From Candidatus Thiodiazotropha endoloripes (GTDB taxonomy: Bacteria > Pseudomonadota > Gammaproteobacteria > Chromatiales > Chromatiaceae), in the NCBI GenBank assembly GCA_001709035.1, contig LVKA01000008.1, positions 620,001 through 684,000 on the forward strand: a DNA stretch of 64,000 nt, read 5' to 3'. The notes beneath the pieces were generated by a model. That model was not told the DNA's origin, made no database searches, and saw only the letters and a program-made list of their open reading frames with translations. Below are positions 1 to 64,000 of this stretch, piece by piece (within the stretch, counting starts at the first letter, position 1; each line of letters starts with the position of its first letter). Made by a program: the position numbers and the translations under genes.

Positions 1-2378
1 ATCTGTTTTACCAGATTGGGATCCCTGAACTGTCTTGGTGAGATATTGATGGCAACTTTAAATGGTTTGCCGAATTGATTCTGCCACTGTGCTGTCATAC
101 ACAGAGCCTGTTTAATCACAAATTGACCTAACGGTATGATCTGACCGGTCTGTTCAGTGATTGGAATGAACTCATCGGGTCTGACCTCACCCAATGCCGG
201 ATTGTGCCATCTTAGCAGGGATTCGGCGCCAATGATTTCGTGTTTGGCAATGTCGAGTATCGGCTGATAGTAGAGTTGAAACTCATTTCTCTCAAGTGCA
301 CCATGCAGCTGCTCTTCAACCTGCAATCGTCTTGATATTCCTTTATTCATCTCGTGAGTAAAGAAGTTAAAAGTGTTCCGTCCCTGTTCTTTGGATTGAT
401 ACATGGCGGTATCAGCGTTGCGTAGAAGTTCTGCCGGGTTGTCCCCGTCGCTGGGATATATTGAGATACCGATACTGGCTGTGAGTATCAGTTCTCGTCC
501 ATCCAGAATAAAAGGTGGCTTGAAGCAATTGAGTATTTTTTCTGCGATTGGCAGTACTTCCTTTTCTGTATGTAGACTGCCCAGCAGTATGATGAATTCA
601 TCCCCTCCCAGTCGAGAGACCGTGTCATCAATGCGCACAGAATCTTTCAAACGCTTGGCTGCCTGAATCAGTAATTTATCGCCTGCTTCGTGGCTCATGG
701 AATCATTGACCTTCTTGAAGTCATCCAGGTCGAGAAACAGCACAGCTGCCATATGCTGATTTCTCTGTGCCTCCTTGATGATCTGAGAGAGTCGATCAAG
801 CGTAAGAAAACGGTTGGGCAGGTTTGTCAGACTGTCATAATTGGCTTGATGCAGGATCTTTTTTTCCTGCTGTTTCTGCAGGCTGATATCCTCTTTGACA
901 GCCAGGTAGTGACTGGTTGAACCTGATTCATCCACTACCGGCGCTATGTATGCCCGTTCCCAGTACAGGTCGCCGTTCTTTTTGCGGTTCTGCAGTTCAC
1001 CGCGCCAGGGTTGCCCTGATACGATGGCCTGCCAGAGCTCTTTGAAGTGCTCTGCTGGGGTGTTTTCCGATTTAAGAATCCGTGGATTCTTACCCAGCAC
1101 CTCGTTGGCCTCATATCCGGAGGTGATTTCGAACGCTCTATTGACATATTCGATGTTACCGTTGGTATCTGTCATGACAACCGAAACGGGGCTCTGTTCT
1201 ATTGCCTGAAGCAGGGTTCGAATGCGTTTTTCCGCCTGTTTACGATCACTGATATCACGGAAATTTATAACCGCGCCAACTATTTTGCCCTTACGGTGGA
1301 TCGGATTGCTGGAGTATTCCACCGGAAACGAGGTACCATCTTTGCGCCAGAATAGCTCATTATCAACAGTGTGAACCGTGCCACCTTTGAGTACTTCAAG
1401 CATGCAGCATTCGGAGGCAGGGTAGGGTGAACCATCGCTGCGAGTGTGGTGGATTAATTCATGGTTGCCACGGTTGATCAGCTCTTCCGGGCTATAACCG
1501 AGCATGCGTGAAGCAGAGGGGTTGACGAAAGTGGTGATTCCCTGATTATCCACCCCGAAAATGCCCTCCACAGTCGTATCAAGCAGTAGCTGTAACTGAT
1601 CTTCAGCCTGTTTGCGGTTTTCAATGACCTTTCCGACTCTGGTGAGTGTGACAAGCAGCAGGTAGGCGGATAGGCCCAGTGCGATGACCACCACGGGTAT
1701 GCGAAAGCTGTCATAGAGGCTCTCACTCTCTTTGTATTCGTTGGATAGATGTGAGATTTTCTCCTGGCTGTCATAGAGTATTCGGGCGGCATTTTCTTGT
1801 GTTCTTTGCAGTATGGTATTTATGGTCTTGATCAAATTGATGATGCGGACCTGCAGATCTGCGGGTTCGTTGGGGAAAAGGTCAATTCTCGATTTGATCA
1901 ATTGGTAGAGAAGTTGTGCTTGTTCCTCCAGATTATGAATCGCCGGTCCCAACTCGAGTACTTCAAGAACATACCCCTCTGACTCAGGCAGGTAGTAATT
2001 GGCGACCAGATTCATGGAGTTCTGACCTGGAATGTTGGTCGCAATCTCGTCTTTGAAAACACCGCCGTTGTGCAGTATGGCGAGCCCTTCCTTGATTATC
2101 ATCAGGTTGTCGTCGAAGCGCTTTTTTACGACTTCAAGCTCAAGGCGGTTATCCAGTGTACTGAGTTTAAAAACAGAGGCCTTTGCGGAAAACAGACGTT
2201 GATAGATCGACAGTCCTATCTCCTGACGTGCTTTTTGGTTGTCGAGCTGGTTTTCTATTTGATTGGCTTTGCTTCTAAAGCCAGTATGAATACCAACCAA
2301 CACCACGACAATAGCCAATATGGATAGGGCCAGGCCAATGATCTGTCTTTGGATCGGGTGTTCGGTGAGTTGTAGCAT
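1..2378 (-). CDS. PAS-PAS-GGDEF-EAL cyclic-di-GMP signalling membrane protein (3' end beyond window)
   Basis: Reading the minus strand from the ATG at 2378 gives an uninterrupted frame of about 792 codons running off the window start. Order: TM1 (about residues 12-32), a helical periplasmic region (about 33-220), TM2 (about 222-246), PAS (about 253-380, with HHTRSDGSPYP and FWRKDGTSFPVEY), a second PAS (about 380-500), GGDEF (about 506-672, intact SRLGGDEF preceded by an RxxD inhibitory-site motif, RIDD) and the first part of an EAL domain (ESLLRW in place of EALLRW). It should make cyclic-di-GMP; phosphodiesterase activity cannot be judged because the EAL domain is cut off. It starts 6 nt after the stop of a ModA-like binding protein, so the two are probably co-transcribed and the binding protein may feed its periplasmic region. 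Confidence 0.93.
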   Translation of the reverse strand, partial: MLQLTEHPIQRQIIGLALSILAIVVVLVGIHTGFRSKANQIENQLDNQKARQEIGLSIYQRLFSAKASVFKLSTLDNRLELEVVKKRFDDNLMIIKEGLAILHNGGVFKDEIATNIPGQNSMNLVANYYLPESEGYVLEVLELGPAIHNLEEQAQLLYQLIKSRIDLFPNEPADLQVRIINLIKTINTILQRTQENAARILYDSQEKISHLSNEYKESESLYDSFRIPVVVIALGLSAYLLLVTLTRVGKVIENRKQAEDQLQLLLDTTVEGIFGVDNQGITTFVNPSASRMLGYSPEELINRGNHELIHHTRSDGSPYPASECCMLEVLKGGTVHTVDNELFWRKDGTSFPVEYSSNPIHRKGKIVGAVINFRDISDRKQAEKRIRTLLQAIEQSPVSVVMTDTNGNIEYVNRAFEITSGYEANEVLGKNPRILKSENTPAEHFKELWQAIVSGQPWRGELQNRKKNGDLYWERAYIAPVVDESGSTSHYLAVKEDISLQKQQEKKILHQANYDSLTNLPNRFLTLDRLSQIIKEAQRNQHMAAVLFLDLDDFKKVNDSMSHEAGDKLLIQAAKRLKDSVRIDDTVSRLGGDEFIILLGSLHTEKEVLPIAEKILNCFKPPFILDGRELILTASIGISIYPSDGDNPAELLRNADTAMYQSKEQGRNTFNFFTHEMNKGISRRLQVEEQLHGALERNEFQLYYQPILDIAKHEIIGAESLLRWHNPALGEVRPDEFIPITEQTGQIIPLGQFVIKQALCMTAQWQNQFGKPFKVAINISPRQFRDPNLVKQ

Positions 2379-2384
2379 ACTTTC

Positions 2385-3191
2385 CTAGATATTCCGGTCA
2401 ACTGTATAGAGGCCGTAGCGCTCGAAAATGTTTCGGCCTACTTCAGATGAGGCATAATCCATGAATTTTTTTGCAAGTTCAGGATATTTGGAGGTTTTTA
2501 ACAGTCCCAGTACCAGCTTTTTCTTTGCCGCATATTTGTCATCGATGGGGAGTGCATCAATCAGCTCTGCATTTTCCGGCCATGTGGCTGTGGCATACCA
2601 GTTGATTACCAGATCAGCTTCACCCTTCTTCAATACATCAATCAAACGTTTGGAATCCGTTGTCAATTCTTTCGCATTTTGCAACGCTTGATTGAATATT
2701 CCCGCAGCCGTGAGGATTTTTTTCGTCTCTTTGCCGATGCTGCCAGTATCCGGATTGCCGATCACAATGTACAAATCCGGGTTCAGTAGGGTCGTCACTC
2801 CAGCTGGGATGTTCTTCGGATTGCCTTGACGGACCATGATGGCTGCCTTGTTGTAGCCGATATGGGTTGACGCTTCAATCAGATCGTTCTCCATGGCTTG
2901 CTGGATGTAGGATTCAGAGCCAGGTAAATAGAGGTCCCCCAGACGATTGAACTTGATCGACCTGAGCAGATTTCCAGAGCCACCCTTAATAATGGAAATC
3001 TTAATATTTTCCTGTTCTTCCAGAATCGCTGCAATTTCCGATACCGGCTTGATCATGGTGATGCCACAGTAGACGAGCAGTTCTTTCCTGGGGAGGGCTT
3101 GCTCGGGTGAGAGGCTCGATCGGTTGATGATATAGACTGAGAGGATCGAAATCACAAGCAAGCTAAGGACGATAATGGCGCTTTTTCTCAT
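2385..3191 (-). CDS. membrane-anchored periplasmic binding protein, ModA-like
   Basis: 268 residues. One hydrophobic N-terminal segment (about residues 4-23) without a lipobox cysteine suggests an uncleaved anchor or a signal peptide. The mature part looks like a type 2 periplasmic binding protein of the molybdate/oxyanion group: an LLVYCGITMIKPVSEIA start, then a GGSGNLLRSI ligand-loop-like segment, DLYLPGSESYIQQA, and VIGNPDTGSIGKETKKIL, typical of ModA-type folds. No permease or ATPase gene is adjacent; the only partner is the GGDEF/EAL protein 6 nt downstream. I infer a sensory rather than transport role. The ligand is unknown; the molybdate family resemblance does not fix it. Confidence 0.82.
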   Translation of the reverse strand: MRKSAIIVLSLLVISILSVYIINRSSLSPEQALPRKELLVYCGITMIKPVSEIAAILEEQENIKISIIKGGSGNLLRSIKFNRLGDLYLPGSESYIQQAMENDLIEASTHIGYNKAAIMVRQGNPKNIPAGVTTLLNPDLYIVIGNPDTGSIGKETKKILTAAGIFNQALQNAKELTTDSKRLIDVLKKGEADLVINWYATATWPENAELIDALPIDDKYAAKKKLVLGLLKTSKYPELAKKFMDYASSEVGRNIFERYGLYTVDRNI

Positions 3192-3345
3192 CAGGTAGTA
3201 AATCCAGTATTAAAAGTTTTACTTCTTTCCTGGGTTGAAAAACTCTATAGTCCGTGCCTACTGGCTATATATTTCAACCTGCATGGTTGTTCAGTGCAAC
3301 TTTCGATGAAAGGCTGCTGGTAGATGCCTTAATAGCAGTAGCCCT

Positions 3346-3630
3346 AGGGCCTGTTAACACGAATCCAATACGTCCTGTTGTGCCTGAAAAAGTACCAATC
3401 AAGGCGCGAGGAACGTAGGCTGGTTGTTCCAGATGAGCGACGAGCAACGGTTCGTGGTGCTTTTTCAGGCGCAACCCCCTTATTGATGTCGAAGAGGAGG
3501 TTGGGTCTGTTTTTGCGCCCAGCAGCACTATCATTCGCTGATGTAGAATAACCACACCACACTCATTCAGCCTTGCTGAGTATAGAAACAGTCCCAGCAG
3601 GACAGTTTGGATTCGCGTTAACAGCCCCTG
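3346..3630. repeat. Foldback element family 1, copy A (285 bp)
   Basis: Occupies much of the 3192-3917 gap. The left end reads AGGGCCTGTTAACACGAATC and the right end is a diverged inverted copy (GGATTCGCGTTAACAGCCCC). Inside, hairpin I (around CCTGAAAAAG / CTTTTTCAGG) comes first and hairpin II (around GGGTCTGTTTTTG / AGAAACAGTCCC) second, the same order as copy F at 53799. It is more diverged than the two 267-bp copies. No open reading frame of note lies inside. The rest of the gap holds only the probable tadA promoter. Confidence 0.88.
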
Positions 3631-3760
3631 GTCACCGGGTTAGTTAAGTATAATATTTGGTGTTCGAAATAGAAGTGCAAATTTCTATCGATCGCCATGG
3701 AAATCAGGACAGCGCAATGTCAGCAGAACAGTGGATGGATTTCCTGGTGTTATTGATTCA

Positions 3761-4388
<628 letters not shown>

Positions 4389-4393
4389 AAAGC

Positions 4394-5443
4394 ATGAAAT
4401 TGATAGAACACTCTTTTGCCTCACTCAGGCCAGTCCAACTCATTTGTCTGTTGATCTCAGGATCTCTCTCCGTCTCGTTGTCTGCACAGCCTCTGACAGA
4501 TTATCAGCGCTGTCTGCTACAGCAATTAGATCGTGCGGCAGAGACTCAAACGGTTGCGGATATCAAGGCACAATGCGCTGTGGAATTGGCTGAGCAATCG
4601 GCGGCAAAAGGGGCGATGGATGAGGCGGCTCAGAGTGAGCAGCCGGAGAGTGGTTCGATGATTGCCAATCGACGCGATGCTGAAAAGGCAACCCGCCAGA
4701 ATCCATTTGTGATCTCCCCACACAAACAGAATTATGTGCTATTGGCATCCTACAATGCGGAACCGAATTTTCAGGTATACAACATTCCTGAGTCCGATTT
4801 TGACCGCTGGGAGATGAAATTCCAGCTCAGTTATAAAATGCCGGTGGTCGAAGGGTTGTTTGGCAGTGATGTGGATCTCTATGCCGCCTATACCAATCTC
4901 TCCTTCTGGCAGGCCTACAACCGGGATATCTCATCTCCCTTCCGAGAGACCAATCATGAGCCAGAACTGTTTTTGGTTGTACCGGATATGTGGCCGGACG
5001 AATGGCAGCTGGATGGATGGCGCAATGCGCTGATGCAGTTTGGAGTGGTACATCAATCGAATGGACAGGGTGGTTTTCTATCCCGCAGCTGGAATCGTCT
5101 CTACGCAGACTTGAAGTTTGAGAAACGGAATTTCCTGTTAGGATTCAAGTCCTGGTATAGAATTCCGGAAGATAACGACGATAACCCCCATATTGATGAT
5201 TATCTCGGTCGCTATGAGATCCATGGCTTATACAAAAAGCGCCAGCAGACTTTCAGCCTGATGCTGAGAAACCTGTTTGACGGTGAGAGCAGGGATACCA
5301 TAAAACTCGACTGGAGTTTTCCGCTTTACGGCCGTTGGCGGGGTTACTTACAATATTTCAACGGTTATGGCGAGAGCTTGATCGATTTTGATGCCAAGAG
5401 TCATCGTTTGGGCTTCGGCCTGCAGTTGACCGACTGGTTATGA
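4394..5443 (+). CDS. pldA: outer membrane phospholipase A (OMPLA)
   Basis: A 349-residue precursor with a signal peptide (hydrophobic about residues 13-30, cut near LSAQP). The N-terminal linker (about 35-105) is longer than in the E. coli enzyme. The beta-barrel follows, carrying the catalytic His-Ser segment: VVHQSNGQ, then SRSWNRLY, which matches the OMPLA active site (His, Ser, Asn and the calcium-binding region). The protein ends LQLTDWL, with aromatic alternation typical of barrel strands. It hydrolyses misplaced outer-leaflet phospholipids, usually as a calcium-activated dimer. Five nt separate it from tadA. Confidence 0.93.
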   Translation: MKLIEHSFASLRPVQLICLLISGSLSVSLSAQPLTDYQRCLLQQLDRAAETQTVADIKAQCAVELAEQSAAKGAMDEAAQSEQPESGSMIANRRDAEKATRQNPFVISPHKQNYVLLASYNAEPNFQVYNIPESDFDRWEMKFQLSYKMPVVEGLFGSDVDLYAAYTNLSFWQAYNRDISSPFRETNHEPELFLVVPDMWPDEWQLDGWRNALMQFGVVHQSNGQGGFLSRSWNRLYADLKFEKRNFLLGFKSWYRIPEDNDDNPHIDDYLGRYEIHGLYKKRQQTFSLMLRNLFDGESRDTIKLDWSFPLYGRWRGYLQYFNGYGESLIDFDAKSHRLGFGLQLTDWL

Positions 5444-5492
5444 TTGGCTTTGCGTAGCCGCTCAACAACAATCCAAAACAGAGCCGACTCTG

Positions 5493-6284
5493 ATGCAACT
5501 TCCTCAACTTCAACAACTGACCGAAATGGTAAAACAGGCTGCTGTCAATGAGGTCAGGTCGAGATTTCAGCAAACCGATTCTAGAAAGAAGCTCGACGGC
5601 ACTCTCATCACGGCGGCTGATCTTGGCTGTCAGCAGTGGTTGACTGATGCACTGAAGCAGTCGTGGCCGGACATCCCGCTGCTGGGTGAAGAGATGACGC
5701 CGGCACAACATGATCAGCTATTGGATAATAGCGACTCCGGTCTATGGGTGCTTGATCCCCTGGATGGCACAGCCAACTTTGCCGCTGGATTTCCTCACTT
5801 CAGTGTCTCCCTCGCTCTGGTGCAATCCGGGCAGGTCGTCCAGGGGGTTGTCTATGACCCCATGCGGGACGAGTGTTTTAGTGCGGAGCAGGGTGAAGGG
5901 GCCTGGCTGAACGGGGCAAGGTTAGAGTTGAGTTCGTCTGAAACCGCGCTTGAGGAGTGTATCGCGGTGGTCGATTTCAAGCGGCTCTCTCCAACCCTGG
6001 CCACAGCCCTGGCGGTTGAGCCCCCTTTCCGTTCACAGCGAAGTCTCGGCTCTGTGGCGCTGGATTGGTGTTGGATGGCCGCAGCTCGTGGGCAAATCTA
6101 TCACCATGGTGGGCAGTCTCTCTGGGATTATGCAGCGGGGCGTTTGATATTCGCTGAAGCGGGTGGCTCTTTTTCCGCCCCTGAAGTCAACCTTAGCCTG
6201 GGAAAACAACCGGCGGTGGCAGCGGTTTCCACGCAGTTGCACGATCTCTGGTGGGAGTGGCTCGAGCGGATGGATAAGTGTTGA
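5493..6284 (+). CDS. inositol monophosphatase family phosphatase
   Basis: 263 residues with the metal-binding signatures of the IMPase/FIG superfamily: LLGEEM (motif with metal-binding Glu), WVLDPLDGTANF (DPIDGT-type motif), YDPMRDECFSA, and WDYAAGRLIFAEAGG near the C-terminus. It dephosphorylates small phosphorylated compounds; whether the substrate is inositol phosphate (SuhB-like), PAP (CysQ-like) or another sugar phosphate cannot be read from the motifs. It follows pldA by 49 nt in the same direction and converges on mltF with 12 nt between the stops. Confidence 0.92.
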   Translation: MQLPQLQQLTEMVKQAAVNEVRSRFQQTDSRKKLDGTLITAADLGCQQWLTDALKQSWPDIPLLGEEMTPAQHDQLLDNSDSGLWVLDPLDGTANFAAGFPHFSVSLALVQSGQVVQGVVYDPMRDECFSAEQGEGAWLNGARLELSSSETALEECIAVVDFKRLSPTLATALAVEPPFRSQRSLGSVALDWCWMAAARGQIYHHGGQSLWDYAAGRLIFAEAGGSFSAPEVNLSLGKQPAVAAVSTQLHDLWWEWLERMDKC

Positions 6285-6296
6285 CAGGACCTAGGA

Positions 6297-7730
6297 CTAC
6301 AGGGCGTCAGGTGTTATTGAAAGGACATGACTGGCATCGTTTTCCGACTCGGCTTTCCTGGTAGCTTCGATCTTGCGTAACTGCCATTTCAGCAATTCAT
6401 AATAGGCCCTGATGTTGTCAACGTAGTTAACCGGTTCCTTACCCCGGGCATAGCCTCTTTTCAGGTTCTTGTACCATTTCTTCAGGCTCAGCTTGGGGAG
6501 GTGTTTCTTTACTTCCACCCATTTGTCAGGGTCACCACCAAGCTGTTCTGTGAGTATCCGGGCATCTTCCAGGTGGCCAAATCCCACGTTGTAGCCAGCC
6601 AGTGTCAGCCATAACCGGTCTGGCTCCTGAATCCGCTCTGGCAGTCGGCGCTTGATGAACTGCAGATATTTCGCTCCGCCGGTAATACTCTGTTGTGGAT
6701 CGAGGCGACTCTCTATTTTCATATGCTTGGCAGTCGCCAGGGTCAGCATCATTATGCCCCGAACGCCGGTGGGGGATTTTGCCTTCGGATTCCAATGGGA
6801 TTCCTGGTAGCCGATGGCCGCCAGCAGACGCCAGTCCATTCCGATCATTTCTGCCGCTTGTTCAAACAAGGCACGGTATTTGGGTAGACGGTTTTTCAGG
6901 TGGCGCAGGAAGGTGCGTAGTTCGACAAAATTGAGCCGCCCGATATGACCATAGTGGCGTTCAATGAGTTGTGGAAGGGTGCCGTCTTCCCGTATGCGGT
7001 TGAAAAAGACCTCCATCGCCTGATAAAGGCTGGCATCTTCCGCATGGGCCATGGCCCATGCCAGGGGTTGAGGTTCAGTGAGATTGAAGCCAACCTTGAT
7101 ATGCGGCATGAAACGTCGGGTAACGGCAAACTCATTCGAGTCGGCAATGGTGAAATCGATGGTTTTATCCTCCACCATCTGCATCAGTTCGGCGCTCTCC
7201 AGATTGTCATGGCTGGTCCACCTCAATACCGGGTAGTCCTTTTGCAATCGCAATAGCTCTTCCTCATGACTGCTGCCGGCCAGTATATGCAGATCCTTGT
7301 CCAGCAGGTCTTCGATCTTGCGCGGACGGTGGGTTCCACCCCGATAGATGACCTGCTGGGTTATCTCCTGATAGGCGGGACCGAAACGGATAATCGATTG
7401 CCGCTCCGGGGTGACGGTCAATCCTGCTGCGGCCAGATGGGCATCCCCATTGATGACCGTGGGCAACAGATCGTCAAAACCTTCTGGGATGATGAAATGG
7501 GGTTTGACGCCCAGTTCCTCGGCAAACCGCTGCACCAGATCGTACTCGAGTCCGGTCAAGCCTTCAGATCCTTCATATAGGGTTGTACCGCTGTTACGTG
7601 TGACCACGCGCAGCTCTCCGGATGCCTTGATACGTTCAACCAGTGGCGGCGGGATGCTGCAGCTGCCGATCAGCAGCGAGAGGGCTGTCAGCAGACAGGC
7701 GGCGAGTTTGGTCGTTGAGGGAAGCTGCAT
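6297..7730 (-). CDS. mltF: membrane-bound lytic murein transglycosylase F
   Basis: 477 residues. The N-terminus has a lipoprotein-like signal (LLTALSLLIGSCSIPPPL, lipobox IGSC). Next comes a family-3 solute-binding domain (about residues 35-265; LRVVTRNSGTTLYEG, GLEYDLVQRFAEELGV), then an SLT lytic transglycosylase domain (about 285-440) with the catalytic Glu in AAIGYQESHWNPKAKSPTGVRGIMML and the AGYNVGFGHLEDA motif. It cleaves the glycan strands of peptidoglycan from the inner face of the outer membrane. Length and domain order match the family. Confidence 0.96.
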   Translation of the reverse strand: MQLPSTTKLAACLLTALSLLIGSCSIPPPLVERIKASGELRVVTRNSGTTLYEGSEGLTGLEYDLVQRFAEELGVKPHFIIPEGFDDLLPTVINGDAHLAAAGLTVTPERQSIIRFGPAYQEITQQVIYRGGTHRPRKIEDLLDKDLHILAGSSHEEELLRLQKDYPVLRWTSHDNLESAELMQMVEDKTIDFTIADSNEFAVTRRFMPHIKVGFNLTEPQPLAWAMAHAEDASLYQAMEVFFNRIREDGTLPQLIERHYGHIGRLNFVELRTFLRHLKNRLPKYRALFEQAAEMIGMDWRLLAAIGYQESHWNPKAKSPTGVRGIMMLTLATAKHMKIESRLDPQQSITGGAKYLQFIKRRLPERIQEPDRLWLTLAGYNVGFGHLEDARILTEQLGGDPDKWVEVKKHLPKLSLKKWYKNLKRGYARGKEPVNYVDNIRAYYELLKWQLRKIEATRKAESENDASHVLSITPDAL

Positions 7731-7837
7731 CTATGTCAGGATCTATCGATTACTTTTAGTTATGACAATAAGAATTGTCGCAGGATCCATTGGCTCATTT
7801 GTTATCTTTGATATTGGCTCTGGCATAGTCTCTAGCT

Positions 7838-7859
7838 TAGGGCCTGTTAACAGGCCCTA
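7838..7859. repeat. Solo palindrome made of the two family 1 ends
   Basis: A perfect 22-bp palindrome whose half-site is TAGGGCCTGTT; each half equals the outer end of the family 1 foldback element. It looks like an element that has lost its whole interior, leaving the two ends fused. It sits in the gap between mltF and tRNA-Ser. The rest of that gap (7860-8029) is AT-rich with short inverted repeats such as CGGTAGAATTTACCG. Confidence 0.75.
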
Positions 7860-8029
7860 GTTTAGTAGGTATTGTATAAATATAGTATCTACGGCTATTG
7901 AATCGGATACCATTGGTAATCCAATTCTTGGGTCTTGGCATTGATTTTAGGCAATTAACTGGATTTATCGGTAGAATTTACCGGAATCAACTACCGAAAT
8001 AGGGTTATTACCGCTATTTTTATCACTTC

Positions 8030-8119
8030 GGAGAGGTGCCGGAGCGGCCGAACGGGCCTGACTCGAAATCAGGTGATCCCTCACGGGGTCCGAGGGTTCA
8101 AATCCCTCCCTCTCCGCCA
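8030..8119 (+). tRNA. tRNA-Ser(CGA)
   Basis: A 90-nt class II tRNA. The acceptor stem GGAGAGG pairs with CCTCTCC, followed by G and an encoded CCA (8117-8119). The anticodon loop CTCGAAA between CCTGA and TCAGG gives anticodon CGA, reading UCG serine codons. A long variable arm (GTGATCCCTCACGGGGTCC) and the T arm with GGTTCAAATCC are present. No integrase or attachment-site duplication is visible next to it. Confidence 0.95.
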
Positions 8120-8260
8120 AACAGGCAGACATCTATCCAGTAGGATGAAATAGTGCAGTGTACAGCTCACACAGATACCAATGAATGTAACCCTCTTCCA
8201 GGTTATTTGTGCATGTCTGAAGTTGTTCACGATATCGAGTGGTCGACGGATTAATAAACC

Positions 8261-8878
8261 GTGCTTACCAGTTTAACCACCGGTTTGATTCTGGGTATTT
8301 CCGCCGGACTGGCGCCAGGGCCGTTGTTGACCCTGGTGATCTCCGAGACTTTGCAACACAATATCGGCTCAGGTATCCGGGTTGCGCTTGCCCCGCTGAT
8401 TACCGATCTGCCGATCATTCTTGTGATGTTGTTGATCGTCAACGAACTGTCTTCCATGCAGCCGGTACTGGGTCTGATCTCACTGGCCGGGGGCTGCTTT
8501 GTTTTCTATCTCGGCTATCAAAATATCCTGACAAAAGGGGTCGAGCTGGATCTGCAACCGAAAGAGGCCAGATCCCTTTTAAAGGGAGTCCTGGCCAACA
8601 CGCTGAGTCCTCATCCCTACCTGTTCTGGTTCAGTGTCGGTGGTCCGATCATGGTCAAAGCAATGGATTCCGGCATTGTTGCACCACTCATATTCATGTT
8701 CAGTTTTTATACGCTTCTGGTGGGTTCGAAAATCGTATTGGCCATTGCTGTAGGTAGATCGAAGCAGTTGTTAAGTGGTTCACTCTATCTCACCATGCTC
8801 CGTTCTCTTGGCCTGTTATTGTGTGTGTTGGCCCTGTTTCTGATCTCCGATGGATTTAGCCTGTTGGGAGTGTGGTAG
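8261..8878 (+). CDS. LysE/RhtB family exporter
   Basis: 205 residues, nearly all hydrophobic, with about six transmembrane segments. The N-terminal signature LILGISAGLAPGPLLTLVISETL is the family hallmark (glycine-rich helix followed by APGP). These proteins export amino acids or related small molecules; the substrate cannot be told. The start is GTG at 8261 with only a weak ribosome site; no better in-frame start keeps the first helix whole. Confidence 0.85.
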   Translation: MLTSLTTGLILGISAGLAPGPLLTLVISETLQHNIGSGIRVALAPLITDLPIILVMLLIVNELSSMQPVLGLISLAGGCFVFYLGYQNILTKGVELDLQPKEARSLLKGVLANTLSPHPYLFWFSVGGPIMVKAMDSGIVAPLIFMFSFYTLLVGSKIVLAIAVGRSKQLLSGSLYLTMLRSLGLLLCVLALFLISDGFSLLGVW

Positions 8879-9079
8879 AGGTCGATTGTGAGGCGCTGTC
8901 AACAAGAGACAGGTCTTTTTGCATGGTGTCTGCATTGATACGCTTTACCCCCACAGCTTACCAGTGAATAGCCGATAATCTTCTTCCTCTACAACTGTCC
9001 AATCTACAGGACGCTTTGTTTGATCCAGCATGGAGTGCTGCCTCTTTTGAATTGTAAGAACAATATGAGGAGGGGAGTC

Positions 9080-9640
9080 ATGAGTCGGATTAATGATGAA
9101 GTACTGGCGGCGAACAAAGGCTATGCCGCTGAGTTTGGAGATAGAGCTAAGCTACCGATGCCTCCGGGAAGACGCTTTGCCATATTGACCTGTATGGATG
9201 CCAGACTGGATCCTGCAAAATTTGCCGGTTTGTCAGAAGGTGATGCCCATGTGATACGCAATGCGGGTGGACGGGCCAGTGACGATGCGATCCGTTCCCT
9301 GGTGATCTCTCACAAGTTACTCGGCACCCATGAGTGGTTTGTGATTCACCATACCGATTGCGGGATGGAAACCTTCACCAATGAGATCATGTCAGACCTG
9401 CTGTCGAGCAGCCTGGAGACTGCCACGATTGATGAGACTGGTTGGCATGATACGGGTAAAGGTCCGGGCTCAACCGAGGGACGTTACATCAATTGGATGA
9501 CCATCTCGGATAACAAAAAGAGTGTCATCGAAGATGTTCAACGCATCAAGCACCATCCTTTGGTGCCTGACGATATACCGGTGCATGGTTATCTTTATGA
9601 TTGTGCAAGCGGAAAACTGATTGAAGTCACGGGTGTCTGA
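9080..9640 (+). CDS. beta-class carbonic anhydrase
   Basis: 186 residues from the ATG at 9080, chosen because GAGGAGGGG lies directly before it; a longer frame reaches back to 9020. Zinc ligands are visible: Cys38 and the Asp40-Arg42 dyad in CMDAR, then His91 and Cys94 in [26 protein letters not shown] is the conserved core. It interconverts carbon dioxide and bicarbonate, useful to an autotroph for carbon supply, and stands alone. It is closer in style to the short mycobacterial/archaeal type than to E. coli Can. Confidence 0.92.
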
Positions 9641-9738
9641 TATCTGCCAGTCATGGGTAACCGGTGATCAGGGTATGAACCGCTCTACTCTGTTGCAGGA
9701 ACAGACCCTGAGTCACCGGGTGTATGAGTTTCAGGCGA

Positions 9739-10542
9739 CTATGCCGGAGTCTCTCTTACCACCAGATCACTGTAGGCATGCCATGTGGCATGGGCTGCCA
9801 GTGGAAATCCGATGATCAGGCCGACGAACATGGTCAGGAATCCGGCAATGATGATGGCAACCAGAATCCCCCCCCAGAGCAGTAGTTGCATACGGTTGTG
9901 ACGCATCGCGCTCCAGCTGGTCTGGATGGCATCAAAGGCGTTGCAGTTGCGGTCAAGCAGCATGGGTACACTGATGGCGCTGATACTGAAGATCATGAAG
10001 GCGATGACAGCACCACTGACGGTTCCGGCAACCAAAAGCTGAAAGCCATTCCAGGTACCGAACAGGGTGACCAGAAAGCCCTGCCAAGTGGCCGGGGTAA
10101 TGCCGGTGAAGGTCAGCGCGATGATCAGATGGGCCAGGGTTACCCAGGCGATCAACGCTACCACCAGAATCAGTCCCATACTGAAGATGTTGAAATAGTT
10201 GTCTTTGATCGAGTCTGCCGCCTGTTTGAATGAGGGGGAGTTACCCGATTCGATCTGACGGCTGAAGGCATACAGGCCTATGCCCAACAGGGGAGCTACC
10301 AGGAAAAAGCCGGCCAGTAACTGGGGCAGTAGAAAATAGGACTCATTGGTGATGATCAGCAGCATCAGCAGATAGCTGATGGCAGTCAGAGCCAGGCCGT
10401 AGGAAAGACTTTTAAATGGGGCGGTTTTGATGTCCTGCCAACCTGCAGAGAGCCACTTCCACGGCTGTTCCGAATTGATCTCCTTGACCTCTGCAATGGT
10501 TACCGGCTGGTCATCATAGTGGTGTATCACCGCATGATTCAT
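9739..10542 (-). CDS. DUF2189 integral membrane protein
   Basis: 267 residues from the ATG at 10542 (GGAGGAGATCAGC precedes it; another in-frame start lies at 10557). About six transmembrane segments. The N-terminal WKWLSAGWQDIKTAPFKSLSYGL and the distal FDAIQTSWSAMRHNRMQLLLWGG are hallmarks of DUF2189 proteins, which are often found near cytochrome oxidase or denitrification genes in proteobacteria. Function unknown. It converges on the carbonic anhydrase gene with about 100 nt between the stops. Confidence 0.8.
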   Translation of the reverse strand: MNHAVIHHYDDQPVTIAEVKEINSEQPWKWLSAGWQDIKTAPFKSLSYGLALTAISYLLMLLIITNESYFLLPQLLAGFFLVAPLLGIGLYAFSRQIESGNSPSFKQAADSIKDNYFNIFSMGLILVVALIAWVTLAHLIIALTFTGITPATWQGFLVTLFGTWNGFQLLVAGTVSGAVIAFMIFSISAISVPMLLDRNCNAFDAIQTSWSAMRHNRMQLLLWGGILVAIIIAGFLTMFVGLIIGFPLAAHATWHAYSDLVVRETPA

Positions 10543-10653
10543 GCTGATCTCCTCCAAATCATTACTAAATTAGTTGTTTTTTATAATTTATGATCACAGA
10601 TTCCGAGCCATCCATGATCAATCCATCATGCTCGGGATGATGAAATTTGAACT

Positions 10654-10920
10654 AGGGCCTGTTAACACTAATCCAATGCGCCCTGCTGGGGCTGTTTTTG
10701 TGCCCGGCAAGGCAGAGTGAGCGTGGTGTAGCCCGGCTACATGAGCGAAATATAACGCCGCTGGGTGCAAAAACAGCCCCAGCCCTCCGGGTTGTGCCTG
10801 AAAAAGCGCCACTCGGCGTTGCTCGTCGCTCACTTGGAATAACCAAACTTCTCTCCTCGCGCCTTGATTGGCGCTTTTTCAGGCACAACAGGGCGTATTG
10901 GATTAGTGTTAACAGGCCCT
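10654..10920. repeat. Foldback element family 1, copy C (267 bp)
   Basis: A complete copy in the 10543-11014 gap. Both ends read AGGGCCTGTTAACACTAATC inward. Hairpin II comes first (arms 10685-10700 and 10768-10783, perfect 16 bp) and hairpin I second (arms 10792-10811 and 10869-10888, perfect 20 bp around CCTGAAAAAGCGCCA). This is the reverse orientation of copy F, which has the same length. Nothing else is recognised in the gap. Confidence 0.93.
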
Positions 10921-11014
10921 GGTCTGTGCTTGCTTGACTGATCGACAGTCTGCTTGATCCAGACAAAATATCTCTCTAAATATAGCGGAATTCTCGAATG
11001 GGTCATGAAATGGC

Positions 11015-12025
11015 CTAGAGAGGCTGTCGTTCTGCCGCGGTGAAACGCTTCAGTCGATAGAGTTTCCACGGCTGCTGTTGCTGCTGACACATGCCGTAGC
11101 GAAAGGGTGGTGTCAGATAGGGCAGGGTGTATCGCAGGTCGGTAAACCAGATACAGGTTTCACCCGGGAATTGGTCCAATCGATAAAGGATCGGGAAATG
11201 GGCGAACTGCCTGAACTTCTGCAGTTGATCCTGCTGCCAGGCGATTGAAACCAGTGGGGTTTGTCGGGCCTGGTCAGTGGGTAGCCGATAGGTTTTCCAC
11301 GTCAGGTTGTGTGCCCCCCGGTAGTCCCTGAAGATTGCCTGGTGCTCGGCGGTCAGGCTTAGATAGGCGACCTGGTAGTGGCTTTGGTGGCGATTGATCA
11401 GTTGCCAGTAGAAGGGCGAGAAGGGTTGTGGCAGTGCATGCAGATCCGTCGCTTGGGGGAACTGTCTGGCTGCCACCTGCAGGGCTTCCGATTTAAGCAG
11501 CCACTGACCACTCAGATAACCACTCAGAATAAGCAGACCACTCAGGGCCACCCTGCGGGGAGGGTGGCGGAGCAGTAGCAGCAGGGTAACCACAATAATT
11601 GCAGTGAAATAGCCATCGATGAAAAAACTGATCGCCAGGCTATAAGAGGTTGTTGCGATAGGGTAAAAGAGTTTAATCCCGAACGGGGTCAAGAGGTCCA
11701 ACGGGAGGTGGGAGAGCAGGCCCAGACAGCAGAGGGCATAGGTCGTTCGCCAATGGTTTCGCGCCCACCGCCAGGGGAGGCTGCAGAGTGTCAACAGAGC
11801 CGCCCAGAGGGGAATCAGCAACAGAGAGTGGGTGGCGCTGCGATGCCAGTCGGCGAGAAAAAGTAAGGGGTCTATCCAGAACCCCAGGTAGTCGATGTCG
11901 GGAAAGGCGGCCGCCATGCCGGTGATGACCATGCGCCGGGGGAGCTCGTTGGATCCGGCCGACGGTGTGCGATGCAGGGCGGCAGTGCAGACCGCGCCGA
12001 ACAGGGCATGGGTTATGGTATCCAT
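11015..12025 (-). CDS. YdjM-like membrane metal-dependent hydrolase
   Basis: 336 residues. The N-terminus MDTITHALFGAV, the FPDIDYLGFW segment and HRSATHSLLLIPLWA match the YdjM/DUF457 family, whose conserved His/Asp residues are thought to bind a metal. At least five transmembrane segments lie in the first 190 residues, followed by a soluble C-terminal domain (about 190-336) rich in tryptophan and tyrosine. E. coli YdjM is under LexA control; no SOS box was identified here. The biochemical activity is unproven. It follows the TetR-type gene by 19 nt. Confidence 0.85.
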   Translation of the reverse strand: MDTITHALFGAVCTAALHRTPSAGSNELPRRMVITGMAAAFPDIDYLGFWIDPLLFLADWHRSATHSLLLIPLWAALLTLCSLPWRWARNHWRTTYALCCLGLLSHLPLDLLTPFGIKLFYPIATTSYSLAISFFIDGYFTAIIVVTLLLLLRHPPRRVALSGLLILSGYLSGQWLLKSEALQVAARQFPQATDLHALPQPFSPFYWQLINRHQSHYQVAYLSLTAEHQAIFRDYRGAHNLTWKTYRLPTDQARQTPLVSIAWQQDQLQKFRQFAHFPILYRLDQFPGETCIWFTDLRYTLPYLTPPFRYGMCQQQQQPWKLYRLKRFTAAERQPL

Positions 12026-12044
12026 CTTTGGCAGCTATCGCAGT

Positions 12045-12731
12045 TCAGTGGACGATGCTACCGTTCTCCTGTTGCTGATTTGACGAATCCGATGTCTCGG
12101 GCCTATAGGCGTCCGCTTCTGCTGCAGCAGTCAGTAGGTTGAAAGACTCGGCCCTACTCAGTAGTCGGTCGAGCAGCTTCGCTGTCTTCTCCGCACCGCT
12201 GGAATCATCAAACAGCCAGTGCGCGAATGTGCTGAGATAGATGCCGGTTGTAACCACCTCTTCACCGATCCGCTTCAGATCTATCGAGTCGCGATGGGCT
12301 GCCTCAAGGAACCATTGGACGGTACGGCTGATTCTCAACAGACCGAGCACCTGCAGGTGGAGATGGCCCAGTTCAAACTTGTAGCCAAGCATCTCCCGGC
12401 TCACTTTTCGTTGATTCTGCATCGAAGTGAGCCAGCAGAAGATCGATCGATGGATACGTTCTCTCGGGGTGAGCCACTGATAATCCTCCTGTGCTGCATC
12501 GGCCAGCATGGCTCGGTCCGCCCGGTCGTACCAGGCTTCAACAAGATCATCTTTCTGTCGGTAGTAACGTTGCACAGTCTGCAGGTCGATCCCCATCTCT
12601 TCCGCTACTTGGTGGAGTCGAATGGACTCCCATGAGTTCTGCCCGGCCATTCGTACTGCGAAATCGAGAATCTTTTCCGCCAATTCATCAGGCGGCTGTG
12701 TATCAGTTTTAGGTTTCTGGTATGCCATCAT
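12045..12731 (-). CDS. TetR-family transcriptional regulator
   Basis: 228 residues. The N-terminal helix-turn-helix region is visible (about residues 15-65: LAEKILDFAVRMAGQNSWESIRLHQVAEEMGIDLQTVQRYYRQKDDLVEAWYDRAD), with the usual tyrosine-rich recognition helix. The rest is a helical ligand-binding domain of unknown specificity. The Ser/Gln/Glu-rich tail (DSSNQQQENGS) is probably disordered. It precedes the YdjM-like gene by 19 nt, so the two may be co-transcribed. A solo family 1 end lies just before its start. Confidence 0.82.
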   Translation of the reverse strand: MMAYQKPKTDTQPPDELAEKILDFAVRMAGQNSWESIRLHQVAEEMGIDLQTVQRYYRQKDDLVEAWYDRADRAMLADAAQEDYQWLTPRERIHRSIFCWLTSMQNQRKVSREMLGYKFELGHLHLQVLGLLRISRTVQWFLEAAHRDSIDLKRIGEEVVTTGIYLSTFAHWLFDDSSGAEKTAKLLDRLLSRAESFNLLTAAAEADAYRPETSDSSNQQQENGSIVH

Positions 12732-12745
12732 GGATACCTCTCTGT

Positions 12746-12762
12746 TGGTGTTAACAGACCCT
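12746..12762. repeat. Solo right end of foldback family 1
   Basis: GGTGTTAACAGACCCTG matches the right terminus of the family 1 element (GTGTTAACAGGCCCT) with one change. It lies 15 nt upstream of the TetR start codon and may contribute to its promoter region. No partner end is nearby. Confidence 0.55.
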
Positions 12763-12918
12763 GAATTATTTGAATTATAGTTACTGCAGACGGATGGGCA
12801 TCATGGAAGATATGGCAAGATACGTGGTATTTGCGAGTAAACTCTTTACTCGACAGGTGGATCATATGTGATGAGACCATTGGTGATTATAAAAGCCTGA
12901 CCCATGGGAGACCTGAGC

Positions 12919-13611
12919 ATGCACGGCAACTGTTTAATCAGGGTATTACCTAGCCATTTCATGGCTGGCTTGTTGGTATTTGTGATGGTGTTTAACGCCC
13001 ATGGTAAAACCCTTACAGACGAGGAGGATTTTTGGGAGGAGCCAGAGATCGAGGTCAATGAAGGGGTGCTTGAGTTTCTCTCTCAGCCACCTGAGAAGCC
13101 GGTTCACCATCATCAGAATCAGATTACCATTACCCGGTCTAGCCTGCAGGATGGCTGGGTCGAACTCTCACAATGTCACCACCATCTCGATCCGGTGCCC
13201 CGCCTGGAGATCGTCTATCACCCGCAACGCATCCGTGACATCCGCATCGTCTCATCAAACAATATCGGCCATGCCGAGGTGGTCGGGCACAAGCTGGATC
13301 TCAGTGATGTCAAACGATCCGCTGAGATCTGTCTGAGTGCTCAAAGCAGGGCGTTGCACAATCTGGGAGAGGGGCTCTACCAGTTACGCAATGGTCCTTA
13401 TATGCGCCGCTTTCTGGATGGCTACTATCCTATGCAACTCAGTCTGGAGGTTCGTTATCCAGCGGAGCGTATCGAGCTGAGCGGTCAGCAGCCTTTGCCC
13501 GAAGGGGGGGTTGATCAAGAATCCATGAATGGCCTGTTCAAGTGGAGTGGCTGGTTCACTGGCAAGCTATCGACGCAACTCGATTTCATGCTCAATCCGC
13601 TGAGTGAATAG
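12919..13611 (+). CDS. secreted protein of unknown function
   Basis: About 230 residues from the ATG at 12919 (in-frame ATG at 12904 also possible). A hydrophobic segment (LPSHFMAGLLVFVMVFNAHG) ending in an AHG-like cleavage site points to export. The mature part starts acidic (EEDFWEEPEIEVNEG) and continues as a beta-rich domain with a short His run (VHHHQNQ, CHHHLD). RIDIRIVSS-type strands are visible, but no family is recognised. It converges on dinB with 15 nt between the stops. Confidence 0.7.
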   Translation: MHGNCLIRVLPSHFMAGLLVFVMVFNAHGKTLTDEEDFWEEPEIEVNEGVLEFLSQPPEKPVHHHQNQITITRSSLQDGWVELSQCHHHLDPVPRLEIVYHPQRIRDIRIVSSNNIGHAEVVGHKLDLSDVKRSAEICLSAQSRALHNLGEGLYQLRNGPYMRRFLDGYYPMQLSLEVRYPAERIELSGQQPLPEGGVDQESMNGLFKWSGWFTGKLSTQLDFMLNPLSE

Positions 13612-13626
13612 TCGCCTTTAGGAATG

Positions 13627-14841
13627 TTACTCAGACTCTGATTCGGTTTTGGAGTCGACCCGTTTGCTGCCCAGGCGTATGGCGTGTTTGCCGAATTTTC
13701 CACTCACCTCATCCAGGGTTTGATAGAGCCGGTCCTGCCTCACTTCGGTGTGTGGCGCCGGATCTCCAAACAGATCCGGCTGTCTCTCCAGCTTATCGAT
13801 GGCGCCATCCCAGCCACTGATGCCAAGACCGATCAGCCGTACCGGCTGATCATCCCAGGGTTCATTGCGATAAAGCTCCCAGGCGGTTTTGAATATCTCC
13901 TGATCCGCTGAAGTCGGGGTCGTCAAGCTGCGGCTCCGGGTATGGGTGTCGAATCCACGAAAACGGATTTTCAGGGTTACCAGGCTCCCCTTGCGATGCT
14001 CCTGGCGGGCCACATATCCCACCTCCTGGGCCGACCAGTGGAGGCTCTCCCGCAGGATAGCCGGATCGGTGATGTCCTGGTCAAAGGTTGTCTCTTTGGA
14101 GATCGACTTGCGTGTCGACTGATCATCGACCCTGTCTGAGGCGATGCCCTGTGCCTGCTGATAGATATTGGTGCCCGCTAGATTACCCAGCTGACGGCGC
14201 AGCTCCAGCAGGGAGAGTCGACGTACATCGGCAATCGTGCGTAGCCCCAGACGCTGCAGGATGGGTGCACTCTTGCTACCGAGGCCACGCAGTACCGTCA
14301 GTGGCAGGGGGTTGAGAAACGCTTCGACCTGATCTGCTGTGACCACTGTCAGTCCATCCGGTTTCTGATAGTCCGAAGCGAGTTTTGCAATCAGACGGTT
14401 TGGTCCGATTCCCACCGAGGCGGTCAAGCCAACCTGATCGTGGATCAGCTGTTTTGCCTGCTGGCCGATCGACTCGGCATTACCGATCAGAAGCTCCATG
14501 CCGGTGATATCGAGAAAGGCTTCGTCTACAGAGACCTTCTCCACTACCGGTGAAAGGCTCTGCAGGGCAGTCATGATCTGTTGGGAAACCGCGCCATACC
14601 GGTTGATATCCGGACGCAGGTAGACAGCTTCCACCGGCAGGCGCCTGGCAGCCTCGCTGATCGGCATGGCCGAACGTACGCCGTAACGTCTGGCCTCATA
14701 GGAGCAGGTTGCCACAACCCCCCGCCTGCCGGGTTTTGCACCAACCACCAGGGGGCGGCCCTGGTACTCCGGATGGTCCCGTTGCTCAATCGAGGCAAAG
14801 AAGGCATCCAGATCGATATGCATAATCAGGCGTTCACTCAT
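13627..14841 (-). CDS. dinB: DNA polymerase IV
   Basis: 404 residues. Y-family polymerase for translesion synthesis. The start MHIDLDAFFASIEQRDHPEYQGRPLVVG holds the first catalytic Asp; VEKVSVDEAFLDITG holds the second Asp-Glu pair. ASVGIGPNRLIAKLASDYQKPDGL (palm/thumb) and LRGLGSKSAPILQRLGLRTIADV (helix-hairpin-helix) follow, then the little-finger domain. E. coli DinB is 351 residues; this one is longer at the C-terminus, where QPDLFGD resembles a beta-clamp binding motif, followed by a charged tail. DinB is commonly SOS-regulated, but no clear LexA box was found. Confidence 0.96.
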   Translation of the reverse strand: MSERLIMHIDLDAFFASIEQRDHPEYQGRPLVVGAKPGRRGVVATCSYEARRYGVRSAMPISEAARRLPVEAVYLRPDINRYGAVSQQIMTALQSLSPVVEKVSVDEAFLDITGMELLIGNAESIGQQAKQLIHDQVGLTASVGIGPNRLIAKLASDYQKPDGLTVVTADQVEAFLNPLPLTVLRGLGSKSAPILQRLGLRTIADVRRLSLLELRRQLGNLAGTNIYQQAQGIASDRVDDQSTRKSISKETTFDQDITDPAILRESLHWSAQEVGYVARQEHRKGSLVTLKIRFRGFDTHTRSRSLTTPTSADQEIFKTAWELYRNEPWDDQPVRLIGLGISGWDGAIDKLERQPDLFGDPAPHTEVRQDRLYQTLDEVSGKFGKHAIRLGSKRVDSKTESESE

Positions 14842-14965
14842 GGTGAGAGTTTATACCAATTAACCGGGAGGAAAATCTTGCTTGGGAGTGCTTTGGTTTT
14901 TCGATCGCAAATCGATTTTGCAGTTTTTGCTGGTTTCGTCAGGCGGTTCAAGCAGCCAGGCCCTG

Positions 14966-15213
14966 GTTAAACCTAGATTCCGCAGTTGACCGCTCCATTC
15001 TAACAGCAGGTTATTGATGTCGAAGGAAATAGTTTCGATGCTCATGGTCACCTGCTGGATGAATCACGCTACAGGGCGAATTGCACGCTTGTGGCGGCGC
15101 ATGGCGGCGTTGCAACTCCTTGCAATAGCGGGCTACTGCGCGTCGTTGCGCCTTGCCCTGCACCCCCACAAGCGCACACTTCACCCTGTCCAACTGCGGA
15201 TTCTAGGTTAAAC
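14966..15213. repeat. Foldback element family 2 (248 bp, one copy)
   Basis: Fills most of the 14842-15272 gap. The outer arms (14966-14988 and 15191-15213) pair over 21 of 23 bp; the core is CCTAGA(T/A)TCCGCAGTTG. Inside are a short hairpin (CAGCAGGT 15004-15011 / ACCTGCTG 15050-15057) and a longer imperfect one (15071-15094 with 15166-15189, 20 of 24 bp). The sequence is unrelated to family 1, but the plan is the same. Confidence 0.75.
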
Positions 15214-15214
15214 G

Positions 15215-15245
15215 AAAAACCCGATTCAGATGACTGAATCGGGTT
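15215..15245 (-). terminator. Rho-independent terminator of the DUF6345-like gene
   Basis: A perfect 12-bp stem (AACCCGATTCAG / CTGAATCGGGTT) with a 4-nt loop, ending in a T run when read on the minus strand. It lies about 30 nt after the stop at 15273. Confidence 0.88.
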
Positions 15246-15272
15246 CTCTTTATCAAATGATCCTAAATTGCC

Positions 15273-17162
15273 TTACAGGATTTTGATACTCCAGTAGCCG
15301 ATGATATCCCCATCCCGGATATCCGGGCCGACGGATCCCTTGCCCCAGAAGTAGTCGTTCATATTCGACATGCCATTGTTACCCAACACACCCATTACCA
15401 CCGGGACTACACCGGAAGGTTGGTTGGTGTCGGTTGCTTCGAACCAGGAGGTTTTCACTGTCATCGGGCTGCTTTTCAGCATATTGTCCGCGAACTCCCC
15501 GGAGAAGCTGTTCCAGGCATAGGCATTGGTATGGAAACCGAGCAGCAGGTGAAGCCCATCGAACTCCTGTTTCCAGCGATCGAAGCGCGACATGCCGCTC
15601 CAGTCGTCCTTGAGTACCTGACAGGAGAGCAGAGCGAGCCACTCAAGATCCTTGTCGCCCCAATCATCGGTGGCGTCATCATGATCCAGGGTGCCGTCGT
15701 CATGGCTGTTATCTTCGAAGGTGAATCCACCACCATAACCATGACCGACATAGAAGGTCATATCGGTATTGTCGATCCAGTTGCTGTCTTGACTGGCTTT
15801 GAAGTCCTGCTCCCAGGCTAGGGTTCCCGACCAGCTGAAGCGCTCAGTGACACCCGCACTCTGCATGCGATCGATAAAGCCCTGCTCAAGATCACCAAAC
15901 TCATTGGTCACCGCATTCTCAGTACCGTAATCGGTAATGCCACCTATCGCTTCTACCGCCGGGATCAATGTTTCGAGCATGGCTGTGACGGCATTGGTGA
16001 AGAAACGACTGATCGCGGACTCGTTATGTTGTGAGACCAGATTGGCAGGCAGGTTGGCAGTGACCACACGCTGAATACCATTAGCATCGGTCACCGTGAC
16101 ACTGACGCTCTCTTCGCTGATGCCGTCACGCTGCTGCGGATAAAAAGAGATCGTTGAACCGTTCCTCTCCTGAAGTTTTGCACGAGTGGCGCTCCAGTCG
16201 ATCTGGTAGGGGGGCATTCCGCCATTGATATCGACCTTTGCATTGACTGTTTTGCCATCAAACCAGCTGTCGAGTGTCACTTCCGGAACATATTCGCTAC
16301 TGTCAACTGCGGGGATCAGTTGATGCAGAAGATTGACGATCTCACCATCCACGACGGCCGTTCCACCGCAATCATAGTGTGGCTGGATGGTCTTCACTGA
16401 GGTCATTTCCAGGCTGGGTGCAAAATAGACCAGTTGGGTGGTGATGTTGAGTTTTTCGAAGGCTTTACTCTGTTCGCCACTCAGAAGCTTCTCACGACAT
16501 TGCAGTTTGGCTGCGGTGTGATCGATGACTGGCACCGGTTCACCCTGTTGCAGCGAGCGGTTGGCAAAATAGAGCTGGGTGGTGTTGCCTTCACTGCCTA
16601 CGGTTGTGGAGATTTTTGCACCGGGTCCGATCAGTGGAATGTCGCCGGCGTAGAGTTGCAGGTCCACCTTGGTATCGATCATTTGATCAGCCAGGAGTTT
16701 GCCATCGATATCCACCGCCTCGAATTGTGTGTGACGCAGTATCGGTTTATAGACTTGTGGCAACAGACCGATCTCATCCAATGAGCCTTCCAGCTGATGC
16801 AGGACCACATCCTCTTCAATCGGCTGGATCATTGACAGGGCATCAAAATCGATCTGTTCAATGGTGGTTGATCGCTTCTCTTCGTCCGCCTCACCCCGAC
16901 CGGCAATCCGGGTTGGGATGTACTGGTGATTTTTCAAATCGATGTAGCTGAGTTCACCGGTTCGTTGTACCGTCTCGAAATCGATGCGATCCGGGTTGGC
17001 GTCAAGTAGCTTCGACAGTTGATAGGCTTGATTTTCCGACAGGCCATTATCGATTGCGTGATAGACCGGTAGATCCTTGGCGAATGCATGCCCCTGCAGG
17101 CCAATGGCTGAACAGCACAATGCGATCGTTACCGCTTTATTGGATTTTTTTACAATATCCAT
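15273..17162 (-). CDS. secreted DUF6345-like protein with His/Cys pair
   Basis: 629 residues. A signal peptide (AVTIALCCSAIGLQGHAFA) is followed by an N-terminal region (about 30-290) of unknown fold, a beta-sandwich-like segment (about 300-380, PPYQIDWSATRAKL, VSVTVTDANGIQRVV) and a C-terminal domain (about 420-629). The last contains DMTFYVGHGYGGGFTF and LEWLALLSCQVL, then FDGLHLLLGFHTNAY. The HG followed by SC resembles the His-Cys dyad of caspase-like (clan CD) folds, and the pattern matches my recollection of DUF6345 proteins. Enzymatic activity is an inference. A strong terminator follows; no operon partner. Confidence 0.72.
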   Translation of the reverse strand: MDIVKKSNKAVTIALCCSAIGLQGHAFAKDLPVYHAIDNGLSENQAYQLSKLLDANPDRIDFETVQRTGELSYIDLKNHQYIPTRIAGRGEADEEKRSTTIEQIDFDALSMIQPIEEDVVLHQLEGSLDEIGLLPQVYKPILRHTQFEAVDIDGKLLADQMIDTKVDLQLYAGDIPLIGPGAKISTTVGSEGNTTQLYFANRSLQQGEPVPVIDHTAAKLQCREKLLSGEQSKAFEKLNITTQLVYFAPSLEMTSVKTIQPHYDCGGTAVVDGEIVNLLHQLIPAVDSSEYVPEVTLDSWFDGKTVNAKVDINGGMPPYQIDWSATRAKLQERNGSTISFYPQQRDGISEESVSVTVTDANGIQRVVTANLPANLVSQHNESAISRFFTNAVTAMLETLIPAVEAIGGITDYGTENAVTNEFGDLEQGFIDRMQSAGVTERFSWSGTLAWEQDFKASQDSNWIDNTDMTFYVGHGYGGGFTFEDNSHDDGTLDHDDATDDWGDKDLEWLALLSCQVLKDDWSGMSRFDRWKQEFDGLHLLLGFHTNAYAWNSFSGEFADNMLKSSPMTVKTSWFEATDTNQPSGVVPVVMGVLGNNGMSNMNDYFWGKGSVGPDIRDGDIIGYWSIKIL

Positions 17163-17440
17163 GTGTATGATCCTTTAATTAAATCGTGTGAGAAAGAACT
17201 GGATGATCCGTTAACTACCTGGATGCTCCCTTGAAGAACGATCCCTGATCGAACTGGGTGTTAAGCTACAGAAACCGGACCGGCATTGGCTGTGGAAAAT
17301 TACCAAGCAGGTAGATGATTTGTTCACATTCAGAACAAGTGCGTGAGTGATCGGTGTGGAATCGTGCTGCCGGATGGGAGAGCTTTGTTTGGTGAGATAA
17401 CGGTTGTTGGATCGTCGGTGGTTGTTTCTGTTGAACAGTC

Positions 17441-18544
17441 TCAGAACCAGTCATACGCCGGATAACTGCCACCGATGGCCAAGGCCATGATCTCATCGGT
17501 TATTTTAAACGCCCTTTCATTATTCGACATGACAATAACCGCAAGCTTCTCTTTAGGGTAAGCAACCACAAAGTGTCTGTAACCGGCCATGCTACCCCAG
17601 TGCCAGAATGAGCGATGCGGACGGGTTTGTTGAAGACCCCAGCCCAAGCCCCAGTCGACACCTTTAGCGACCTCGGTCTGTGGCTGGAGCAGTTTTGAGG
17701 CGATGCTGTCGGGATCCTTTGAACACTTGATCATATGTTCAACAAACCTGGTGTAGTCAGGTAGTGTGGTGAACAGACTCCAGGCGGAAAAGGCGGATTG
17801 TGGTCTGTTTTTTACCGGGTATTGTTTGCCTTTCGAGTCATAGCTATGAGCCAGACTTTGACTGTATTCGGTATGCCATAAATAACTGCTGTTGCTCATG
17901 CCGAGTGGTTTGAATACCGTTTCCTTGGCCAGTTGTTCGAGGCTTTTGCCGGACAACTTTTCAATCACCTTCTGCAGATAGAGATAGCCATGTCCGGAAT
18001 ATTTGAAGTTGCTGCCGGGTGTGAAATGGAATTTGAAGGCATCGTTATTTATGCCCAGATTGGGTAAGCCGCTTGTATGGGTAAGGATCATTCTGGCAGT
18101 AATCTGTAGTGACCTGGGATCATCATCAATGACCCGCTCTTCAAAGTATGAATAGAGGGGGGTGTCAAGATCCAGTAAACCCTGTTCGGCGAGTGCCACG
18201 ACGATATAGGCAAACACCGGCTTACCTAGCGAGGCTGCCCGGAACAGGGTGTTTGGCTCCATTTTTTTATCTGGGGATCTATGGCTGTGGCCGAAAGATC
18301 TCAGCAGACAGAGCTGTCCATCCCGTATGACGCCGATGGAAAGTCCTGTGATCTGATATTTTTTGATCAGCCCGGGAGTGGTGTGGTCTATGGTTCTGCT
18401 GAGTTGATCGATGGGGGTATCGGTAGATAGGGGGCCGTCCCGGGTGCAGGCCGACAGCAGGAAAATCAGCAGCAGGCTGATCAGATGGCAGACCGGTTGA
18501 ATGGATCTACCGGAATGGTCTGGTTCGATCGTTAGGTAACTCAA
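17441..18544 (-). CDS. beta-lactamase-fold serine hydrolase lipoprotein
   Basis: 367 residues. The lipobox in LLLIFLLSACTRDG predicts an outer- or inner-membrane-anchored lipoprotein. The serine beta-lactamase / penicillin-binding protein fold is supported by the SxxK motif (RAASLGKPVFAY), a YSG triad in place of YxN (NFKYSGHGYLYLQ) and HWGSMAGYRHFVV near the C-terminus in the position of KTG. Proteins of this class (AmpC-like, EstB) are usually esterases or peptidases; beta-lactam resistance should not be assumed. The start appears to be TTG at 18544, since no ATG precedes the signal peptide. Confidence 0.85.
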   Translation of the reverse strand: MSYLTIEPDHSGRSIQPVCHLISLLLIFLLSACTRDGPLSTDTPIDQLSRTIDHTTPGLIKKYQITGLSIGVIRDGQLCLLRSFGHSHRSPDKKMEPNTLFRAASLGKPVFAYIVVALAEQGLLDLDTPLYSYFEERVIDDDPRSLQITARMILTHTSGLPNLGINNDAFKFHFTPGSNFKYSGHGYLYLQKVIEKLSGKSLEQLAKETVFKPLGMSNSSYLWHTEYSQSLAHSYDSKGKQYPVKNRPQSAFSAWSLFTTLPDYTRFVEHMIKCSKDPDSIASKLLQPQTEVAKGVDWGLGWGLQQTRPHRSFWHWGSMAGYRHFVVAYPKEKLAVIVMSNNERAFKITDEIMALAIGGSYPAYDWF

Positions 18545-18908
18545 TGTCTGTTCTGCCCTGAACCTGTCACCCCTAGGTCAATCCATTGTAACAAGACAAT
18601 AACGATAATAAATGTGTTTGTTAGAATCCTGCTTTATACGCTCTCAGTACCTCATCTAGGTGCTGAATCGGCTATCATTTGCGGAACAGGATGGAATTCA
18701 CCTGGCCTGGGAACTCGAAGGGGTTGTAGCTTTCAAAATTGCGTTGCTCTATACCTTTTAGGTGTGAATCTCTGATTAATTCTCTTTATCAGCATTACGC
18801 TCATGCCGGTATAACGGGTTTGCCAGGGTTCTCATAAAAATATTAAACATCGGTAGTGTGTCATGCCTGATTGCGACCAACGGCTGGCATTACCACGAGG
18901 AGGTTGAT
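18545..18908. other. intergenic region between divergent genes
   Basis: 364 bp between the divergent lipoprotein and molybdenum-hydroxylase genes. AT-rich stretches around 18596-18625 and 18755-18800 could hold promoters, but I see no clear -35/-10 pair, repeat or RNA gene. Confidence 0.5.
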
Positions 18909-19376
18909 GTGTTGAATCTGTCGATTAACGGAAAGCGTCACGCTCTGGATCTTGACCCTCAGACCCCCCTGCTCTGGGCGATCCGCGATCGTGTCGGCCT
19001 GACAGGCACCAAATACAGTTGCGGCATTGCCCAATGCGGCAGTTGTACGGTCTATCTCGATGGGGCACCGGTTCGTGCCTGTATCACACCGGTCTCCGAT
19101 GCGGTGGGCAAAGAGGTAACCACCATCGAAGGGCTCTCCAGCCCGGCCGGTCAGGCGGTACAGGCGGCATGGAGAGAGCTGGAGGTGGTGCAGTGTGGTT
19201 ACTGTCAGTCTGGACAGATCATGTCCGCCGCCTCGCTACTGCAACGAAACCGTAAACCGACCGATGCGGATATCGACCAGGCCATGCAGGGTAACCTCTG
19301 CCGCTGTGCAACCTACGCACGGATTCGTCAGGCAATCAAGGTGGCTGCGGATAAGCTTAACGGGGTGCAGTCATGA
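18909..19376 (+). CDS. (2Fe-2S) subunit of a molybdenum hydroxylase, IorA-like
   Basis: 155 residues from the GTG at 18909, chosen for the GAGGAGG six nt before it and because family members are about 150-160 residues. The plant-type 2Fe-2S cluster is bound by the Cys of [17 protein letters not shown] plus a later Cys (RACITP). The second all-helical 2Fe-2S domain has [12 protein letters not shown] and [16 protein letters not shown]. It passes electrons from the molybdenum site to a carrier. Its stop overlaps the next start by 4 nt (ATGA), so translation is coupled to the large subunit. Confidence 0.93.
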
Positions 19377-21562
19377 AAACCGATCGCATCGTCAATCTCA
19401 GTCGTCGTCGTTTTATCGCCGGGAGTGCAGTGTCGCTGGCCGGTTTGACTCTGGGCATTATCCCCACGGTGGCGGCTGAACAGCGGGAAGCTGGGCCGGG
19501 AATCGCCGGGCAGGCGCCAGAGATCGCCGGGGATTTTTCGCCCAACGCCTTTCTGCGTATCGATGGTAATGGCATTGTCACCGTCATCTCAAAACACCTG
19601 GAGATGGGGCAGGGAACCTATACCGGCATGGCAACCCTGGTGGCGGAAGAGCTGGATGCAGACTGGGAGAGAGTCAGAGTGGAAGGCGCGCCTGCGGATG
19701 CCGGTCGCTACAACAACCTCTTTTGGGGCAAGGCCCAGGGTACCGGTGGCAGTACGGCCATCGCCAACTCCTGGAAGCAGATGAGAAAGGCCGGGGCTGC
19801 CGCCAGGCAGATGTTGGTTCAGGCCGCCGCCAAACAGTGGCAGGTGGAAGCGGGTGAGATCACGGTCAAGTCCGGGGTGATCCGCCATGCTCCGAGTGGC
19901 CGGCAATCCGCTTTCGGTGAGTTGGCGGAGCTGGCGGCTGAGCAGCCTGTACCCGAGTCGGTGACACTTAAGGATCCCAAATCGTTCAGCTTGATCGGTC
20001 AGCGCATTCCCCGTAAGGACAGTCCGGAAAAGATCAATGGCCAGGCGATCTTCACCCAGGATGTGAAACTGCCCGGCATGCTGACCGCGGTGGTGTTACA
20101 TCCCCCTCGGCTTGGGGCGACGGTGTCGAAAATCGACAGTAAGGGTGCTCTGGCCGTGAAGGGTGTCAGAGAGGTGATCCAGATTCCATCTGGAGTGGCA
20201 GTGGTTGCGGATGATTTCTGGCAGGCAAAACTGGGTAGGGATGCGCTCTCTGTAAGCTGGGATGAGTCGAAAGCCTTTCGTAAAAGTTCTGCGCAGATTC
20301 TGGACGACTATCGGCAGCTCGCAGAAAAACCGGGCCTGGTAGCGCGAACGGAGGGGAGTGCGGCAACAGCGATGGCCTCGACTGCTGACGCCGTCGAGGC
20401 GGAGTACAGTGTGCCCTTTCTCTCCCACTCCGCGATGGAGCCGATGAATTGTGTGGTGCGCATCGACGAAGCAGGTTGCGAGGTATGGAATGGGGAGCAG
20501 ATGCAGACCAGTGATCAGCAACAGATTGCCGGTCTGTTGGGCCTCGAGCCGCACCAGGTGCATATCAACATGCTCTATGCGGGAGGTTCCTTCGGTCGAC
20601 GGGCCAATCCGGCAGCGGACTATCTGCTGGAGACGGTGCATATCGCAAAAGCACTGAAACCGGGCACCCCGCTGAAGATGGTCTGGACCCGGGAGGATGA
20701 TACCCATGCGGGTTACTACCGTCCGCTCTATCTGCACCGAATGCGCGCTGCCCTGAATGATCAGGGGGAGCCCCATGTCTGGGATCAGCGTATCGTGGGT
20801 CAGTCGATCCTAAAAGGCACGCCATTCGAATCGGTGATGGTTAAGGATGGTGTCGATATGACCTCGGTGGAGGGGGCGGCGAATCTGCCCTATGAGATCA
20901 AACATATCCAGGTCGATCTGCACTCACCGGAACTGCCTGTGCCGGTGCTCTGGTGGCGCTCTGTGGGTTCCACCCACACCGCATTTGCGGTGGAGTGTTT
21001 TATCGATGAGTTGGCGGTCAAGGCTGGGCAGGACCCCCTGGACTATCGACGCAAACTGCTGCGTAACCATCCGCGACATCTTGGCGTATTGAATCTGGCT
21101 GCGGAAAAGGCCGGTTGGGGCGAACCCATGGGACGCAACCGGGGGCAGGGGATCGCTGTGCATGAGTCGTTCAACTCCTATGTGGCCCAGGTGGCCGAGG
21201 TTTCGGTACGTCGTAGTGTGATCAGTGTGGATCGGGTGGTGATCGCCGTGGATTGCGGTGTGGCGGTCAACCCGGATGTGATTGTGGCCCAGATGGAGGG
21301 AGGCATGGGATTCGGTCTGTCAGCAACCCTATTCAGTGAGTTGACCTTCAGAGAGGGTCGGATCGAACAGTCCAATTTCACTGACTATCGGATATTGCGA
21401 ATCGATCAGATGCCGGAAGTTGAAGTGCATATTGTTGCATCGGCTGAAGCCCCCACAGGAGTGGGTGAGCCGGCAACGCCGGTGATTGCCCCGGCGGTGG
21501 CGAATGCGGTCTATGCGGCAACCGGGAAGCGACTGCGTCAGCTGCCGCTGCGGCTGGGCTGA
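19373..21562 (+). CDS. molybdopterin-binding subunit of an aldehyde/isoquinoline oxidoreductase, IorB-like
   Basis: 729 residues. The N-terminus [20 protein letters not shown] is a twin-arginine (Tat) signal, so the folded holoenzyme should be periplasmic, with the Fe-S subunit carried along. Family segments: [80 protein letters not shown], and [18 protein letters not shown] near the end, which holds the conserved active-site Glu. It hydroxylates aromatic heterocycles or oxidises aldehydes; the substrate is not predictable. It sits in an operon with the 2Fe-2S subunit, xdhC and a MocA-like gene. Confidence 0.94.
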
Positions 21563-22551
21563 TGGGTTACCCTGACACACCCGGTCTGGTCTCCGACGAC
21601 CTGGAGGTGATTCGTACAGCCGCCGGGTGGTTGGACGACGGGGTAAGGGTGGCGCTGGTCACTGTGTTGAAAACCTGGGGTTCATCACCAAGACCTCCGG
21701 GCGCCCTGTTGGCGATCCATGCGTCCGGTCATACCGTTGGCTCTGTTTCCGGCGGCTGTGTGGAAGAGACCCTGGTTACGAGCCACCGTAATGGAGAGCT
21801 GGGGGGAGCGCGTCCGTCCCTGGTCGACTTCGGGGTTGCAAATGCCGAGGCGGAGCGACTGGGGCTGCCCTGCGGCGGTCGCCTCGAGCTGATGGTTGAA
21901 TTGCTCAACTCGGTCGACAGCCTGAAACCCCTGCTGGAACGGATGGAAGATGGCCAGCTGGCCGCTCGTCGGGTGGCATTGGAAAGCGGCGAGGTCACTC
22001 TGCAGACCGGTGGGGCCGGTGTCGAGTTCGAGGTGACCCGGGAATCGGTAACCAAGGTGCTCGGCCCTGCCTGGCAGCTGTTGTTGGTCGGTAACGGTCA
22101 GATCGCACGCCATCTTGCCCAAATGGCGATCAGCCTCGATTATCGGGTGACGATCTGCGATCCGCGCTCCGAGTTTATCGATCAAAATCCGCTTGTGGGT
22201 GTTCACTATTCAAAGCGGATGCCGGATGACGAAGTGCGGAGATTGAAGGATGTCGACCGGACAGCCGTAGTGACTCTGGCCCATGACCCTCGGCAGGACG
22301 ACCTGGGACTGACTGCCGCACTGGAGCGGGCTCTATTCTATATCGGCGCATTGGGTTCCCGGCGCAGTGCGGAAAAACGCCGAGCGCGGTTGACAGAGGT
22401 CGGTCACAGTGCCGATCAGATTGACCGGATTCACGCGCCGGCTGGGTTGGCAATCGGTAGTAAGCGTCCTGCTGAGATCGCCCTCTCGATCCTGGCGCAA
22501 ATCACTGCTGTGCGCAATCGTGTTGGTGCGGGCAGCATGGCAGGAGGTTAA
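21562..22551 (+). CDS. XdhC/CoxI family molybdenum-cofactor maturation factor
   Basis: 329 residues; the start overlaps the preceding stop by one base (TGATG). The N-terminal XdhC/CoxI domain has VALVTVLKTWGSSPRPPGALLAIHASG and GSVSGGCVEETL. The C-terminal Rossmann domain has LLLVGNGQIARHLAQMA, AVVTLAHDPRQDDLGLTAAL and YIGALGSRRSAEKRRARL. XdhC binds molybdenum cofactor, promotes its sulfuration and delivers it to xanthine-dehydrogenase-type apoenzymes, here most likely the hydroxylase encoded just before it. Confidence 0.93.
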   Translation: MGYPDTPGLVSDDLEVIRTAAGWLDDGVRVALVTVLKTWGSSPRPPGALLAIHASGHTVGSVSGGCVEETLVTSHRNGELGGARPSLVDFGVANAEAERLGLPCGGRLELMVELLNSVDSLKPLLERMEDGQLAARRVALESGEVTLQTGGAGVEFEVTRESVTKVLGPAWQLLLVGNGQIARHLAQMAISLDYRVTICDPRSEFIDQNPLVGVHYSKRMPDDEVRRLKDVDRTAVVTLAHDPRQDDLGLTAALERALFYIGALGSRRSAEKRRARLTEVGHSADQIDRIHAPAGLAIGSKRPAEIALSILAQITAVRNRVGAGSMAGG

Positions 22552-22553
22552 GC

Positions 22554-23162
22554 ATGTCAGCGACCGTAGGCGTTCTACTGGCAGCCGGCAGTAGCCGCCG
22601 TTTCGGCGCCAATAAGTTGTTACAACCCATGGCTGATGGTGAGCCGATGGGTGTGATGGCTGCGCGACATCTATTGGCTGCCGTATCCCGAGGTGTGGCG
22701 GTTGTTCGGCCGGATGATACCGAGTTGTCTGCAGCTCTGTCTGAGCTGGGTTATCGGGTGGTGGAGAATCCGCAGCTGGAGACTGGTATGGGTGAGAGTC
22801 TGGCCGTGGCAGTCAGTGCTTCGCTTGATGCAGGAGGCTGGCTGGTCGCGCTGGCTGATATGCCCTGGATAAGACCACAAACCATTGCACAAGTGGCTGA
22901 GCGGTTGGAGCAAGGGGCTTCCATCGTTGCCCCGATACATAATGGAGAGCGGGGGCATCCGGTTGGTTTTGCGATCCGTTGGGGCGAGCGGCTGGTTGAC
23001 TTGAGCGGGGATCGTGGGGCCAAACAGTTGCTCATTGATTACCCCAACGACCTGGAGTTGCTACCAGCGGATGATCCTGGAATTCTGCTGGATGTGGATT
23101 TTCCAGAGCAGTTATCGGAAACCGGGTTCGAATCTATCTCCGCTAACGACTTGCTTGGCTAA
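22554..23162 (+). CDS. molybdenum cofactor cytidylyltransferase, MocA-like
   Basis: 202 residues. The N-terminal GVLLAAGSSRRFGANKLL is the nucleotide-binding loop of MobA/MocA transferases. LVALADMPWIRPQTI is the metal-binding DMP motif, and NGERGHPVGFAI and GDRGAKQLL are typical of the MocA branch. It should convert Mo-molybdopterin to the cytosine dinucleotide form used by this class of hydroxylase. It starts 2 nt after xdhC and closes the operon, so the four genes form one enzyme-plus-maturation unit. Confidence 0.9.
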   Translation: MSATVGVLLAAGSSRRFGANKLLQPMADGEPMGVMAARHLLAAVSRGVAVVRPDDTELSAALSELGYRVVENPQLETGMGESLAVAVSASLDAGGWLVALADMPWIRPQTIAQVAERLEQGASIVAPIHNGERGHPVGFAIRWGERLVDLSGDRGAKQLLIDYPNDLELLPADDPGILLDVDFPEQLSETGFESISANDLLG

Positions 23163-23172
23163 GCTGGAGGCT

Positions 23173-23478
23173 TCAGACAGGCTGATCCGGCCATCTGCAG
23201 GCGGCTGAATATTTGCCATTGGCTTCAGGAATCAACCCCTCATCTGAAAGTAACCGATACTGTCTTTGATTGCCGGGGTAATCTGCGATTTTCCGCTGGC
23301 CTGTAATCAATCGATACCAGGGTAGATTACTGTCTGCAGGCAGGGTCCTCAACCAGGCGAGAACCTGACGTACATGGACACCGCAGAGTGAGGCCATATC
23401 CCCATAACTGCAGTAACGGCCGGCTGGAATCGAGGCAAGGTTGGTATAGAACACTTGACGCAATTCATCGCTGCCCAT
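23173..23478 (-). CDS. alkyltransferase-like protein (ATL)
   Basis: 101 residues, the length of the C-terminal domain of O6-alkylguanine-DNA alkyltransferases. IPAGRYCSYGDMASLCGV is the DNA-binding helix region; LPWYRLITGQRKIADYPG replaces the catalytic PCHR motif with PWYR. Loss of the acceptor cysteine defines ATL proteins, which bind alkylated guanine and flag it for nucleotide excision repair. It converges on the MocA-like gene with 10 nt between the stops. Confidence 0.9.
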   Translation of the reverse strand: MGSDELRQVFYTNLASIPAGRYCSYGDMASLCGVHVRQVLAWLRTLPADSNLPWYRLITGQRKIADYPGNQRQYRLLSDEGLIPEANGKYSAACRWPDQPV

Positions 23479-23559
23479 TGATCTTATTCACTCGCAATTC
23501 TGTCGCCGGATTCATCTTAACAGATGCGGGTTGGTTGTTGGAAAAGCCAGTGCGGCAGC

Positions 23560-24144
23560 TCAAGCATTGTTCAGCAGTGTGCGAAACCTTCGATAGACCC
23601 AGACATGGGCCGGTGGGAAATTCCACAGGATGCGATCGATACGAAAACCGACCACATGCATGGAGCGGGCAAGTTGTTTGGGGATCGGAGGTGCCGGTGA
23701 GTAAGTGTATTGAATCAGCTTTCCATCATGAGAGAGACTGTTGAATATGGTGGTTAGCACACGGATCCGGGTATGCATGCGCATGTTCAACAGAGGCAGG
23801 CTGGAAACCACATTTTCGGCCAATCCCAGGTCGTTCTGCTTCAGCAGCTGTTGCAGTCGGGAGGCGTCACCGGCAAGGATGGAAAGGCTGGGGAATTGGC
23901 TGATCAGTTTTTCGGCCAGTATCTGATCCTTCTCCACCACCACCAGGCATTTAGGATTGATACCCCGGCCGAGCAGTGCAGAGGTGACCGCTCCGGTACC
24001 GGCGCCAAGCTCTATGGTGAGTCCATCCATACTGCTGACCTGGGCGGCCATGGCCTGGGCCAGGCACTCACTACTGGGAAGCAGTGCGCCGACTTGGCGC
24101 GGGTTGCGTATCCAGGCCGAGATAAAATCCGGTTTTGCTTTCAT
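23560..24144 (-). CDS. class I SAM-dependent methyltransferase, PmtA-like
   Basis: 194 residues. The SAM-binding motif I is TIELGAGTGAVTSALLGRGI, followed by LVVVEKDQILAEKL (motif II acidic residue) and LGLAENVVSSLPLLNMRM (motif IV region). ISAWIRNPRQVGALLPSS at the start and NFPPAHVWVYRR at the end resemble bacterial phospholipid N-methyltransferases and related rRNA-dimethylase-like proteins. It may methylate phosphatidylethanolamine. The start codon abuts a foldback element end, so its ribosome site lies inside that element; a downstream start cannot be excluded. Confidence 0.82.
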   Translation of the reverse strand: MKAKPDFISAWIRNPRQVGALLPSSECLAQAMAAQVSSMDGLTIELGAGTGAVTSALLGRGINPKCLVVVEKDQILAEKLISQFPSLSILAGDASRLQQLLKQNDLGLAENVVSSLPLLNMRMHTRIRVLTTIFNSLSHDGKLIQYTYSPAPPIPKQLARSMHVVGFRIDRILWNFPPAHVWVYRRFRTLLNNA

Positions 24145-24417
24145 TAACCCGGTACCTTAATAGTCCATGTTCAGCCGTAGCCTGCCTGCAGCAAGGCATC
24201 AAAACACCGCTGTGGCACTCCTACAGCAAGTTTTATAACACAGTTTGCAGGCAGGTACGCTTCGGCCTCTTGTTAAATTCAAATTGCTAGGGGCTTCAAG
24301 CATGCCCTCGCTCCGCGGTGATGCTGTTGACAAGGGAACAGCCCTTCTCGGCGACCCACGCCTTGATCAAGGGCAGGCTTGAAGCCCTGAACACGGCCTA
24401 TTGAGGTGCCGGGTTAA
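24144..24417. repeat. Foldback element family 3 (274 bp, one copy)
   Basis: The outer arms are TTAACCCGGTACCTTAATAG and its near-perfect inverse (two differences over 20 bp). Inside, hairpin I pairs CCTGCCTGCA (24181-24190) with 24246-24255, and hairpin II pairs 24291-24308 with 24370-24387 (17 of 18 bp, GGGCTTCAAGC core). The sequence is unrelated to families 1 and 2, with the same nested plan. It covers the first part of the 24145-24930 gap. Confidence 0.78.
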
Positions 24418-24930
24418 TAATTGATTCAGCATGACGATTCGGGTAGGGAGGTGTTAGCTGCCCCATATCTGTCAGAGTTTGAATCGCTTCCATTGATGTG
24501 GTCGTATGGGAATTAATATCACATTGCCAGAATCCAGTGAGGTCGGCAACCGGGATGGGGAGATCCTACACTGAAATGGGGAGTAGCCGACAGTTAGACG
24601 TCTGCCACACCATTGGCTGAGAATTTTTGACTGCTGTTGTTGTCACAAAGGGTTCTTTGAGGAAGTTTATAATCGTAACAAAGAGTCCGCTTTTCAGGGA
24701 TTGAGCAGGCGCAGACCTGGACCCTGGGTCGCCACACACGAGTTTGTTCTAAACAGAACTCGATATCCGCAAAGACTCTATGGTTTGTCAGCCTGTCATA
24801 ATTTCTGATTCTGCCAAAATAGCTTTAACTGTGCTTGCCCAGTTTTCGTCAGTCACGCCTGAAACGGGTCGATGAAAGCGCCTCTGGTTCTGCCAGCAGG
24901 AATTCACAGGATCACTAAAAAAAGAAAAAT
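24418..24930. other. non-coding stretch upstream of egtB
   Basis: Some 510 bp with no supported gene. It probably contains the egtB promoter. I found no convincing -35/-10 pair, riboswitch or repeat; short direct similarities do not rise above chance. Confidence 0.4.
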
Positions 24931-26205
24931 ATGAAGAACATTCAGATGGATAGTGCTATTGCACGACAAACTGACCGAGAGCAGCTTATCGAGGAATTCC
25001 GGCGTGTTCGAAAGTACACGGAGACACTCTGTGCGCCTCTCTCAGTGGATGATTACCAGATTCAGTCGATTGCACAGAGCAGTCCGCCAAAGTGGCACAT
25101 TGCCCATGTTACCTGGTTCTTCGAAGCCTTTGTGCTGCTTGATTTCGATGATCACTATGAGTGCTTCGATGGACGTTACGACTACCTCTTCAACAGCTAC
25201 TACTATACCCATGGAAAGATGCATCCCCGACCGGACAGGGGGCTTCTATCGAGACCGACTGTTGAGCAGATCTATCGCTATCGTCACTCGGTGGATCTTG
25301 CGATGGAGAGGCTGATGAGTGATATCAGCGCCTCCCGGTGGGAAGCGTTGGCCTTCAGGGTGACTCTTGGTCTGAACCATGAGCAGCAGCATCAGGAACT
25401 GCTGCTCATGGATATCAAGCACAATTTCTCCGTGAATCCCCTCAAGCCGGCCTATCGGGATGATCTGTCGGAAACTACCAAGCCGGGGCGCGCTGTGGCC
25501 TGGGTTGAACGAACCGGCGGGATCTATGAGATCGGTAGTGCTGAGCAGGGATTTGCCTATGACAATGAAACCCCGCGACACAAGGTGTTGTTGCGTGATC
25601 ATCTGTTGGCAGACCGCTTTGTCACCAACGGAGAGTATCTGGCTTTTGTCGAGGATGGGGCCTATCGGCAGCCGGCATTGTGGCTTGCTGACGGTTGGGC
25701 GCGTATCCAAAGTGAGGATTGGCGAGCCCCCCTCTATTGGCAGTCGGACGGAGAGTGGGTGCAGTTTACGCTGGGTGGATTGAGGCCGCTTGAAGCAGAT
25801 GAGCCCGTCTGTCACCTGAACTACTTTGAAGCGGATGCCTATGCCAGGTGGGCGGGAAAACGGTTGCCGACAGAAGCGGAACTGGAATCGATGCTGGCGG
25901 ACATCCCGGTTACCGGGCATTTCGCAGATCGGGAGAGACTCCATCCGGAGCCTGCCGGTGAAAATGGTCAATGGTTTGGCGATCTGTGGGCATGGACAGC
26001 CTCTCCATACGCCGCCTACCCGGGTTTCAAACCCCTGGCAGGCAGTATGGGTGAGTATAACGGCAAGTTTATGTCCAATCAGATTGTGCTTAAGGGGGGA
26101 AGTTGTGTCACGCCGCCGGGACATACCCGGGCCAGCTATCGCAACTTTTTCTATCCGGATGAGCGCTGGGCATTTACAGGCTTGCGTCTGGCGGAGGACA
26201 TGTGA
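24931..26205 (+). CDS. egtB: ergothioneine biosynthesis sulfoxide synthase EgtB
   Basis: 424 residues. The N-terminal DinB-like domain carries the iron-binding histidines: KWHIAHVTWFFE and LGLNHEQQHQELLLMDIKH (HxxxH). The C-terminal formylglycine-enzyme/C-type-lectin-like domain includes ERTGGIYEIGSAEQGFAYDNETPRHKVLL, WAGKRLPTEAELE, WTASPYAAYPGF and GGSCVTPPGHTRASYRNFFYPDERWAFTGLRLAED. It joins a sulfur donor to hercynine using oxygen. egtD overlaps its stop by one base, giving the hercynine-making partner. Confidence 0.96.
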   Translation: MKNIQMDSAIARQTDREQLIEEFRRVRKYTETLCAPLSVDDYQIQSIAQSSPPKWHIAHVTWFFEAFVLLDFDDHYECFDGRYDYLFNSYYYTHGKMHPRPDRGLLSRPTVEQIYRYRHSVDLAMERLMSDISASRWEALAFRVTLGLNHEQQHQELLLMDIKHNFSVNPLKPAYRDDLSETTKPGRAVAWVERTGGIYEIGSAEQGFAYDNETPRHKVLLRDHLLADRFVTNGEYLAFVEDGAYRQPALWLADGWARIQSEDWRAPLYWQSDGEWVQFTLGGLRPLEADEPVCHLNYFEADAYARWAGKRLPTEAELESMLADIPVTGHFADRERLHPEPAGENGQWFGDLWAWTASPYAAYPGFKPLAGSMGEYNGKFMSNQIVLKGGSCVTPPGHTRASYRNFFYPDERWAFTGLRLAEDM

Positions 26206-27158
26206 TGGAAAATGTAACCTTTCATGATCACAAACCCGACACACTGAGTTTGTATGACGCAGTAGTACAGGGGCTATCCAAGCGACAGAAGTCGATTCCA
26301 CCCAAATTCTTCTATGACAAAAGGGGTTCTGAGTTATTCGATCAGATCTGTCAACAGCCGGAATACTATCTGCCGACAGTGGAACGGCGGATGCTGGAGC
26401 AGAATGCCGCAGAGATTGCAGAATTGGCGGGGCGTGGCAGAGTTTTAATCGAACCTGGTGCGGGAAGCGCAAGCAAAGTCAGGCTGTTACTGGATGCGCT
26501 ACAGCCGAGTGCTTTTGTACCTATGGATATCTCCTTTGAATATCTTAAATCGAGTGCCACGGTGCTGGCCGAAGAGTATCCATGGCTGTCAATACGCGCA
26601 GCCTGCGTGGACTATACCCACTCACTGCCGGTACCGGAGAATGTGCCTCAGGGTTCGAGACTTCTGTTTTTTCCAGGTTCAAGCCTGGGTAATTTCAATA
26701 AACAGGAGGCATGTGAGTTTTTAAGGCTGGTGCATAACACCCTGGGCAGGGGTGGAATGCTACTGATCGGTATCGACACCAAGAAAAACCATGGCCTGTT
26801 GAATGCTGCCTATAACGATGCTGCAGGTCTGACGGCTGAATTCAACCTGAATCTGCTTCATCGGGTGCAGAATGAACTGCACGCAGATCTGGATCCAAAC
26901 AACTTCTCCCATAGTGCCTTTTACAACAATCAAGCCGGGCGGATCGAGATGCATTTGATCAGCAAGCTTAAGCATACCTTAAGGATTGATGGTCATGCGT
27001 TTGATTTTGAGGAGGGAGAGTATCTGCATACGGAAAACTCATACAAATATTCACCGGATGAGTTTATTTCCATGGCCGCTTTGAACGGTTTTCAGTCACG
27101 GCGATACTGGGTTGACGATCAAGGAATGTTTGCGATCTATCTATTGCAGTCTGAATGA
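26205..27158 (+). CDS. egtD: L-histidine N-alpha-methyltransferase EgtD
   Basis: 317 residues from the ATG at 26205; a GTG one codon earlier is also in frame. Family segments: KSIPPKFFYDKRGSELFDQICQQPEYYLPTVERRML, VLIEPGAGSASKVRLLLDAL (SAM motif I), VPMDISFEYL, and LFFPGSSLGNFNKQEA. It trimethylates histidine to hercynine, the first step of ergothioneine synthesis, and EgtB does the next. The missing later enzyme (EgtE-type lyase) is not in the window. Confidence 0.95.
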   Translation: MENVTFHDHKPDTLSLYDAVVQGLSKRQKSIPPKFFYDKRGSELFDQICQQPEYYLPTVERRMLEQNAAEIAELAGRGRVLIEPGAGSASKVRLLLDALQPSAFVPMDISFEYLKSSATVLAEEYPWLSIRAACVDYTHSLPVPENVPQGSRLLFFPGSSLGNFNKQEACEFLRLVHNTLGRGGMLLIGIDTKKNHGLLNAAYNDAAGLTAEFNLNLLHRVQNELHADLDPNNFSHSAFYNNQAGRIEMHLISKLKHTLRIDGHAFDFEEGEYLHTENSYKYSPDEFISMAALNGFQSRRYWVDDQGMFAIYLLQSE

Positions 27159-27346
27159 AACAAAGGTTCTCAGAACCAGGATGGGATTTGAATGTACATG
27201 AATCTTAAATAATGTGAATTTCTGGCCTATAATTTTCTGAGGAGAAGAATCAGTATCGATAAATTGACTTTCTGGATTAAACTCCAAGGTCAATAAAGCA
27301 AGGATCCAGTCAATAACCTGTCCCTCAGCTTATGGGTGCTTGCAAT

Positions 27347-30300
27347 ATGAGTTATAAGCTCTTTGTCAACTGTCTTGTCTGCTGTGCATTTTTCTTCTTG
27401 GGAGGTGCATCAAAGGCAGATACCTCGCTCAATGACAAGAGAGTGCTGCTAATCTATTCCTATCACCCCGGTTTTCCAACTACACCAAAAATTCTTGCCG
27501 GTCTTCGCTCTATTTTTACTTTTAATGGGCCAAAGATTGATATCGAGTTTATGGACTCGAAACGGCTGCATGATGAGCAGAGTCAAATAAATTTTCTGCG
27601 CCAACTGAGTTATAAGCTGAATTATCGACCGGCATACGATTTGGTGATTGTAGCTAATGACCATGCATTAGAGATGGTATCAGGTTATGGCAAAAGTTTG
27701 TTCAAGGATACACCGGTTGTTTTTCTAGGGATAAATAGCTTTGAGTTGGCGCTAGAGTTGGAGCGAATGGATGGCTATACAGGTGTAGTAGAGAATCCTT
27801 CATTTAAAGAAAACCTAGTGCTTGCCAAGACGCTGTTCCCGGCTGCAAATAAGGCGTATGTGATTGTCGATGGTACGACCAGTGGGCAGCATGATCTAAG
27901 ACACTTTGAAAAAGAACTTGAGACTTTCAGTGAGCTTGAGATCGAAAAAATCTCCTTGGCTGATTTGAAGTGGGCAGAGTTGGAAAAAAGTCTTAGTGCA
28001 ATCAATGAGAAAGATTTGGTTTTTTTGCTATCCGCTTATCGGGATAGTGAAAAAATCAGTAAATCCTTTGAAGAGAGTCTGAAGTTGATCGTTGATGCGA
28101 CTGGTGTGCCAGTTTTTCACTTTCGGCAGCATGGGTTGAAGAGTGGAATATTCGGCGGGATTATGATTGATCATTCTGAGCAGGCGAAACAAGCGGCTCG
28201 CTTGGCTAAGCAGATATTGGAAGGTGTTTCAGTTGAAAGCTTAAAAGTGATAAGAACAAGTCCTAATGTTCCCTATTTTGACTATCGTGTGGTGCTTTCA
28301 TACGGATTGGATGAGAGTGAATTTCCGCGCGAAACTCATTGGGTGAATCTACCGGAAGATGAATCACACTATAAAAACTATTTTTACTACGCTATTAGCG
28401 GATTATTGCTGCTTTTTATCGCTGTGTTTGCCTTTTTAATATTTTTTGGACGCTATAGAAAGCTCTTAAGTGAGATTTCGAAAAGTGAGGGGAACTATCG
28501 GAAAATTGTTGAAAACAGTCATGATGGAATCTTTCAGGTCGACCTGAATGGTGAGATTCAATTTGCCAATGTCAGGTTGGCAGAGATGCTCGGTTACAAA
28601 CTGTCGGAAATTATCGGCTTGCCCTTGCATGGTTTTATACAGGAGGAATCGAGAGAGGAGGCTGTAGGCAGTCTTTTAAAAGGGGTGGGAGAGGAGAGTG
28701 ATTCTTATGAAGTGAAGTTTATTAATCGAAAGGGAGAAGAAGTGTGGACGTCGTTGAATACAAGCAGGATAAGGGATGACCAGGGTCGAGTATGTGGGAT
28801 CTTGTCGCTGGTGAGAGATATCGATGTACTTAGAAAAGAGCGCAGTAGATTAAGAGAGAGCGAGGAGAAGTTTAAACAATTGACTCATTCGATCAAGGAG
28901 GTATTTTGGCTGGGTTCGCCGGATTGGCAGCAGGTATTTTATATAAGTCCAGGCTATGAACAGATTTGGGGGAGAAGCAGAGAGTCGCTTTATGATAACG
29001 CGTTAAATTGGATGGAGGCGCTTCCGGAAGATGATTTAAAGTGTGTGGAAGAATTTCTCGGTGAAGAACATTCACAGGATTGGGTCGAGCTGACCTTTCC
29101 TGAATATCGTGTGTATCGACCTGATGGCACTATGAGCTGGGTTGAGGCAAAGGCGTTCGCTATTAAAAACGAGCGGGGGGAATGTTATCGGATTGCGGGT
29201 ATTGCAGAGGATATAACAGAAAGAAAGGAGAATGAGCTTGAGCTGAGTTATCGATTGGAATATGAGCGTATGGTTGCGGAGCACTCATCAAGATTGGTTG
29301 GTGCAGGTGTCGCTGAGATGCAGGACAGCTTCGATAATCTTTTGGCGCAACTGGGTCAGTTGACTGGTAGCTCAAGAGCCTACTTGGTCTTGGTTGCTAA
29401 TGAGAATAGTGATGTTGAAGTGACAAATGAATGGTATGCCGAGAATCGGCATTCCCTTCAAAGCCTGTATGATCAGAATTCAAAAAAACTTTTTACCTGT
29501 CTGTTTGAATTCATACAAGTTGGTGGTGTTGATTTTATCGGCTCGATAGATGAGTTGTCTGATCAAGAGGTTGATTGCAATCAGGAGTTGAAAAAGTTGG
29601 ATATCGCCACGCTTAAAGGCGTGCCAATTAGAATCAATGGTCGTTTAACCGGATTTCTCGGGCTGGATCAACCTGTTGTGGAGTATGCCTGGTTAAAGGA
29701 TGACATGTCCATGTTGAGAACAGTTGCTGATCTTATGACAGGTGCGATCAGGCGGCAGAAAATTGTAGCTGATTTAAGAAGTTCCAGGCGAATACTCAGT
29801 ACACTTCTGAATAATCTACCTGGTGCTGTATATCGATGTAATAATGATGAGTATTGGAGTATGCAGTTTATCAGTGAAGGTATTGAAGTAATCACCGGCT
29901 ACGCTTCAAATGACATCATAGGGAATCATATGGTGAGTTATTCCGAACTTATTCACAAGGATGATAAGGAAACTGTCAGGAAAGTCGTTATCGATGCAGT
30001 GAATGATCATGACCATTTTGAGATTGAATACAGGATCTTGGATAAAGCTAACAGAGTTCATTGGGTATGGGAGAGAGGTGCGCTGATAGAGGATGAAGAC
30101 GGAGTCGGTTTGATTGAAGGATTTATCACTGAGATTAGTGATAAAAAGCAGATAGAGAGCGCGTTGAAATCCAGTGAAGAGTATTTGAAACTGATTATGA
30201 ACTCAACCGCTGAGTCTATTTATGTTCTGGATGAAAACGGTGTCTGTATCAGTGTTAATAAAGCTTGTTTGGAGCAGTTGGGTTACACGGATGAAAATGA

Positions 30301-32794
30301 ACTTAAGGGTAGGGTAATGCATGACGTAATGCATCATACACGACACACCGGAGAGTTTTATGGAAGAGAAGAGTGTCCTATGTATCTATCCACAACCACC
30401 GGTAAACAGGTTCATGTTGAAGATGAGGTGTTTTGGAGAAAAGATGGGACAAGTTTTCCGGTGGAGTATTGGTCATATCCATTAATTGAGAATTCTGAAA
30501 GAAGGGGGGTTGTTGTATCCTTTATTGATATAAGTGAGCGAAAGTTCACTGAAGAGTTGATGAGTGCCAGAGTGAATTTACACGATTTCGCTCAAAATAA
30601 TACAACAAAGGAATTTCTGAAATTTGCTATTGGTGAGGCGTGTAAAAAAACGGACAGCGAGTTGGGTTTTTTTTACTTCATTGATCCTGACAGGAACTCA
30701 GTTGCCATACAGGTATGGGCATCAGGGCAGGATGGTGAAGCTGGTGTTGTTGGTCGTGAACAGCAGATGGATCGGCGGGATGATGAGGTTTGGGCAGTTG
30801 CTTGCAGGCTAATGAAGCCAATAATCCAGAATGAAGTCAATTCCATCGATACGATAAAAAGAACAGCTCATGGGAGTGTAGAACTTCGATCTGAGCTGTG
30901 TGTGCCGGTAGTAAGTAATAGCCGCGTGGTAGCGGTTATGGGTGTTGGTAATCGCAAACTGGGTGAATATGGTGAGGTTGAATTACAGAAAGTCGAGCAG
31001 ATAGCAGAGCTTACCTGGGATTTGGCTGAAAGCAAAATTATCAAAGAAAAAATTGAAGAAAGTAAAGTTCAGCTCAATACAATTCTAGATACCGTTTCAG
31101 AGGCTGTAGCTCTTTGGGATTATCAAGGCAGGTTGCGTTATGCAAACCCTGAATTTCTTAACTTGATTATCACTCATAAAGACGAGCCTAAGATTTCCGA
31201 CTATATCGGTAAAACACTCAGTGCGTTTGATAGCGCTTACCCATTTATTACTGACATAAACGAATATTTGCATGGTTTGTTGATGGATGGAAAGTCTGTC
31301 GATAAATGTCAGATAGAACATGAAGCTGCAGATGGTGATTCAAGTTGGATCAGTCTCTCTGTGCACGCCCTCTATGATAGCAATAGATCAACCATTACCG
31401 GCGCTGTTTCGGTGATTACCAATATAACAGATGAAAAGAACAGTGAGGCAAAACTGGAACAGCTTGCCCATTACGACAATTTAACCAAACTGCCAAATAG
31501 AATGTTATCAATCGATCGCCTCCAACAGATGATAGCCAGGGCGGACAGAACCAGTGAGTTAATGGCAGTCTGCTATCTCGATCTTGATGGCTTCAAACAG
31601 GTCAATGACACATACGGCCATGAAGCGGGAGACGAATTACTCAAACAAACGGCAAATCGGCTGGGAATTTGCATCAGGCATGGTGACACTGTATCGCGTC
31701 TGGGAGGGGATGAGTTTCTTATACTGCTGGCAGGCTTGAATGATCAGCATGAAACCCAGAACATACTAGGGCGTATCCTTGAGCAGGTGGCAAAAGCTTA
31801 CATTATCGGTGAAGTCAGTGTTACCAACGTTAGCGCTAGTATTGGTGTGACTCTCTTTCCGGTGGATAAATCAGATGCGGATGGCCTGATACGCCATGCA
31901 GATCAGGCCATGTATCTTGCCAAGCGTATGGGCAAGAATCGATACCAGTTTTACAGCAAGGAGTTGGAACGCCGTATATTTGCACAACAGGAGGTGCTTG
32001 GGGATGTGGTCAGGGCGCTCAATGAAGATCAACTGGAAATCTATTATCAGCCAGTGGTTGATTGCGTCACTGGTAGTGTGACCAGTTGCGAGGTTCTGTT
32101 GAGATGGAATAATCCTATTCTTGGGTTGATGAAGCCTGCTGAGTTCTTACCTTTGCTGAATCGCTATGAAATCAAACTCTCCATCACTGATTGGGTTTTG
32201 AAGCAGGTAGTCAATTATGTATCAAAACAGAAAGCAAACGGTTCCAGCTTTCCGGTTTCATTCAATCTTTTCCCTGAACAGTGTTTTGATTCAGGAATCC
32301 TGGAGGCCTTGAAAAGAAACACGCAGCAGTTGGAAGCAGCTAAACGACATCGGATTAATATTGAGATCCAGGAGTCGGATGTTGTTGCCTCATATACCAA
32401 GGCGAATCAATTTATCAAAGCATGCAACAGAATGGGAATCGAGTGTATATTAGGCGGAATAGGCACAGGTGAGTTGTCTGTGATTCAGTTGGCTCAATTG
32501 TCAGTCGAGCAGATAAAGATAAATTTAAACCAACTGAAAACCATAGCCACGAAGGATGCTCAGGTTGCGCTCGTAAAAAGTATTCTGGCCTTGGCGGAAT
32601 CGTCCGGTAAAACTGTAATAGTACAGGGGATTGAGAATTCCAAGCAGTTGTCGGATATCAGTAAACTGGGCTGTACAAAGATTCAGGGCTACCTGATATC
32701 ACATCCGCTACCAGAGGAAACATTCACAAAATGGATTGGCGACTCAAAGATAACGTCGGCTTTTGTTGGTGCGCCTCCAGGTATGAATGGATAG
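27347..32794 (+). CDS. giant sensor: periplasmic binding domain, PAS/GAF array, GGDEF and degenerate EAL
   Basis: About 1,816 residues from the ATG at 27347 (another start at 27332). Order: signal peptide; ABC-type periplasmic binding domain (about 30-330; VLLIYSYHPGFPTTPKILAGL); TM (about 345-370); PAS (380-500), PAS (505-625), GAF (640-800), PAS (815-935), PAS (942-1065, with HHTRHTGEFYGREECP), GAF (1075-1225), PAS (1240-1360); GGDEF (1374-1538; SRLGGDEFLILL, with RxxD five residues ahead); EAL (1545-1800). The EAL domain has EVLLRW and GGIGTGELS where active enzymes have DDFGTG, and KIN in place of KID, so it is probably inactive and may bind cyclic-di-GMP. A hemerythrin gene follows after 14 nt. 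Confidence 0.93.
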   Translation: MSYKLFVNCLVCCAFFFLGGASKADTSLNDKRVLLIYSYHPGFPTTPKILAGLRSIFTFNGPKIDIEFMDSKRLHDEQSQINFLRQLSYKLNYRPAYDLVIVANDHALEMVSGYGKSLFKDTPVVFLGINSFELALELERMDGYTGVVENPSFKENLVLAKTLFPAANKAYVIVDGTTSGQHDLRHFEKELETFSELEIEKISLADLKWAELEKSLSAINEKDLVFLLSAYRDSEKISKSFEESLKLIVDATGVPVFHFRQHGLKSGIFGGIMIDHSEQAKQAARLAKQILEGVSVESLKVIRTSPNVPYFDYRVVLSYGLDESEFPRETHWVNLPEDESHYKNYFYYAISGLLLLFIAVFAFLIFFGRYRKLLSEISKSEGNYRKIVENSHDGIFQVDLNGEIQFANVRLAEMLGYKLSEIIGLPLHGFIQEESREEAVGSLLKGVGEESDSYEVKFINRKGEEVWTSLNTSRIRDDQGRVCGILSLVRDIDVLRKERSRLRESEEKFKQLTHSIKEVFWLGSPDWQQVFYISPGYEQIWGRSRESLYDNALNWMEALPEDDLKCVEEFLGEEHSQDWVELTFPEYRVYRPDGTMSWVEAKAFAIKNERGECYRIAGIAEDITERKENELELSYRLEYERMVAEHSSRLVGAGVAEMQDSFDNLLAQLGQLTGSSRAYLVLVANENSDVEVTNEWYAENRHSLQSLYDQNSKKLFTCLFEFIQVGGVDFIGSIDELSDQEVDCNQELKKLDIATLKGVPIRINGRLTGFLGLDQPVVEYAWLKDDMSMLRTVADLMTGAIRRQKIVADLRSSRRILSTLLNNLPGAVYRCNNDEYWSMQFISEGIEVITGYASNDIIGNHMVSYSELIHKDDKETVRKVVIDAVNDHDHFEIEYRILDKANRVHWVWERGALIEDEDGVGLIEGFITEISDKKQIESALKSSEEYLKLIMNSTAESIYVLDENGVCISVNKACLEQLGYTDENELKGRVMHDVMHHTRHTGEFYGREECPMYLSTTTGKQVHVEDEVFWRKDGTSFPVEYWSYPLIENSERRGVVVSFIDISERKFTEELMSARVNLHDFAQNNTTKEFLKFAIGEACKKTDSELGFFYFIDPDRNSVAIQVWASGQDGEAGVVGREQQMDRRDDEVWAVACRLMKPIIQNEVNSIDTIKRTAHGSVELRSELCVPVVSNSRVVAVMGVGNRKLGEYGEVELQKVEQIAELTWDLAESKIIKEKIEESKVQLNTILDTVSEAVALWDYQGRLRYANPEFLNLIITHKDEPKISDYIGKTLSAFDSAYPFITDINEYLHGLLMDGKSVDKCQIEHEAADGDSSWISLSVHALYDSNRSTITGAVSVITNITDEKNSEAKLEQLAHYDNLTKLPNRMLSIDRLQQMIARADRTSELMAVCYLDLDGFKQVNDTYGHEAGDELLKQTANRLGICIRHGDTVSRLGGDEFLILLAGLNDQHETQNILGRILEQVAKAYIIGEVSVTNVSASIGVTLFPVDKSDADGLIRHADQAMYLAKRMGKNRYQFYSKELERRIFAQQEVLGDVVRALNEDQLEIYYQPVVDCVTGSVTSCEVLLRWNNPILGLMKPAEFLPLLNRYEIKLSITDWVLKQVVNYVSKQKANGSSFPVSFNLFPEQCFDSGILEALKRNTQQLEAAKRHRINIEIQESDVVASYTKANQFIKACNRMGIECILGGIGTGELSVIQLAQLSVEQIKINLNQLKTIATKDAQVALVKSILALAESSGKTVIVQGIENSKQLSDISKLGCTKIQGYLISHPLPEETFTKWIGDSKITSAFVGAPPGMNG

Positions 32795-32808
32795 ATGGAT
32801 TTCAATAA

Positions 32809-33267
32809 ATGACTACAAATAACTCAATCATATGGTGTGAAGATATGGCCACTGGTGTGGATGTGATCGATTCCCAGCACCAGAATCTGTTGCAAATGGT
32901 CAACGATGCCTACAAGGGATTGGATGAGGAGTTCAGTGAGGTGGTATTTCAAAGGATAACAAAAGAACTATTGAGCTATGCAATTTATCACTTTCAAACA
33001 GAAGAGCATCTGATGAAAGAGTACGGTTATTTTGAGGAGTGTCCTGAAGATGCAACCCAGCATGTTGAAGAACACAGAAGTTTCTCAGCAAAGGTGGTGT
33101 CTGCAAGAGATAGTGTAAATAGTGAAGTCAAAGAGGAGATGGTGCAGATATTGGAATTTCTAAACAGCTGGATCATGAACCATACACAGAATGTAGATTT
33201 AAAACTGGGAGCATTTATACGGATGAAAGACAAACAAGGTGAATATGAAGGGTCTAGGGACTGCTAA
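32809..33267 (+). CDS. bacteriohemerythrin
   Basis: 152 residues, the size of one hemerythrin four-helix bundle. Iron-ligand motifs: IDSQHQNLLQMVN, YHFQTEEHLMKEYGY, HVEEHRSFS and WIMNHTQNVDLKLGAF, covering the five His plus Glu and Asp of the di-iron site. It probably binds oxygen reversibly and may report it to the upstream GGDEF sensor, 14 nt away. The last codons (SRDC and the TAA stop) are read from the end of a foldback element inserted at 33256, so the original C-terminus has been replaced. Confidence 0.93.
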   Translation: MTTNNSIIWCEDMATGVDVIDSQHQNLLQMVNDAYKGLDEEFSEVVFQRITKELLSYAIYHFQTEEHLMKEYGYFEECPEDATQHVEEHRSFSAKVVSARDSVNSEVKEEMVQILEFLNSWIMNHTQNVDLKLGAFIRMKDKQGEYEGSRDC

Positions 33268-33430
33268 CCCGAATCCAATACGCCCTGCTGGGACTGTTTT
33301 TGTGTCCAGCAAGGCAGAATGAGCGCGGTGTAGCCCGGCTACATGAGCGAAAGATGACGCCGCTGAGCGCAAACACAGACCCAGCCTTTCAGGTACAACA
33401 GGACGTATTGGATTCATGTTAACAGGCCCT
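33256..33430. repeat. Foldback element family 1, copy D (175 bp, internally deleted)
   Basis: Left end AGGGACTGCTAACCCGAATC (three changes from the family consensus), right end GTGTTAACAGGCCCT-like (ATGTTAACAGGCCCT). Hairpin II is kept with its TGTAGCCCGGCTACA inner palindrome, but hairpin I is reduced to a short remnant (TTTCAGGTACAACAGG). Same orientation as copies C and E. It overlaps the 3' end of the hemerythrin gene. Confidence 0.88.
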
Positions 33431-33803
33431 AGTTACCCGATATAAGGGGATGCTCCAGCTGAATCAATATTAAGCCAAGTAATAATACGGCTTGGTGTGT
33501 AAACTAAGAATGTTTCAGTGTGGATAAGCCAATATCCCCTATTTAGAGAGTATCAGGTTCTTCAGCTACTATTTTGCAAACTGGATGAGTGTTACCAGGC
33601 TCAAATACAATATAGGACATTCGTGTTGTGCTGCTGATTGAGACGCCAGGCAGCTTAGCCTCTATCCTGTTTATCTGAGTAAATGACCCTTTGTCTATAC
33701 TTCGAGAGTTATCAAGTGGGAATTTAACCACTTGCAGCTTTTCAGTTTTTAGCTATAGATTTGTAATGAGTCTGTAATAAAATGTCGAATACGGAGTTGG
33801 GCA
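33431..33803. other. intergenic stretch with a possible gene remnant
   Basis: Between copy D and the next gene. The minus strand 33543-33731 is open for about 62 codons (ending FEPGNTHPVCKIVAEEPDTL), with only a GTG start and no ribosome site. It may be the tail of a lost gene. No other feature is seen. Confidence 0.25.
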
Positions 33804-34250
33804 ATGTTGCGCTGGGTTCTGGGTATGTTTTTTTTCTATGCTGGATATTCGCTATCCGAAGAACATCCTGCCTGTCTGGTTCTCCCTCTGACAGAACCTG
33901 GTTACTCAACCGGTGAACTGCTCACAATCGCCAACAGTTGTAAATCCACGCAGGTTGCAGAACTCTATTATCATAGAGCACAGCATATAAATTTGCTTCG
34001 GAAATTTAAGGAATTCGAGCGTGGTTTACTGCAATACGGTGAAAAAGACGATGACAGCTATATCGAATCCTATCGTATACACATCGCTATAATTGAAGCG
34101 TTTTCAAGCCATGATCTGCTTACCGATAAACGGGATCAGACCCTGGTTACCCTGAATAGGATTTACGAGCAGGCACATGAAATTGCTGAGTTGAGATTCA
34201 GAGGCTACGATTTGATCGCGGATCGTCTCGAACTGATATATCAACTCTGA
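33804..34250 (+). CDS. secreted protein of unknown function
   Basis: 148 residues. An N-terminal hydrophobic stretch (MLRWVLGMFFFYAGYSLSEE) looks like a signal peptide. The mature part is mostly helical (VAELYYHRAQHINLLRKFKEFERGLLQYG, QTLVTLNRIYEQAHEIAELRF) with two cysteines (PACLVLP, NSCKST) that could form a disulfide. No family is recognised. An RND permease gene follows after 91 nt. Confidence 0.6.
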   Translation: MLRWVLGMFFFYAGYSLSEEHPACLVLPLTEPGYSTGELLTIANSCKSTQVAELYYHRAQHINLLRKFKEFERGLLQYGEKDDDSYIESYRIHIAIIEAFSSHDLLTDKRDQTLVTLNRIYEQAHEIAELRFRGYDLIADRLELIYQL

Positions 34251-34341
34251 TCTGGAATCTTATACGCACTACCCTTACTCAAAGTGTACCCCGGTCTTAA
34301 ATTTGTCATATCATAAACACTCTTGAAATGAGTGGTATGAA

Positions 34342-37300
34342 ATGAAAAAGGCAATTGGCGGCGGTCTCGCTGCGTGGTCTATTCACCATCCTATTGGTGT
34401 GGTTATGCTCACCCTTGCCGTGATGGTGCTGGGTCTGCTTGCTTTGGGCGGACTCGGCGTGGATCTACTGCCCAAGGTAATCTATCCGGAGGTCCATGTC
34501 AGAGTGGTAGATTCCGGTGTTCCTGCCAATATTATGGAAGATCAGGTTACCCGCCAGTTGGAAGAACAGCTGGCGATCACTGAAGGGGCTGTATTCATTC
34601 AGTCGAGAACCACGGAAGGGCGAAGTGCGGTCGATCTCTCCTTCCGTTATGGTACCGACATTGATCAGGCGCTGCAGGATGCCAGTACACGCTTGGATCG
34701 TGCCAAACGCTTTCTTCCAGAGAGTATCGATCCACCGATTATTTTCAAAAGAGATCCTTCTCAGCTACCGGTAGCGGAGTTTGTGGTCAGTTCTTCCCTA
34801 CGTGATCCGGTTGCACTCAGGAGCTGGGTCGACTTCGAATTCAGCAAATGGTTCGTTAACCTGCCTGGTGTTGCCGCTGCAGAGGTTGGTGGTGGGCTTG
34901 AACGTGAGATCACCGTACAGGCTGACCAGCTGAGGCTGGCGGGATTGGGTATGCATCTGCTCGACCTGCGTGATGCCCTGAAAGCTGCCAATGTGGAGAC
35001 TGCCAGCGGGCGCCTGGTGATGCAGCAGGGTGAGCTCAGTGGGCGTACTGCCGGTCGATTCAATTCTGTCGAAGAGATTCTCCAACTGCCTATACGTCAG
35101 GTAGGTAAGGATGCGACATCGGCCTTGATTCGACTCTATGAAGTTGCTGATGTGGCGGATAGTGCGGAGGATGAGCGTCTGCGTATTCGCTTGAACGATC
35201 TGCCGGGAATCAAGCTCACCATCCAGAAACAGCCTACGGCCAACACGGTTGAAGTGGTCGATCATGTCCTCAACAGATTGGATGAGTTGAGAGGGAAAGG
35301 TTTACTGCCGAAGGATATCGAAGTTCATGCGGTTGATGATCAGGCCCGTTTTGTTCGCAAAGCACTGGATAATGCGATCAGTTCCGCATTGACCGGTGCG
35401 CTGCTGGCGATGCTGGTGGTCTATCTTTTTCTTGGCAGTCTACGCCGAACATTGATTATCGGCAGCGCCATACCGATCTCAATTCTGGTAACTTTTATCC
35501 TCATGACCAGTCTTGATCTTACCCTGAATATCATGACCCTGGGAGGATTGGCCTTGGGTATTGGCATGCTGGTCGACAGTACCATCGTGATGCTCGAGAA
35601 CATCTATCGACATCAGCATAAGGTTAAGCATAACACCCCCTCAGCCCTGGTATCACAACAGGCCGCTGCCGAAGTCAACAGTGCGATTGTAGCCTCAACC
35701 TCAACCAATCTGGCTGCGGTACTGCCCTTTCTCTTTATTGGAGGCCTGGTCGGCCTGCTGTTTAGAGAGCTGATCTATACCATATCAGCAGCCATTCTTG
35801 CCTCCATGGTGGTTGCTCTGACCCTGGTGCCTGCTCTGGCCGGTAAACTTAGCGTCAATGGGGATGGTGTTTTTCGTCAACAGATAGACCGCCTGATCAA
35901 CGGACTGCAGTCCCTGTATAGCCGGTTGATCACTCAACTGTTGCGTGTTCCCTGGGTGATGCCGCTGCTGTTTATTCTGGCGCTGCTGATCGTGATTTTC
36001 ACATTGATCCCTCAGAAACAGGTCTTTCTGCCGCAGATCGATGAAGGGCGTATCAGTGTCAGTATCACGGCGGACCGGGGAATCAATCTGCAAGGTATGG
36101 ATGAGTTGGTCAGCCGTATCGAGGGGATCATCAGCAGCCAACCCGAGACAGCCAGCCTGTTTTCCCAGGTTGGTGGTTTTGTTTTCGGTAGAACCCAATA
36201 TGAATCGGTTAACCGGGCCAGCATCAAAGTGACATTGAAACCCTTTGAGGAGCGGGGAATCAGCAGCCGTGCCTGGATCAAGCGGGTGAATCAGCAGATC
36301 AGACAGGCGCGACTGCCCGGGGTACGTGTCTATCTTCGGGTGCAGGGGATTCGCGGTATCAGACTCAACCGGGGGGATGATGATCTGAGTATTCGGGTAA
36401 AAGGACCAGATCTGGAGGTGCTTAATGAAATAGCTCAACAGGTCAAGCTGCGGTTGGGCGAGGTCTCCGGCTTGAACAACATCGAATACACGGGTGAGGA
36501 GCTGACCCAGGAGATTTCACTGCAGGTTGACCGGCAGCGGGCATCGAGTTTCGGCCTCAGTGTGGAGGATGTGGGTCAGATGTTGAAGCTTGCCCTGGGC
36601 GGTGAAGTGGTGACGGACTACCTTGAGGGGGACCGAAGTATCGACGTCCGTTTGCGCTTGCAGCGAGAAGACCTGGCCACACCCGCGGATGTCGAGTCGA
36701 TCATCATCTTCAGTCGCACCGATCCGCCTGTACCTTTGCGTCTCGGGGAGGTGGCGGATGTGGAGCTGGCTGCCACACCGGTCACCATTCAACGGGACCA
36801 GCAACAGCGGATGATTGAAATCAGTGCCTCTCTGGGGGGGGAATTGAGCCTTGGGCTCGCCATCCAGGAGGTTAACGGAGTTATTGATCAGATAGCGCTC
36901 CCGGCAGGGTATACCCTCTACGAAGCGGGTGGCTTTCAGGCTGTGCAGCAGGGCCGGGAGATGGGCATGATTTTGCTGGCTCTGGCGCTGTTTCTGGTAT
37001 TGGTTGTGATGGCGGTGCAGTATGAGTCGATCCGTAACCCGTTGGTGATCATGCTGAGTGTGCCATTCGCTTTGATTGGCGTGGCGTTCGGTTTGAATCT
37101 GGTTGACCTGCCACTCTCCATGCCGGTCTGGCTTGGGTTGATCATGCTCTCCGGGATAGTGGTCAACAATGCGATCGTTCTGGTGGAGTATATCGGCCTG
37201 AGGCGGGATGCGGGATTGGCCAAGAATGAGGCCATCATCGAGGCATCCAGGTTGAGGTTGCGTCCTATTCTGATGACCACGTTAACCACGGTTGCCGGTA

Positions 37301-37440
37301 TGATGCCACTGGCACTGGCGTTAGGTGAAGGCTCCGAGATGTTGCAGCCACTTGCCGTGACCCTGGTTTCCGGACTGATTTTCTCAACCCTGGTCACCCT
37401 GCTACTGATCCCGATGGTCTACCGGCTGATCGGCCGTTGA
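34342..37440 (+). CDS. RND-family efflux permease
   Basis: 1,032 residues, the usual RND length, with twelve predicted helices and two large periplasmic loops. Start WSIHHPIGVVMLTLAVMVLGLLALGGLGVDLLPKVIYPEVHV is characteristic. TM4 reads GLALGIGMLVDSTIVMLENIYRHQ: one of the two Asp residues used for proton relay in AcrB is Ser here. The C-terminal half has PLVIMLSVPFALIGVAFGL, SGIVVNNAIVLVEYIGLRRDAG and RLRPILMTTLTTVAGMMPLALALGEGSEM. It exports organic compounds or, less likely, metals. No adaptor is adjacent; a candidate lies at 39855-40910 on the other strand. Confidence 0.93.
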   Translation: MKKAIGGGLAAWSIHHPIGVVMLTLAVMVLGLLALGGLGVDLLPKVIYPEVHVRVVDSGVPANIMEDQVTRQLEEQLAITEGAVFIQSRTTEGRSAVDLSFRYGTDIDQALQDASTRLDRAKRFLPESIDPPIIFKRDPSQLPVAEFVVSSSLRDPVALRSWVDFEFSKWFVNLPGVAAAEVGGGLEREITVQADQLRLAGLGMHLLDLRDALKAANVETASGRLVMQQGELSGRTAGRFNSVEEILQLPIRQVGKDATSALIRLYEVADVADSAEDERLRIRLNDLPGIKLTIQKQPTANTVEVVDHVLNRLDELRGKGLLPKDIEVHAVDDQARFVRKALDNAISSALTGALLAMLVVYLFLGSLRRTLIIGSAIPISILVTFILMTSLDLTLNIMTLGGLALGIGMLVDSTIVMLENIYRHQHKVKHNTPSALVSQQAAAEVNSAIVASTSTNLAAVLPFLFIGGLVGLLFRELIYTISAAILASMVVALTLVPALAGKLSVNGDGVFRQQIDRLINGLQSLYSRLITQLLRVPWVMPLLFILALLIVIFTLIPQKQVFLPQIDEGRISVSITADRGINLQGMDELVSRIEGIISSQPETASLFSQVGGFVFGRTQYESVNRASIKVTLKPFEERGISSRAWIKRVNQQIRQARLPGVRVYLRVQGIRGIRLNRGDDDLSIRVKGPDLEVLNEIAQQVKLRLGEVSGLNNIEYTGEELTQEISLQVDRQRASSFGLSVEDVGQMLKLALGGEVVTDYLEGDRSIDVRLRLQREDLATPADVESIIIFSRTDPPVPLRLGEVADVELAATPVTIQRDQQQRMIEISASLGGELSLGLAIQEVNGVIDQIALPAGYTLYEAGGFQAVQQGREMGMILLALALFLVLVVMAVQYESIRNPLVIMLSVPFALIGVAFGLNLVDLPLSMPVWLGLIMLSGIVVNNAIVLVEYIGLRRDAGLAKNEAIIEASRLRLRPILMTTLTTVAGMMPLALALGEGSEMLQPLAVTLVSGLIFSTLVTLLLIPMVYRLIGR

Positions 37441-37601
37441 TGGCTTGGCGCCTCGCCTGAAGGGAAGCTTGCGCGGCCCCAATCCTGCGTTGCGACGCTT
37501 GATGAGGGCTTGCCATTACCGGCGCGTCGCGACTTGTCTTGGGAACAACACGAAAAGCCTCTGATACCACACATTGTATGAGACAGTAGACTGGATTTCG
37601 A

Positions 37602-38729
37602 TCAGCGGTATTGGCGCAGATACCACCATTCAAAAAGTCTTTTCAGCCAATGGAACAGGCGCATGTTCGGCATCACAATATTTCTTTTCATGGTTCGTGC
37701 GACCAGCATGCCGCTGTTCTGGCTGTCGACGATACAGACCAGTTCCACTTTAAAGGTCTCTTCTGCGGGCATACCCTGCCATTCGGCGTAGAGGTTTTTG
37801 GCGGCAGCCTCGGCTTGCAGGTCAGCCATATGGGCCTGTTTCGGCATCCAGTCCGGGCCGGGAAAACTGCCCGAGTCGCCCGCAACATAAACCCGCTCCA
37901 TGCCCTCAACCCGGCATTGGGCGTCGGCTTTGATCAGACCGCCGGGTGAGCGGGGAAGGCTGGTGTTGTCGAACCACTGGTTTCCGGTCATACCCGGCAT
38001 GAAAAGAATCAGGTCGGCATCGAACTGCCCCCCTTCAGTCTCTACTCCGCTAGAGGTGAACTTGACCATCTTATTTCCGAGATGGGTCTCGATGTCCCGT
38101 TTTTTCATCTCGCTGACCAGTCCGGTGACCGCTTTCGGGCCCAGTCTCTGACCGGGATTCTCCGCCGGGGTGAAAAAGACCAGTTTGAATCGATCACGAC
38201 GTTTTTCCAGGCGCAGTTGCCGGTCGATGCCAAACAGGAATTCGAACATCGGGCCACCCCGCATTGCACTCGGTTCCTTGGGGTTACCGGCGAAGCCGAA
38301 TGCAATGGTGCCGCCATCCATCTCGCTCAGTCGATGCCTGATCTTTAAGGTCTCATCGATACCCTCACATGGAGTGATGGCATTTTCGATACCGGGCAGT
38401 TTCTTGATAAACCGGCCGCCTGACGCGATGATCAGGCCATCATTTTCAATCGGACCTGCCGTGGTCTCCAGTTGACGGCCGTCTTCACTCAGCCCGGTTG
38501 CTGTGCCGGCAACGTGATTGACCCGCATGCGTTTGAAAAAAGGTTGCAGTGGGATGATCAGATCCCTGGGTTCACGAATTCTGGAGGGAATCCATATCGA
38601 ACCGGGCAGGTAATGAAACTCCGCTTTTGGACTGACAACGGTTATTTCTGCAGAGCTGCTCTTTGCGCGTAGGGTTTTTACCGCAGTCAGGGCAGCGAAG
38701 CCACTCCCCACAATCGTCACTTTCTGCAT
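37602..38729 (-). CDS. FAD-dependent pyridine nucleotide-disulfide-type oxidoreductase, SQR-like
   Basis: 375 residues from the ATG at 38729, preferred because GGGGAG precedes it and VTIVGSGFAALTAVKTLRAKSSSAEITVVS (FAD-binding Rossmann) follows at once. Later: LIIASGGRFIKKLPGIENA, AFGFAGNPKEPSAMRGGPMFEFLFGIDRQL and RVYVAGDSGSFPGPDWMPKQAHMADLQAEAAAKNL. The layout matches sulfide:quinone oxidoreductases and flavocytochrome c sulfide dehydrogenases. Only ITPCEG, AQCRVEG and LVCIVD supply cysteines, and I cannot align them to the SQR redox pair, so sulfide as the substrate is only likely. The basic, aromatic C-terminus (LFHWLKRLFEWWYLRQYR) could bind membrane. Confidence 0.8.
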   Translation of the reverse strand: MQKVTIVGSGFAALTAVKTLRAKSSSAEITVVSPKAEFHYLPGSIWIPSRIREPRDLIIPLQPFFKRMRVNHVAGTATGLSEDGRQLETTAGPIENDGLIIASGGRFIKKLPGIENAITPCEGIDETLKIRHRLSEMDGGTIAFGFAGNPKEPSAMRGGPMFEFLFGIDRQLRLEKRRDRFKLVFFTPAENPGQRLGPKAVTGLVSEMKKRDIETHLGNKMVKFTSSGVETEGGQFDADLILFMPGMTGNQWFDNTSLPRSPGGLIKADAQCRVEGMERVYVAGDSGSFPGPDWMPKQAHMADLQAEAAAKNLYAEWQGMPAEETFKVELVCIVDSQNSGMLVARTMKRNIVMPNMRLFHWLKRLFEWWYLRQYR

Positions 38730-38968
38730 CTCGATACTCCCCGTCAATGATCTTGCTTCGGTGTTGCGCACACCTGGGTGGCTGGTTGCCAAATAACCCC
38801 CAAACAGGGTGTAAACAGGCCTTAGCTACCGCCCCTTGAATATAGAAATCCTGGATGGTTCTGTGCTCTTTTCCAGCATCTGAGGATACCGGTACGAATC
38901 TTGTTTTTAGAGAAAGTACACTAGAGGGTCATACCTGCTACGTCAATAGATGGTGGTTTTGCTGTTCG

Positions 38969-39255
38969 AGGGCCTGTTAACACGAATCCAATACACACTG
39001 CTGCGTCTTTTATTGTGCTCAGTAAAGCAGAATGAGCGTGGTGCAGTTATTCTACATGAGCGAATGATAACGCCGCTGGGCGCAAAAACAGCCCCAGCCC
39101 CCTCTTTAGATTATTCATAGGAGGGGTTGTGCCTGAAAAAGCGCTGCGAACCGTTGCTCGTTACTCATTTGGAATAACCAATCTACGCTTCTCGCGCCTT
39201 GATTGGCACTTATTCAGACACAATAGGGTGCATTGGATTCGTGTTAACAGATCCA
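38969..39255. repeat. Foldback element family 1, copy E (287 bp)
   Basis: In the 38730-39364 gap. Left end AGGGCCTGTTAACACGAATC, right end GATTCGTGTTAACAGATCC. Hairpin II precedes hairpin I, as in copies C and D. Between them sits an extra roughly 20-bp stretch (CCCCTCTTTAGATTATTCAT) absent from copy C. More diverged than C and F. A degenerate solo end (GTAAACAGGCCTTAG) lies just before it at 38811-38825. Confidence 0.88.
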
Positions 39256-39307
39256 AGTCAGCTGGCGGATTAAAAAGGTATGTTCAGTCTGTTTGAGTCG
39301 GGATTTT

Positions 39308-39346
39308 CGATCCACCCCGGGCATAGAGAATGCATGGGGTGGATCG
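39308..39346 (-). terminator. hairpin downstream of the HMA-like gene
   Basis: An 11-bp stem CGATCCACCCC / GGGGTGGATCG, 19 nt after the stop at 39365 on the minus strand. There is no T run, so termination is only suggested. Confidence 0.4.
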
Positions 39347-39364
39347 TTGCTGTTTGGTGGTGGC

Positions 39365-39598
39365 TTAAAGACCGATCAGTTCAGCATGCAGTCCCTGATA
39401 CTGAGTGATGGAGAGCAGGTCCTTGCTGTTGACCATCTCCGGATTGTATTCGAGGACGAACAGGTGGGGACGTTTTTTATCAACATGCACTGAGACCACG
39501 CCTTCCCGACTGCGAAAGGCATTTTCCAGATCCGCCAGTCCATCGGAGTCCAGGGTCTCATCTACATGCAGTGTGACGTCTGCAAGATCGATATTCAT
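39365..39598 (-). CDS. small HMA-like protein lacking CXXC
   Basis: 77 residues. The pattern ADVTLHVDETLDSDGLADLENAFRSREGVVSVHVDKKRPHLFVLEYNPEMVNSKDLLSITQYQGLHAELIGL has the beta-alpha-beta-beta-alpha-beta rhythm of heavy-metal-associated domains, but the metal-binding CXXC is absent. It may bind a different ligand or regulate a partner. It sits near an RND adaptor and an SQR-like gene, with no close operon partner. Confidence 0.65.
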   Translation of the reverse strand: MNIDLADVTLHVDETLDSDGLADLENAFRSREGVVSVHVDKKRPHLFVLEYNPEMVNSKDLLSITQYQGLHAELIGL

Positions 39599-39736
39599 GG
39601 TTTCTCTCCTTGATACAACAGATTTTAAACTCTGGTGGTTATTGTAAGTTGCGGGTTGTTCCGGCCTCCCTGACCATCAGCCGTACTATTGGGTCGGCCG
39701 ATCGTGACCTTATTTACCGTGTGGTCCACTAGGTCA

Positions 39737-39762
39737 ATTGGATTGGTGTTAACAGGCGCTAG
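39737..39762. repeat. Solo right end of foldback family 1
   Basis: ATTGGATTGGTGTTAACAGG followed by CGCTAG matches the right 25 bp of the family 1 element with few changes. No partner end is near. Confidence 0.6.
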
Positions 39763-39854
39763 ATTGTTTTTTTGCGTTCCTCACTATGAGGATAGTCTGA
39801 ATGGGGAAAAAATCAGTAGCGATCTCTTTCTGGGAGGTTAGCGTGGGGTTTGAC

Positions 39855-40910
39855 TCAATTATTGACAGGATCGACCTTGATGCCGGTTTTCAAACCTAGA
39901 AAACCCCGTGTGACGATCGCTTCCCCCGGTTTGAGGCCGCTGAGAATCTCCAGCCGGCCAGCAATCCTCACGCCGGTGGTTACCGCTCTACGACTGGTGG
40001 TCTGATCCTGCTCCAACAGAAAGACGTACTCGCCTTTGGTGTCTCTCTGTAAGGCGTTGAACGGTATGGTCAGTCTTGGCTGATTGGCACTGTTGATGGT
40101 GATCCGGCAGAACTGCCCAGGACGGGCGCCTGGAGGAACCGGCTCCAGCGCCACTTCGACTATACCCATGCGGGTATTCTCATCCAGTTCCGGGTGGATG
40201 CGTACAATCTTGCCGGGATAGGCCTCGCTACCCAGTCCGTCGATGCGTACTGAAACCTGATCGTTAAGCGCCAGCTGAGGTAGCAGCAGATCAGAGACCA
40301 GAATCCGGGTTACCAGTGACTGCGGATCGATTAAGGTCATCAGATGGGTATGGCGGGGTACCACATCCCCGGGTTCCGCCAGGCGCTGGCTGACCACGCC
40401 GCTGAAGGGGGCTGTGATGCGAGTGTAGCCCAGGCGGGTCTGCAGCAGTCTCTGTTCGGCTTTCGCCACATTCAGGTCAGTACGGGCGCGGGCCAGTTCA
40501 TCATCTGAAACCGCATTGCGCTTGGCCAGCTTCTCCAGCCGCTGTAGATTGGTCTGCATCTGCCGGCTGGTGGCGGCGGCCTTTGCCAATTCCGCCTTCA
40601 GTAGATCATCCTCCAGCCCGACCAGGGCTTCTCCCTGTTCAATCCGGTCCCCCTCATAATGGGGTAGGGCGGTGATACGTCCCTCCTCCTGATTGAAGAT
40701 GCGTACAGACTGGCGTGCTTTTAAGGTCCCGTTGCGTTGATGACTGAGCCCCAGGGATTTCAGTGATATCTGTTCAATGGCAACCAGATGGGGGCTTTTT
40801 TTATTCGTTTTGTCGGAGGCCGGCTTACCCGCCGGCTTCTGCTGACTGCAGGCAGTTAGGAGTAACCCCAGGAACAGTACCGATAAGAGCCGGAAGGAGG
40901 GGGGAAGCAT
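39855..40910 (-). CDS. RND efflux periplasmic adaptor (membrane fusion) lipoprotein
   Basis: 351 residues from the ATG at 40910, chosen because it gives a lipoprotein signal (LLSVLFLGLLLTACSQQKP, lipobox LTAC); a longer frame reaches 41027 but runs through the upstream gene. Adaptor features: SVRIFNQEEGRITALPHYEGDRIEQGEALVGLED (biotinyl-lipoyl-like half), a coiled-coil hairpin (about 110-165, rich in Ala, Leu, Arg), TRITAPFSGVVSQRLAEPGDVV (second half-motif), and a beta-barrel. It joins an inner-membrane RND pump to an outer-membrane channel. It starts 4 nt after the S24-like gene stop. Confidence 0.9.
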   Translation of the reverse strand: MLPPSFRLLSVLFLGLLLTACSQQKPAGKPASDKTNKKSPHLVAIEQISLKSLGLSHQRNGTLKARQSVRIFNQEEGRITALPHYEGDRIEQGEALVGLEDDLLKAELAKAAATSRQMQTNLQRLEKLAKRNAVSDDELARARTDLNVAKAEQRLLQTRLGYTRITAPFSGVVSQRLAEPGDVVPRHTHLMTLIDPQSLVTRILVSDLLLPQLALNDQVSVRIDGLGSEAYPGKIVRIHPELDENTRMGIVEVALEPVPPGARPGQFCRITINSANQPRLTIPFNALQRDTKGEYVFLLEQDQTTSRRAVTTGVRIAGRLEILSGLKPGEAIVTRGFLGLKTGIKVDPVNN

Positions 40911-40914
40911 CAGA

Positions 40915-41271
40915 TCAGTTGGCGGGGATGGTTTTTGGTGGCTTGCCACCCGGTACATAGGGGTGGTAGTGCTTGATGTCCCGGCCAATATTTCTTTGCA
41001 CCACGACCCCGACGATCTTGTATTCACCCTCTTTCAGCTGAATCTCAGGATAGTCACTGTTGAGGGCTACCAGTCGCTTGGTTGTGCCGCTGTCGGCAAT
41101 ATACTGTCTGAACCAACGATCCCCCTGGGTCTCTGCGACGACAAAGGCTCCCGTGGCACAGACTTCGGACGGCTCGATGACGATGATGCACTTTTCCGGG
41201 AATTCCGGTTCCATGCTGTCATCCAGCACCTGGAGGGGGTAGAGTTCGTTATAACTGCAATCTTTACTCAT
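40915..41271 (-). CDS. S24-like (LexA-type) domain protein without DNA-binding domain
   Basis: 118 residues. DDSMEPEFPEKCIIVIEPSEVCATGAFVVAET matches the S24/LexA catalytic domain around the nucleophilic Ser of the SM pair, and LVALNSDYPEIQL matches its later strand. The lysine general base expected in a VKRL-type segment is replaced: the equivalent reads WFRQYI. There is no helix-turn-helix. It is therefore probably a non-proteolytic relative. It precedes the RND adaptor gene with 4 nt between, suggesting co-transcription. Confidence 0.75.
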   Translation of the reverse strand: MSKDCSYNELYPLQVLDDSMEPEFPEKCIIVIEPSEVCATGAFVVAETQGDRWFRQYIADSGTTKRLVALNSDYPEIQLKEGEYKIVGVVVQRNIGRDIKHYHPYVPGGKPPKTIPAN

Positions 41272-41527
41272 CTGTGTTCACACTATAGTGCTGATTCAAA
41301 GTAGTCGGTCATCCCGCTGAGCCGCAGAATATATCGCGTTCAGCCAGTCAGTGCATTTTTTTAACCTGCCTCAATCCTTATCACAGACCATGTTTATCGG
41401 TGATTTATCCCCGCATGAATGGGATCGACTTGTAAAGAGTATGGTTTTAAATCATGCGAGTGATACGTCGCGCACGATTGGGTAAATTCCGATAATATGC
41501 CGTTTTTATCTAACCACTGTTGCTGGC

Positions 41528-43336
41528 ATGGTCCACCATATTTCATCCCAGAGCCGGGTCCACACCGATCGGCGGGATCTGCACAATCTGAAAAGCATGT
41601 TGCCCTTTCTTTGGGAGTATCGTGGTCGCGCGCTGTTTGCCCTGGGTTGTCTGGTGTTTGCGAAAATGGCCAATGTGGGCATTCCCCTGGTGCTCAAGGA
41701 GATTGTCGACAGTCTCGAAAAGTCGGTCCATACGGTACTGGTGCTGCCCCTGTTCCTGTTGATCGGATACGGGGTGTTGAGGCTCGCCAGCTCCCTGTTC
41801 AATGAATTGCGGGACGCCATCTTTGCCCGGGTACGCTACCGGGCGATGCGGAATCTTTCCAGCAAGGTACTGACCCATCTGCACGATCTGTCGTTGCGTT
41901 TTCATCTGGAGCGTCAGACCGGCGCGATCAGCCGGGATTTGGAGCGGGGCACCCGTTCCGTCAGTACCATTCTGAACTACATGGTTTTCAGCATTCTGCC
42001 GATGGTGGTGGAGTTCTCCCTGGTGGCTGCGGTGCTGCTGACCCAGTATGACATCAAGTTTGCTTTGGTGACCTTCGGCACCGTGATCGTCTATGTGGGA
42101 TTCACCCTGGCGATCACCGAGTGGCGGATGGAGTATCGCCACATCATGAACCGTCTCGATTCGGAGGCCAACAGTCAGGCGTTCGACAGTCTGATCAATT
42201 ACGAGACGGTGAAGTACTTCGGCAATGAGAAGCTTGAGCTGCGTCGCTTCGACGATACCCTGGCGGATTGGGAAGATAATGCGGTGAAGAGCCAGACCTC
42301 CATGTCACTGCTCAATTTCGGCCAGGGGGGCATTATCGCGGTGGGTGTGGCGATCATCATGATCTATGCCGCCGACGGGGTGGTCGAAGGCACCATGTCG
42401 ATCGGTGACCTGGTGCTGGTGAACACGTTCATGCTGCAGCTGTTCATACCGCTCAATTTTCTCGGTATTGTCTATCGGCAGATCAAATACTCATTGGCGG
42501 ACATGGATCTGATCTTCAAACTGCTGGAACAACAGCCGGAGATCACCGATGCGGAAGATGCCGAACGGTTGAAACTGCAGGGTGGGGAAGTGCGTTTTGA
42601 GCAGGTCGATTTTGCCTATCAGCCGGAGCGGCAGATCCTGCACGATGTGAATTTTACCCTCAAAGCGGGCGAGAAGCTGGCGGTGGTCGGTCACAGTGGC
42701 GCCGGCAAGTCGACCCTCTCCCGTCTGCTGTTCCGCTTCTATGATGTGACCGCCGGTGTGATCACTGTGGATGGTCAGGATATCCGCCAGCTGACACGGG
42801 AGTCGCTTCGTGCCGCCATCGGCATCGTCCCCCAGGATACCGTGCTGTTCAACGAGAGTATTCTCTACAACCTGGCTTATGGTAATCCCAACGCCTCTCA
42901 ACAGGAGATCGAAGAGGCGGCCCGTATCGCACATATTGCAGATTTCATTGATCAGTTGCCTGATGGTTACCAGACCGTGGTGGGAGAGCGCGGATTGAAA
43001 CTCTCCGGCGGTGAGAAACAGCGGGTTGCGATTGCCAGGGCGATGTTGAAACGGCCGCAGATCCTGGTCTTCGATGAGGCGACATCCTCACTGGACACCA
43101 AGACAGAACAGTCGATTCAGGAGACGCTGAGGGAGGTGGCCAGAAATCACACCACACTGGTAATCGCCCATCGTCTTTCAACGGTGATCGATGCGGATCG
43201 TATTCTGGTGATGGATCAGGGGCGGATTGTGGAGCAGGGGACCCATCCCCAGCTTCTGCAGCAGCAGGGGCGCTACCATCAGATGTGGCAGTTGCAGCAG
43301 AAGCAGCAGCAGCTTGGCTCTGATCAGGAGGCGTAA
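41528..43336 (+). CDS. Atm1/ABCB7-like ABC exporter (fused permease-ATPase)
   Basis: 602 residues. An N-terminal six-helix ABC transmembrane domain (about 20-320) is followed by an ATPase domain (about 355-590): Walker A VVGHSGAGKSTLSRL, signature LSGGEKQRVAIARAML, Walker B ILVFDEATSSLD, and the switch His in LVIAHRLSTV. NYETVKYFGNEKLELRRFD is a hallmark of the Atm1/HMT1 branch, which exports glutathione-linked sulfur or metal species. It works as a homodimer in the inner membrane. It overlaps cca by one base (TAATG). Confidence 0.93.
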   Translation: MVHHISSQSRVHTDRRDLHNLKSMLPFLWEYRGRALFALGCLVFAKMANVGIPLVLKEIVDSLEKSVHTVLVLPLFLLIGYGVLRLASSLFNELRDAIFARVRYRAMRNLSSKVLTHLHDLSLRFHLERQTGAISRDLERGTRSVSTILNYMVFSILPMVVEFSLVAAVLLTQYDIKFALVTFGTVIVYVGFTLAITEWRMEYRHIMNRLDSEANSQAFDSLINYETVKYFGNEKLELRRFDDTLADWEDNAVKSQTSMSLLNFGQGGIIAVGVAIIMIYAADGVVEGTMSIGDLVLVNTFMLQLFIPLNFLGIVYRQIKYSLADMDLIFKLLEQQPEITDAEDAERLKLQGGEVRFEQVDFAYQPERQILHDVNFTLKAGEKLAVVGHSGAGKSTLSRLLFRFYDVTAGVITVDGQDIRQLTRESLRAAIGIVPQDTVLFNESILYNLAYGNPNASQQEIEEAARIAHIADFIDQLPDGYQTVVGERGLKLSGGEKQRVAIARAMLKRPQILVFDEATSSLDTKTEQSIQETLREVARNHTTLVIAHRLSTVIDADRILVMDQGRIVEQGTHPQLLQQQGRYHQMWQLQQKQQQLGSDQEA

Positions 43337-44484
43337 TGAAAGTCTATCTGGTCGGCGGTGCGGTACGGGATCAGTTGTTGGAGCTGCCTTATAACGAACG
43401 GGATTGGGTGGTGGTCGGTGCCACACCGGAAGAGATGCTGGCCCAGGGGTACCGTCGTGCTGATCGTTATTTTCCGGTGTTTCTCCATCCCGAGAGCGGT
43501 GAAGAGTACGCCCTGGCCCGGACCGAAGTGAAGGCGGCACCCGGGTACAAGGGTTTTGAACTCAGCTATGGACCCGAGGTGACCCTGGAGCAGGATCTAC
43601 TGCGTCGCGATCTGACCATCAATGCCTTGGCGATGGATGAATCGGGTGGTGTGATCGATGTCTGTGAGGGACAGAGGGATCTGCAGGAGGGTTTGTTGCG
43701 CCATATCACACCAGCCTTCAGCGAGGATCCTCTGCGTCTGCTGCGTATCGCCCGTTTTGCGGCAAAGCTGGGATGCTGGGGATTTCGGGTGGCTCATGGC
43801 ACCCATGCCTTGATGAAGAAGATGGCAACGACTGCCGAGCTGGAGACCCTGTCCGCTGAGCGCGTGCTGAAAGAGATGAATCGCGCCATGGGAGAGCCCC
43901 AGCCCTGGCGCTTTTTTGAGGTTTTACAGCGCTGCGGTGCACTGCAGAAGCTAATACCCGAAGTGGCTGAAATCATGGGCAGCGAATCCGCAGGGCATGG
44001 GGCTCAGACAACCGGGGGCATGGTGTCGGCGTTGAAGCGGATTGTCCCTGTCAGTGATGATCCACTGATTCGTGCTGCGGTGGCATTGTTTTACAGCGCA
44101 CAGAATCAGCCTGATCTGGCCGTCTGGCTGGATAAAATCCGTCTCGACAAGCGCAGCGGACAGTTGATCAGTGATCTTCTGCAGTTATCTTCTGTCCAAA
44201 CAAACGAGGTGGGCAGTGAGCGCCTGTTCGATCTGGTTACCCGACTCAAACCCAGGCAACAACCACAAAGATTCGAGGGGCTGTTACTGGCGGCAGAGGC
44301 ACTTTGGCCAGAGCATATGGTCTGCTTGAAGCCCAGCCTGACTGCCACCCGAGAGGCGCTGTTGGCGCCCCTTCCAGAGCAGCTGGCGGCGTCCGAGTTG
44401 CAGGGCAAAGCCCTGGGGGATGCGATCCGTCGCTGGCGGCTCGACTATCTTCAACAACTCAAGCCGCCACAAAACAACTCATGA
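43336..44484 (+). CDS. cca: CCA-adding tRNA nucleotidyltransferase
   Basis: 382 residues. MKVYLVGGAVRDQLL and NERDWVVVGATPEEMLAQGYR are the nucleotidyltransferase head with its RDW motif; YALARTEVKAAPGYKGFEL, LRRDLTINALAMDE (the RRD motif for NTP binding) and EDPLRLLRIARFAAKL follow. E. coli Cca has a C-terminal HD phosphohydrolase domain of about 412 residues in all; here the matching region (GHGAQTTGGMVSALKRIVPVSDDPLIRAAVALFYSAQ) lacks the HD pair, so the phosphatase function is probably lost. It repairs and builds tRNA 3' CCA ends. Confidence 0.94.
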   Translation: MKVYLVGGAVRDQLLELPYNERDWVVVGATPEEMLAQGYRRADRYFPVFLHPESGEEYALARTEVKAAPGYKGFELSYGPEVTLEQDLLRRDLTINALAMDESGGVIDVCEGQRDLQEGLLRHITPAFSEDPLRLLRIARFAAKLGCWGFRVAHGTHALMKKMATTAELETLSAERVLKEMNRAMGEPQPWRFFEVLQRCGALQKLIPEVAEIMGSESAGHGAQTTGGMVSALKRIVPVSDDPLIRAAVALFYSAQNQPDLAVWLDKIRLDKRSGQLISDLLQLSSVQTNEVGSERLFDLVTRLKPRQQPQRFEGLLLAAEALWPEHMVCLKPSLTATREALLAPLPEQLAASELQGKALGDAIRRWRLDYLQQLKPPQNNS

Positions 44485-44586
44485 ATCGCCTGCCTGCCGC
44501 CAGACGGGATTGTTCGGAGCTGTTCAGAGATTGCTAAATTAAACGGGTAACTGACCCGCTTTTCGGGTTCATGGTAGAGTCGCAAT

Positions 44587-46242
44587 ATGCAAGCGGAACA
44601 GAAAACAACCTCCAATGAGTCACTGCCCGGTCCCGGGGAGGTTTCCGGCTCGTTGCACCGGTGGTTGACCTGGCTGGAGAGCTTCATCGATCGCAAGCAC
44701 TGGCCAAGTCTGCGGATTCTGTTTACCGGTAACCTGCTGCTGCCGATCCTGTTCCTGGGATTGAGTCTGACCGTATCCCTGGGCGCGGTGCTGTTTCTGA
44801 TCGGTGAGACCGGTGGGCGCTCTTCGCTACAGGTGGTCCTGCTGCTCGGTGTCGCCTTTGCGCTGTTTTCCCTGGTGCTGGTACTGATCCGCCTGCGCAG
44901 TCAGCTGTTGCGCCCACTCTCTTCACTGGAGCAGACAGTCAACCAGGTCTGCCAGGGTGAGCCTGTCTCCAGCAAAAAGCCATTTGAACCGAGTGGTGTG
45001 TTAAGCGGCATGGCGCGGGACATCGACAGTCTCAGCGAGGAGCTGACCGATATCTATGAGGATATGGAGGTCCGCGTGGCCCGGCAGACTCTGCGCCTGG
45101 CGCAGAAAACCACCAATCTGCGGGTACTCTATGATGTGGCGGCTGGCATCAACCAGTCGGAGAATCTGGATGAGCTGCTGCTGGAGTATATGGGGATCTT
45201 CAAACGCATGGTCAACGCCCGCTCCGCGACGGTCCATCTGGTGCTGCCGGATGACAAGGTGAGGCAGGTGGGTTGCATCGACCTGGATGGCCGGCTCTAC
45301 AATGAGCAGCAGTTGTTGCCGATCAAGCTCTGTCAGTGCGGTATCACCCTCTCCCCCGGTGATATTCTCTGTAATCAGAATCCGAAGCTCTGCACTCAGC
45401 GAAACGGACGCCGGATGTTCGGCGCGGATGAGGTTGAGCGGGTCTCTGTGCCGATGTGGTATCACGGTGATGTGCTGGGCTTTTATCATCTCTATGTGGA
45501 TAGGCCGGGCATCTATGATGGGCGAGAGGATGTGCTGGATATTCTCAATACCATCGGCAGTCATCTGGGTATGGCAGTAGCCAAGCAGCGCTCCGATTCG
45601 GAGGCGCGCCGATTGTCGATTGTTGAGGAGCGAACCTCCCTGGCCCATGAACTGCACGATTCACTGGCGCAGACCCTGGCCAGTCTACGCTTCCAGGTAC
45701 GTATGCTGGAAGAGACGCTGCAGAATGAGTCGGTGTCGATGACGGCCGAACAGGAGGCCAGGCGTATCCACAACGGTCTTGATGAGGCGCATGATGAGTT
45801 GCGTGAGTTGATCAACAGTTTTCGTGCACCGATGGATCAGCGAGGTCTGATTCCCGCCTTGGGTAAATTGGTGGAGCGTTTCAATCAGGAGACGTCGATC
45901 CACGCCTTCTTTCAGCCGGACTGCCTGAAGACCGATCTGGATACCACACAGGAGATGCAGGCATTGCGGATTGTCCAGGAATCTTTGGCCAATATCCGTA
46001 AACATGCCAATGCCCATACTGTTCGAGTGCTGTTACGATGTCGAAGTCCAGGGCAGTATCTTATCCTGGTTGAGGATGATGGTGTCGGTTTCGAGGGTGC
46101 GGCGCCGAAGGGTAATCCGGGCGAGCACATCGGCCTGTCAATCATGGAGGAGCGTGCTCGACGGGTGGATGGTGAGTTATCGATTGAGAGCGAGCCTGGT
46201 GAAGGAACCCGGGTTGAATTGGTGATTCGTAGTGCAAAATGA
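44587..46242 (+). CDS. NarX-like sensor histidine kinase with Cys-rich GAF domain
   Basis: 551 residues. Two hydrophobic spans (about 48-75 and 80-100) with almost no periplasmic loop between them, then HAMP-like linker (about 100-150), a GAF-like domain (about 175-335) with the cysteine cluster LCQCGITLSPGDILCNQNPKLC, and the HisKA_3 / HATPase part: ERTSLAHELHDSLAQTLASLRFQ with the phosphorylated His, LRIVQESLANIRKHANA (N box), DDGVGFEG and GLSIMEERARR (G box). It belongs to the NarX/NarQ group but lacks their periplasmic nitrate sensor. It probably phosphorylates the response regulator at 46371. 128 nt separate them. Confidence 0.91.
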   Translation: MQAEQKTTSNESLPGPGEVSGSLHRWLTWLESFIDRKHWPSLRILFTGNLLLPILFLGLSLTVSLGAVLFLIGETGGRSSLQVVLLLGVAFALFSLVLVLIRLRSQLLRPLSSLEQTVNQVCQGEPVSSKKPFEPSGVLSGMARDIDSLSEELTDIYEDMEVRVARQTLRLAQKTTNLRVLYDVAAGINQSENLDELLLEYMGIFKRMVNARSATVHLVLPDDKVRQVGCIDLDGRLYNEQQLLPIKLCQCGITLSPGDILCNQNPKLCTQRNGRRMFGADEVERVSVPMWYHGDVLGFYHLYVDRPGIYDGREDVLDILNTIGSHLGMAVAKQRSDSEARRLSIVEERTSLAHELHDSLAQTLASLRFQVRMLEETLQNESVSMTAEQEARRIHNGLDEAHDELRELINSFRAPMDQRGLIPALGKLVERFNQETSIHAFFQPDCLKTDLDTTQEMQALRIVQESLANIRKHANAHTVRVLLRCRSPGQYLILVEDDGVGFEGAAPKGNPGEHIGLSIMEERARRVDGELSIESEPGEGTRVELVIRSAK

Positions 46243-46370
46243 TACGCCTTCTCCTTACACCATGATATTGCCGGGTTCGGTTGGTCTGTCAGCGTTCAGG
46301 GCAAAGCGCATCTCAGCGCGAATGGCAGTAGCCCTTAACAACAGATGTACGCGTCCACAGAGGTGAAAAA

Positions 46371-47015
46371 ATGCGGGTACTGGTAATAGATGACCATGCT
46401 CTGTTTCGAATTGGTCTGCAGGAACTGCTGGAGCGGCGTGGTATTGATGTGATCGCCATAGGCGACTGTCTTAAAGGCATCGAAACAGTGGCCCATGAAC
46501 GACCGGATGTGGTGCTGTTGGATATGCGGATGCCGGACATGACCGGTACCGAAGTACTGAGTGTGCTGCGCAAACACTATCCTCAGATGCCAATCAGTAT
46601 GCTGACCACCAGCCGCGAGGAGACGGATGTCATCGAAGCCCTGCAGAACGGCGCGCAAGGCTATCTGCTGAAAGATATGGAACCCGACGAGTTGATCGAT
46701 GCCCTGCAACAGATCACCAAAGGTCAAACTGTGGTCGCCAACGAGTTGACTGGGATTCTGGCCAAGGCGGTACAGGGGGAGCAACCCAGCAGCAGTGCGC
46801 CTACCTCTTCGCTGGATGATCTGACTCCCCGGGAGCGGGAGATTCTGTGTCACCTCGCGGATGGTCAAAGCAACAAAGTGATAGCGCGAAACCTGGGAAT
46901 CTCCGACGGTACCGTGAAGCTTCATGTTAAAGCGATCCTTAGAAAACTTGAGGTCCATTCACGGGTTGAAGCCGCGGTGATTGCCGTAGAACAAAACCTC
47001 TGTTCAAGAGGGTAG
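46371..47015 (+). CDS. NarL/FixJ-family response regulator
   Basis: 214 residues. The receiver domain starts VLVIDDHALFRIGLQELL and has the phosphorylated Asp in VVLLDMRMPDMTG, with LLKDMEPDELIDAL near its end. The C-terminal LuxR-type helix-turn-helix is LTPREREILCHLADGQSNKVIARNLGISDGTVKLHVKAILRKLEVHSRVEA. It is the probable partner of the NarX-like kinase just upstream; its targets are unknown. The rhodanese gene follows after 10 nt, which suggests a shared transcript. Confidence 0.93.
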   Translation: MRVLVIDDHALFRIGLQELLERRGIDVIAIGDCLKGIETVAHERPDVVLLDMRMPDMTGTEVLSVLRKHYPQMPISMLTTSREETDVIEALQNGAQGYLLKDMEPDELIDALQQITKGQTVVANELTGILAKAVQGEQPSSSAPTSSLDDLTPREREILCHLADGQSNKVIARNLGISDGTVKLHVKAILRKLEVHSRVEAAVIAVEQNLCSRG

Positions 47016-47025
47016 GCTTTTTATA

Positions 47026-47496
47026 ATGAAAAATTTTTTAAACCTGATCAGTGATTGTCTGGGGGATGTGCAAGAGATCATGCCCTGGGACCTGGAAGAG
47101 CGGTTGGAGGCAAATCCTAAGTTACTTATTGTGGATGTCAGGGAGCCCTATGAGTATGACGCGATGCATATCGAGAACTCGGTTCTTGCGCCCCGCGGGA
47201 TACTTGAATCGGCCTGTGAGTGGGACTATGAAGAGACCATTCCCGAACTGGTCAAGGCACGCCAGCGGGAGGTGGTTGTGGTGTGCCGCTCCGGCTATCG
47301 CAGTGTGCTGGCCGCCTTCTCCATGAAGATGCTCGGTTTCGAAAACGTGGTCTCACTGAAGACCGGCCTGCGGGGCTGGAACGACTTTGAGCAACCGCTG
47401 GTGAACGCCGAGGGTGAGTCGGTGGACATCGACGATGCGGATGACTACTTCACCCCCAATCTGCGGGAAGATCAGCTGAGTCCCAAACCGGCCTGA
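47026..47496 (+). CDS. rhodanese-like sulfurtransferase
   Basis: 156 residues, a single rhodanese domain with a short acidic C-terminal tail. The active-site loop is VVVCRSGYRSVLAAFSMKMLGF (catalytic Cys), preceded by LIVDVREPYEYDAMHIENSVLAPRG. It carries persulfide sulfur on the cysteine. It follows the NarL-like regulator by 10 nt and may be controlled with it. Confidence 0.9.
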   Translation: MKNFLNLISDCLGDVQEIMPWDLEERLEANPKLLIVDVREPYEYDAMHIENSVLAPRGILESACEWDYEETIPELVKARQREVVVVCRSGYRSVLAAFSMKMLGFENVVSLKTGLRGWNDFEQPLVNAEGESVDIDDADDYFTPNLREDQLSPKPA

Positions 47497-47564
47497 GATT
47501 GTGTTTAACCGCGAATGGGAGGGGATTAAGGTGGGGGCACCCTATACCCAGAAATCAACAGTAG

Positions 47565-47583
47565 GGTGGGGCCTTGCCCCACC
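47565..47583. repeat. short perfect hairpin, GGTGGGGC arms
   Basis: An 8-bp perfect stem (GGTGGGGC, 3-nt loop, GCCCCACC) between the convergent rhodanese and cysG genes. It could end transcription in either direction, but no T run follows. Confidence 0.5.
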
Positions 47584-47690
47584 AAATACTGCTTGTGGTG
47601 CGGCTAAGAGTCTGAGTTGTTGATTAACCGCAAATACACACCAATCACCACAACTTAAGGCAAATAATTGGCTATGCGTCCATTTGCGGC

Positions 47691-49115
47691 TTAAAAATCT
47701 ACCGGTGAAGTGGCGCCCTGCTCGGAATGGGGTGGCGTCTCGAACCAGGCCAGCTTCTCATGCAGTTCGACTACGTGGCCGACAATGATCAGTGTAGGAG
47801 GCTTGGGGCGTTCCCGTTCCACTGTCTCCAGGATATTCTCCAGGGTGCCGGTGAAGACACGCTGCATATGGGTCGTGCCCTGCTGGATCAGGGCGATCGG
47901 CATGTCGCCGGACACACCATGAGCCTGCAGTTCCCGACAGATCACCGGTAGGCCAACCAGCCCCATGTAGAAAACCACGGTCTGGTTCGGTTGCGCCAGC
48001 ATATCCCAGTTCAGGTTCATGCTGCCGTCTTTCAGATGGCCGGTGACGAAGGTGACTGACTGGGCGTAGTCCCGATGGGTGAGCGGAATTCCGGAGTAGG
48101 TGGCGCAGCCCGCCGCAGCGGTGATTCCCGGAATCACCTGAAACGGCACCCCTTCAGCGGCCAGGGTATCGATCTCCTCGCCACCACGGCCGAATATAAA
48201 GGGATCCCCCCCCTTCAGCCGCAATACCCGCTTTCCCTGTTTGGCGAGACTGGCCAGCAGCTTGTTGATCTCTTCCTGGCGCATGGCGTGCTTGTCGCGC
48301 TCTTTGCCCACATAGACATGCTCCGCGTCGTGACGGGTCATCTCGAGAATCGGTTTTGCCACCAGCCGGTCGTAGACCACCACGTCCGCCTGCTGCATCA
48401 GACGCAATGCACGGAAGGTCAGCAGGTCCGGATCCCCCGGTCCGGCGCCGACCAGGTAGACCTCACCCATCTCCTGGTCCAGACGGGGATCCGCCAGAAG
48501 ACGCTCCATCAGCTGATCCGCCTCCTCATCGTGACCGGAAAAGACCCGCTCGGCAACACCCCCCTCCAGTACCCGGTCCCAAAACAGGCGCCGGTCCTCC
48601 GGATTGTTGAAATGGTCCTTGACCCGTTGGCGAAAGCGGTTGCACAGGTTCGCTAGGCGGCCATAACCGGCAGGGATCAGGGATTCCAGTCTGGAGCGGA
48701 TCAGACGCGCCAGTACTGGCGATGCTCCACCGGTTGAGACGGCGGCCACCACCGGTGAGCGGTCGATGATCGAGGGGACGATGAAACTGCACAATTCAGG
48801 CTGGTCCACCACATTGACGGGAATACGCTTGGCGTGGGCCAGCTCGGCTATATGCCGATTGAGTTGTGGATCGTCGGTGGCGGCAATCACCAGATGACGG
48901 TCGTTGATATCCTCATCCTGGAAGCCCCTCGCCTGGTGATTGAGGCGCCCCATATCCCGCCAAGTGATCAGATCGTGGGTCAATTCAGGGGAGACCAGAA
49001 CCACATCCGCCGCGGATTTGAGCAGTAGTGAGATTTTTCTTTCAGCGACTGCACCGCCGCCTACCACCAGGCATGATTTGTTTCTGATGTTCAGGAATAT
49101 TGGGAAAAATTCCAT
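47691..49115 (-). CDS. cysG: siroheme synthase CysG (fused methyltransferase, dehydrogenase, ferrochelatase)
   Basis: 474 residues from the ATG at 49115; the frame is open to 49184, but MEFFPIFLNIRNKSCLVVGGGAVAERKISLLLKS is the family start. The N-terminal half is the CysG-B dehydrogenase/ferrochelatase (NAD-binding GGGAVAERK, SPVVAAVSTGGASPVLARLIR). The C-terminal half is SAM uroporphyrinogen methyltransferase (VYLVGAGPGDPDLLTFRAL, DVVVYDRLV, RLKGGDPFIFGRGGEE, PGITAAAGCATYSGIPLTHRDYAQSV). It makes siroheme, needed by sulfite reductases of DSR and assimilatory types. A rhodanese-tusA-dsrE2 cluster is divergent next door. Confidence 0.96.
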   Translation of the reverse strand: MEFFPIFLNIRNKSCLVVGGGAVAERKISLLLKSAADVVLVSPELTHDLITWRDMGRLNHQARGFQDEDINDRHLVIAATDDPQLNRHIAELAHAKRIPVNVVDQPELCSFIVPSIIDRSPVVAAVSTGGASPVLARLIRSRLESLIPAGYGRLANLCNRFRQRVKDHFNNPEDRRLFWDRVLEGGVAERVFSGHDEEADQLMERLLADPRLDQEMGEVYLVGAGPGDPDLLTFRALRLMQQADVVVYDRLVAKPILEMTRHDAEHVYVGKERDKHAMRQEEINKLLASLAKQGKRVLRLKGGDPFIFGRGGEEIDTLAAEGVPFQVIPGITAAAGCATYSGIPLTHRDYAQSVTFVTGHLKDGSMNLNWDMLAQPNQTVVFYMGLVGLPVICRELQAHGVSGDMPIALIQQGTTHMQRVFTGTLENILETVERERPKPPTLIIVGHVVELHEKLAWFETPPHSEQGATSPVDF

Positions 49116-49293
49116 AAAATACAACCGGTTAATAAGTGTTTGTTGTTCAAGGTTTTGCCATTGCGAGACTCTAGCATGAGTCAATCACATTAAAAAAGCC
49201 AGGCTTTAGGCGGCTAATCAAACTTGCAATATTTAAACACATTAATATACTAATTAACTCTGTTTTTAGAGATATTGAGGCTGCCCGAACGTG

Positions 49294-49620
49294 ATGATAA
49301 AGGAAATAGACGCTTCCGATCTTGAGGCCCGCATGGCCAAAGACGGTGATTTTCTGCTACTGGACATCCGTAGTGCCGGTGAACTGGCGCAGGGGGTGTT
49401 ACCGGATGCCGAGCATATTCCGATGCATCTGATTCCTGTTCGCATGTCCGAGCTGCCAAAAGACAAGGATCTGATCCTCTACTGCCACAGTGGAGCGCGT
49501 TCCTACCACGCATGTGCCTATCTGGCGCAGCAGGGCTTCGACAACGCAGTCAATCTACGCGGCGGCATTCTGGGTTGGGCGAGATCGGGTTATCGTCTGG
49601 AGACCAGGCTGGCCAGCTGA
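49294..49620 (+). CDS. rhodanese of the rhd-tusA-dsrE2 sulfur relay
   Basis: 108 residues from the ATG at 49294 (a GTG one codon earlier is in frame). Single rhodanese domain: LLLDIRSAGELAQGVLPDAEHIPMHLIPVRM, then the active-site loop LILYCHSGARSYHACAYLAQQGF and VNLRGGILGWARSGY. It can take sulfane sulfur on its Cys and pass it to TusA. The neighbours tusA and dsrE2 make the cluster seen in purple sulfur bacteria and other sulfur oxidisers. Confidence 0.92.
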   Translation: MIKEIDASDLEARMAKDGDFLLLDIRSAGELAQGVLPDAEHIPMHLIPVRMSELPKDKDLILYCHSGARSYHACAYLAQQGFDNAVNLRGGILGWARSGYRLETRLAS

Positions 49621-49808
49621 GGCCAACCGTTCCGGATCAGGTTGAAAAGATTTACAGGCAGGCCGGAATTGGTTCCGGGTCTGCGGTTTTGGAGGGGATT
49701 GGAGCGGACAGAAGCTTGCGTTTGTAAGTCGCTTGTCATATAAAGGTCCGTCTGATTTTTACCCAAAAACGATACACACACACAATTTAAAAAGCTGGAG
49801 GTCATACC

Positions 49809-50039
49809 ATGGCAGATTTTGATCAAGAACTGGACGCAAGCGGACTCAACTGTCCCCTGCCGATTCTGCGTGCGAAAAAAACCCTGAATGGTATGGAGTC
49901 CGGTAAAGTTCTGCACATCATTGCAACTGATCCAGGCTCAGTTAAGGATTTCGAAGCCTTCGCCAATCAGACGGGTAATGAGCTGATGGAATCCAAGGAA
50001 GTTGGCGGTAAGTTTGAATTCCTCATCAAAAAGGCCTGA
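49809..50039 (+). CDS. tusA: sulfur carrier protein TusA
   Basis: 76 residues. DASGLNCPLPILRAKKTLNGMESGKVLHIIATDPGSVKDFEAF contains the CPxP motif with the sulfur-accepting Cys. Ribosome site CTGGAGG precedes the ATG by a few nt. TusA passes persulfide between rhodanese, DsrE-type proteins and further enzymes of sulfur oxidation. It lies between the rhodanese gene and the DsrE2 gene. Confidence 0.94.
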   Translation: MADFDQELDASGLNCPLPILRAKKTLNGMESGKVLHIIATDPGSVKDFEAFANQTGNELMESKEVGGKFEFLIKKA

Positions 50040-50089
50040 TCAGCGATCAGTTTGCCAATCCCATTAGGGACTTAATTGGAGACGAAGCA

Positions 50090-50572
50090 ATGTCAGACGA
50101 AAAAAAGTTAGCGATAATTGCGACTAAAGGCTCTTTAGACTGGGCCTATCCGCCATTTATCCTGGCCTCAACAGCCGCTGCACTGGGTTACGAAACCGAG
50201 ATCTTCTTCACTTTCTACGGTCTGCAGCTCCTGAAAAAGGATCTGGATCTGGAAGTGACCCCGCTGGGCAATCCCGGTATGCCGATGCCGATGGGTATGG
50301 ACAAGTGGTTTCCTGTGGTCGGTCTGGCGCTGCCAGGCATGCAGGGCATGATGACCAGCATGATGAAGAAAAAGATGGCTTCAAAAGGCGTTGCCGACCT
50401 GGCTGAGCTGCGTGAGCTTTGTCAGGAAGCCGAAGTCAAGCTGATCGCCTGTCAAATGACAGTGGATCTGTTCGAGATGAATACCTCTGAATTCATCGAC
50501 GGTATCGAATACGCCGGTGCCGCCAGATTCTTCGAATTCGCGGGTACTAGCGATATCTGCCTTTACATTTAA
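50090..50572 (+). CDS. dsrE2: DsrE2-type sulfurtransferase-like protein
   Basis: 160 residues. KLAIIATKGSLDWAYPPFILASTAAALGYETEIFFTFYGLQLL is the start of DsrE/F-like family proteins; the long middle loop with Met-rich PGMPMPMGMDKWFPVVGLALPGMQGMMTSMMKKKM is typical of DsrE2, thought to be membrane-associated. VKLIACQMTVDLFEM holds the conserved Cys. It probably exchanges sulfur with TusA. A strong terminator follows at 50595, closing the cluster. Confidence 0.92.
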   Translation: MSDEKKLAIIATKGSLDWAYPPFILASTAAALGYETEIFFTFYGLQLLKKDLDLEVTPLGNPGMPMPMGMDKWFPVVGLALPGMQGMMTSMMKKKMASKGVADLAELRELCQEAEVKLIACQMTVDLFEMNTSEFIDGIEYAGAARFFEFAGTSDICLYI

Positions 50573-50594
50573 CCCTGAGTAAATGCAGTCACGG

Positions 50595-50623
50595 CGCCGC
50601 CCCACAAGGGCGGCGTTTTTTTT
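50595..50623 (+). terminator. Rho-independent terminator of the sulfur-relay cluster
   Basis: An 8-bp GC stem (CGCCGCCC / GGGCGGCG) with a 5-nt loop and eight T residues (50616-50623), 20 nt after the dsrE2 stop. Confidence 0.92.
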
Positions 50624-50783
50624 GCGCTTGAAAAAGCCACACTGGGGTTGCCAGCGGCTAAGCTTTCACAAGCCGCTAATGCCGGCCAATCACCGCAAGC
50701 ATCCACAAAATGTATCGACCGGGTAGCCGCTCTGGCTCGTATTGAACGGGGCTGTTCAGAGTTAAAACTGAATTTAAATGGAT

Positions 50784-50812
50784 AAAAAGGGGTGCGGCAA
50801 TCAGCCGCACCC
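50784..50812 (-). terminator. Rho-independent terminator of the FadL-like gene
   Basis: A 9-bp stem (GGGTGCGGC / GCCGCACCC) with a T run read on the minus strand, 22 nt after the stop of the porin gene. Confidence 0.9.
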
Positions 50813-50834
50813 GAATTATGGATCGTCAGATCTT

Positions 50835-52112
50835 CTACATGAAGGTCTTGGTCACGCCGAGACCGAACAGATGCACACTGGAGTCGTAGGTGCCGTTCAC
50901 AGCGGTGGTGCCGTTCAACTCCTCACCCACAACGGCGGCTTTGTCGCTGTTGATGGTCCGTTTGTCGAAGTCCACATACATATAGGCCACATCGAATGTC
51001 CAGCCATCATCGATGGTGTGTCCAACGCCCAGGCTGTACAGCTGACGATCCGCATCAGGCACCCGCGGACTGAAATAGTCTTCTTTCTGTGGGGTTTCGT
51101 CGTAGGTGTAGCCAATCCTCAACTGGGTCGCCTTGGAGAAGTCATAGGTCACGCCTAGACGGTAGGCGGAGGCATTGTCGAAGTCGTTGACACTGGTAAA
51201 AATGTTGGAGCCGAACTGCTCATTTTTGACTTCCAGGGTATCGAACTTGTTCCAGCCGGTACGGGTGTAGTCAAATTCGATCGCCAGCTTTTCAGTGGCT
51301 TCATAGCGAGCCCCAACCTGCAGTCGCCAAGGCAGCTCAAGGGTCGCAGTGACCTCGTCTGAGAGGGTCGAGGGCAGAACGCCGACGTCATCATCCAGGG
51401 TGCCTTCCGCTTTGATCTTCGAACTGGAGTGGTAGTTCAGACCGAAACTCCAGCTATCCACCACCAACAGGCCGCCCAGGTTGAAACCGACACCCTGGCC
51501 GTCACCTTCCAGATTAAAGCCCGGATAGGTGCCGCCATCGTTGAGAACGCTGTTGAACAGCACTTCCCGCATCCAGTAGTAGTCAACACCGATTGCCAGA
51601 GCGGCCTGATCGTTGAGTTTGTAGGAGGCGCTGGGGCTGAAGGCGACGATCTCAAGCTTGGTCTGTGTGGGCATGAATGAACCCAACGGATATTGATCAC
51701 TGTAGGTATCCGTCTCCCAGTCGGTCTCCAGACCGAAGGGGGCATTGACTGAAATACCCAGGGACCACTCCTCGTTGAGGGTGTCGTGTGCGGATATGGC
51801 CGGTACGGCAACCAGTTCGTTGCCTTCGCTGTCGACCGTTCCTGATCCGGTATCGACGCTCAGGTCGGGTAGCACCAGGTTGGTTCCCAAAGAGACGGAA
51901 CTGCCTTCGTGAAAGGACATGGCGGCCGGGTTATAGGGGATGGCTCCCAGGATTTCGTGATTTGCGACCAGCGCGTTGGATGTGGCCGTGCCTGCGATGC
52001 TCAGCTCCGGAATGGCGAAGCCTGAGGCCTGTACCCCAGAGCTGGCCATCAACAGGGCCGAACTGCAGGCGACTGCCAGGGTTGTGGCTTGAAACTTATT
52101 TTTATGGTGCAT
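50835..52112 (-). CDS. OmpP1/FadL-family outer membrane transport protein
   Basis: 425 residues from the ATG at 52112, after GGAGG; the frame is open further upstream. A signal peptide (ATTLAVACSSALLMASSGVQA) ends before SGFAIPELSIAGTATSNALVANHEILGAIPYNPAAMSF, which is the family N-terminal plug/hatch with the NPAA motif. The rest alternates as beta strands (EWSLGISVNAPFGLETDW, LRIGYTYDETP, GWTFDVAYMYVDF) and ends in Phe-rich FGLGVTKTFM. It imports fatty acids or other hydrophobic compounds. It stands alone with its own terminator. Confidence 0.91.
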   Translation of the reverse strand: MHHKNKFQATTLAVACSSALLMASSGVQASGFAIPELSIAGTATSNALVANHEILGAIPYNPAAMSFHEGSSVSLGTNLVLPDLSVDTGSGTVDSEGNELVAVPAISAHDTLNEEWSLGISVNAPFGLETDWETDTYSDQYPLGSFMPTQTKLEIVAFSPSASYKLNDQAALAIGVDYYWMREVLFNSVLNDGGTYPGFNLEGDGQGVGFNLGGLLVVDSWSFGLNYHSSSKIKAEGTLDDDVGVLPSTLSDEVTATLELPWRLQVGARYEATEKLAIEFDYTRTGWNKFDTLEVKNEQFGSNIFTSVNDFDNASAYRLGVTYDFSKATQLRIGYTYDETPQKEDYFSPRVPDADRQLYSLGVGHTIDDGWTFDVAYMYVDFDKRTINSDKAAVVGEELNGTTAVNGTYDSSVHLFGLGVTKTFM

Positions 52113-52159
52113 GCGGATCCTCCACCTTTCTGTTGTTATGTCCAGACCGGCCTTGCTTA

Positions 52160-52222
52160 AGGAACCTCTGAACAAGTCATGAACCGACAATCTGTTCGGC
52201 TCAGATTTATTCAGAGGTTCCT
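52160..52222. repeat. short inverted-repeat element (63 bp)
   Basis: AGGAACCTCTGAA and TTCAGAGGTTCCT form perfect 13-bp arms, with a smaller near-palindrome inside (AACCGACAATCTGTTCGG). It lies in the 52113-52467 gap between the divergent porin and LysR genes, upstream of the porin start. Similar AGGAACCTCTGAA ends are, from memory, scattered in other proteobacteria. The remaining gap shows nothing else clear. Confidence 0.65.
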
Positions 52223-52467
52223 AAATTTATTCTTAGGTCCTGGTTGAGTCTGGTGCGATTCTATTCCTGATCAGACCATTTATCATCCATCGGCAAGTTC
52301 AGTCAAACTGAAGATCAGTTAAATGTGCGAACAGGCCCGAGCAGAAATTACCATAACCTGTCTGCGGGAAAAAAGGAAAAGTGACTCAGCGCTCCCTAAA
52401 GCTAGCTGTTTGTGGTATAAAAGTTGTTTATCCATACAAAGAACAACTGATCGGACATCATAGACAC

Positions 52468-53376
52468 ATGGCGGATCGTAGATTACAGGTTTTTCATACA
52501 GTTGCGCGTCTTTTAAGCTTTACCAAGGCGGCTGAGACCTTGCATATGACCCAGCCGGCAGTAACCTTTCAGGTGCGGCAACTGGAAGAGTATTTCAATA
52601 CCCGATTGTTCGACAGAACCCACAACCGGATCAGCCTGACCGAGGCTGGGGAGCGGGTATTCAGTTACGCCGATCGCATTTTCGACCTGTATGCGGATAT
52701 GGAGAACTCTGTCAGGGAGATGACCGGAGAGATCCGTGGTGCATTGACCATTGGTGCCAGTACCACCATCGCAGAGTACATGCTGCCCTCGTTACTGGGC
52801 GATTTCGGTACACGTTATCCGGAGGTGACGATCCATCTGCGGGTTTCAAACTCCGAAGGGATTGTCTCCATGGTGGAGAACAACAATATCGACCTGGGAG
52901 TCGTGGAGGCGCCGGTCGGTAACAAGAATCTGGTGGTTGAAGTTTGCCGTAATGATCAATTGGTGGCCATCGTACCGCCCAACCATGACCTGGCGAATCA
53001 GGAGACCGTGGCGATAGAGGAGTTGCTGGAGTACCCCTTTATCTGCCGGGAAGAGGGTTCGGGTACCCGTGAAGTGATCAACGAGTATCTGGATAATAAT
53101 TGTGCCGACTCGACACTCAATATCTACATGGAGCTGGGTAGTCCGGAAGCGGTAAAAGGCGCCGTGGAAGCGGGTATGGGTGTCTCGGTGGTCTCCCGGG
53201 CGACCATCCAGAAAGAGTTGAAGCTGGATACCCTGAGGGCGATCAATCTGGCGCCGGCAATGGAGCGTCCATTCTCATTTGTCCATCAGAAGCAAAAATT
53301 TCGCCTGCGGGCCATGGAAGAGCTGCTCGAATTTGCTCGTGGCTATTGTGAGGATCATGCTGAAGAGCAGTTGTAG
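52468..53376 (+). CDS. LysR-family transcriptional regulator
   Basis: 302 residues from the ATG at 52468, where MADRRLQVFHTVARLLSFTKAAETLHMTQPAVTFQVRQLEEYFNTRLFDRTHNRISLTEAG is the winged helix-turn-helix; a frame from 52381 would add an unlikely leader. The effector domain (about 90-295) follows: GALTIGASTTIAEYMLPSLLGDF, FICREEGSGTREVINEYL. It is of the CysB/selenium-metabolism type in general layout. The effector is unknown. Divergent from the FadL-like gene, which may be its target. Confidence 0.9.
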   Translation: MADRRLQVFHTVARLLSFTKAAETLHMTQPAVTFQVRQLEEYFNTRLFDRTHNRISLTEAGERVFSYADRIFDLYADMENSVREMTGEIRGALTIGASTTIAEYMLPSLLGDFGTRYPEVTIHLRVSNSEGIVSMVENNNIDLGVVEAPVGNKNLVVEVCRNDQLVAIVPPNHDLANQETVAIEELLEYPFICREEGSGTREVINEYLDNNCADSTLNIYMELGSPEAVKGAVEAGMGVSVVSRATIQKELKLDTLRAINLAPAMERPFSFVHQKQKFRLRAMEELLEFARGYCEDHAEEQL

Positions 53377-53403
53377 GCTCTAACTGCAACGAGGTTGGTA
53401 TCG

Positions 53404-53796
53404 GTGCATATTGTACCCAAACAGCAAAAGCTCGATCCTGAGCAGCAGCGGCTGCTAGACCTCTTTGAGCGGATTGCGCCGAGTGATCGGGACTCCCTGT
53501 TGGCGTTTGCTGAGTTTCTGTCACAACGACCCTCTCAGGAGGCCGTGTCTGTTGATCGAAGCTCGCCCCTGGAACCAAAACAGCTCGAACGGCCTGCGGA
53601 TGAGTCCGTGGTGAAAGCGATCAAGCGTCTCTCCGAGAGCTACTTTATGCTTGAACGGGATCAGTTGCTGGATGAGACCTCGTCCCTGATGACCTCCCAT
53701 GTCATGCAGGGTAGAACCGCCGTGGAAGTGATCGATGATTTGGAAGCGCTGTTTAAAAAGCACTATCAAAACTATCTGAGCGAGTCGTCGGGTTAA
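53404..53796 (+). CDS. small helical protein of unknown function
   Basis: About 130 residues from the GTG at 53404 (TTG at 53395 also possible; GAGG lies before it). The first part (LDLFERIAPSDRDSLLAFAEFLSQR) and last part (VKAIKRLSESYFMLERDQLLDETSSLMTSHVMQGRTAVEVIDDLEALFKKHYQNYL) are helical; between them is a flexible, Pro/Glu-rich linker. No family is recognised. It follows the LysR gene by 27 nt, and its stop lies 2 nt before foldback copy F. Confidence 0.65.
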   Translation: MHIVPKQQKLDPEQQRLLDLFERIAPSDRDSLLAFAEFLSQRPSQEAVSVDRSSPLEPKQLERPADESVVKAIKRLSESYFMLERDQLLDETSSLMTSHVMQGRTAVEVIDDLEALFKKHYQNYLSESSG

Positions 53797-53798
53797 CT

Positions 53799-54065
53799 AG
53801 GGCCTGTTAACACGAATCCAATACGTCCTGTTGTGCCTGAAAAAGCGCCAATCAAGGCGCGAGGAGTGTAGTTTGGTTATTCCAAATGAGCGACGAGCAA
53901 CGCCGAGTGGCGCTTTTTCAGGCGCAACCCGAAGGGCTGGGTCTGTTTTTGCGCCCAGCGGCGTTATCATTCACTCATGTAGAATGACGACACGACGCTC
54001 ATTCTGCCTTGCTGGGCACAAAAACAGACCCAGCAGGACGTATTGGATTCGTGTTAACAGGCCCT
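53799..54065. repeat. Foldback element family 1, copy F (267 bp)
   Basis: A complete copy flanked by TA at each end. Both ends read AGGGCCTGTTAACACGAATC inward. Hairpin I comes first and hairpin II second (arms 53936-53951 and 54019-54034, perfect 16 bp), the reverse of copy C, with which it shares length and most bases. It separates the LysR pair from the PerM-like gene. Confidence 0.93.
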
Positions 54066-54097
54066 AACATCCGCCTATTTGGTACCGGGTTATTCAA

Positions 54098-55168
54098 ATG
54101 CAGGTCATTACCAACTGGTTCAAGCGCTACTTCTCCGATCCTCAGATCATCTTTTTGACCCTCTTCCTGATCCTTTTTTTCGGTATCGTGATCATCATGG
54201 GGGATATGCTCGCGCCGGTATTGGCGAGTATCGTGATCGCCTACCTGCTTGAGGGAATCGTGACACAAATGGAGCGTCGCTCCTGGCCCAGGCTGATCTC
54301 GGTGGTCCTGGTGTTCATTCTGTTTCTGCTGTTTGTCGCCCTGATCCTGCTTGGACTGCTACCGCTGCTCTCCCGCCAGGTAACGGACTTTCTGCAACAG
54401 CTGCCCAGTATGATCGCTATGGGACAGCAGGCGTTGATGCAGCTACCCGAACGGTATCCGGATCTGATTCCCCAGGCACAGGTGGATCAGCTGATCCAGC
54501 AACTGCGTAACGAGGTCGCCTCGTTTGCCCAGCAGGCCGTCAGCTGGTCCCTCGCCTCGGTGGTCGGGGTGATCACCCTGGTGGTCTACCTGATCCTGAT
54601 GCCCCTGCTGGTGTTCTTCTTTCTCAAGGACAAGCAGCTGATCATCGACTGGTTCGTCTCTTATCTTCCCCGCCATCGACGCTTCTCGGTAACAGTCTGG
54701 AAGGATGTGGATGTGCAGATCGCCAACTACGTGCGCGGGAAGTTCTGGGAGATCATCATCATCTGGTCATGCAGCTTTGTCGCCTTTTCGATGCTGGGAT
54801 TGAATTATGCTCTGCTGTTGGCGGTATTGGTGGGTTTGTCGGTGATCATTCCCTACATCGGTGCTGCTGTGGTGACCATTCCAGTGCTGTTCATCGCCTG
54901 GTTTCAGTGGGGCTGGTCCTCAGACTTCGCCTGGTTGGCCGCGATCTATTTCATCATTCAGGCCCTGGATGGCAATGTACTGGTGCCATTGCTCTTTTCA
55001 GAGGTGGTCAATCTGCATCCGGTTGCCATTATTGTGGCGATTCTGGTGTTCGGTGGCTTTTGGGGATTCTGGGGGGTGTTTTTCGCCATTCCACTGGCCA
55101 CACTGGTGCAGGCTGTGCTGGCGGCCTGGCCGCGGAATGAGCTGGTGGATGAGGCGGCTGTAAAATAA
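54098..55168 (+). CDS. AI-2E / PerM family membrane protein
   Basis: 356 residues with about eight transmembrane segments and a soluble loop (about 100-160). Family marks: MLAPVLASIVIAYLLEGIV, FFFLKDKQLIIDWFVSYLP, VDVQIANYVRGKFWEIIIIW, GLSVIIPYIGAAVVTIPV and VLVPLLFSEVVNLHPVAIIVAILVFGGFWGFWGVFFAIPLATLVQAV. Members carry out transport of small molecules or ions; the AI-2E name reflects a few members and is not evidence for quorum sensing here. A strong hairpin follows the stop. Confidence 0.9.
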   Translation: MQVITNWFKRYFSDPQIIFLTLFLILFFGIVIIMGDMLAPVLASIVIAYLLEGIVTQMERRSWPRLISVVLVFILFLLFVALILLGLLPLLSRQVTDFLQQLPSMIAMGQQALMQLPERYPDLIPQAQVDQLIQQLRNEVASFAQQAVSWSLASVVGVITLVVYLILMPLLVFFFLKDKQLIIDWFVSYLPRHRRFSVTVWKDVDVQIANYVRGKFWEIIIIWSCSFVAFSMLGLNYALLLAVLVGLSVIIPYIGAAVVTIPVLFIAWFQWGWSSDFAWLAAIYFIIQALDGNVLVPLLFSEVVNLHPVAIIVAILVFGGFWGFWGVFFAIPLATLVQAVLAAWPRNELVDEAAVK

Positions 55169-55170
55169 CC

Positions 55171-55207
55171 CCTGCCCGGCTCCCCGGAATGGGGAGTGCC
55201 GGGCAGG
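55171..55207. terminator. bidirectional terminator-like hairpin
   Basis: A long GC-rich stem (CCTGCCCGGC / GCCGGGCAGG, continuing TCCCC / GGGGA) between the convergent PerM-like and DUF2892 genes. The minus-strand side is followed by a T-rich stretch. Confidence 0.75.
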
Positions 55208-55228
55208 CTGTCAGCAATGCTGGGAGTC

Positions 55229-55420
55229 TCAGGCTTTTTTGGTGTTGATGCCAAACAGGCTCCACAGTGGGCAGTAGGAGACCAGCCCGGTAACCAGCGG
55301 CACAGCACCAATGGCGCCAAGCCAGTTGATCGGGTCACTGAGCAGGAAGCCCCATCCAAGAATCGCCAGACCACCCACAATCCTGAGAATACGTTCAATA
55401 CTGCCTACATTTTGAGTCAT
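55229..55420 (-). CDS. DUF2892 (YgaP-like) inner membrane protein
   Basis: 63 residues. MTQNVGSIERILRIVGGLAILGWGFLL, then INWLGAIGAVPLVTGLVSYCPLWSLFGINTKK: two short membrane helices with the conserved Cys-Pro motif YCPLW. DUF2892 domains occur fused to rhodanese in YgaP; this is the stand-alone form, which fits the sulfur-handling theme of the window. It lies downstream of a Crp/Fnr-family gene on the same strand. Confidence 0.87.
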   Translation of the reverse strand: MTQNVGSIERILRIVGGLAILGWGFLLSDPINWLGAIGAVPLVTGLVSYCPLWSLFGINTKKA

Positions 55421-55570
55421 GCTATTTCTCCTGAGTAATACATAAACCGCTTTTGTTCAGACCAGGGCTTGATTCGCCACAATGGTTTGAAATTGACCCT
55501 GCGCCTGCGGACTATCTAACGCATCGGATCAATGGTGGATCAGAGGATAGATCTCCACTACGCAAATGTA

Positions 55571-55585
55571 TGTGACTAAGTCACA
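55571..55585. promoter_or_regulatory. palindromic CRP/FNR-like operator
   Basis: TGTGACTAAGTCACA: perfect 6-bp arms around a 3-bp centre, about 150 bp upstream of the DUF2892 start. It resembles a Crp/Fnr-family site, but the spacing (TGTGA-N5-TCACA) is one base shorter than the E. coli CRP consensus. Confidence 0.45.
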
Positions 55586-55613
55586 CTGCAGGTGGTGCTC
55601 AGGTGCCGGATGA

Positions 55614-55629
55614 GTGTTAACAGGCTCTA
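55614..55629. repeat. Solo end of foldback family 1 at the Crp-family stop codon
   Basis: GTGTTAACAGGCTCTA equals the right end of the element with one change; its last CTA (55627-55629) is the TAG stop of the adjacent Crp/Fnr gene on the minus strand. Confidence 0.65.
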
Positions 55630-56316
55630 ATAGTGGTTTTCACGACTCTTCTCGATCAGACGCTGTTCATCACAGATATTGATGACACCTCTGGCAGTGG
55701 AGATCATCTGCTGTTGCTCAAGGTCTTTTAAAATGCGACTGACGACCTCACGGGAAGTTCCGAGGTCAGAGGCGATCATCTGATGGGTCGATTCGATTCT
55801 TGCGCCACTCTGTTTGCCGAGTTGAATCAGGTGCCCTGCCAGACGACGGTCTACCCGGCGAAAGGCGATCTCTTCCACAATGCCGATCACCTCGGTGAGT
55901 CTGCTGCTGATCAAATTGAAAAGATAGTTACGCCAGGCAGGGATCTCGTCCGTCCAGCGAATCACATCCGCGGTACTGATCAGCACTGCTTCGATCGGTT
56001 CTTCCGAGACCGCATAGGCTGGAAAAGGCTCTCCATTCATGATGCAGGAGGCGGTGAGAATGCAGCTCTCGCCGGGGCCGATCCGATAGAGGGTGATCTC
56101 CCGGCCGTTCTCACTCAGTTTGTAAACCCGGGCGGTTCCCGAGATCACCAGAGCCAAATGGGAACATTCAGTGCCCTGGTGACAGATCGGTTGGTCGGCT
56201 GGCAGGCCGATCTTGCTGGCACGGTCAAAAAACCTCTGTTTAAAGTCGCTCTCCGCCTGCTGCAGAAACTGAAACTGCCGGGTAATTTGGGTTATGTTGC
56301 TGGTGTCGGAAATCAA
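55627..56316 (-). CDS. Crp/Fnr-family transcriptional regulator
   Basis: 229 residues. The cyclic-nucleotide-binding-like beta roll (about 35-150; HQGTECSHLALVISGTARVYKLSENGREITLYRIGPGESC) lacks the ligand-contacting motif of true CRP, and there are no FNR-type N-terminal cysteines. The C-terminal HTH is HQMIASDLGTSREVVSRILKDLEQQQMI. The effector is unknown. Its stop codon is part of a solo foldback end. The palindrome at 55571, before the DUF2892 gene, is a possible target. Confidence 0.9.
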   Translation of the reverse strand: MISDTSNITQITRQFQFLQQAESDFKQRFFDRASKIGLPADQPICHQGTECSHLALVISGTARVYKLSENGREITLYRIGPGESCILTASCIMNGEPFPAYAVSEEPIEAVLISTADVIRWTDEIPAWRNYLFNLISSRLTEVIGIVEEIAFRRVDRRLAGHLIQLGKQSGARIESTHQMIASDLGTSREVVSRILKDLEQQQMISTARGVINICDEQRLIEKSRENHY

Positions 56317-56504
56317 GTCAACCTCAAGCTTTTGCTGTCACGTTATTGATCGAACAGGGGGATCGTTGCCGATAGTAGTTTGTTGCGGCGATCCAATGCA
56401 ATGTGAATAGTGGGTTCAAACTGAAATGCTTGTAAATGAGGCAGTTGTATTCAGGATATGCTAATTTACTAGATATTTGTGATGTTAGGCGCCGAATTAC
56501 TGTC

Positions 56505-59348
56505 ATGTCAGAAGCGGACATAGAAGCGATTAAAATAAAGAAAGAGCGAGTACGCCTGTTATATGCCAATGGTGTAACCCTGATTATCGCCAATTTTATC
56601 GCCGGCGCGATCTTCTTCTATCTCAACAAGGTGTGGGAGTTTGATCAGGGCGTGATCTGGGGCGGGCTGTTTGCTCTGCTACTGATCGGTCAGAGCGTGT
56701 TGACACTGGCTGCCAGGTATAGCGAACTGGACAGATTACAGCTCTGGCGCTATGCCCTGTTGCCCGGCGTCCTGTTACTCGGTCTGTTGTGGGCGGCGGC
56801 TCTGCTCCATCTGCTCTTCAATCCGGAATCGACTGAGTTTCTGGTGATCGATCTGGTGCTGATCGGTACGGTCTTTCTGCTTACCGCACTTTTGCTCACC
56901 ATCGATACTTTCTTCAGTATCATTTTTGTACTGACCGCCTCAATGGTGGTTATGGTGGTTTTAAACGGTGAGCAGGGGAGTGTCAGTGAGGAGTTTATTG
57001 CCGGGTTGATCGCCTACGCATTGGCGCTGCTGATTCTGGCTGCCTGGATGACGGTCTATCAACAAGGCTATCTGTTGATCGCCGCCAACCGGGTATTGTT
57101 GCATGAACGGATGGTGGCATCGGAAACCGAATTGAGTGAAATGCGCAGCCGGCTGATTCAGGAGAATGATCAGCGCCAGTCTGTGGAACAGGAGCTGTTT
57201 CTCGCCAAGGAGGCGGCGGAGGGGGCCAATCTGGCCAAATCAGAGTTTCTCGCCACCATGAGTCATGAGATTCGAACCCCACTGAATGGCATTCTGCCGA
57301 TTCTGGAAATGCTCCTGGAGACCAAGCTGAATGGGGAACAGAAGCAGTTTGTCGCCACCGCCCTGAACTCCTCTCAGCTGTTGCTCAGCATCATCAACGA
57401 CATTCTCGACTTCTCCAAGATCGAAGCCGGGAAACTCGATCTTGAGTTTATCGAGCTCAATCTGGAAGGCACCATCGAGCAAGTCACATCGTTGATGAAG
57501 AACGCAGCCGATCGGCGCAATTTGAAGCTGGGTTACCGTATTGACCGGGATGTACCGAAAACGGTTCGTGGCGATCCGATCCGTCTGCGCCAGATACTCA
57601 CCAACCTGGTTAGTAATGCGGTGAAGTTTACTGAGCATGGGGAGGTGTCGGTTGAGCTGACCAATCGTCAGACCTCACGCACCGAGGTGGATCTGATGTT
57701 TGCCGTGCGTGATACCGGTATCGGCATGACCCAGGAGCAGGTGGAGCGCCTGTTCGAACCCTTTTCCCAGGCGGATGCCTCAACAACCCGCAAGCATGGC
57801 GGTACCGGCCTGGGGCTGGTGATCTGCAAGCGCCTGACCGAATTGATGGGGGGGAAGATCGGGGTTAAATCCACACCGGGAAAAGGCTCCTACTTCTGGT
57901 TCATACTGCCAATGCGCAAATCACTGCAGGAGATGCCATCCGGAAGACGCAATCTTCAGGATCTCCGTACCCTGCTGCTTGCCAACAAGACCTCTGCAGA
58001 GACCCGGCAGCTGCTCTATGCACTGAAGGAAGAGGGGATGCTGGTCGAGCAGTCCGAGGATCAGTACGACGCACTCAGCAAGCTCAAGTCCTCCGCCAAC
58101 CTGGGTGCGAGTTGGCGCTATGAACTGATGGTGCTTGATGGGGGGCTGTCGAGTGTCAATCTGAGTAAGACCATCGGCTCGGCCAGAGAAGTACCCCATA
58201 TGCGGGAGGTGGAGATACTTGCCGTGAATCTGCCTGAGGAGGATCAACTCACCTACGAAGCGATGGGTGTCGAGTGCCTGAGTCCTCATGCCACCGCGAA
58301 AGAGATCAAGCAGCGACTGTATCGAATTTTCGATGTTGAGCAGACGCCTGGGGCGGCGACCATGCCGGAAGAGATACCGGTGCCGCGCATGCCCGACGAC
58401 CACCTTGCCTGGCAGGACAGTCAGGATGAACCATTGCCGGAACCCGGTGCGAAACGGGCAGAGGATATCAAACAGGATCAGCAGCATACCAAACTGGTTG
58501 GACGGGTTTTGGTGGTTGAGGATAATCCGGTCAATCAGGCGGTGGTGAAAAAGATGCTTGAGAAGGCGGGATTGTCACCGGTAACCTCCAATGACGGAGT
58601 TGAGGCGATGGAGGCACTGCAAGCCGAGCAGTTTGATGTGGTGCTAATGGATTGCCAGATGCCGAGGATGGATGGCTACGAGGCGACGGAGGCGATTCGG
58701 GAGCGGGAACAGAACCAGGGATTGATGCGTACTCCGGTCATCGCGATGACCGCCAACGCCATGGCCGGGGACCGGGAACGTTGTCTGGCGGTGGGAATGG
58801 ATGATTATCTTTCCAAACCGGTGAAGCCGGCGCAATTGGAGAATATGCTGCGTCAATGGTTGCCTATGGAGGAGATGATATATCCAGGCGAGGATGCTAG
58901 TCTAAGGGAAGATCAGAGTGAGGCTAGTGAAGATACCGAAGTTGATATGTCAAGTGAGGGATTGCTAGAAGTTGGTGGAGATACAAGCATGACATCAAGC
59001 GGCATGATAGACCGCAGTGTGCTGGAAGAACTCTATGAAATCATGGAGGAGGATTTTGTTTCTGTGCTCGAAAGTTATCTTAAGAGTGCGCCAGGCCTGA
59101 TGCTCGGTATTCGGGATGCGGTCAAGTCCGGGGATATGGAGGGGTTGGTCAAATCGGCTCATCCGTTGAAATCGAGCAGTGCCAATGTGGGAGCCATGGA
59201 GCTCTCGATCCTGGCCCGGGATCTGGAATTCAAAGGTCGCCAAGGGGATAGCAACGGACTGGTGGCCAGCTACAATCAAACAGCCGAGGTCTATCGGCGC
59301 TCGATCACCGAACTCAAGAGTATCGTTGATCGGGGTAGCATTCATTAG
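56505..59348 (+). CDS. BarA-like hybrid sensor histidine kinase
   Basis: 947 residues from the ATG at 56505; the frame is open from 56436. The N-terminal region has six hydrophobic spans (about 20-200), then His[27 protein letters not shown] with the phosphorylated His; HATPase: [55 protein letters not shown] degenerate receiver-like part (about 480-620) lacks a clear Asp; the true receiver (about 670-790) has [13 protein letters not shown]. The Hpt domain (about 850-945) has [16 protein letters not shown]. The phosphorelay thus runs His-Asp-His; the target regulator is not adjacent. Confidence 0.93.
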
Positions 59349-59524
59349 GTTTTGTTCAATCCGCAAATGAACGCAAATTTACAGGCTGATTCTGGTCAGC
59401 TGACTCAGCCGGCTGGGTAGCGGCTCTTCCTCATCTCAAATCCTCAAGAAAGCATCACGGGTTCCAAATCAATGGATCCGGTTTACCCAAATTTTTTACT
59501 TAGGGCGTGTGAACGCTCATCCGA

Positions 59525-60946
59525 TTACAGATTGGCGGAAGCGTAATCCGCCAGACGTGAACGCTCACCCCGCTGCAAGGTGATATGTCCGCTGTGGGGC
59601 CAGTTCTTGAATCGATCAACCGCATAGGTGAGGCCGGATGTGGTCTCTGTCAGATAAGGGGTGTCGATCTGTGCCACGTTGCCCAGACAGACGATCTTGG
59701 TACCCGGTCCAGCGCGGGTGATCAGGGTTTTCATCTGTTTGGGGGTGAGGTTCTGCGCCTCATCGAGAATGATGTACTTGTTCAGGAAGGTCCGGCCACG
59801 CATGAAATTGAGTGAGTGGATACGAATCCGGCTGCGTAGCAGATCCTCGGTGGCGGCACGCCCCCATTCGCCTCCTTCGGTCTGGGTGAGTACTTCCAGG
59901 TTATCCATCAGCGCCCCCATCCAGGGGGTCATTTTCTCCTCCTCCGTACCAGGTAGGAAACCGATGTCCTCACCGACAGGTACGGTGACCCGGGTCATGA
60001 TGATCTCCCGGTAGAGGTTGAGATCCAGGGTCTGCACCAATCCCGCAGCCAGGGTCAGCAGGGTCTTACCGGTACCGGCGGTGCCCAGCAGGGAGACAAA
60101 ATCGAGGTCTGGATCAAGCAGCAGATTCAGTGCGTAGTTCTGTTCCTGGTTACGTGCCGTGATGCCCCAGACGGCATGTTTTGGATTGCTGTAGTCCTCC
60201 GCCAGTTCGATGACCGCGCTCTCCTCCTGCTTCTCTCTGACAATCGCCTGGAAACCCTCACCGCCCTTCAGGTAGAGGCACTGGCTGGGATACCAGGACT
60301 GGGTATCCGGACCGCTGACCCGGTAGAAGGTCCTTCCTTCCTCCTGCCAGGACTCCAGCTCCTTGGTGTGTTGCTCCCAGAAATCAGCAGCAACCTCATC
60401 GAGTCCGCTGTAGAGCAGATTGACATCTTCAAGTACCTGATCGTTACTGTAATCTTCGGCTCGTATCCCCAGCACGGTCGCCTTGATGCGCAGATTGATA
60501 TCCTTGGAGACCAGCACGATCCGCTTCTCCGGATAGTCTGACTGCAGGCTCAATGCGGTGGCCAGGATGTTGTTGTCCGGGGTGTTTCCCGGCAGGCTCA
60601 AGGGTAGATCCTGGCTCACCGGTTTGGTCTGAAACATCAGATGACCCGTGACTGAATCGGTTGAGCCATTGAATTGAAGGGTATTCAGCGGGATGCCCTG
60701 ACTGATCGTCTCTTGTGAGACATGGCCCATCAGCTCATCGAGAAAACGGCTGGTCTGACGCACATTGCGCGCCACCTCGGACATGCCTTTCTTGCCTTTG
60801 TCCAGCTCTTCAAGCACCACCATCGGCAGATAGATGTCGTGCTCCTTGAAACGGAACAGGGCGGTTGGGTCGTGCATCAGAACATTGGTGTCCAGGACGA
60901 ACAGACGGGGTTTCTTAGCTTGGTTTTCTGACATGCTGGGTCTCAT
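59525..60946 (-). CDS. PIN-PhoH fusion ATPase
   Basis: 473 residues. The N-terminal PIN domain (about 10-150) has LFVLDTNVLMHDPTALFRF and MVVLEELDKGKKG, with DNNILATAL and VLVSKDINLRIKA as later acidic motifs. The C-terminal PhoH ATPase (about 255-473) has Walker A LLGTAGTGKTLLTLAAG and Walker B-like KYIILDEAQNLTPKQMKTLITRAGPGTKIVCLGNVAQID. Such fusions are thought to be RNA-acting helicase/nuclease enzymes. An alternative start at 60934 is close by. Bcp lies upstream on the same strand. Confidence 0.92.
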   Translation of the reverse strand: MRPSMSENQAKKPRLFVLDTNVLMHDPTALFRFKEHDIYLPMVVLEELDKGKKGMSEVARNVRQTSRFLDELMGHVSQETISQGIPLNTLQFNGSTDSVTGHLMFQTKPVSQDLPLSLPGNTPDNNILATALSLQSDYPEKRIVLVSKDINLRIKATVLGIRAEDYSNDQVLEDVNLLYSGLDEVAADFWEQHTKELESWQEEGRTFYRVSGPDTQSWYPSQCLYLKGGEGFQAIVREKQEESAVIELAEDYSNPKHAVWGITARNQEQNYALNLLLDPDLDFVSLLGTAGTGKTLLTLAAGLVQTLDLNLYREIIMTRVTVPVGEDIGFLPGTEEEKMTPWMGALMDNLEVLTQTEGGEWGRAATEDLLRSRIRIHSLNFMRGRTFLNKYIILDEAQNLTPKQMKTLITRAGPGTKIVCLGNVAQIDTPYLTETTSGLTYAVDRFKNWPHSGHITLQRGERSRLADYASANL

Positions 60947-61011
60947 CTACAGGCAAGCGATTAACGGCCATGGCGTCGTGCCTTGGTGATTGAAATATAT
61001 CTGGTGCTGGT

Positions 61012-61497
61012 TCAGGCGAGTTTTCCGGATCGCATGGCCTTAAGCGTTTCCAGGACCTCTTCAGCATGGCCTTTGACTTTCACTTTGCGCCACTCATGGC
61101 GTAGTTTTCCAGCTTCGTCGATCAGGAATGTGCTGCGTTCGATGCCGCGTACTTTTTTGCCGTACATCGATTTCATCTTGATGACATCGAAGCTGTTGCA
61201 GAGGGTCTCTTCCTTGTCCGAGAGCAGCTCGAAAGGGAAGCCTTGTTTGGATTTGAAGTTCTCCTGGGCCTTTACCCCGTCACGGGAGACACCAAGAATG
61301 ACCGCCGACTGACGGCGAAACTTGGCGATTGCGGCGGTAAAGTCCAGGCCCTCCTGAGTGCAGCCGGGTGTGCTGGCCTTGGGATAGAAGTAGAGCACAA
61401 TGGGTTTGCCGCGAAAATCGCTGAATTTTATCTCTTTATCACCCGTAGCCGGCAGTGGGATGTCAGGTACGGTTTTACCAATGGCGATCGAGCTCAT
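61012..61497 (-). CDS. bcp: thioredoxin-dependent peroxiredoxin Bcp/PrxQ
   Basis: 161 residues. LYFYPKASTPGCTQEGLDF contains the peroxidatic Cys; the second Cys typical of PrxQ (five residues on) is not present here, though ETLCNSFDVIK supplies another. VSRDGVKAQENFKSKQGFPFELLSDK and RSTFLIDEAGKLRHEW are family blocks. It reduces hydrogen and organic peroxides. Beside gcvR, as in many gammaproteobacteria. Confidence 0.93.
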   Translation of the reverse strand: MSSIAIGKTVPDIPLPATGDKEIKFSDFRGKPIVLYFYPKASTPGCTQEGLDFTAAIAKFRRQSAVILGVSRDGVKAQENFKSKQGFPFELLSDKEETLCNSFDVIKMKSMYGKKVRGIERSTFLIDEAGKLRHEWRKVKVKGHAEEVLETLKAMRSGKLA

Positions 61498-61553
61498 GTG
61501 TGGGGACTCCTCCTTAGGGCCTCAGGTATCACGTGTTAGTATGAGACAGTACA

Positions 61554-62093
61554 CTAGCCTTTAATGGGTTCGATGACAGCGTCCAGGTTGAGAGCATCAC
61601 AGTAATCCATGAACTCCTCTCTGAGCACGGCGATTTGTCTGTCCGAGGGTATGCCCACGCTCAGGTGTACCGAGAACATCGGGGTGCCGGTATGGGCGGC
61701 GGAATAGCTGCTGGTGGTCATATCTTCGATATTGATCTGACGTTCGGAAAAAAATTCTGCCAGTTTGTTGACGATACCCGGATGGTCCATGGAGACCACC
61801 TCCACCAGATAGGGTAGCTGGTTGCTGGATTGAACCCGGCCTTCGGTACGTTTGCAGATGATGGTCAGACCAAGATCCTTCTGCAGCTCCGGCACGGCGG
61901 ACTCCAGCTTGGCCAGGGTGTTCCATGGGCCCTCGATCAACAGCAGTATGGCAAACTCACCGCCGAGAACGGTCATCCTGCTGTCTGTTATGTTGCAACC
62001 CTCGTCGAGGATTTTTTTGGAAAGATTTTTAACGATGCCAGGCTGGTCTTTGCCAAGTGCGGAGATAACCAGAAAGTTTTTCGGTGTGGTCAT
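61554..62093 (-). CDS. gcvR: glycine cleavage system repressor GcvR-like, two ACT domains
   Basis: 179 residues from the ATG at 62093; the frame is open to 62177. Two ACT domains: FLVISALGKDQPGIVKNLSKKILDEGCNITDSRMTVLGGEFAILLLIEG and YLVEVVSMDHPGIVNKLAEFFSERQINIEDMTTSSYSAAHTGTPMFSVHLSV. GcvR binds GcvA to control glycine cleavage genes. It precedes bcp on the same strand with 56 nt between, and is divergent from dapA, a frequent gammaproteobacterial order. Confidence 0.92.
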   Translation of the reverse strand: MTTPKNFLVISALGKDQPGIVKNLSKKILDEGCNITDSRMTVLGGEFAILLLIEGPWNTLAKLESAVPELQKDLGLTIICKRTEGRVQSSNQLPYLVEVVSMDHPGIVNKLAEFFSERQINIEDMTTSSYSAAHTGTPMFSVHLSVGIPSDRQIAVLREEFMDYCDALNLDAVIEPIKG

Positions 62094-62201
62094 TGATATC
62101 TCTAAACCCCAGTTATTGTTCACGGTTGTGTCGAGTGTAACACCAGGAATGAGCCGCAAGCGATATTTCATGAGCATCTCATGGTTTAATTCCGAATCAG
62201 T

Positions 62202-62217
62202 GGGTTAAACAGGCCCT
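62202..62217. repeat. Degenerate solo right end of foldback family 1
   Basis: GGGTTAAACAGGCCCT resembles the family 1 right end (GTGTTAACAGGCCCT) with an inserted base. It lies in the gcvR-dapA gap. A weak match. Confidence 0.4.
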
Positions 62218-62365
62218 CAGAGTTTTGTTTCCACCGGAAACCGGAACCTTACGCTCTACACGCCTTTGTAGCCCACTGCTTCGGCCTAAAAATATACACT
62301 ACTTGTCAGAGTCACGAGCCACAGGCTAACATTGCGGATTGATATAAAGTTAGGGGTGTGGACTG

Positions 62366-63241
62366 ATGTTTCACGGCAGTATGGTAGCAATGATCACTCC
62401 GATGAGTGAAGACGGCGTCCTGGATGACAACGCCTTGCGGGGCTTGGTGGATTTTCACGTCGAGCAGGGCAGTGACGCCATTGTCGCCGTTGGTACCACC
62501 GGTGAATCGGCTACTCTGGACGAAGAGGAGCATTGTGCGGTGATTCGTCGGGTGGTTGAGTATGTGGCTGGGCGGATTCCGGTGATTGCCGGTACCGGCG
62601 CCAATTCCACCCGGGAAGCGATTGATCTGACCCGTTGCGCCAAGCAGGCGGGCGCCGATGCTTGCCTGTTGGTTACCCCTTATTACAACAAACCCACCCA
62701 GGAAGGGTTATACCAGCACTACAAGGCGGTGGCAGAGGCGGTGGAGATACCGCAGATCCTCTACAATGTGCCTGGCCGTACAGCCTGTGACATGTTGCCT
62801 GAGACAGTGGGTCGACTCTCATCCGTGGCCAATATCATCGGTGTCAAAGAGGCGACAGGTGATCTGGATCGGCTGCATCAGATCCGGGATCTGTGCGGTT
62901 CCGAGTTTGAGCTCTATAGTGGTGATGACGCCACCGGTTGCGAATTTCTGTTGCAAGGTGGACATGGTGTCATCTCTGTGACGGCGAATGTCGCGCCGAA
63001 ATTGATGCATGAGATGGTGGCGGCGGCTCTGGCTGGAAACCGGGCTGAGGCCGAGTCTCTCGATCAGCAGCTGGCCGGCCTGCACAGCGCGCTGTTTGTG
63101 GAATCGAGCCCGATACCCGTCAAGTGGGCGATGTCCGAACTTGGATTGGCAAACAAAGGCATCCGGCTGCCATTGACCTGGATGACTGCCTCATCCGAGC
63201 CTCAGGTTCGTGAGGCGATGCGCCAGGCCGGGGTTTTGTGA
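62366..63241 (+). CDS. dapA: 4-hydroxy-tetrahydrodipicolinate synthase
   Basis: 291 residues. MFHGSMVAMITPMSEDGVLDDNALRGLVDFHVEQGSDAIVAVGTTGESATLDEEEH is the family start with the GTTGE motif; LLVTPYYNKPTQEGLYQHYKAVAEAV, LYNVPGRTACDMLPETV (Tyr of the catalytic triad) and IIGVKEATGDLDRL with the Schiff-base Lys follow. It condenses pyruvate and aspartate semialdehyde, the first step of lysine/diaminopimelate synthesis. bamC follows after 118 nt, the usual gammaproteobacterial order. Confidence 0.97.
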   Translation: MFHGSMVAMITPMSEDGVLDDNALRGLVDFHVEQGSDAIVAVGTTGESATLDEEEHCAVIRRVVEYVAGRIPVIAGTGANSTREAIDLTRCAKQAGADACLLVTPYYNKPTQEGLYQHYKAVAEAVEIPQILYNVPGRTACDMLPETVGRLSSVANIIGVKEATGDLDRLHQIRDLCGSEFELYSGDDATGCEFLLQGGHGVISVTANVAPKLMHEMVAAALAGNRAEAESLDQQLAGLHSALFVESSPIPVKWAMSELGLANKGIRLPLTWMTASSEPQVREAMRQAGVL

Positions 63242-63359
63242 TCGCAGTCGATGTGGCATGTATGCCTCACAAAATCCCCGTCTCAGGCAAGGCTTGGTAA
63301 ACTAGATTTACAAATCCTTGTCATAGGCAACAGAGTATAATCTGACAAAACTTCATAAT

Positions 63360-64000
63360 ATGCATTTAAACCCAACTCTTCTCTCTCTGATCTCGTTGAT
63401 TCTGTTTATCTCCGGCTGTAGTTCCGACGGGGGGTATTTCTCCGATTCGGAACGTGAATATCGCAGCCAGAAAGAGAGTGTGGACGATCTGGAGATCCCG
63501 CCGGATCTTTCAAGCAATGCGATTCAGGATGCGATGACCATTCCCGGTGCCGGAAGTGCATCCTACGAAGAGTATGCCACCCAGAGGGAAAAACGCAGCT
63601 TTGGCACCATCGTAGCCGAAGAGGTGCTGCCGTCGTTTGAAGGCATCCAGGTTGAGCGGGATGGTGACAAGCGCTGGCTGGTGATCGCAGCGACACCCAC
63701 AAAGGTGTGGCCAAAAGTGATTGAGTTCTGGCGTAAGAACGGTTTGCTGCTGGTGGAACAGAATCCGGCGGTGGGTGTGATGAAGACCGACTGGCTTGAG
63801 AGTCGGGCTGATATCAAACAGGGATACATCACTGAATTCTTCCGCCAGGCACTGGGTAGTGTCTATAGCTCTGCGACGAGAGACCAGTTTCGTGTGCGTC
63901 TTGATAACGGTCTGGAACCAGGCACCACCGAGCTCTATCTGACCCATCGTGGCATGGAAGAGAAGCTGAAAGAGGATATCAGTGGTGATGCCGATACCAC
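63360..64000 (+). CDS. bamC: outer membrane protein assembly factor BamC (3' end beyond window)
   Basis: The frame opens at the ATG at 63360 and runs off the window end (213 codons). The lipoprotein signal LLSLISLILFISGCSSDGG has its lipobox at SGC. SQKESVDDLEIPPDLSS is the conserved BamC segment that binds BamD. GIQVERDGDKRWLVIAATPTKVWPKVIEFWRKNGLLLVEQNPAVGVMKTDWLE begins the first helix-grip domain. It is the lipoprotein subunit C of the beta-barrel assembly machine. Directly after dapA. Confidence 0.9.
   Translation, partial: MHLNPTLLSLISLILFISGCSSDGGYFSDSEREYRSQKESVDDLEIPPDLSSNAIQDAMTIPGAGSASYEEYATQREKRSFGTIVAEEVLPSFEGIQVERDGDKRWLVIAATPTKVWPKVIEFWRKNGLLLVEQNPAVGVMKTDWLESRADIKQGYITEFFRQALGSVYSSATRDQFRVRLDNGLEPGTTELYLTHRGMEEKLKEDISGDADT

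Follow-up and report, generated by a model that had tools for sequence, protein, structure and literature searches.

A probable IS5-type foldback MITE with hairpin arms that change in pairs in Candidatus Thiodiazotropha endoloripes

The window analysed here is a 64,000-nucleotide stretch of contig LVKA01000008.1 from Candidatus Thiodiazotropha endoloripes (positions 620,001 to 684,000). All five long foldback copies listed in the initial annotation are present in it, with lengths of 284, 267, 175, 287 and 267 bp, and they share the ends AGGGCCTGTTAACAC and two nested hairpins. The 284-bp copy (plus strand) has a longer linker and starts at 3346 as first given, with its end corrected from 3630 to 3629. 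The minus strand carries the full element C (10654..10920), a 175-bp deletion derivative in which the terminal stem and hairpin II are retained (33256..33430) and a 287-bp copy with one decayed end (38969..39255). The full element F (53799..54065, plus strand) has the same 267-bp length as C and the opposite orientation, and both orientations occur among the copies. Matches to AGGGCCTGTTAACAC with at most 3 mismatches number 22 in the window against 1.36 expected, a count reached in none of 100 shuffles. The window copies lie between genes or at gene ends, and their mean GC of 0.53 is similar to that of the window. They carry no ORF of 150 aa; 267 bp corresponds to 89 codons at most.

Copy F illustrates the anatomy of the full element. 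Its mobile part (53800-54064, GGG...CCC) is flanked by two TA. 

On the plus strand, the two arms of the terminal stem (53799..53829 and 54035..54065) enclose hairpin I (53830..53928, loop AAGGCGCGAGGAG..CCAAATGAGCGACGAGCAACGCC), a linker mini-hairpin CCCGAAGGG (53928..53936) and hairpin II (53936..54034), and the loop of hairpin II seems related, in inverted form, to that of hairpin I. In C, hairpin I is at 10791-10889 and hairpin II at 10685-10783. The three paired differences first noted between C and F hold when read from the sequence: at end position 16, C has T10669-A10905 and F has G53814-C54050, at position 28 the pairs are C10681-G10893 (C) and T53826-A54038 (F), and the hairpin II pair G10691-C10777 of C corresponds to T53942-A54028 of F, reversed, a change from G-C to T-A.

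In addition, the window holds shorter traces of the family. One is an unstranded 22-bp footprint, TA-GGGCCTGTTAACAGGCCC-TA (7838..7859), as would arise from a deletion between the two GTTAAC; 16 sites of this kind are found in the genome with at most 2 mismatches, 6 of them exact. The sequence of the short sites matches the product of a deletion between direct repeats (GTTAAC, GGCCCT) within the palindrome. A solo end on the minus strand (39737..39760) recurs at the same place in G002, G008, G009 and G011 and is an old remnant. Solo end-like matches, also on the minus strand, lie at 6278..6292 and 38809..38823 (2 mismatches each) and at 12748..12762 and 55614..55628 (1 mismatch each). The short and solo copies look like footprints of slippage deletion.

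The family extends well beyond the window. A genome BLAST gave 93 matches, both orientations counted, at at least 40 places, a lower bound since 40 were scored out of 208 first-look candidates. There are 232 ends with at most 3 mismatches in the genome and none of the reversed control pattern. Copies are present in all 22 genomes of the genus. Identical copies were found at two loci, and loci L090 and L110 look like one site in two MAGs. The element had no match in the phage collection, and its exact end was not found in the viral contigs. The element is short, has many copies and has terminal inverted repeats, as a MITE does.

The element inserts at Y-TA-R targets, and the TA is duplicated. 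Among 72 two-ended elements with at most 2 mismatches per end, taken from 83, TA stands on both sides in 63, Y outside the left end in 70 and R outside the right end in 70. The flank combinations CT/AG (25), CT/AA (18), TT/AG (12) and TT/AA (10) all occur, and therefore only TA is duplicated. Empty sites show the same pattern. At the site of copy F, G002 has a single TA, GTTAACTAACATCC, where F reads GTTAACTA[element]TAACATCC, and the element at G011:52055 has an equally clean empty site in G008. These two are the clean cases, and the remaining sites are decayed or poorly alignable. G008 and G011 lack a full element at the counterpart of 3346..3629, where G002 has other sequence, and G011, G008, G009 and G013 lack one at the counterpart of 33256..33430. 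The place of 38969..39255 is empty or holds short remnants in relatives.

IS5-family insertion sequences about 800-840 bp long have terminal repeats that match the outer 17 bp of the element (16 in some copies). Positions 10655-10671 of C are an exact 17-bp IS end, and 53800-53816 of F agree at 16 of 17 bases with the terminal repeat of L196, an IS5-family element, the exception being position 16 (G, not T). A class-wide search recovered the IS partner. In G140, another gammaproteobacterium, an IS with an intact ORF occupies 801 bp between two TA, has the ends GGGCCTGTTAACACTAA, and encodes a protein that matches NF033580 (transpos_IS5_3) at 2.5e-67. The genus-mate G013 has a decayed IS copy. 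In the genus-mate G007, IS copies over the family cut-off are split into two overlapping frames and depart from the MITE end by a single mismatch on one side and by 5 on the opposite side; a third copy has one weak end only. All five plasmid IS picked for checking have TA-flanked ends such as GGGCGTGTTAACACTAA. We call these IS IS427-like because of the 2-bp duplication, which the element shares; PMC3281130 gives 832-865 bp for IS427-group members, most with 2-bp duplications.

The host genome, a draft assembly from which a repeated IS could be lost, yielded no transposase of the DDE_Tnp_1, DDE_3 or NF033580 type, so the mover is inferred from relatives. The transposase search proposed earlier gave IS with matching ends in G140, G013, G007 and plasmids. 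A search for an autonomous element among the first 141 records found neighbouring convergent ends at most 321 bp apart, with a limit of 4 kb. In G382 (L195), two ends 3.3 kb apart belong to a 57-bp element and to a separate solo end; the genes between them look like tolQRAB-pal and include no transposase. The initial annotation had named a match to a described IS-derived MITE among the findings that would overturn it. The ends do match an IS family, but literature searches gave no description of this particular MITE. Of the identities first proposed, a non-autonomous mobile element is borne out by the TA duplication, the empty sites in relatives and the IS-family ends, and the element is best described as an IS-derived MITE.

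The paired changes extend far beyond C and F. Alignment A1 holds 64 distinct full copies (83 elements, reduced to 65 of 260-325 bp with both loops), and 95.8% of its cells are paired across 93 pairs. Both sides have changed in 38 of the 93 pairs, against 13.4 +- 2.1 in shuffles, and the two-sided change cells number 149 against 34.2, falling to 13-19 when the partner is slid by 1-3 columns. Events were counted by Fitch parsimony on FastTree trees of short palindromes that may recombine. Changes of both sides on the same branch number 55, against 10.5 +- 3.2 for re-paired columns (maximum 19 in 200). The excess persists when L114:3286 and L025, which have many doubles, are removed (46 against 7.7) and on a tree from unpaired columns alone (86 against 18.3). 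Twelve of 49 doubles adjoin another on the same branch, with 2.5 expected and six of the 12 on the single long branch of L114. At pair 16, short branches carry three separate T-A to G-C changes; an error in the tree or exchange among copies could account for them. The hairpin II loop is inverted in 1 of 24 elements.

We suggest that the element is probably an IS427-like MITE of the IS5 family, moved in trans by an IS5-type transposase, with arms matched by template switching. The transposase would have been supplied in trans and is apparently now missing from the host genome. DNA polymerase would switch template between the arms and copy a mutation to the opposite arm. The arms would thereby change in pairs and remain complementary, and RNA selection would not be needed. 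Template switching is reported to cause arm homogenisation, multibase tracts and loop inversion (PMC8794818, PMC8604942). Of the three causes first offered for the paired changes, conversion between arms is the best fit to the mutation mix and the tracts.

Unexpectedly, the two-hairpin core is also found in other Gammaproteobacteria, with different stems and sometimes different terminal repeats, and a hairpin-I-like relative lies in a Magnetococcus plasmid. The cross-genus set was reduced from 24 elements to 20 by dropping a single-hairpin element and three of an already represented genus; loci L228, L232, L240 and L250 gave no bounded element. Across genera the hairpin I loop is 78-82% identical. 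The loop motif itself was used to retrieve 12 of the 20 elements, a choice that biases the set towards a conserved loop, and the 8 remaining elements were treated separately. The conserved loops are left unexplained by template switching. Tentatively, the core could itself be the mobile module. Its loops would be kept by function across Gammaproteobacteria, as folded DNA to which a protein of the host or of transposition binds, MITEs with several different terminal repeats would have carried it, and template switching would have rewritten its stems pair by pair. The core would then be a parasite of IS5-type transposases in which the shape is kept and the stem sequence is not.

An unlikely alternative is that the folded DNA, as a cruciform or single-stranded hairpins, is recognised by a transposase or by a protein of the host, so that mismatched copies are immobile and only well-paired foldbacks found subfamilies. 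The loop kept between genera where stems are not, and the recurrence of the core with different terminal repeats, agree with this, and so does the terminal stem, whose 31 pairs contain no more than 2 mismatches in 54 of 65 copies. Against it, IS5-family elements with similar ends are nearly filled by their gene, and elements of 57-164 bp in other genomes have TAGGGTCTGTTGAC ends and different interiors, so movement in itself does not require this core.

Selection for a folded transcript, with compensatory paired changes, is improbable. The covariation is strong, the loop is conserved, and on one strand the CCCTTCGGG linker could fold into a UNCG tetraloop. Rfam gave no match to the element, however, and the copies occur in both orientations. 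Single changes off a Watson-Crick pair gave 83 G.T and 66 A.C (P = 0.19), counted per event because inherited columns make the per-cell count look skewed. G.T was slightly above A.C in all three runs (83:66, 79:61, 92:72; the first alone tested), an excess that is not significant, and tolerance of wobble on one strand was not seen. In upper hairpin II the columns have C.A/A.C where those of hairpin I have G.T on the same strand. Transversions are equally frequent in doubles (17 of 49) and singles (85 of 234; P = 0.87). Template switching between the arms is a better fit than selection on an RNA because the paired changes have the mutation mix of singles, no clear G.U preference, and tracts.

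Two further origins are very improbable. IS630/Tc1-mariner elements also duplicate TA, in keeping with the Y-TA-R target, but DDE_3 was not found in the host, and the IS5 match of the ends disfavours them. In the genus, four places turned up among 3 of the 22 genomes; not one of the four is flanked by this end at both sides, although an exact GGGCCTGTTAAC lies roughly 1 kb from one locus and one locus is truncated where its contig stops. A REP/BIME-like repeat moved by a RAYT would agree with the high copy number, the palindromes and the location of the window copies in intergenic stretches or at the ends of genes, but not with a 265-bp foldback that has a TA duplication and IS5-family ends.

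The family cautions that strong covariation in repeats can arise from arm-to-arm DNA copying and does not necessarily imply a functional RNA. With copies in every genome of the genus, the family offers many natural replicates for measuring template switching in bacteria. Its most interesting part is the cross-genus core, where the loop is conserved and the stems change freely.

The IS427 group of the IS5 family (NF033580) resembles the element in the outer 17 bp, GGGCCTGTTAACACTAA, and in the TA on both sides, whereas the element has no gene and its interior consists of two long hairpins. The G007 members are in two overlapping frames, as are some members of the group in PMC3281130. Prokaryotic MITEs derived from IS, such as MITEAba12 and QMITE2 of Coxiella (PMC10969869), are likewise short and without a gene, with terminal repeats, target duplication, many copies and a stable fold. 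MITEs are typically AT-rich according to PMC10969869, whereas this element has a GC of 0.53, is nearly wholly paired and has relatives across genera. MITEs are also abundant in the sulfur bacterium Thiomargarita; those described in PMC4853749 differ in having a 10-bp direct repeat or TATAG ends. Finally, the inverted repeats studied for template switching (PMC8794818, PMC8604942) share the two-sided changes, tracts and loop inversion, but they lie in RNA genes and yeast coding genes, whereas here the process would affect a mobile foldback.

The foldback element can be assigned with confidence as an IS5-derived MITE. The window (G000:C7:620001-684000) contains five long copies with AGGGCCTGTTAACAC ends, together with one 22-bp footprint and several solo ends. 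The coordinates of the long copies in the initial annotation hold, apart from the end of the first copy, which is at 3629 and not at 3630. The three paired changes described there between the full 267-bp copies C (10654-10920, -) and F (53799-54065, +) are also confirmed when F is read in the opposite orientation. In the 175-bp copy, the left end (33256-33267) overlaps the final codons of an ORF (32809-33267) whose stop codon may have been supplied by this insertion.

In the host genome (G000, a draft of 4.87 Mb in 25 contigs), the 267-bp query gives 93 matches at 40 scored places among 208 candidates. Ends with up to three mismatches number 232, against 0 for the reversed control pattern; 95 lie on the + strand and 137 on the - strand, and solo ends should account for this skew. 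An element match is found in 23 of 40 genomes, own included: all 22 of the genus, none of the three from the family's other genera and 1 of 15 others. The end pattern YTAGGGYCTGTTRACR is present in 58 of 369 gammaproteobacterial genomes, with 6 matches altogether for the reversed pattern. In a separate scan of named genomes for the exact end, 67 of the 80 matches listed belong to Candidatus Thiodiazotropha or unnamed lucinid-clam symbionts.

The element is mobile. The long copies are missing at the orthologous places of close relatives. Where the alignments are clean, a single TA is present at the empty site and two at the occupied one (copy F versus relative G002; G011:52055 versus G008). TA flanks both sides of 63 of 72 elements; outside the TA, Y stands on the left and R on the right in 70 of 72 each. 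Because these letters combine freely, the duplication is TA alone. At the copy F site, only the left end remains in G008, and G011 has a scar joined at GTTAAC. Sites of 22 bp, TA-GGGCCTGTTAACAGGCCC-TA, occur 16 times in the host genome with up to two mismatches (six exact), and five 31-bp units ending GGCCCTA occur in the fetched loci. Both kinds of site may be leftovers of deletion between direct repeats (GTTAAC or GGCCCT), which would produce such sequences. Identical own-genome copies at different loci (L006 and L007) suggest recent movement.

Why do the arms change in pairs? In an alignment of 65 full copies, 95.8% of cells are paired and 38 of 93 pairs show two-sided change. Excluding the double-rich copies L114:3286 and L025, there are 46 changes on both sides of a pair on one branch versus 7.7 in the re-paired-column control; on a tree built from the unpaired columns alone, the figures are 86 and 18.3. 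Compensatory RNA evolution should proceed preferentially through wobble pairs on one strand, and this is not clearly seen. Single changes leaving a Watson-Crick pair give G.T 83 times, A.C 66 and others 85, a G.T preference that is not significant (P = 0.19), and the share of transversions is 17 of 49 among doubles and 85 of 234 among singles (P = 0.87). On the unpaired-column tree, transversions are 30 of 67 Watson-Crick doubles, with G.T 92 and A.C 72. Doubles are clustered, as 12 of 49 adjoin another on the same branch versus 2.5 expected (0 of 2000 draws that high), though six of the 12 lie on one long branch. Among 24 cross-genus elements, one (L246) carries the hairpin II loop in inverted orientation (8 versus 21 mismatches), and the orientation is ambiguous in four. 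Homogenisation by template switching between the arms is the likely explanation; paired changes, tracts and loop inversion are the pattern it predicts (PMC8794818, PMC8604942).

Searching with the loop motif detects hairpin I in 23 of 369 genomes. The exact end pattern is absent from six of them, and three of the six belong to a single genus. The two-hairpin layout is common to 20 elements from different sources, most about 265 bp long. Averaged over pairs of these elements, identity is 0.82 for the hairpin I loop and 0.81 for the linker, versus 0.57 and 0.65 for the hairpin I arms and 0.41-0.43 for the inner terminal stem. Since 12 of the 20 were fetched via the loop motif itself, the eight others weigh more on loop conservation; these give 0.78, 0.72, 0.53 and 0.57, and 0.35-0.38, respectively. 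Watson-Crick pairs are kept in 90, 83 and 77% of cells across the 20. The outer eight bases have an identity of 0.91, with exceptions such as AGAGCCTGTCTGTGAA, GGGCGTGTCATCACAC and GAACCTATCTCAAAA, not all of them TA-flanked on both sides. Conservation is weaker in the hairpin II loop (0.57-0.60), which seems to be related, in inverted orientation, to the hairpin I loop. An Rfam search with the element gave no match.

Nine of the 65 aligned copies (L037, L044, L045, L048, L055, L085, L095, L114:3286 and L136) carry a 27-base insert with the core ACCCCAAGGGCACTTCCTTCGGGG and repeated GGCGC/GGCGT-like bases on its flanks. It occupies three different places, as though an even smaller repeat were inserting into the MITE. 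It has 30 matches in 267 loci, 28 near a MITE end, these loci having been selected for MITE ends. Compared with L203 of the same genome, L202 (G105:C26) carries a different insert, roughly 35 bases long, within its hairpin I loop.

Searches of the open literature on Thiodiazotropha transposases, repeats, insertion sequences or miniature inverted elements, and on IS5-family MITEs, gave no description of the element. Searches of the host genome found no DDE_Tnp_1 (E <=0.01), DDE_3 or IS5_3 transposase, despite the 232 ends. The mover has been lost or was missed. Elsewhere in the genus, none of the four DDE_3 loci has MITE ends on both sides, one of these loci being cut by a contig end. Genome G140 carries an 801-bp element between two TA, with GGGCCTGTTAACACTAA ends and an intact transposase that matches NF033580 (IS5 family; Pfam domains DUF4096 and DDE_Tnp_1). 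Its 17-base end is exact in copy C and matches at 16 of 17 positions in copy F. A genus-mate, G013, has a decayed IS copy: one end is TAGGGCCTGTTGACACTAA, and the opposite one is similar. In G007, two IS copies combine TAGGGCCTGTTAACAATAA at one end with five mismatches at the opposite end, while the third has a single weak end; two of the three are split into two overlapping frames and score above the model cut-off. Palindromic elements of 57-164 bp (L195, L197-L201; genomes G382, G176, G093 and G376) have different interiors and common TAGGGTCTGTTGAC ends, so several distinct MITEs use this end type. Ends similar to those of the IS above, between TA, are found in all five plasmid IS chosen (Polaromonas, two Cupriavidus, Paracoccus and Variovorax), which were picked from the 20 listed among 2114 records with a match. 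In PMC3281130, IS427-group elements are mostly 832-865 bp long with 2-bp duplications, and some contain two overlapping ORFs.
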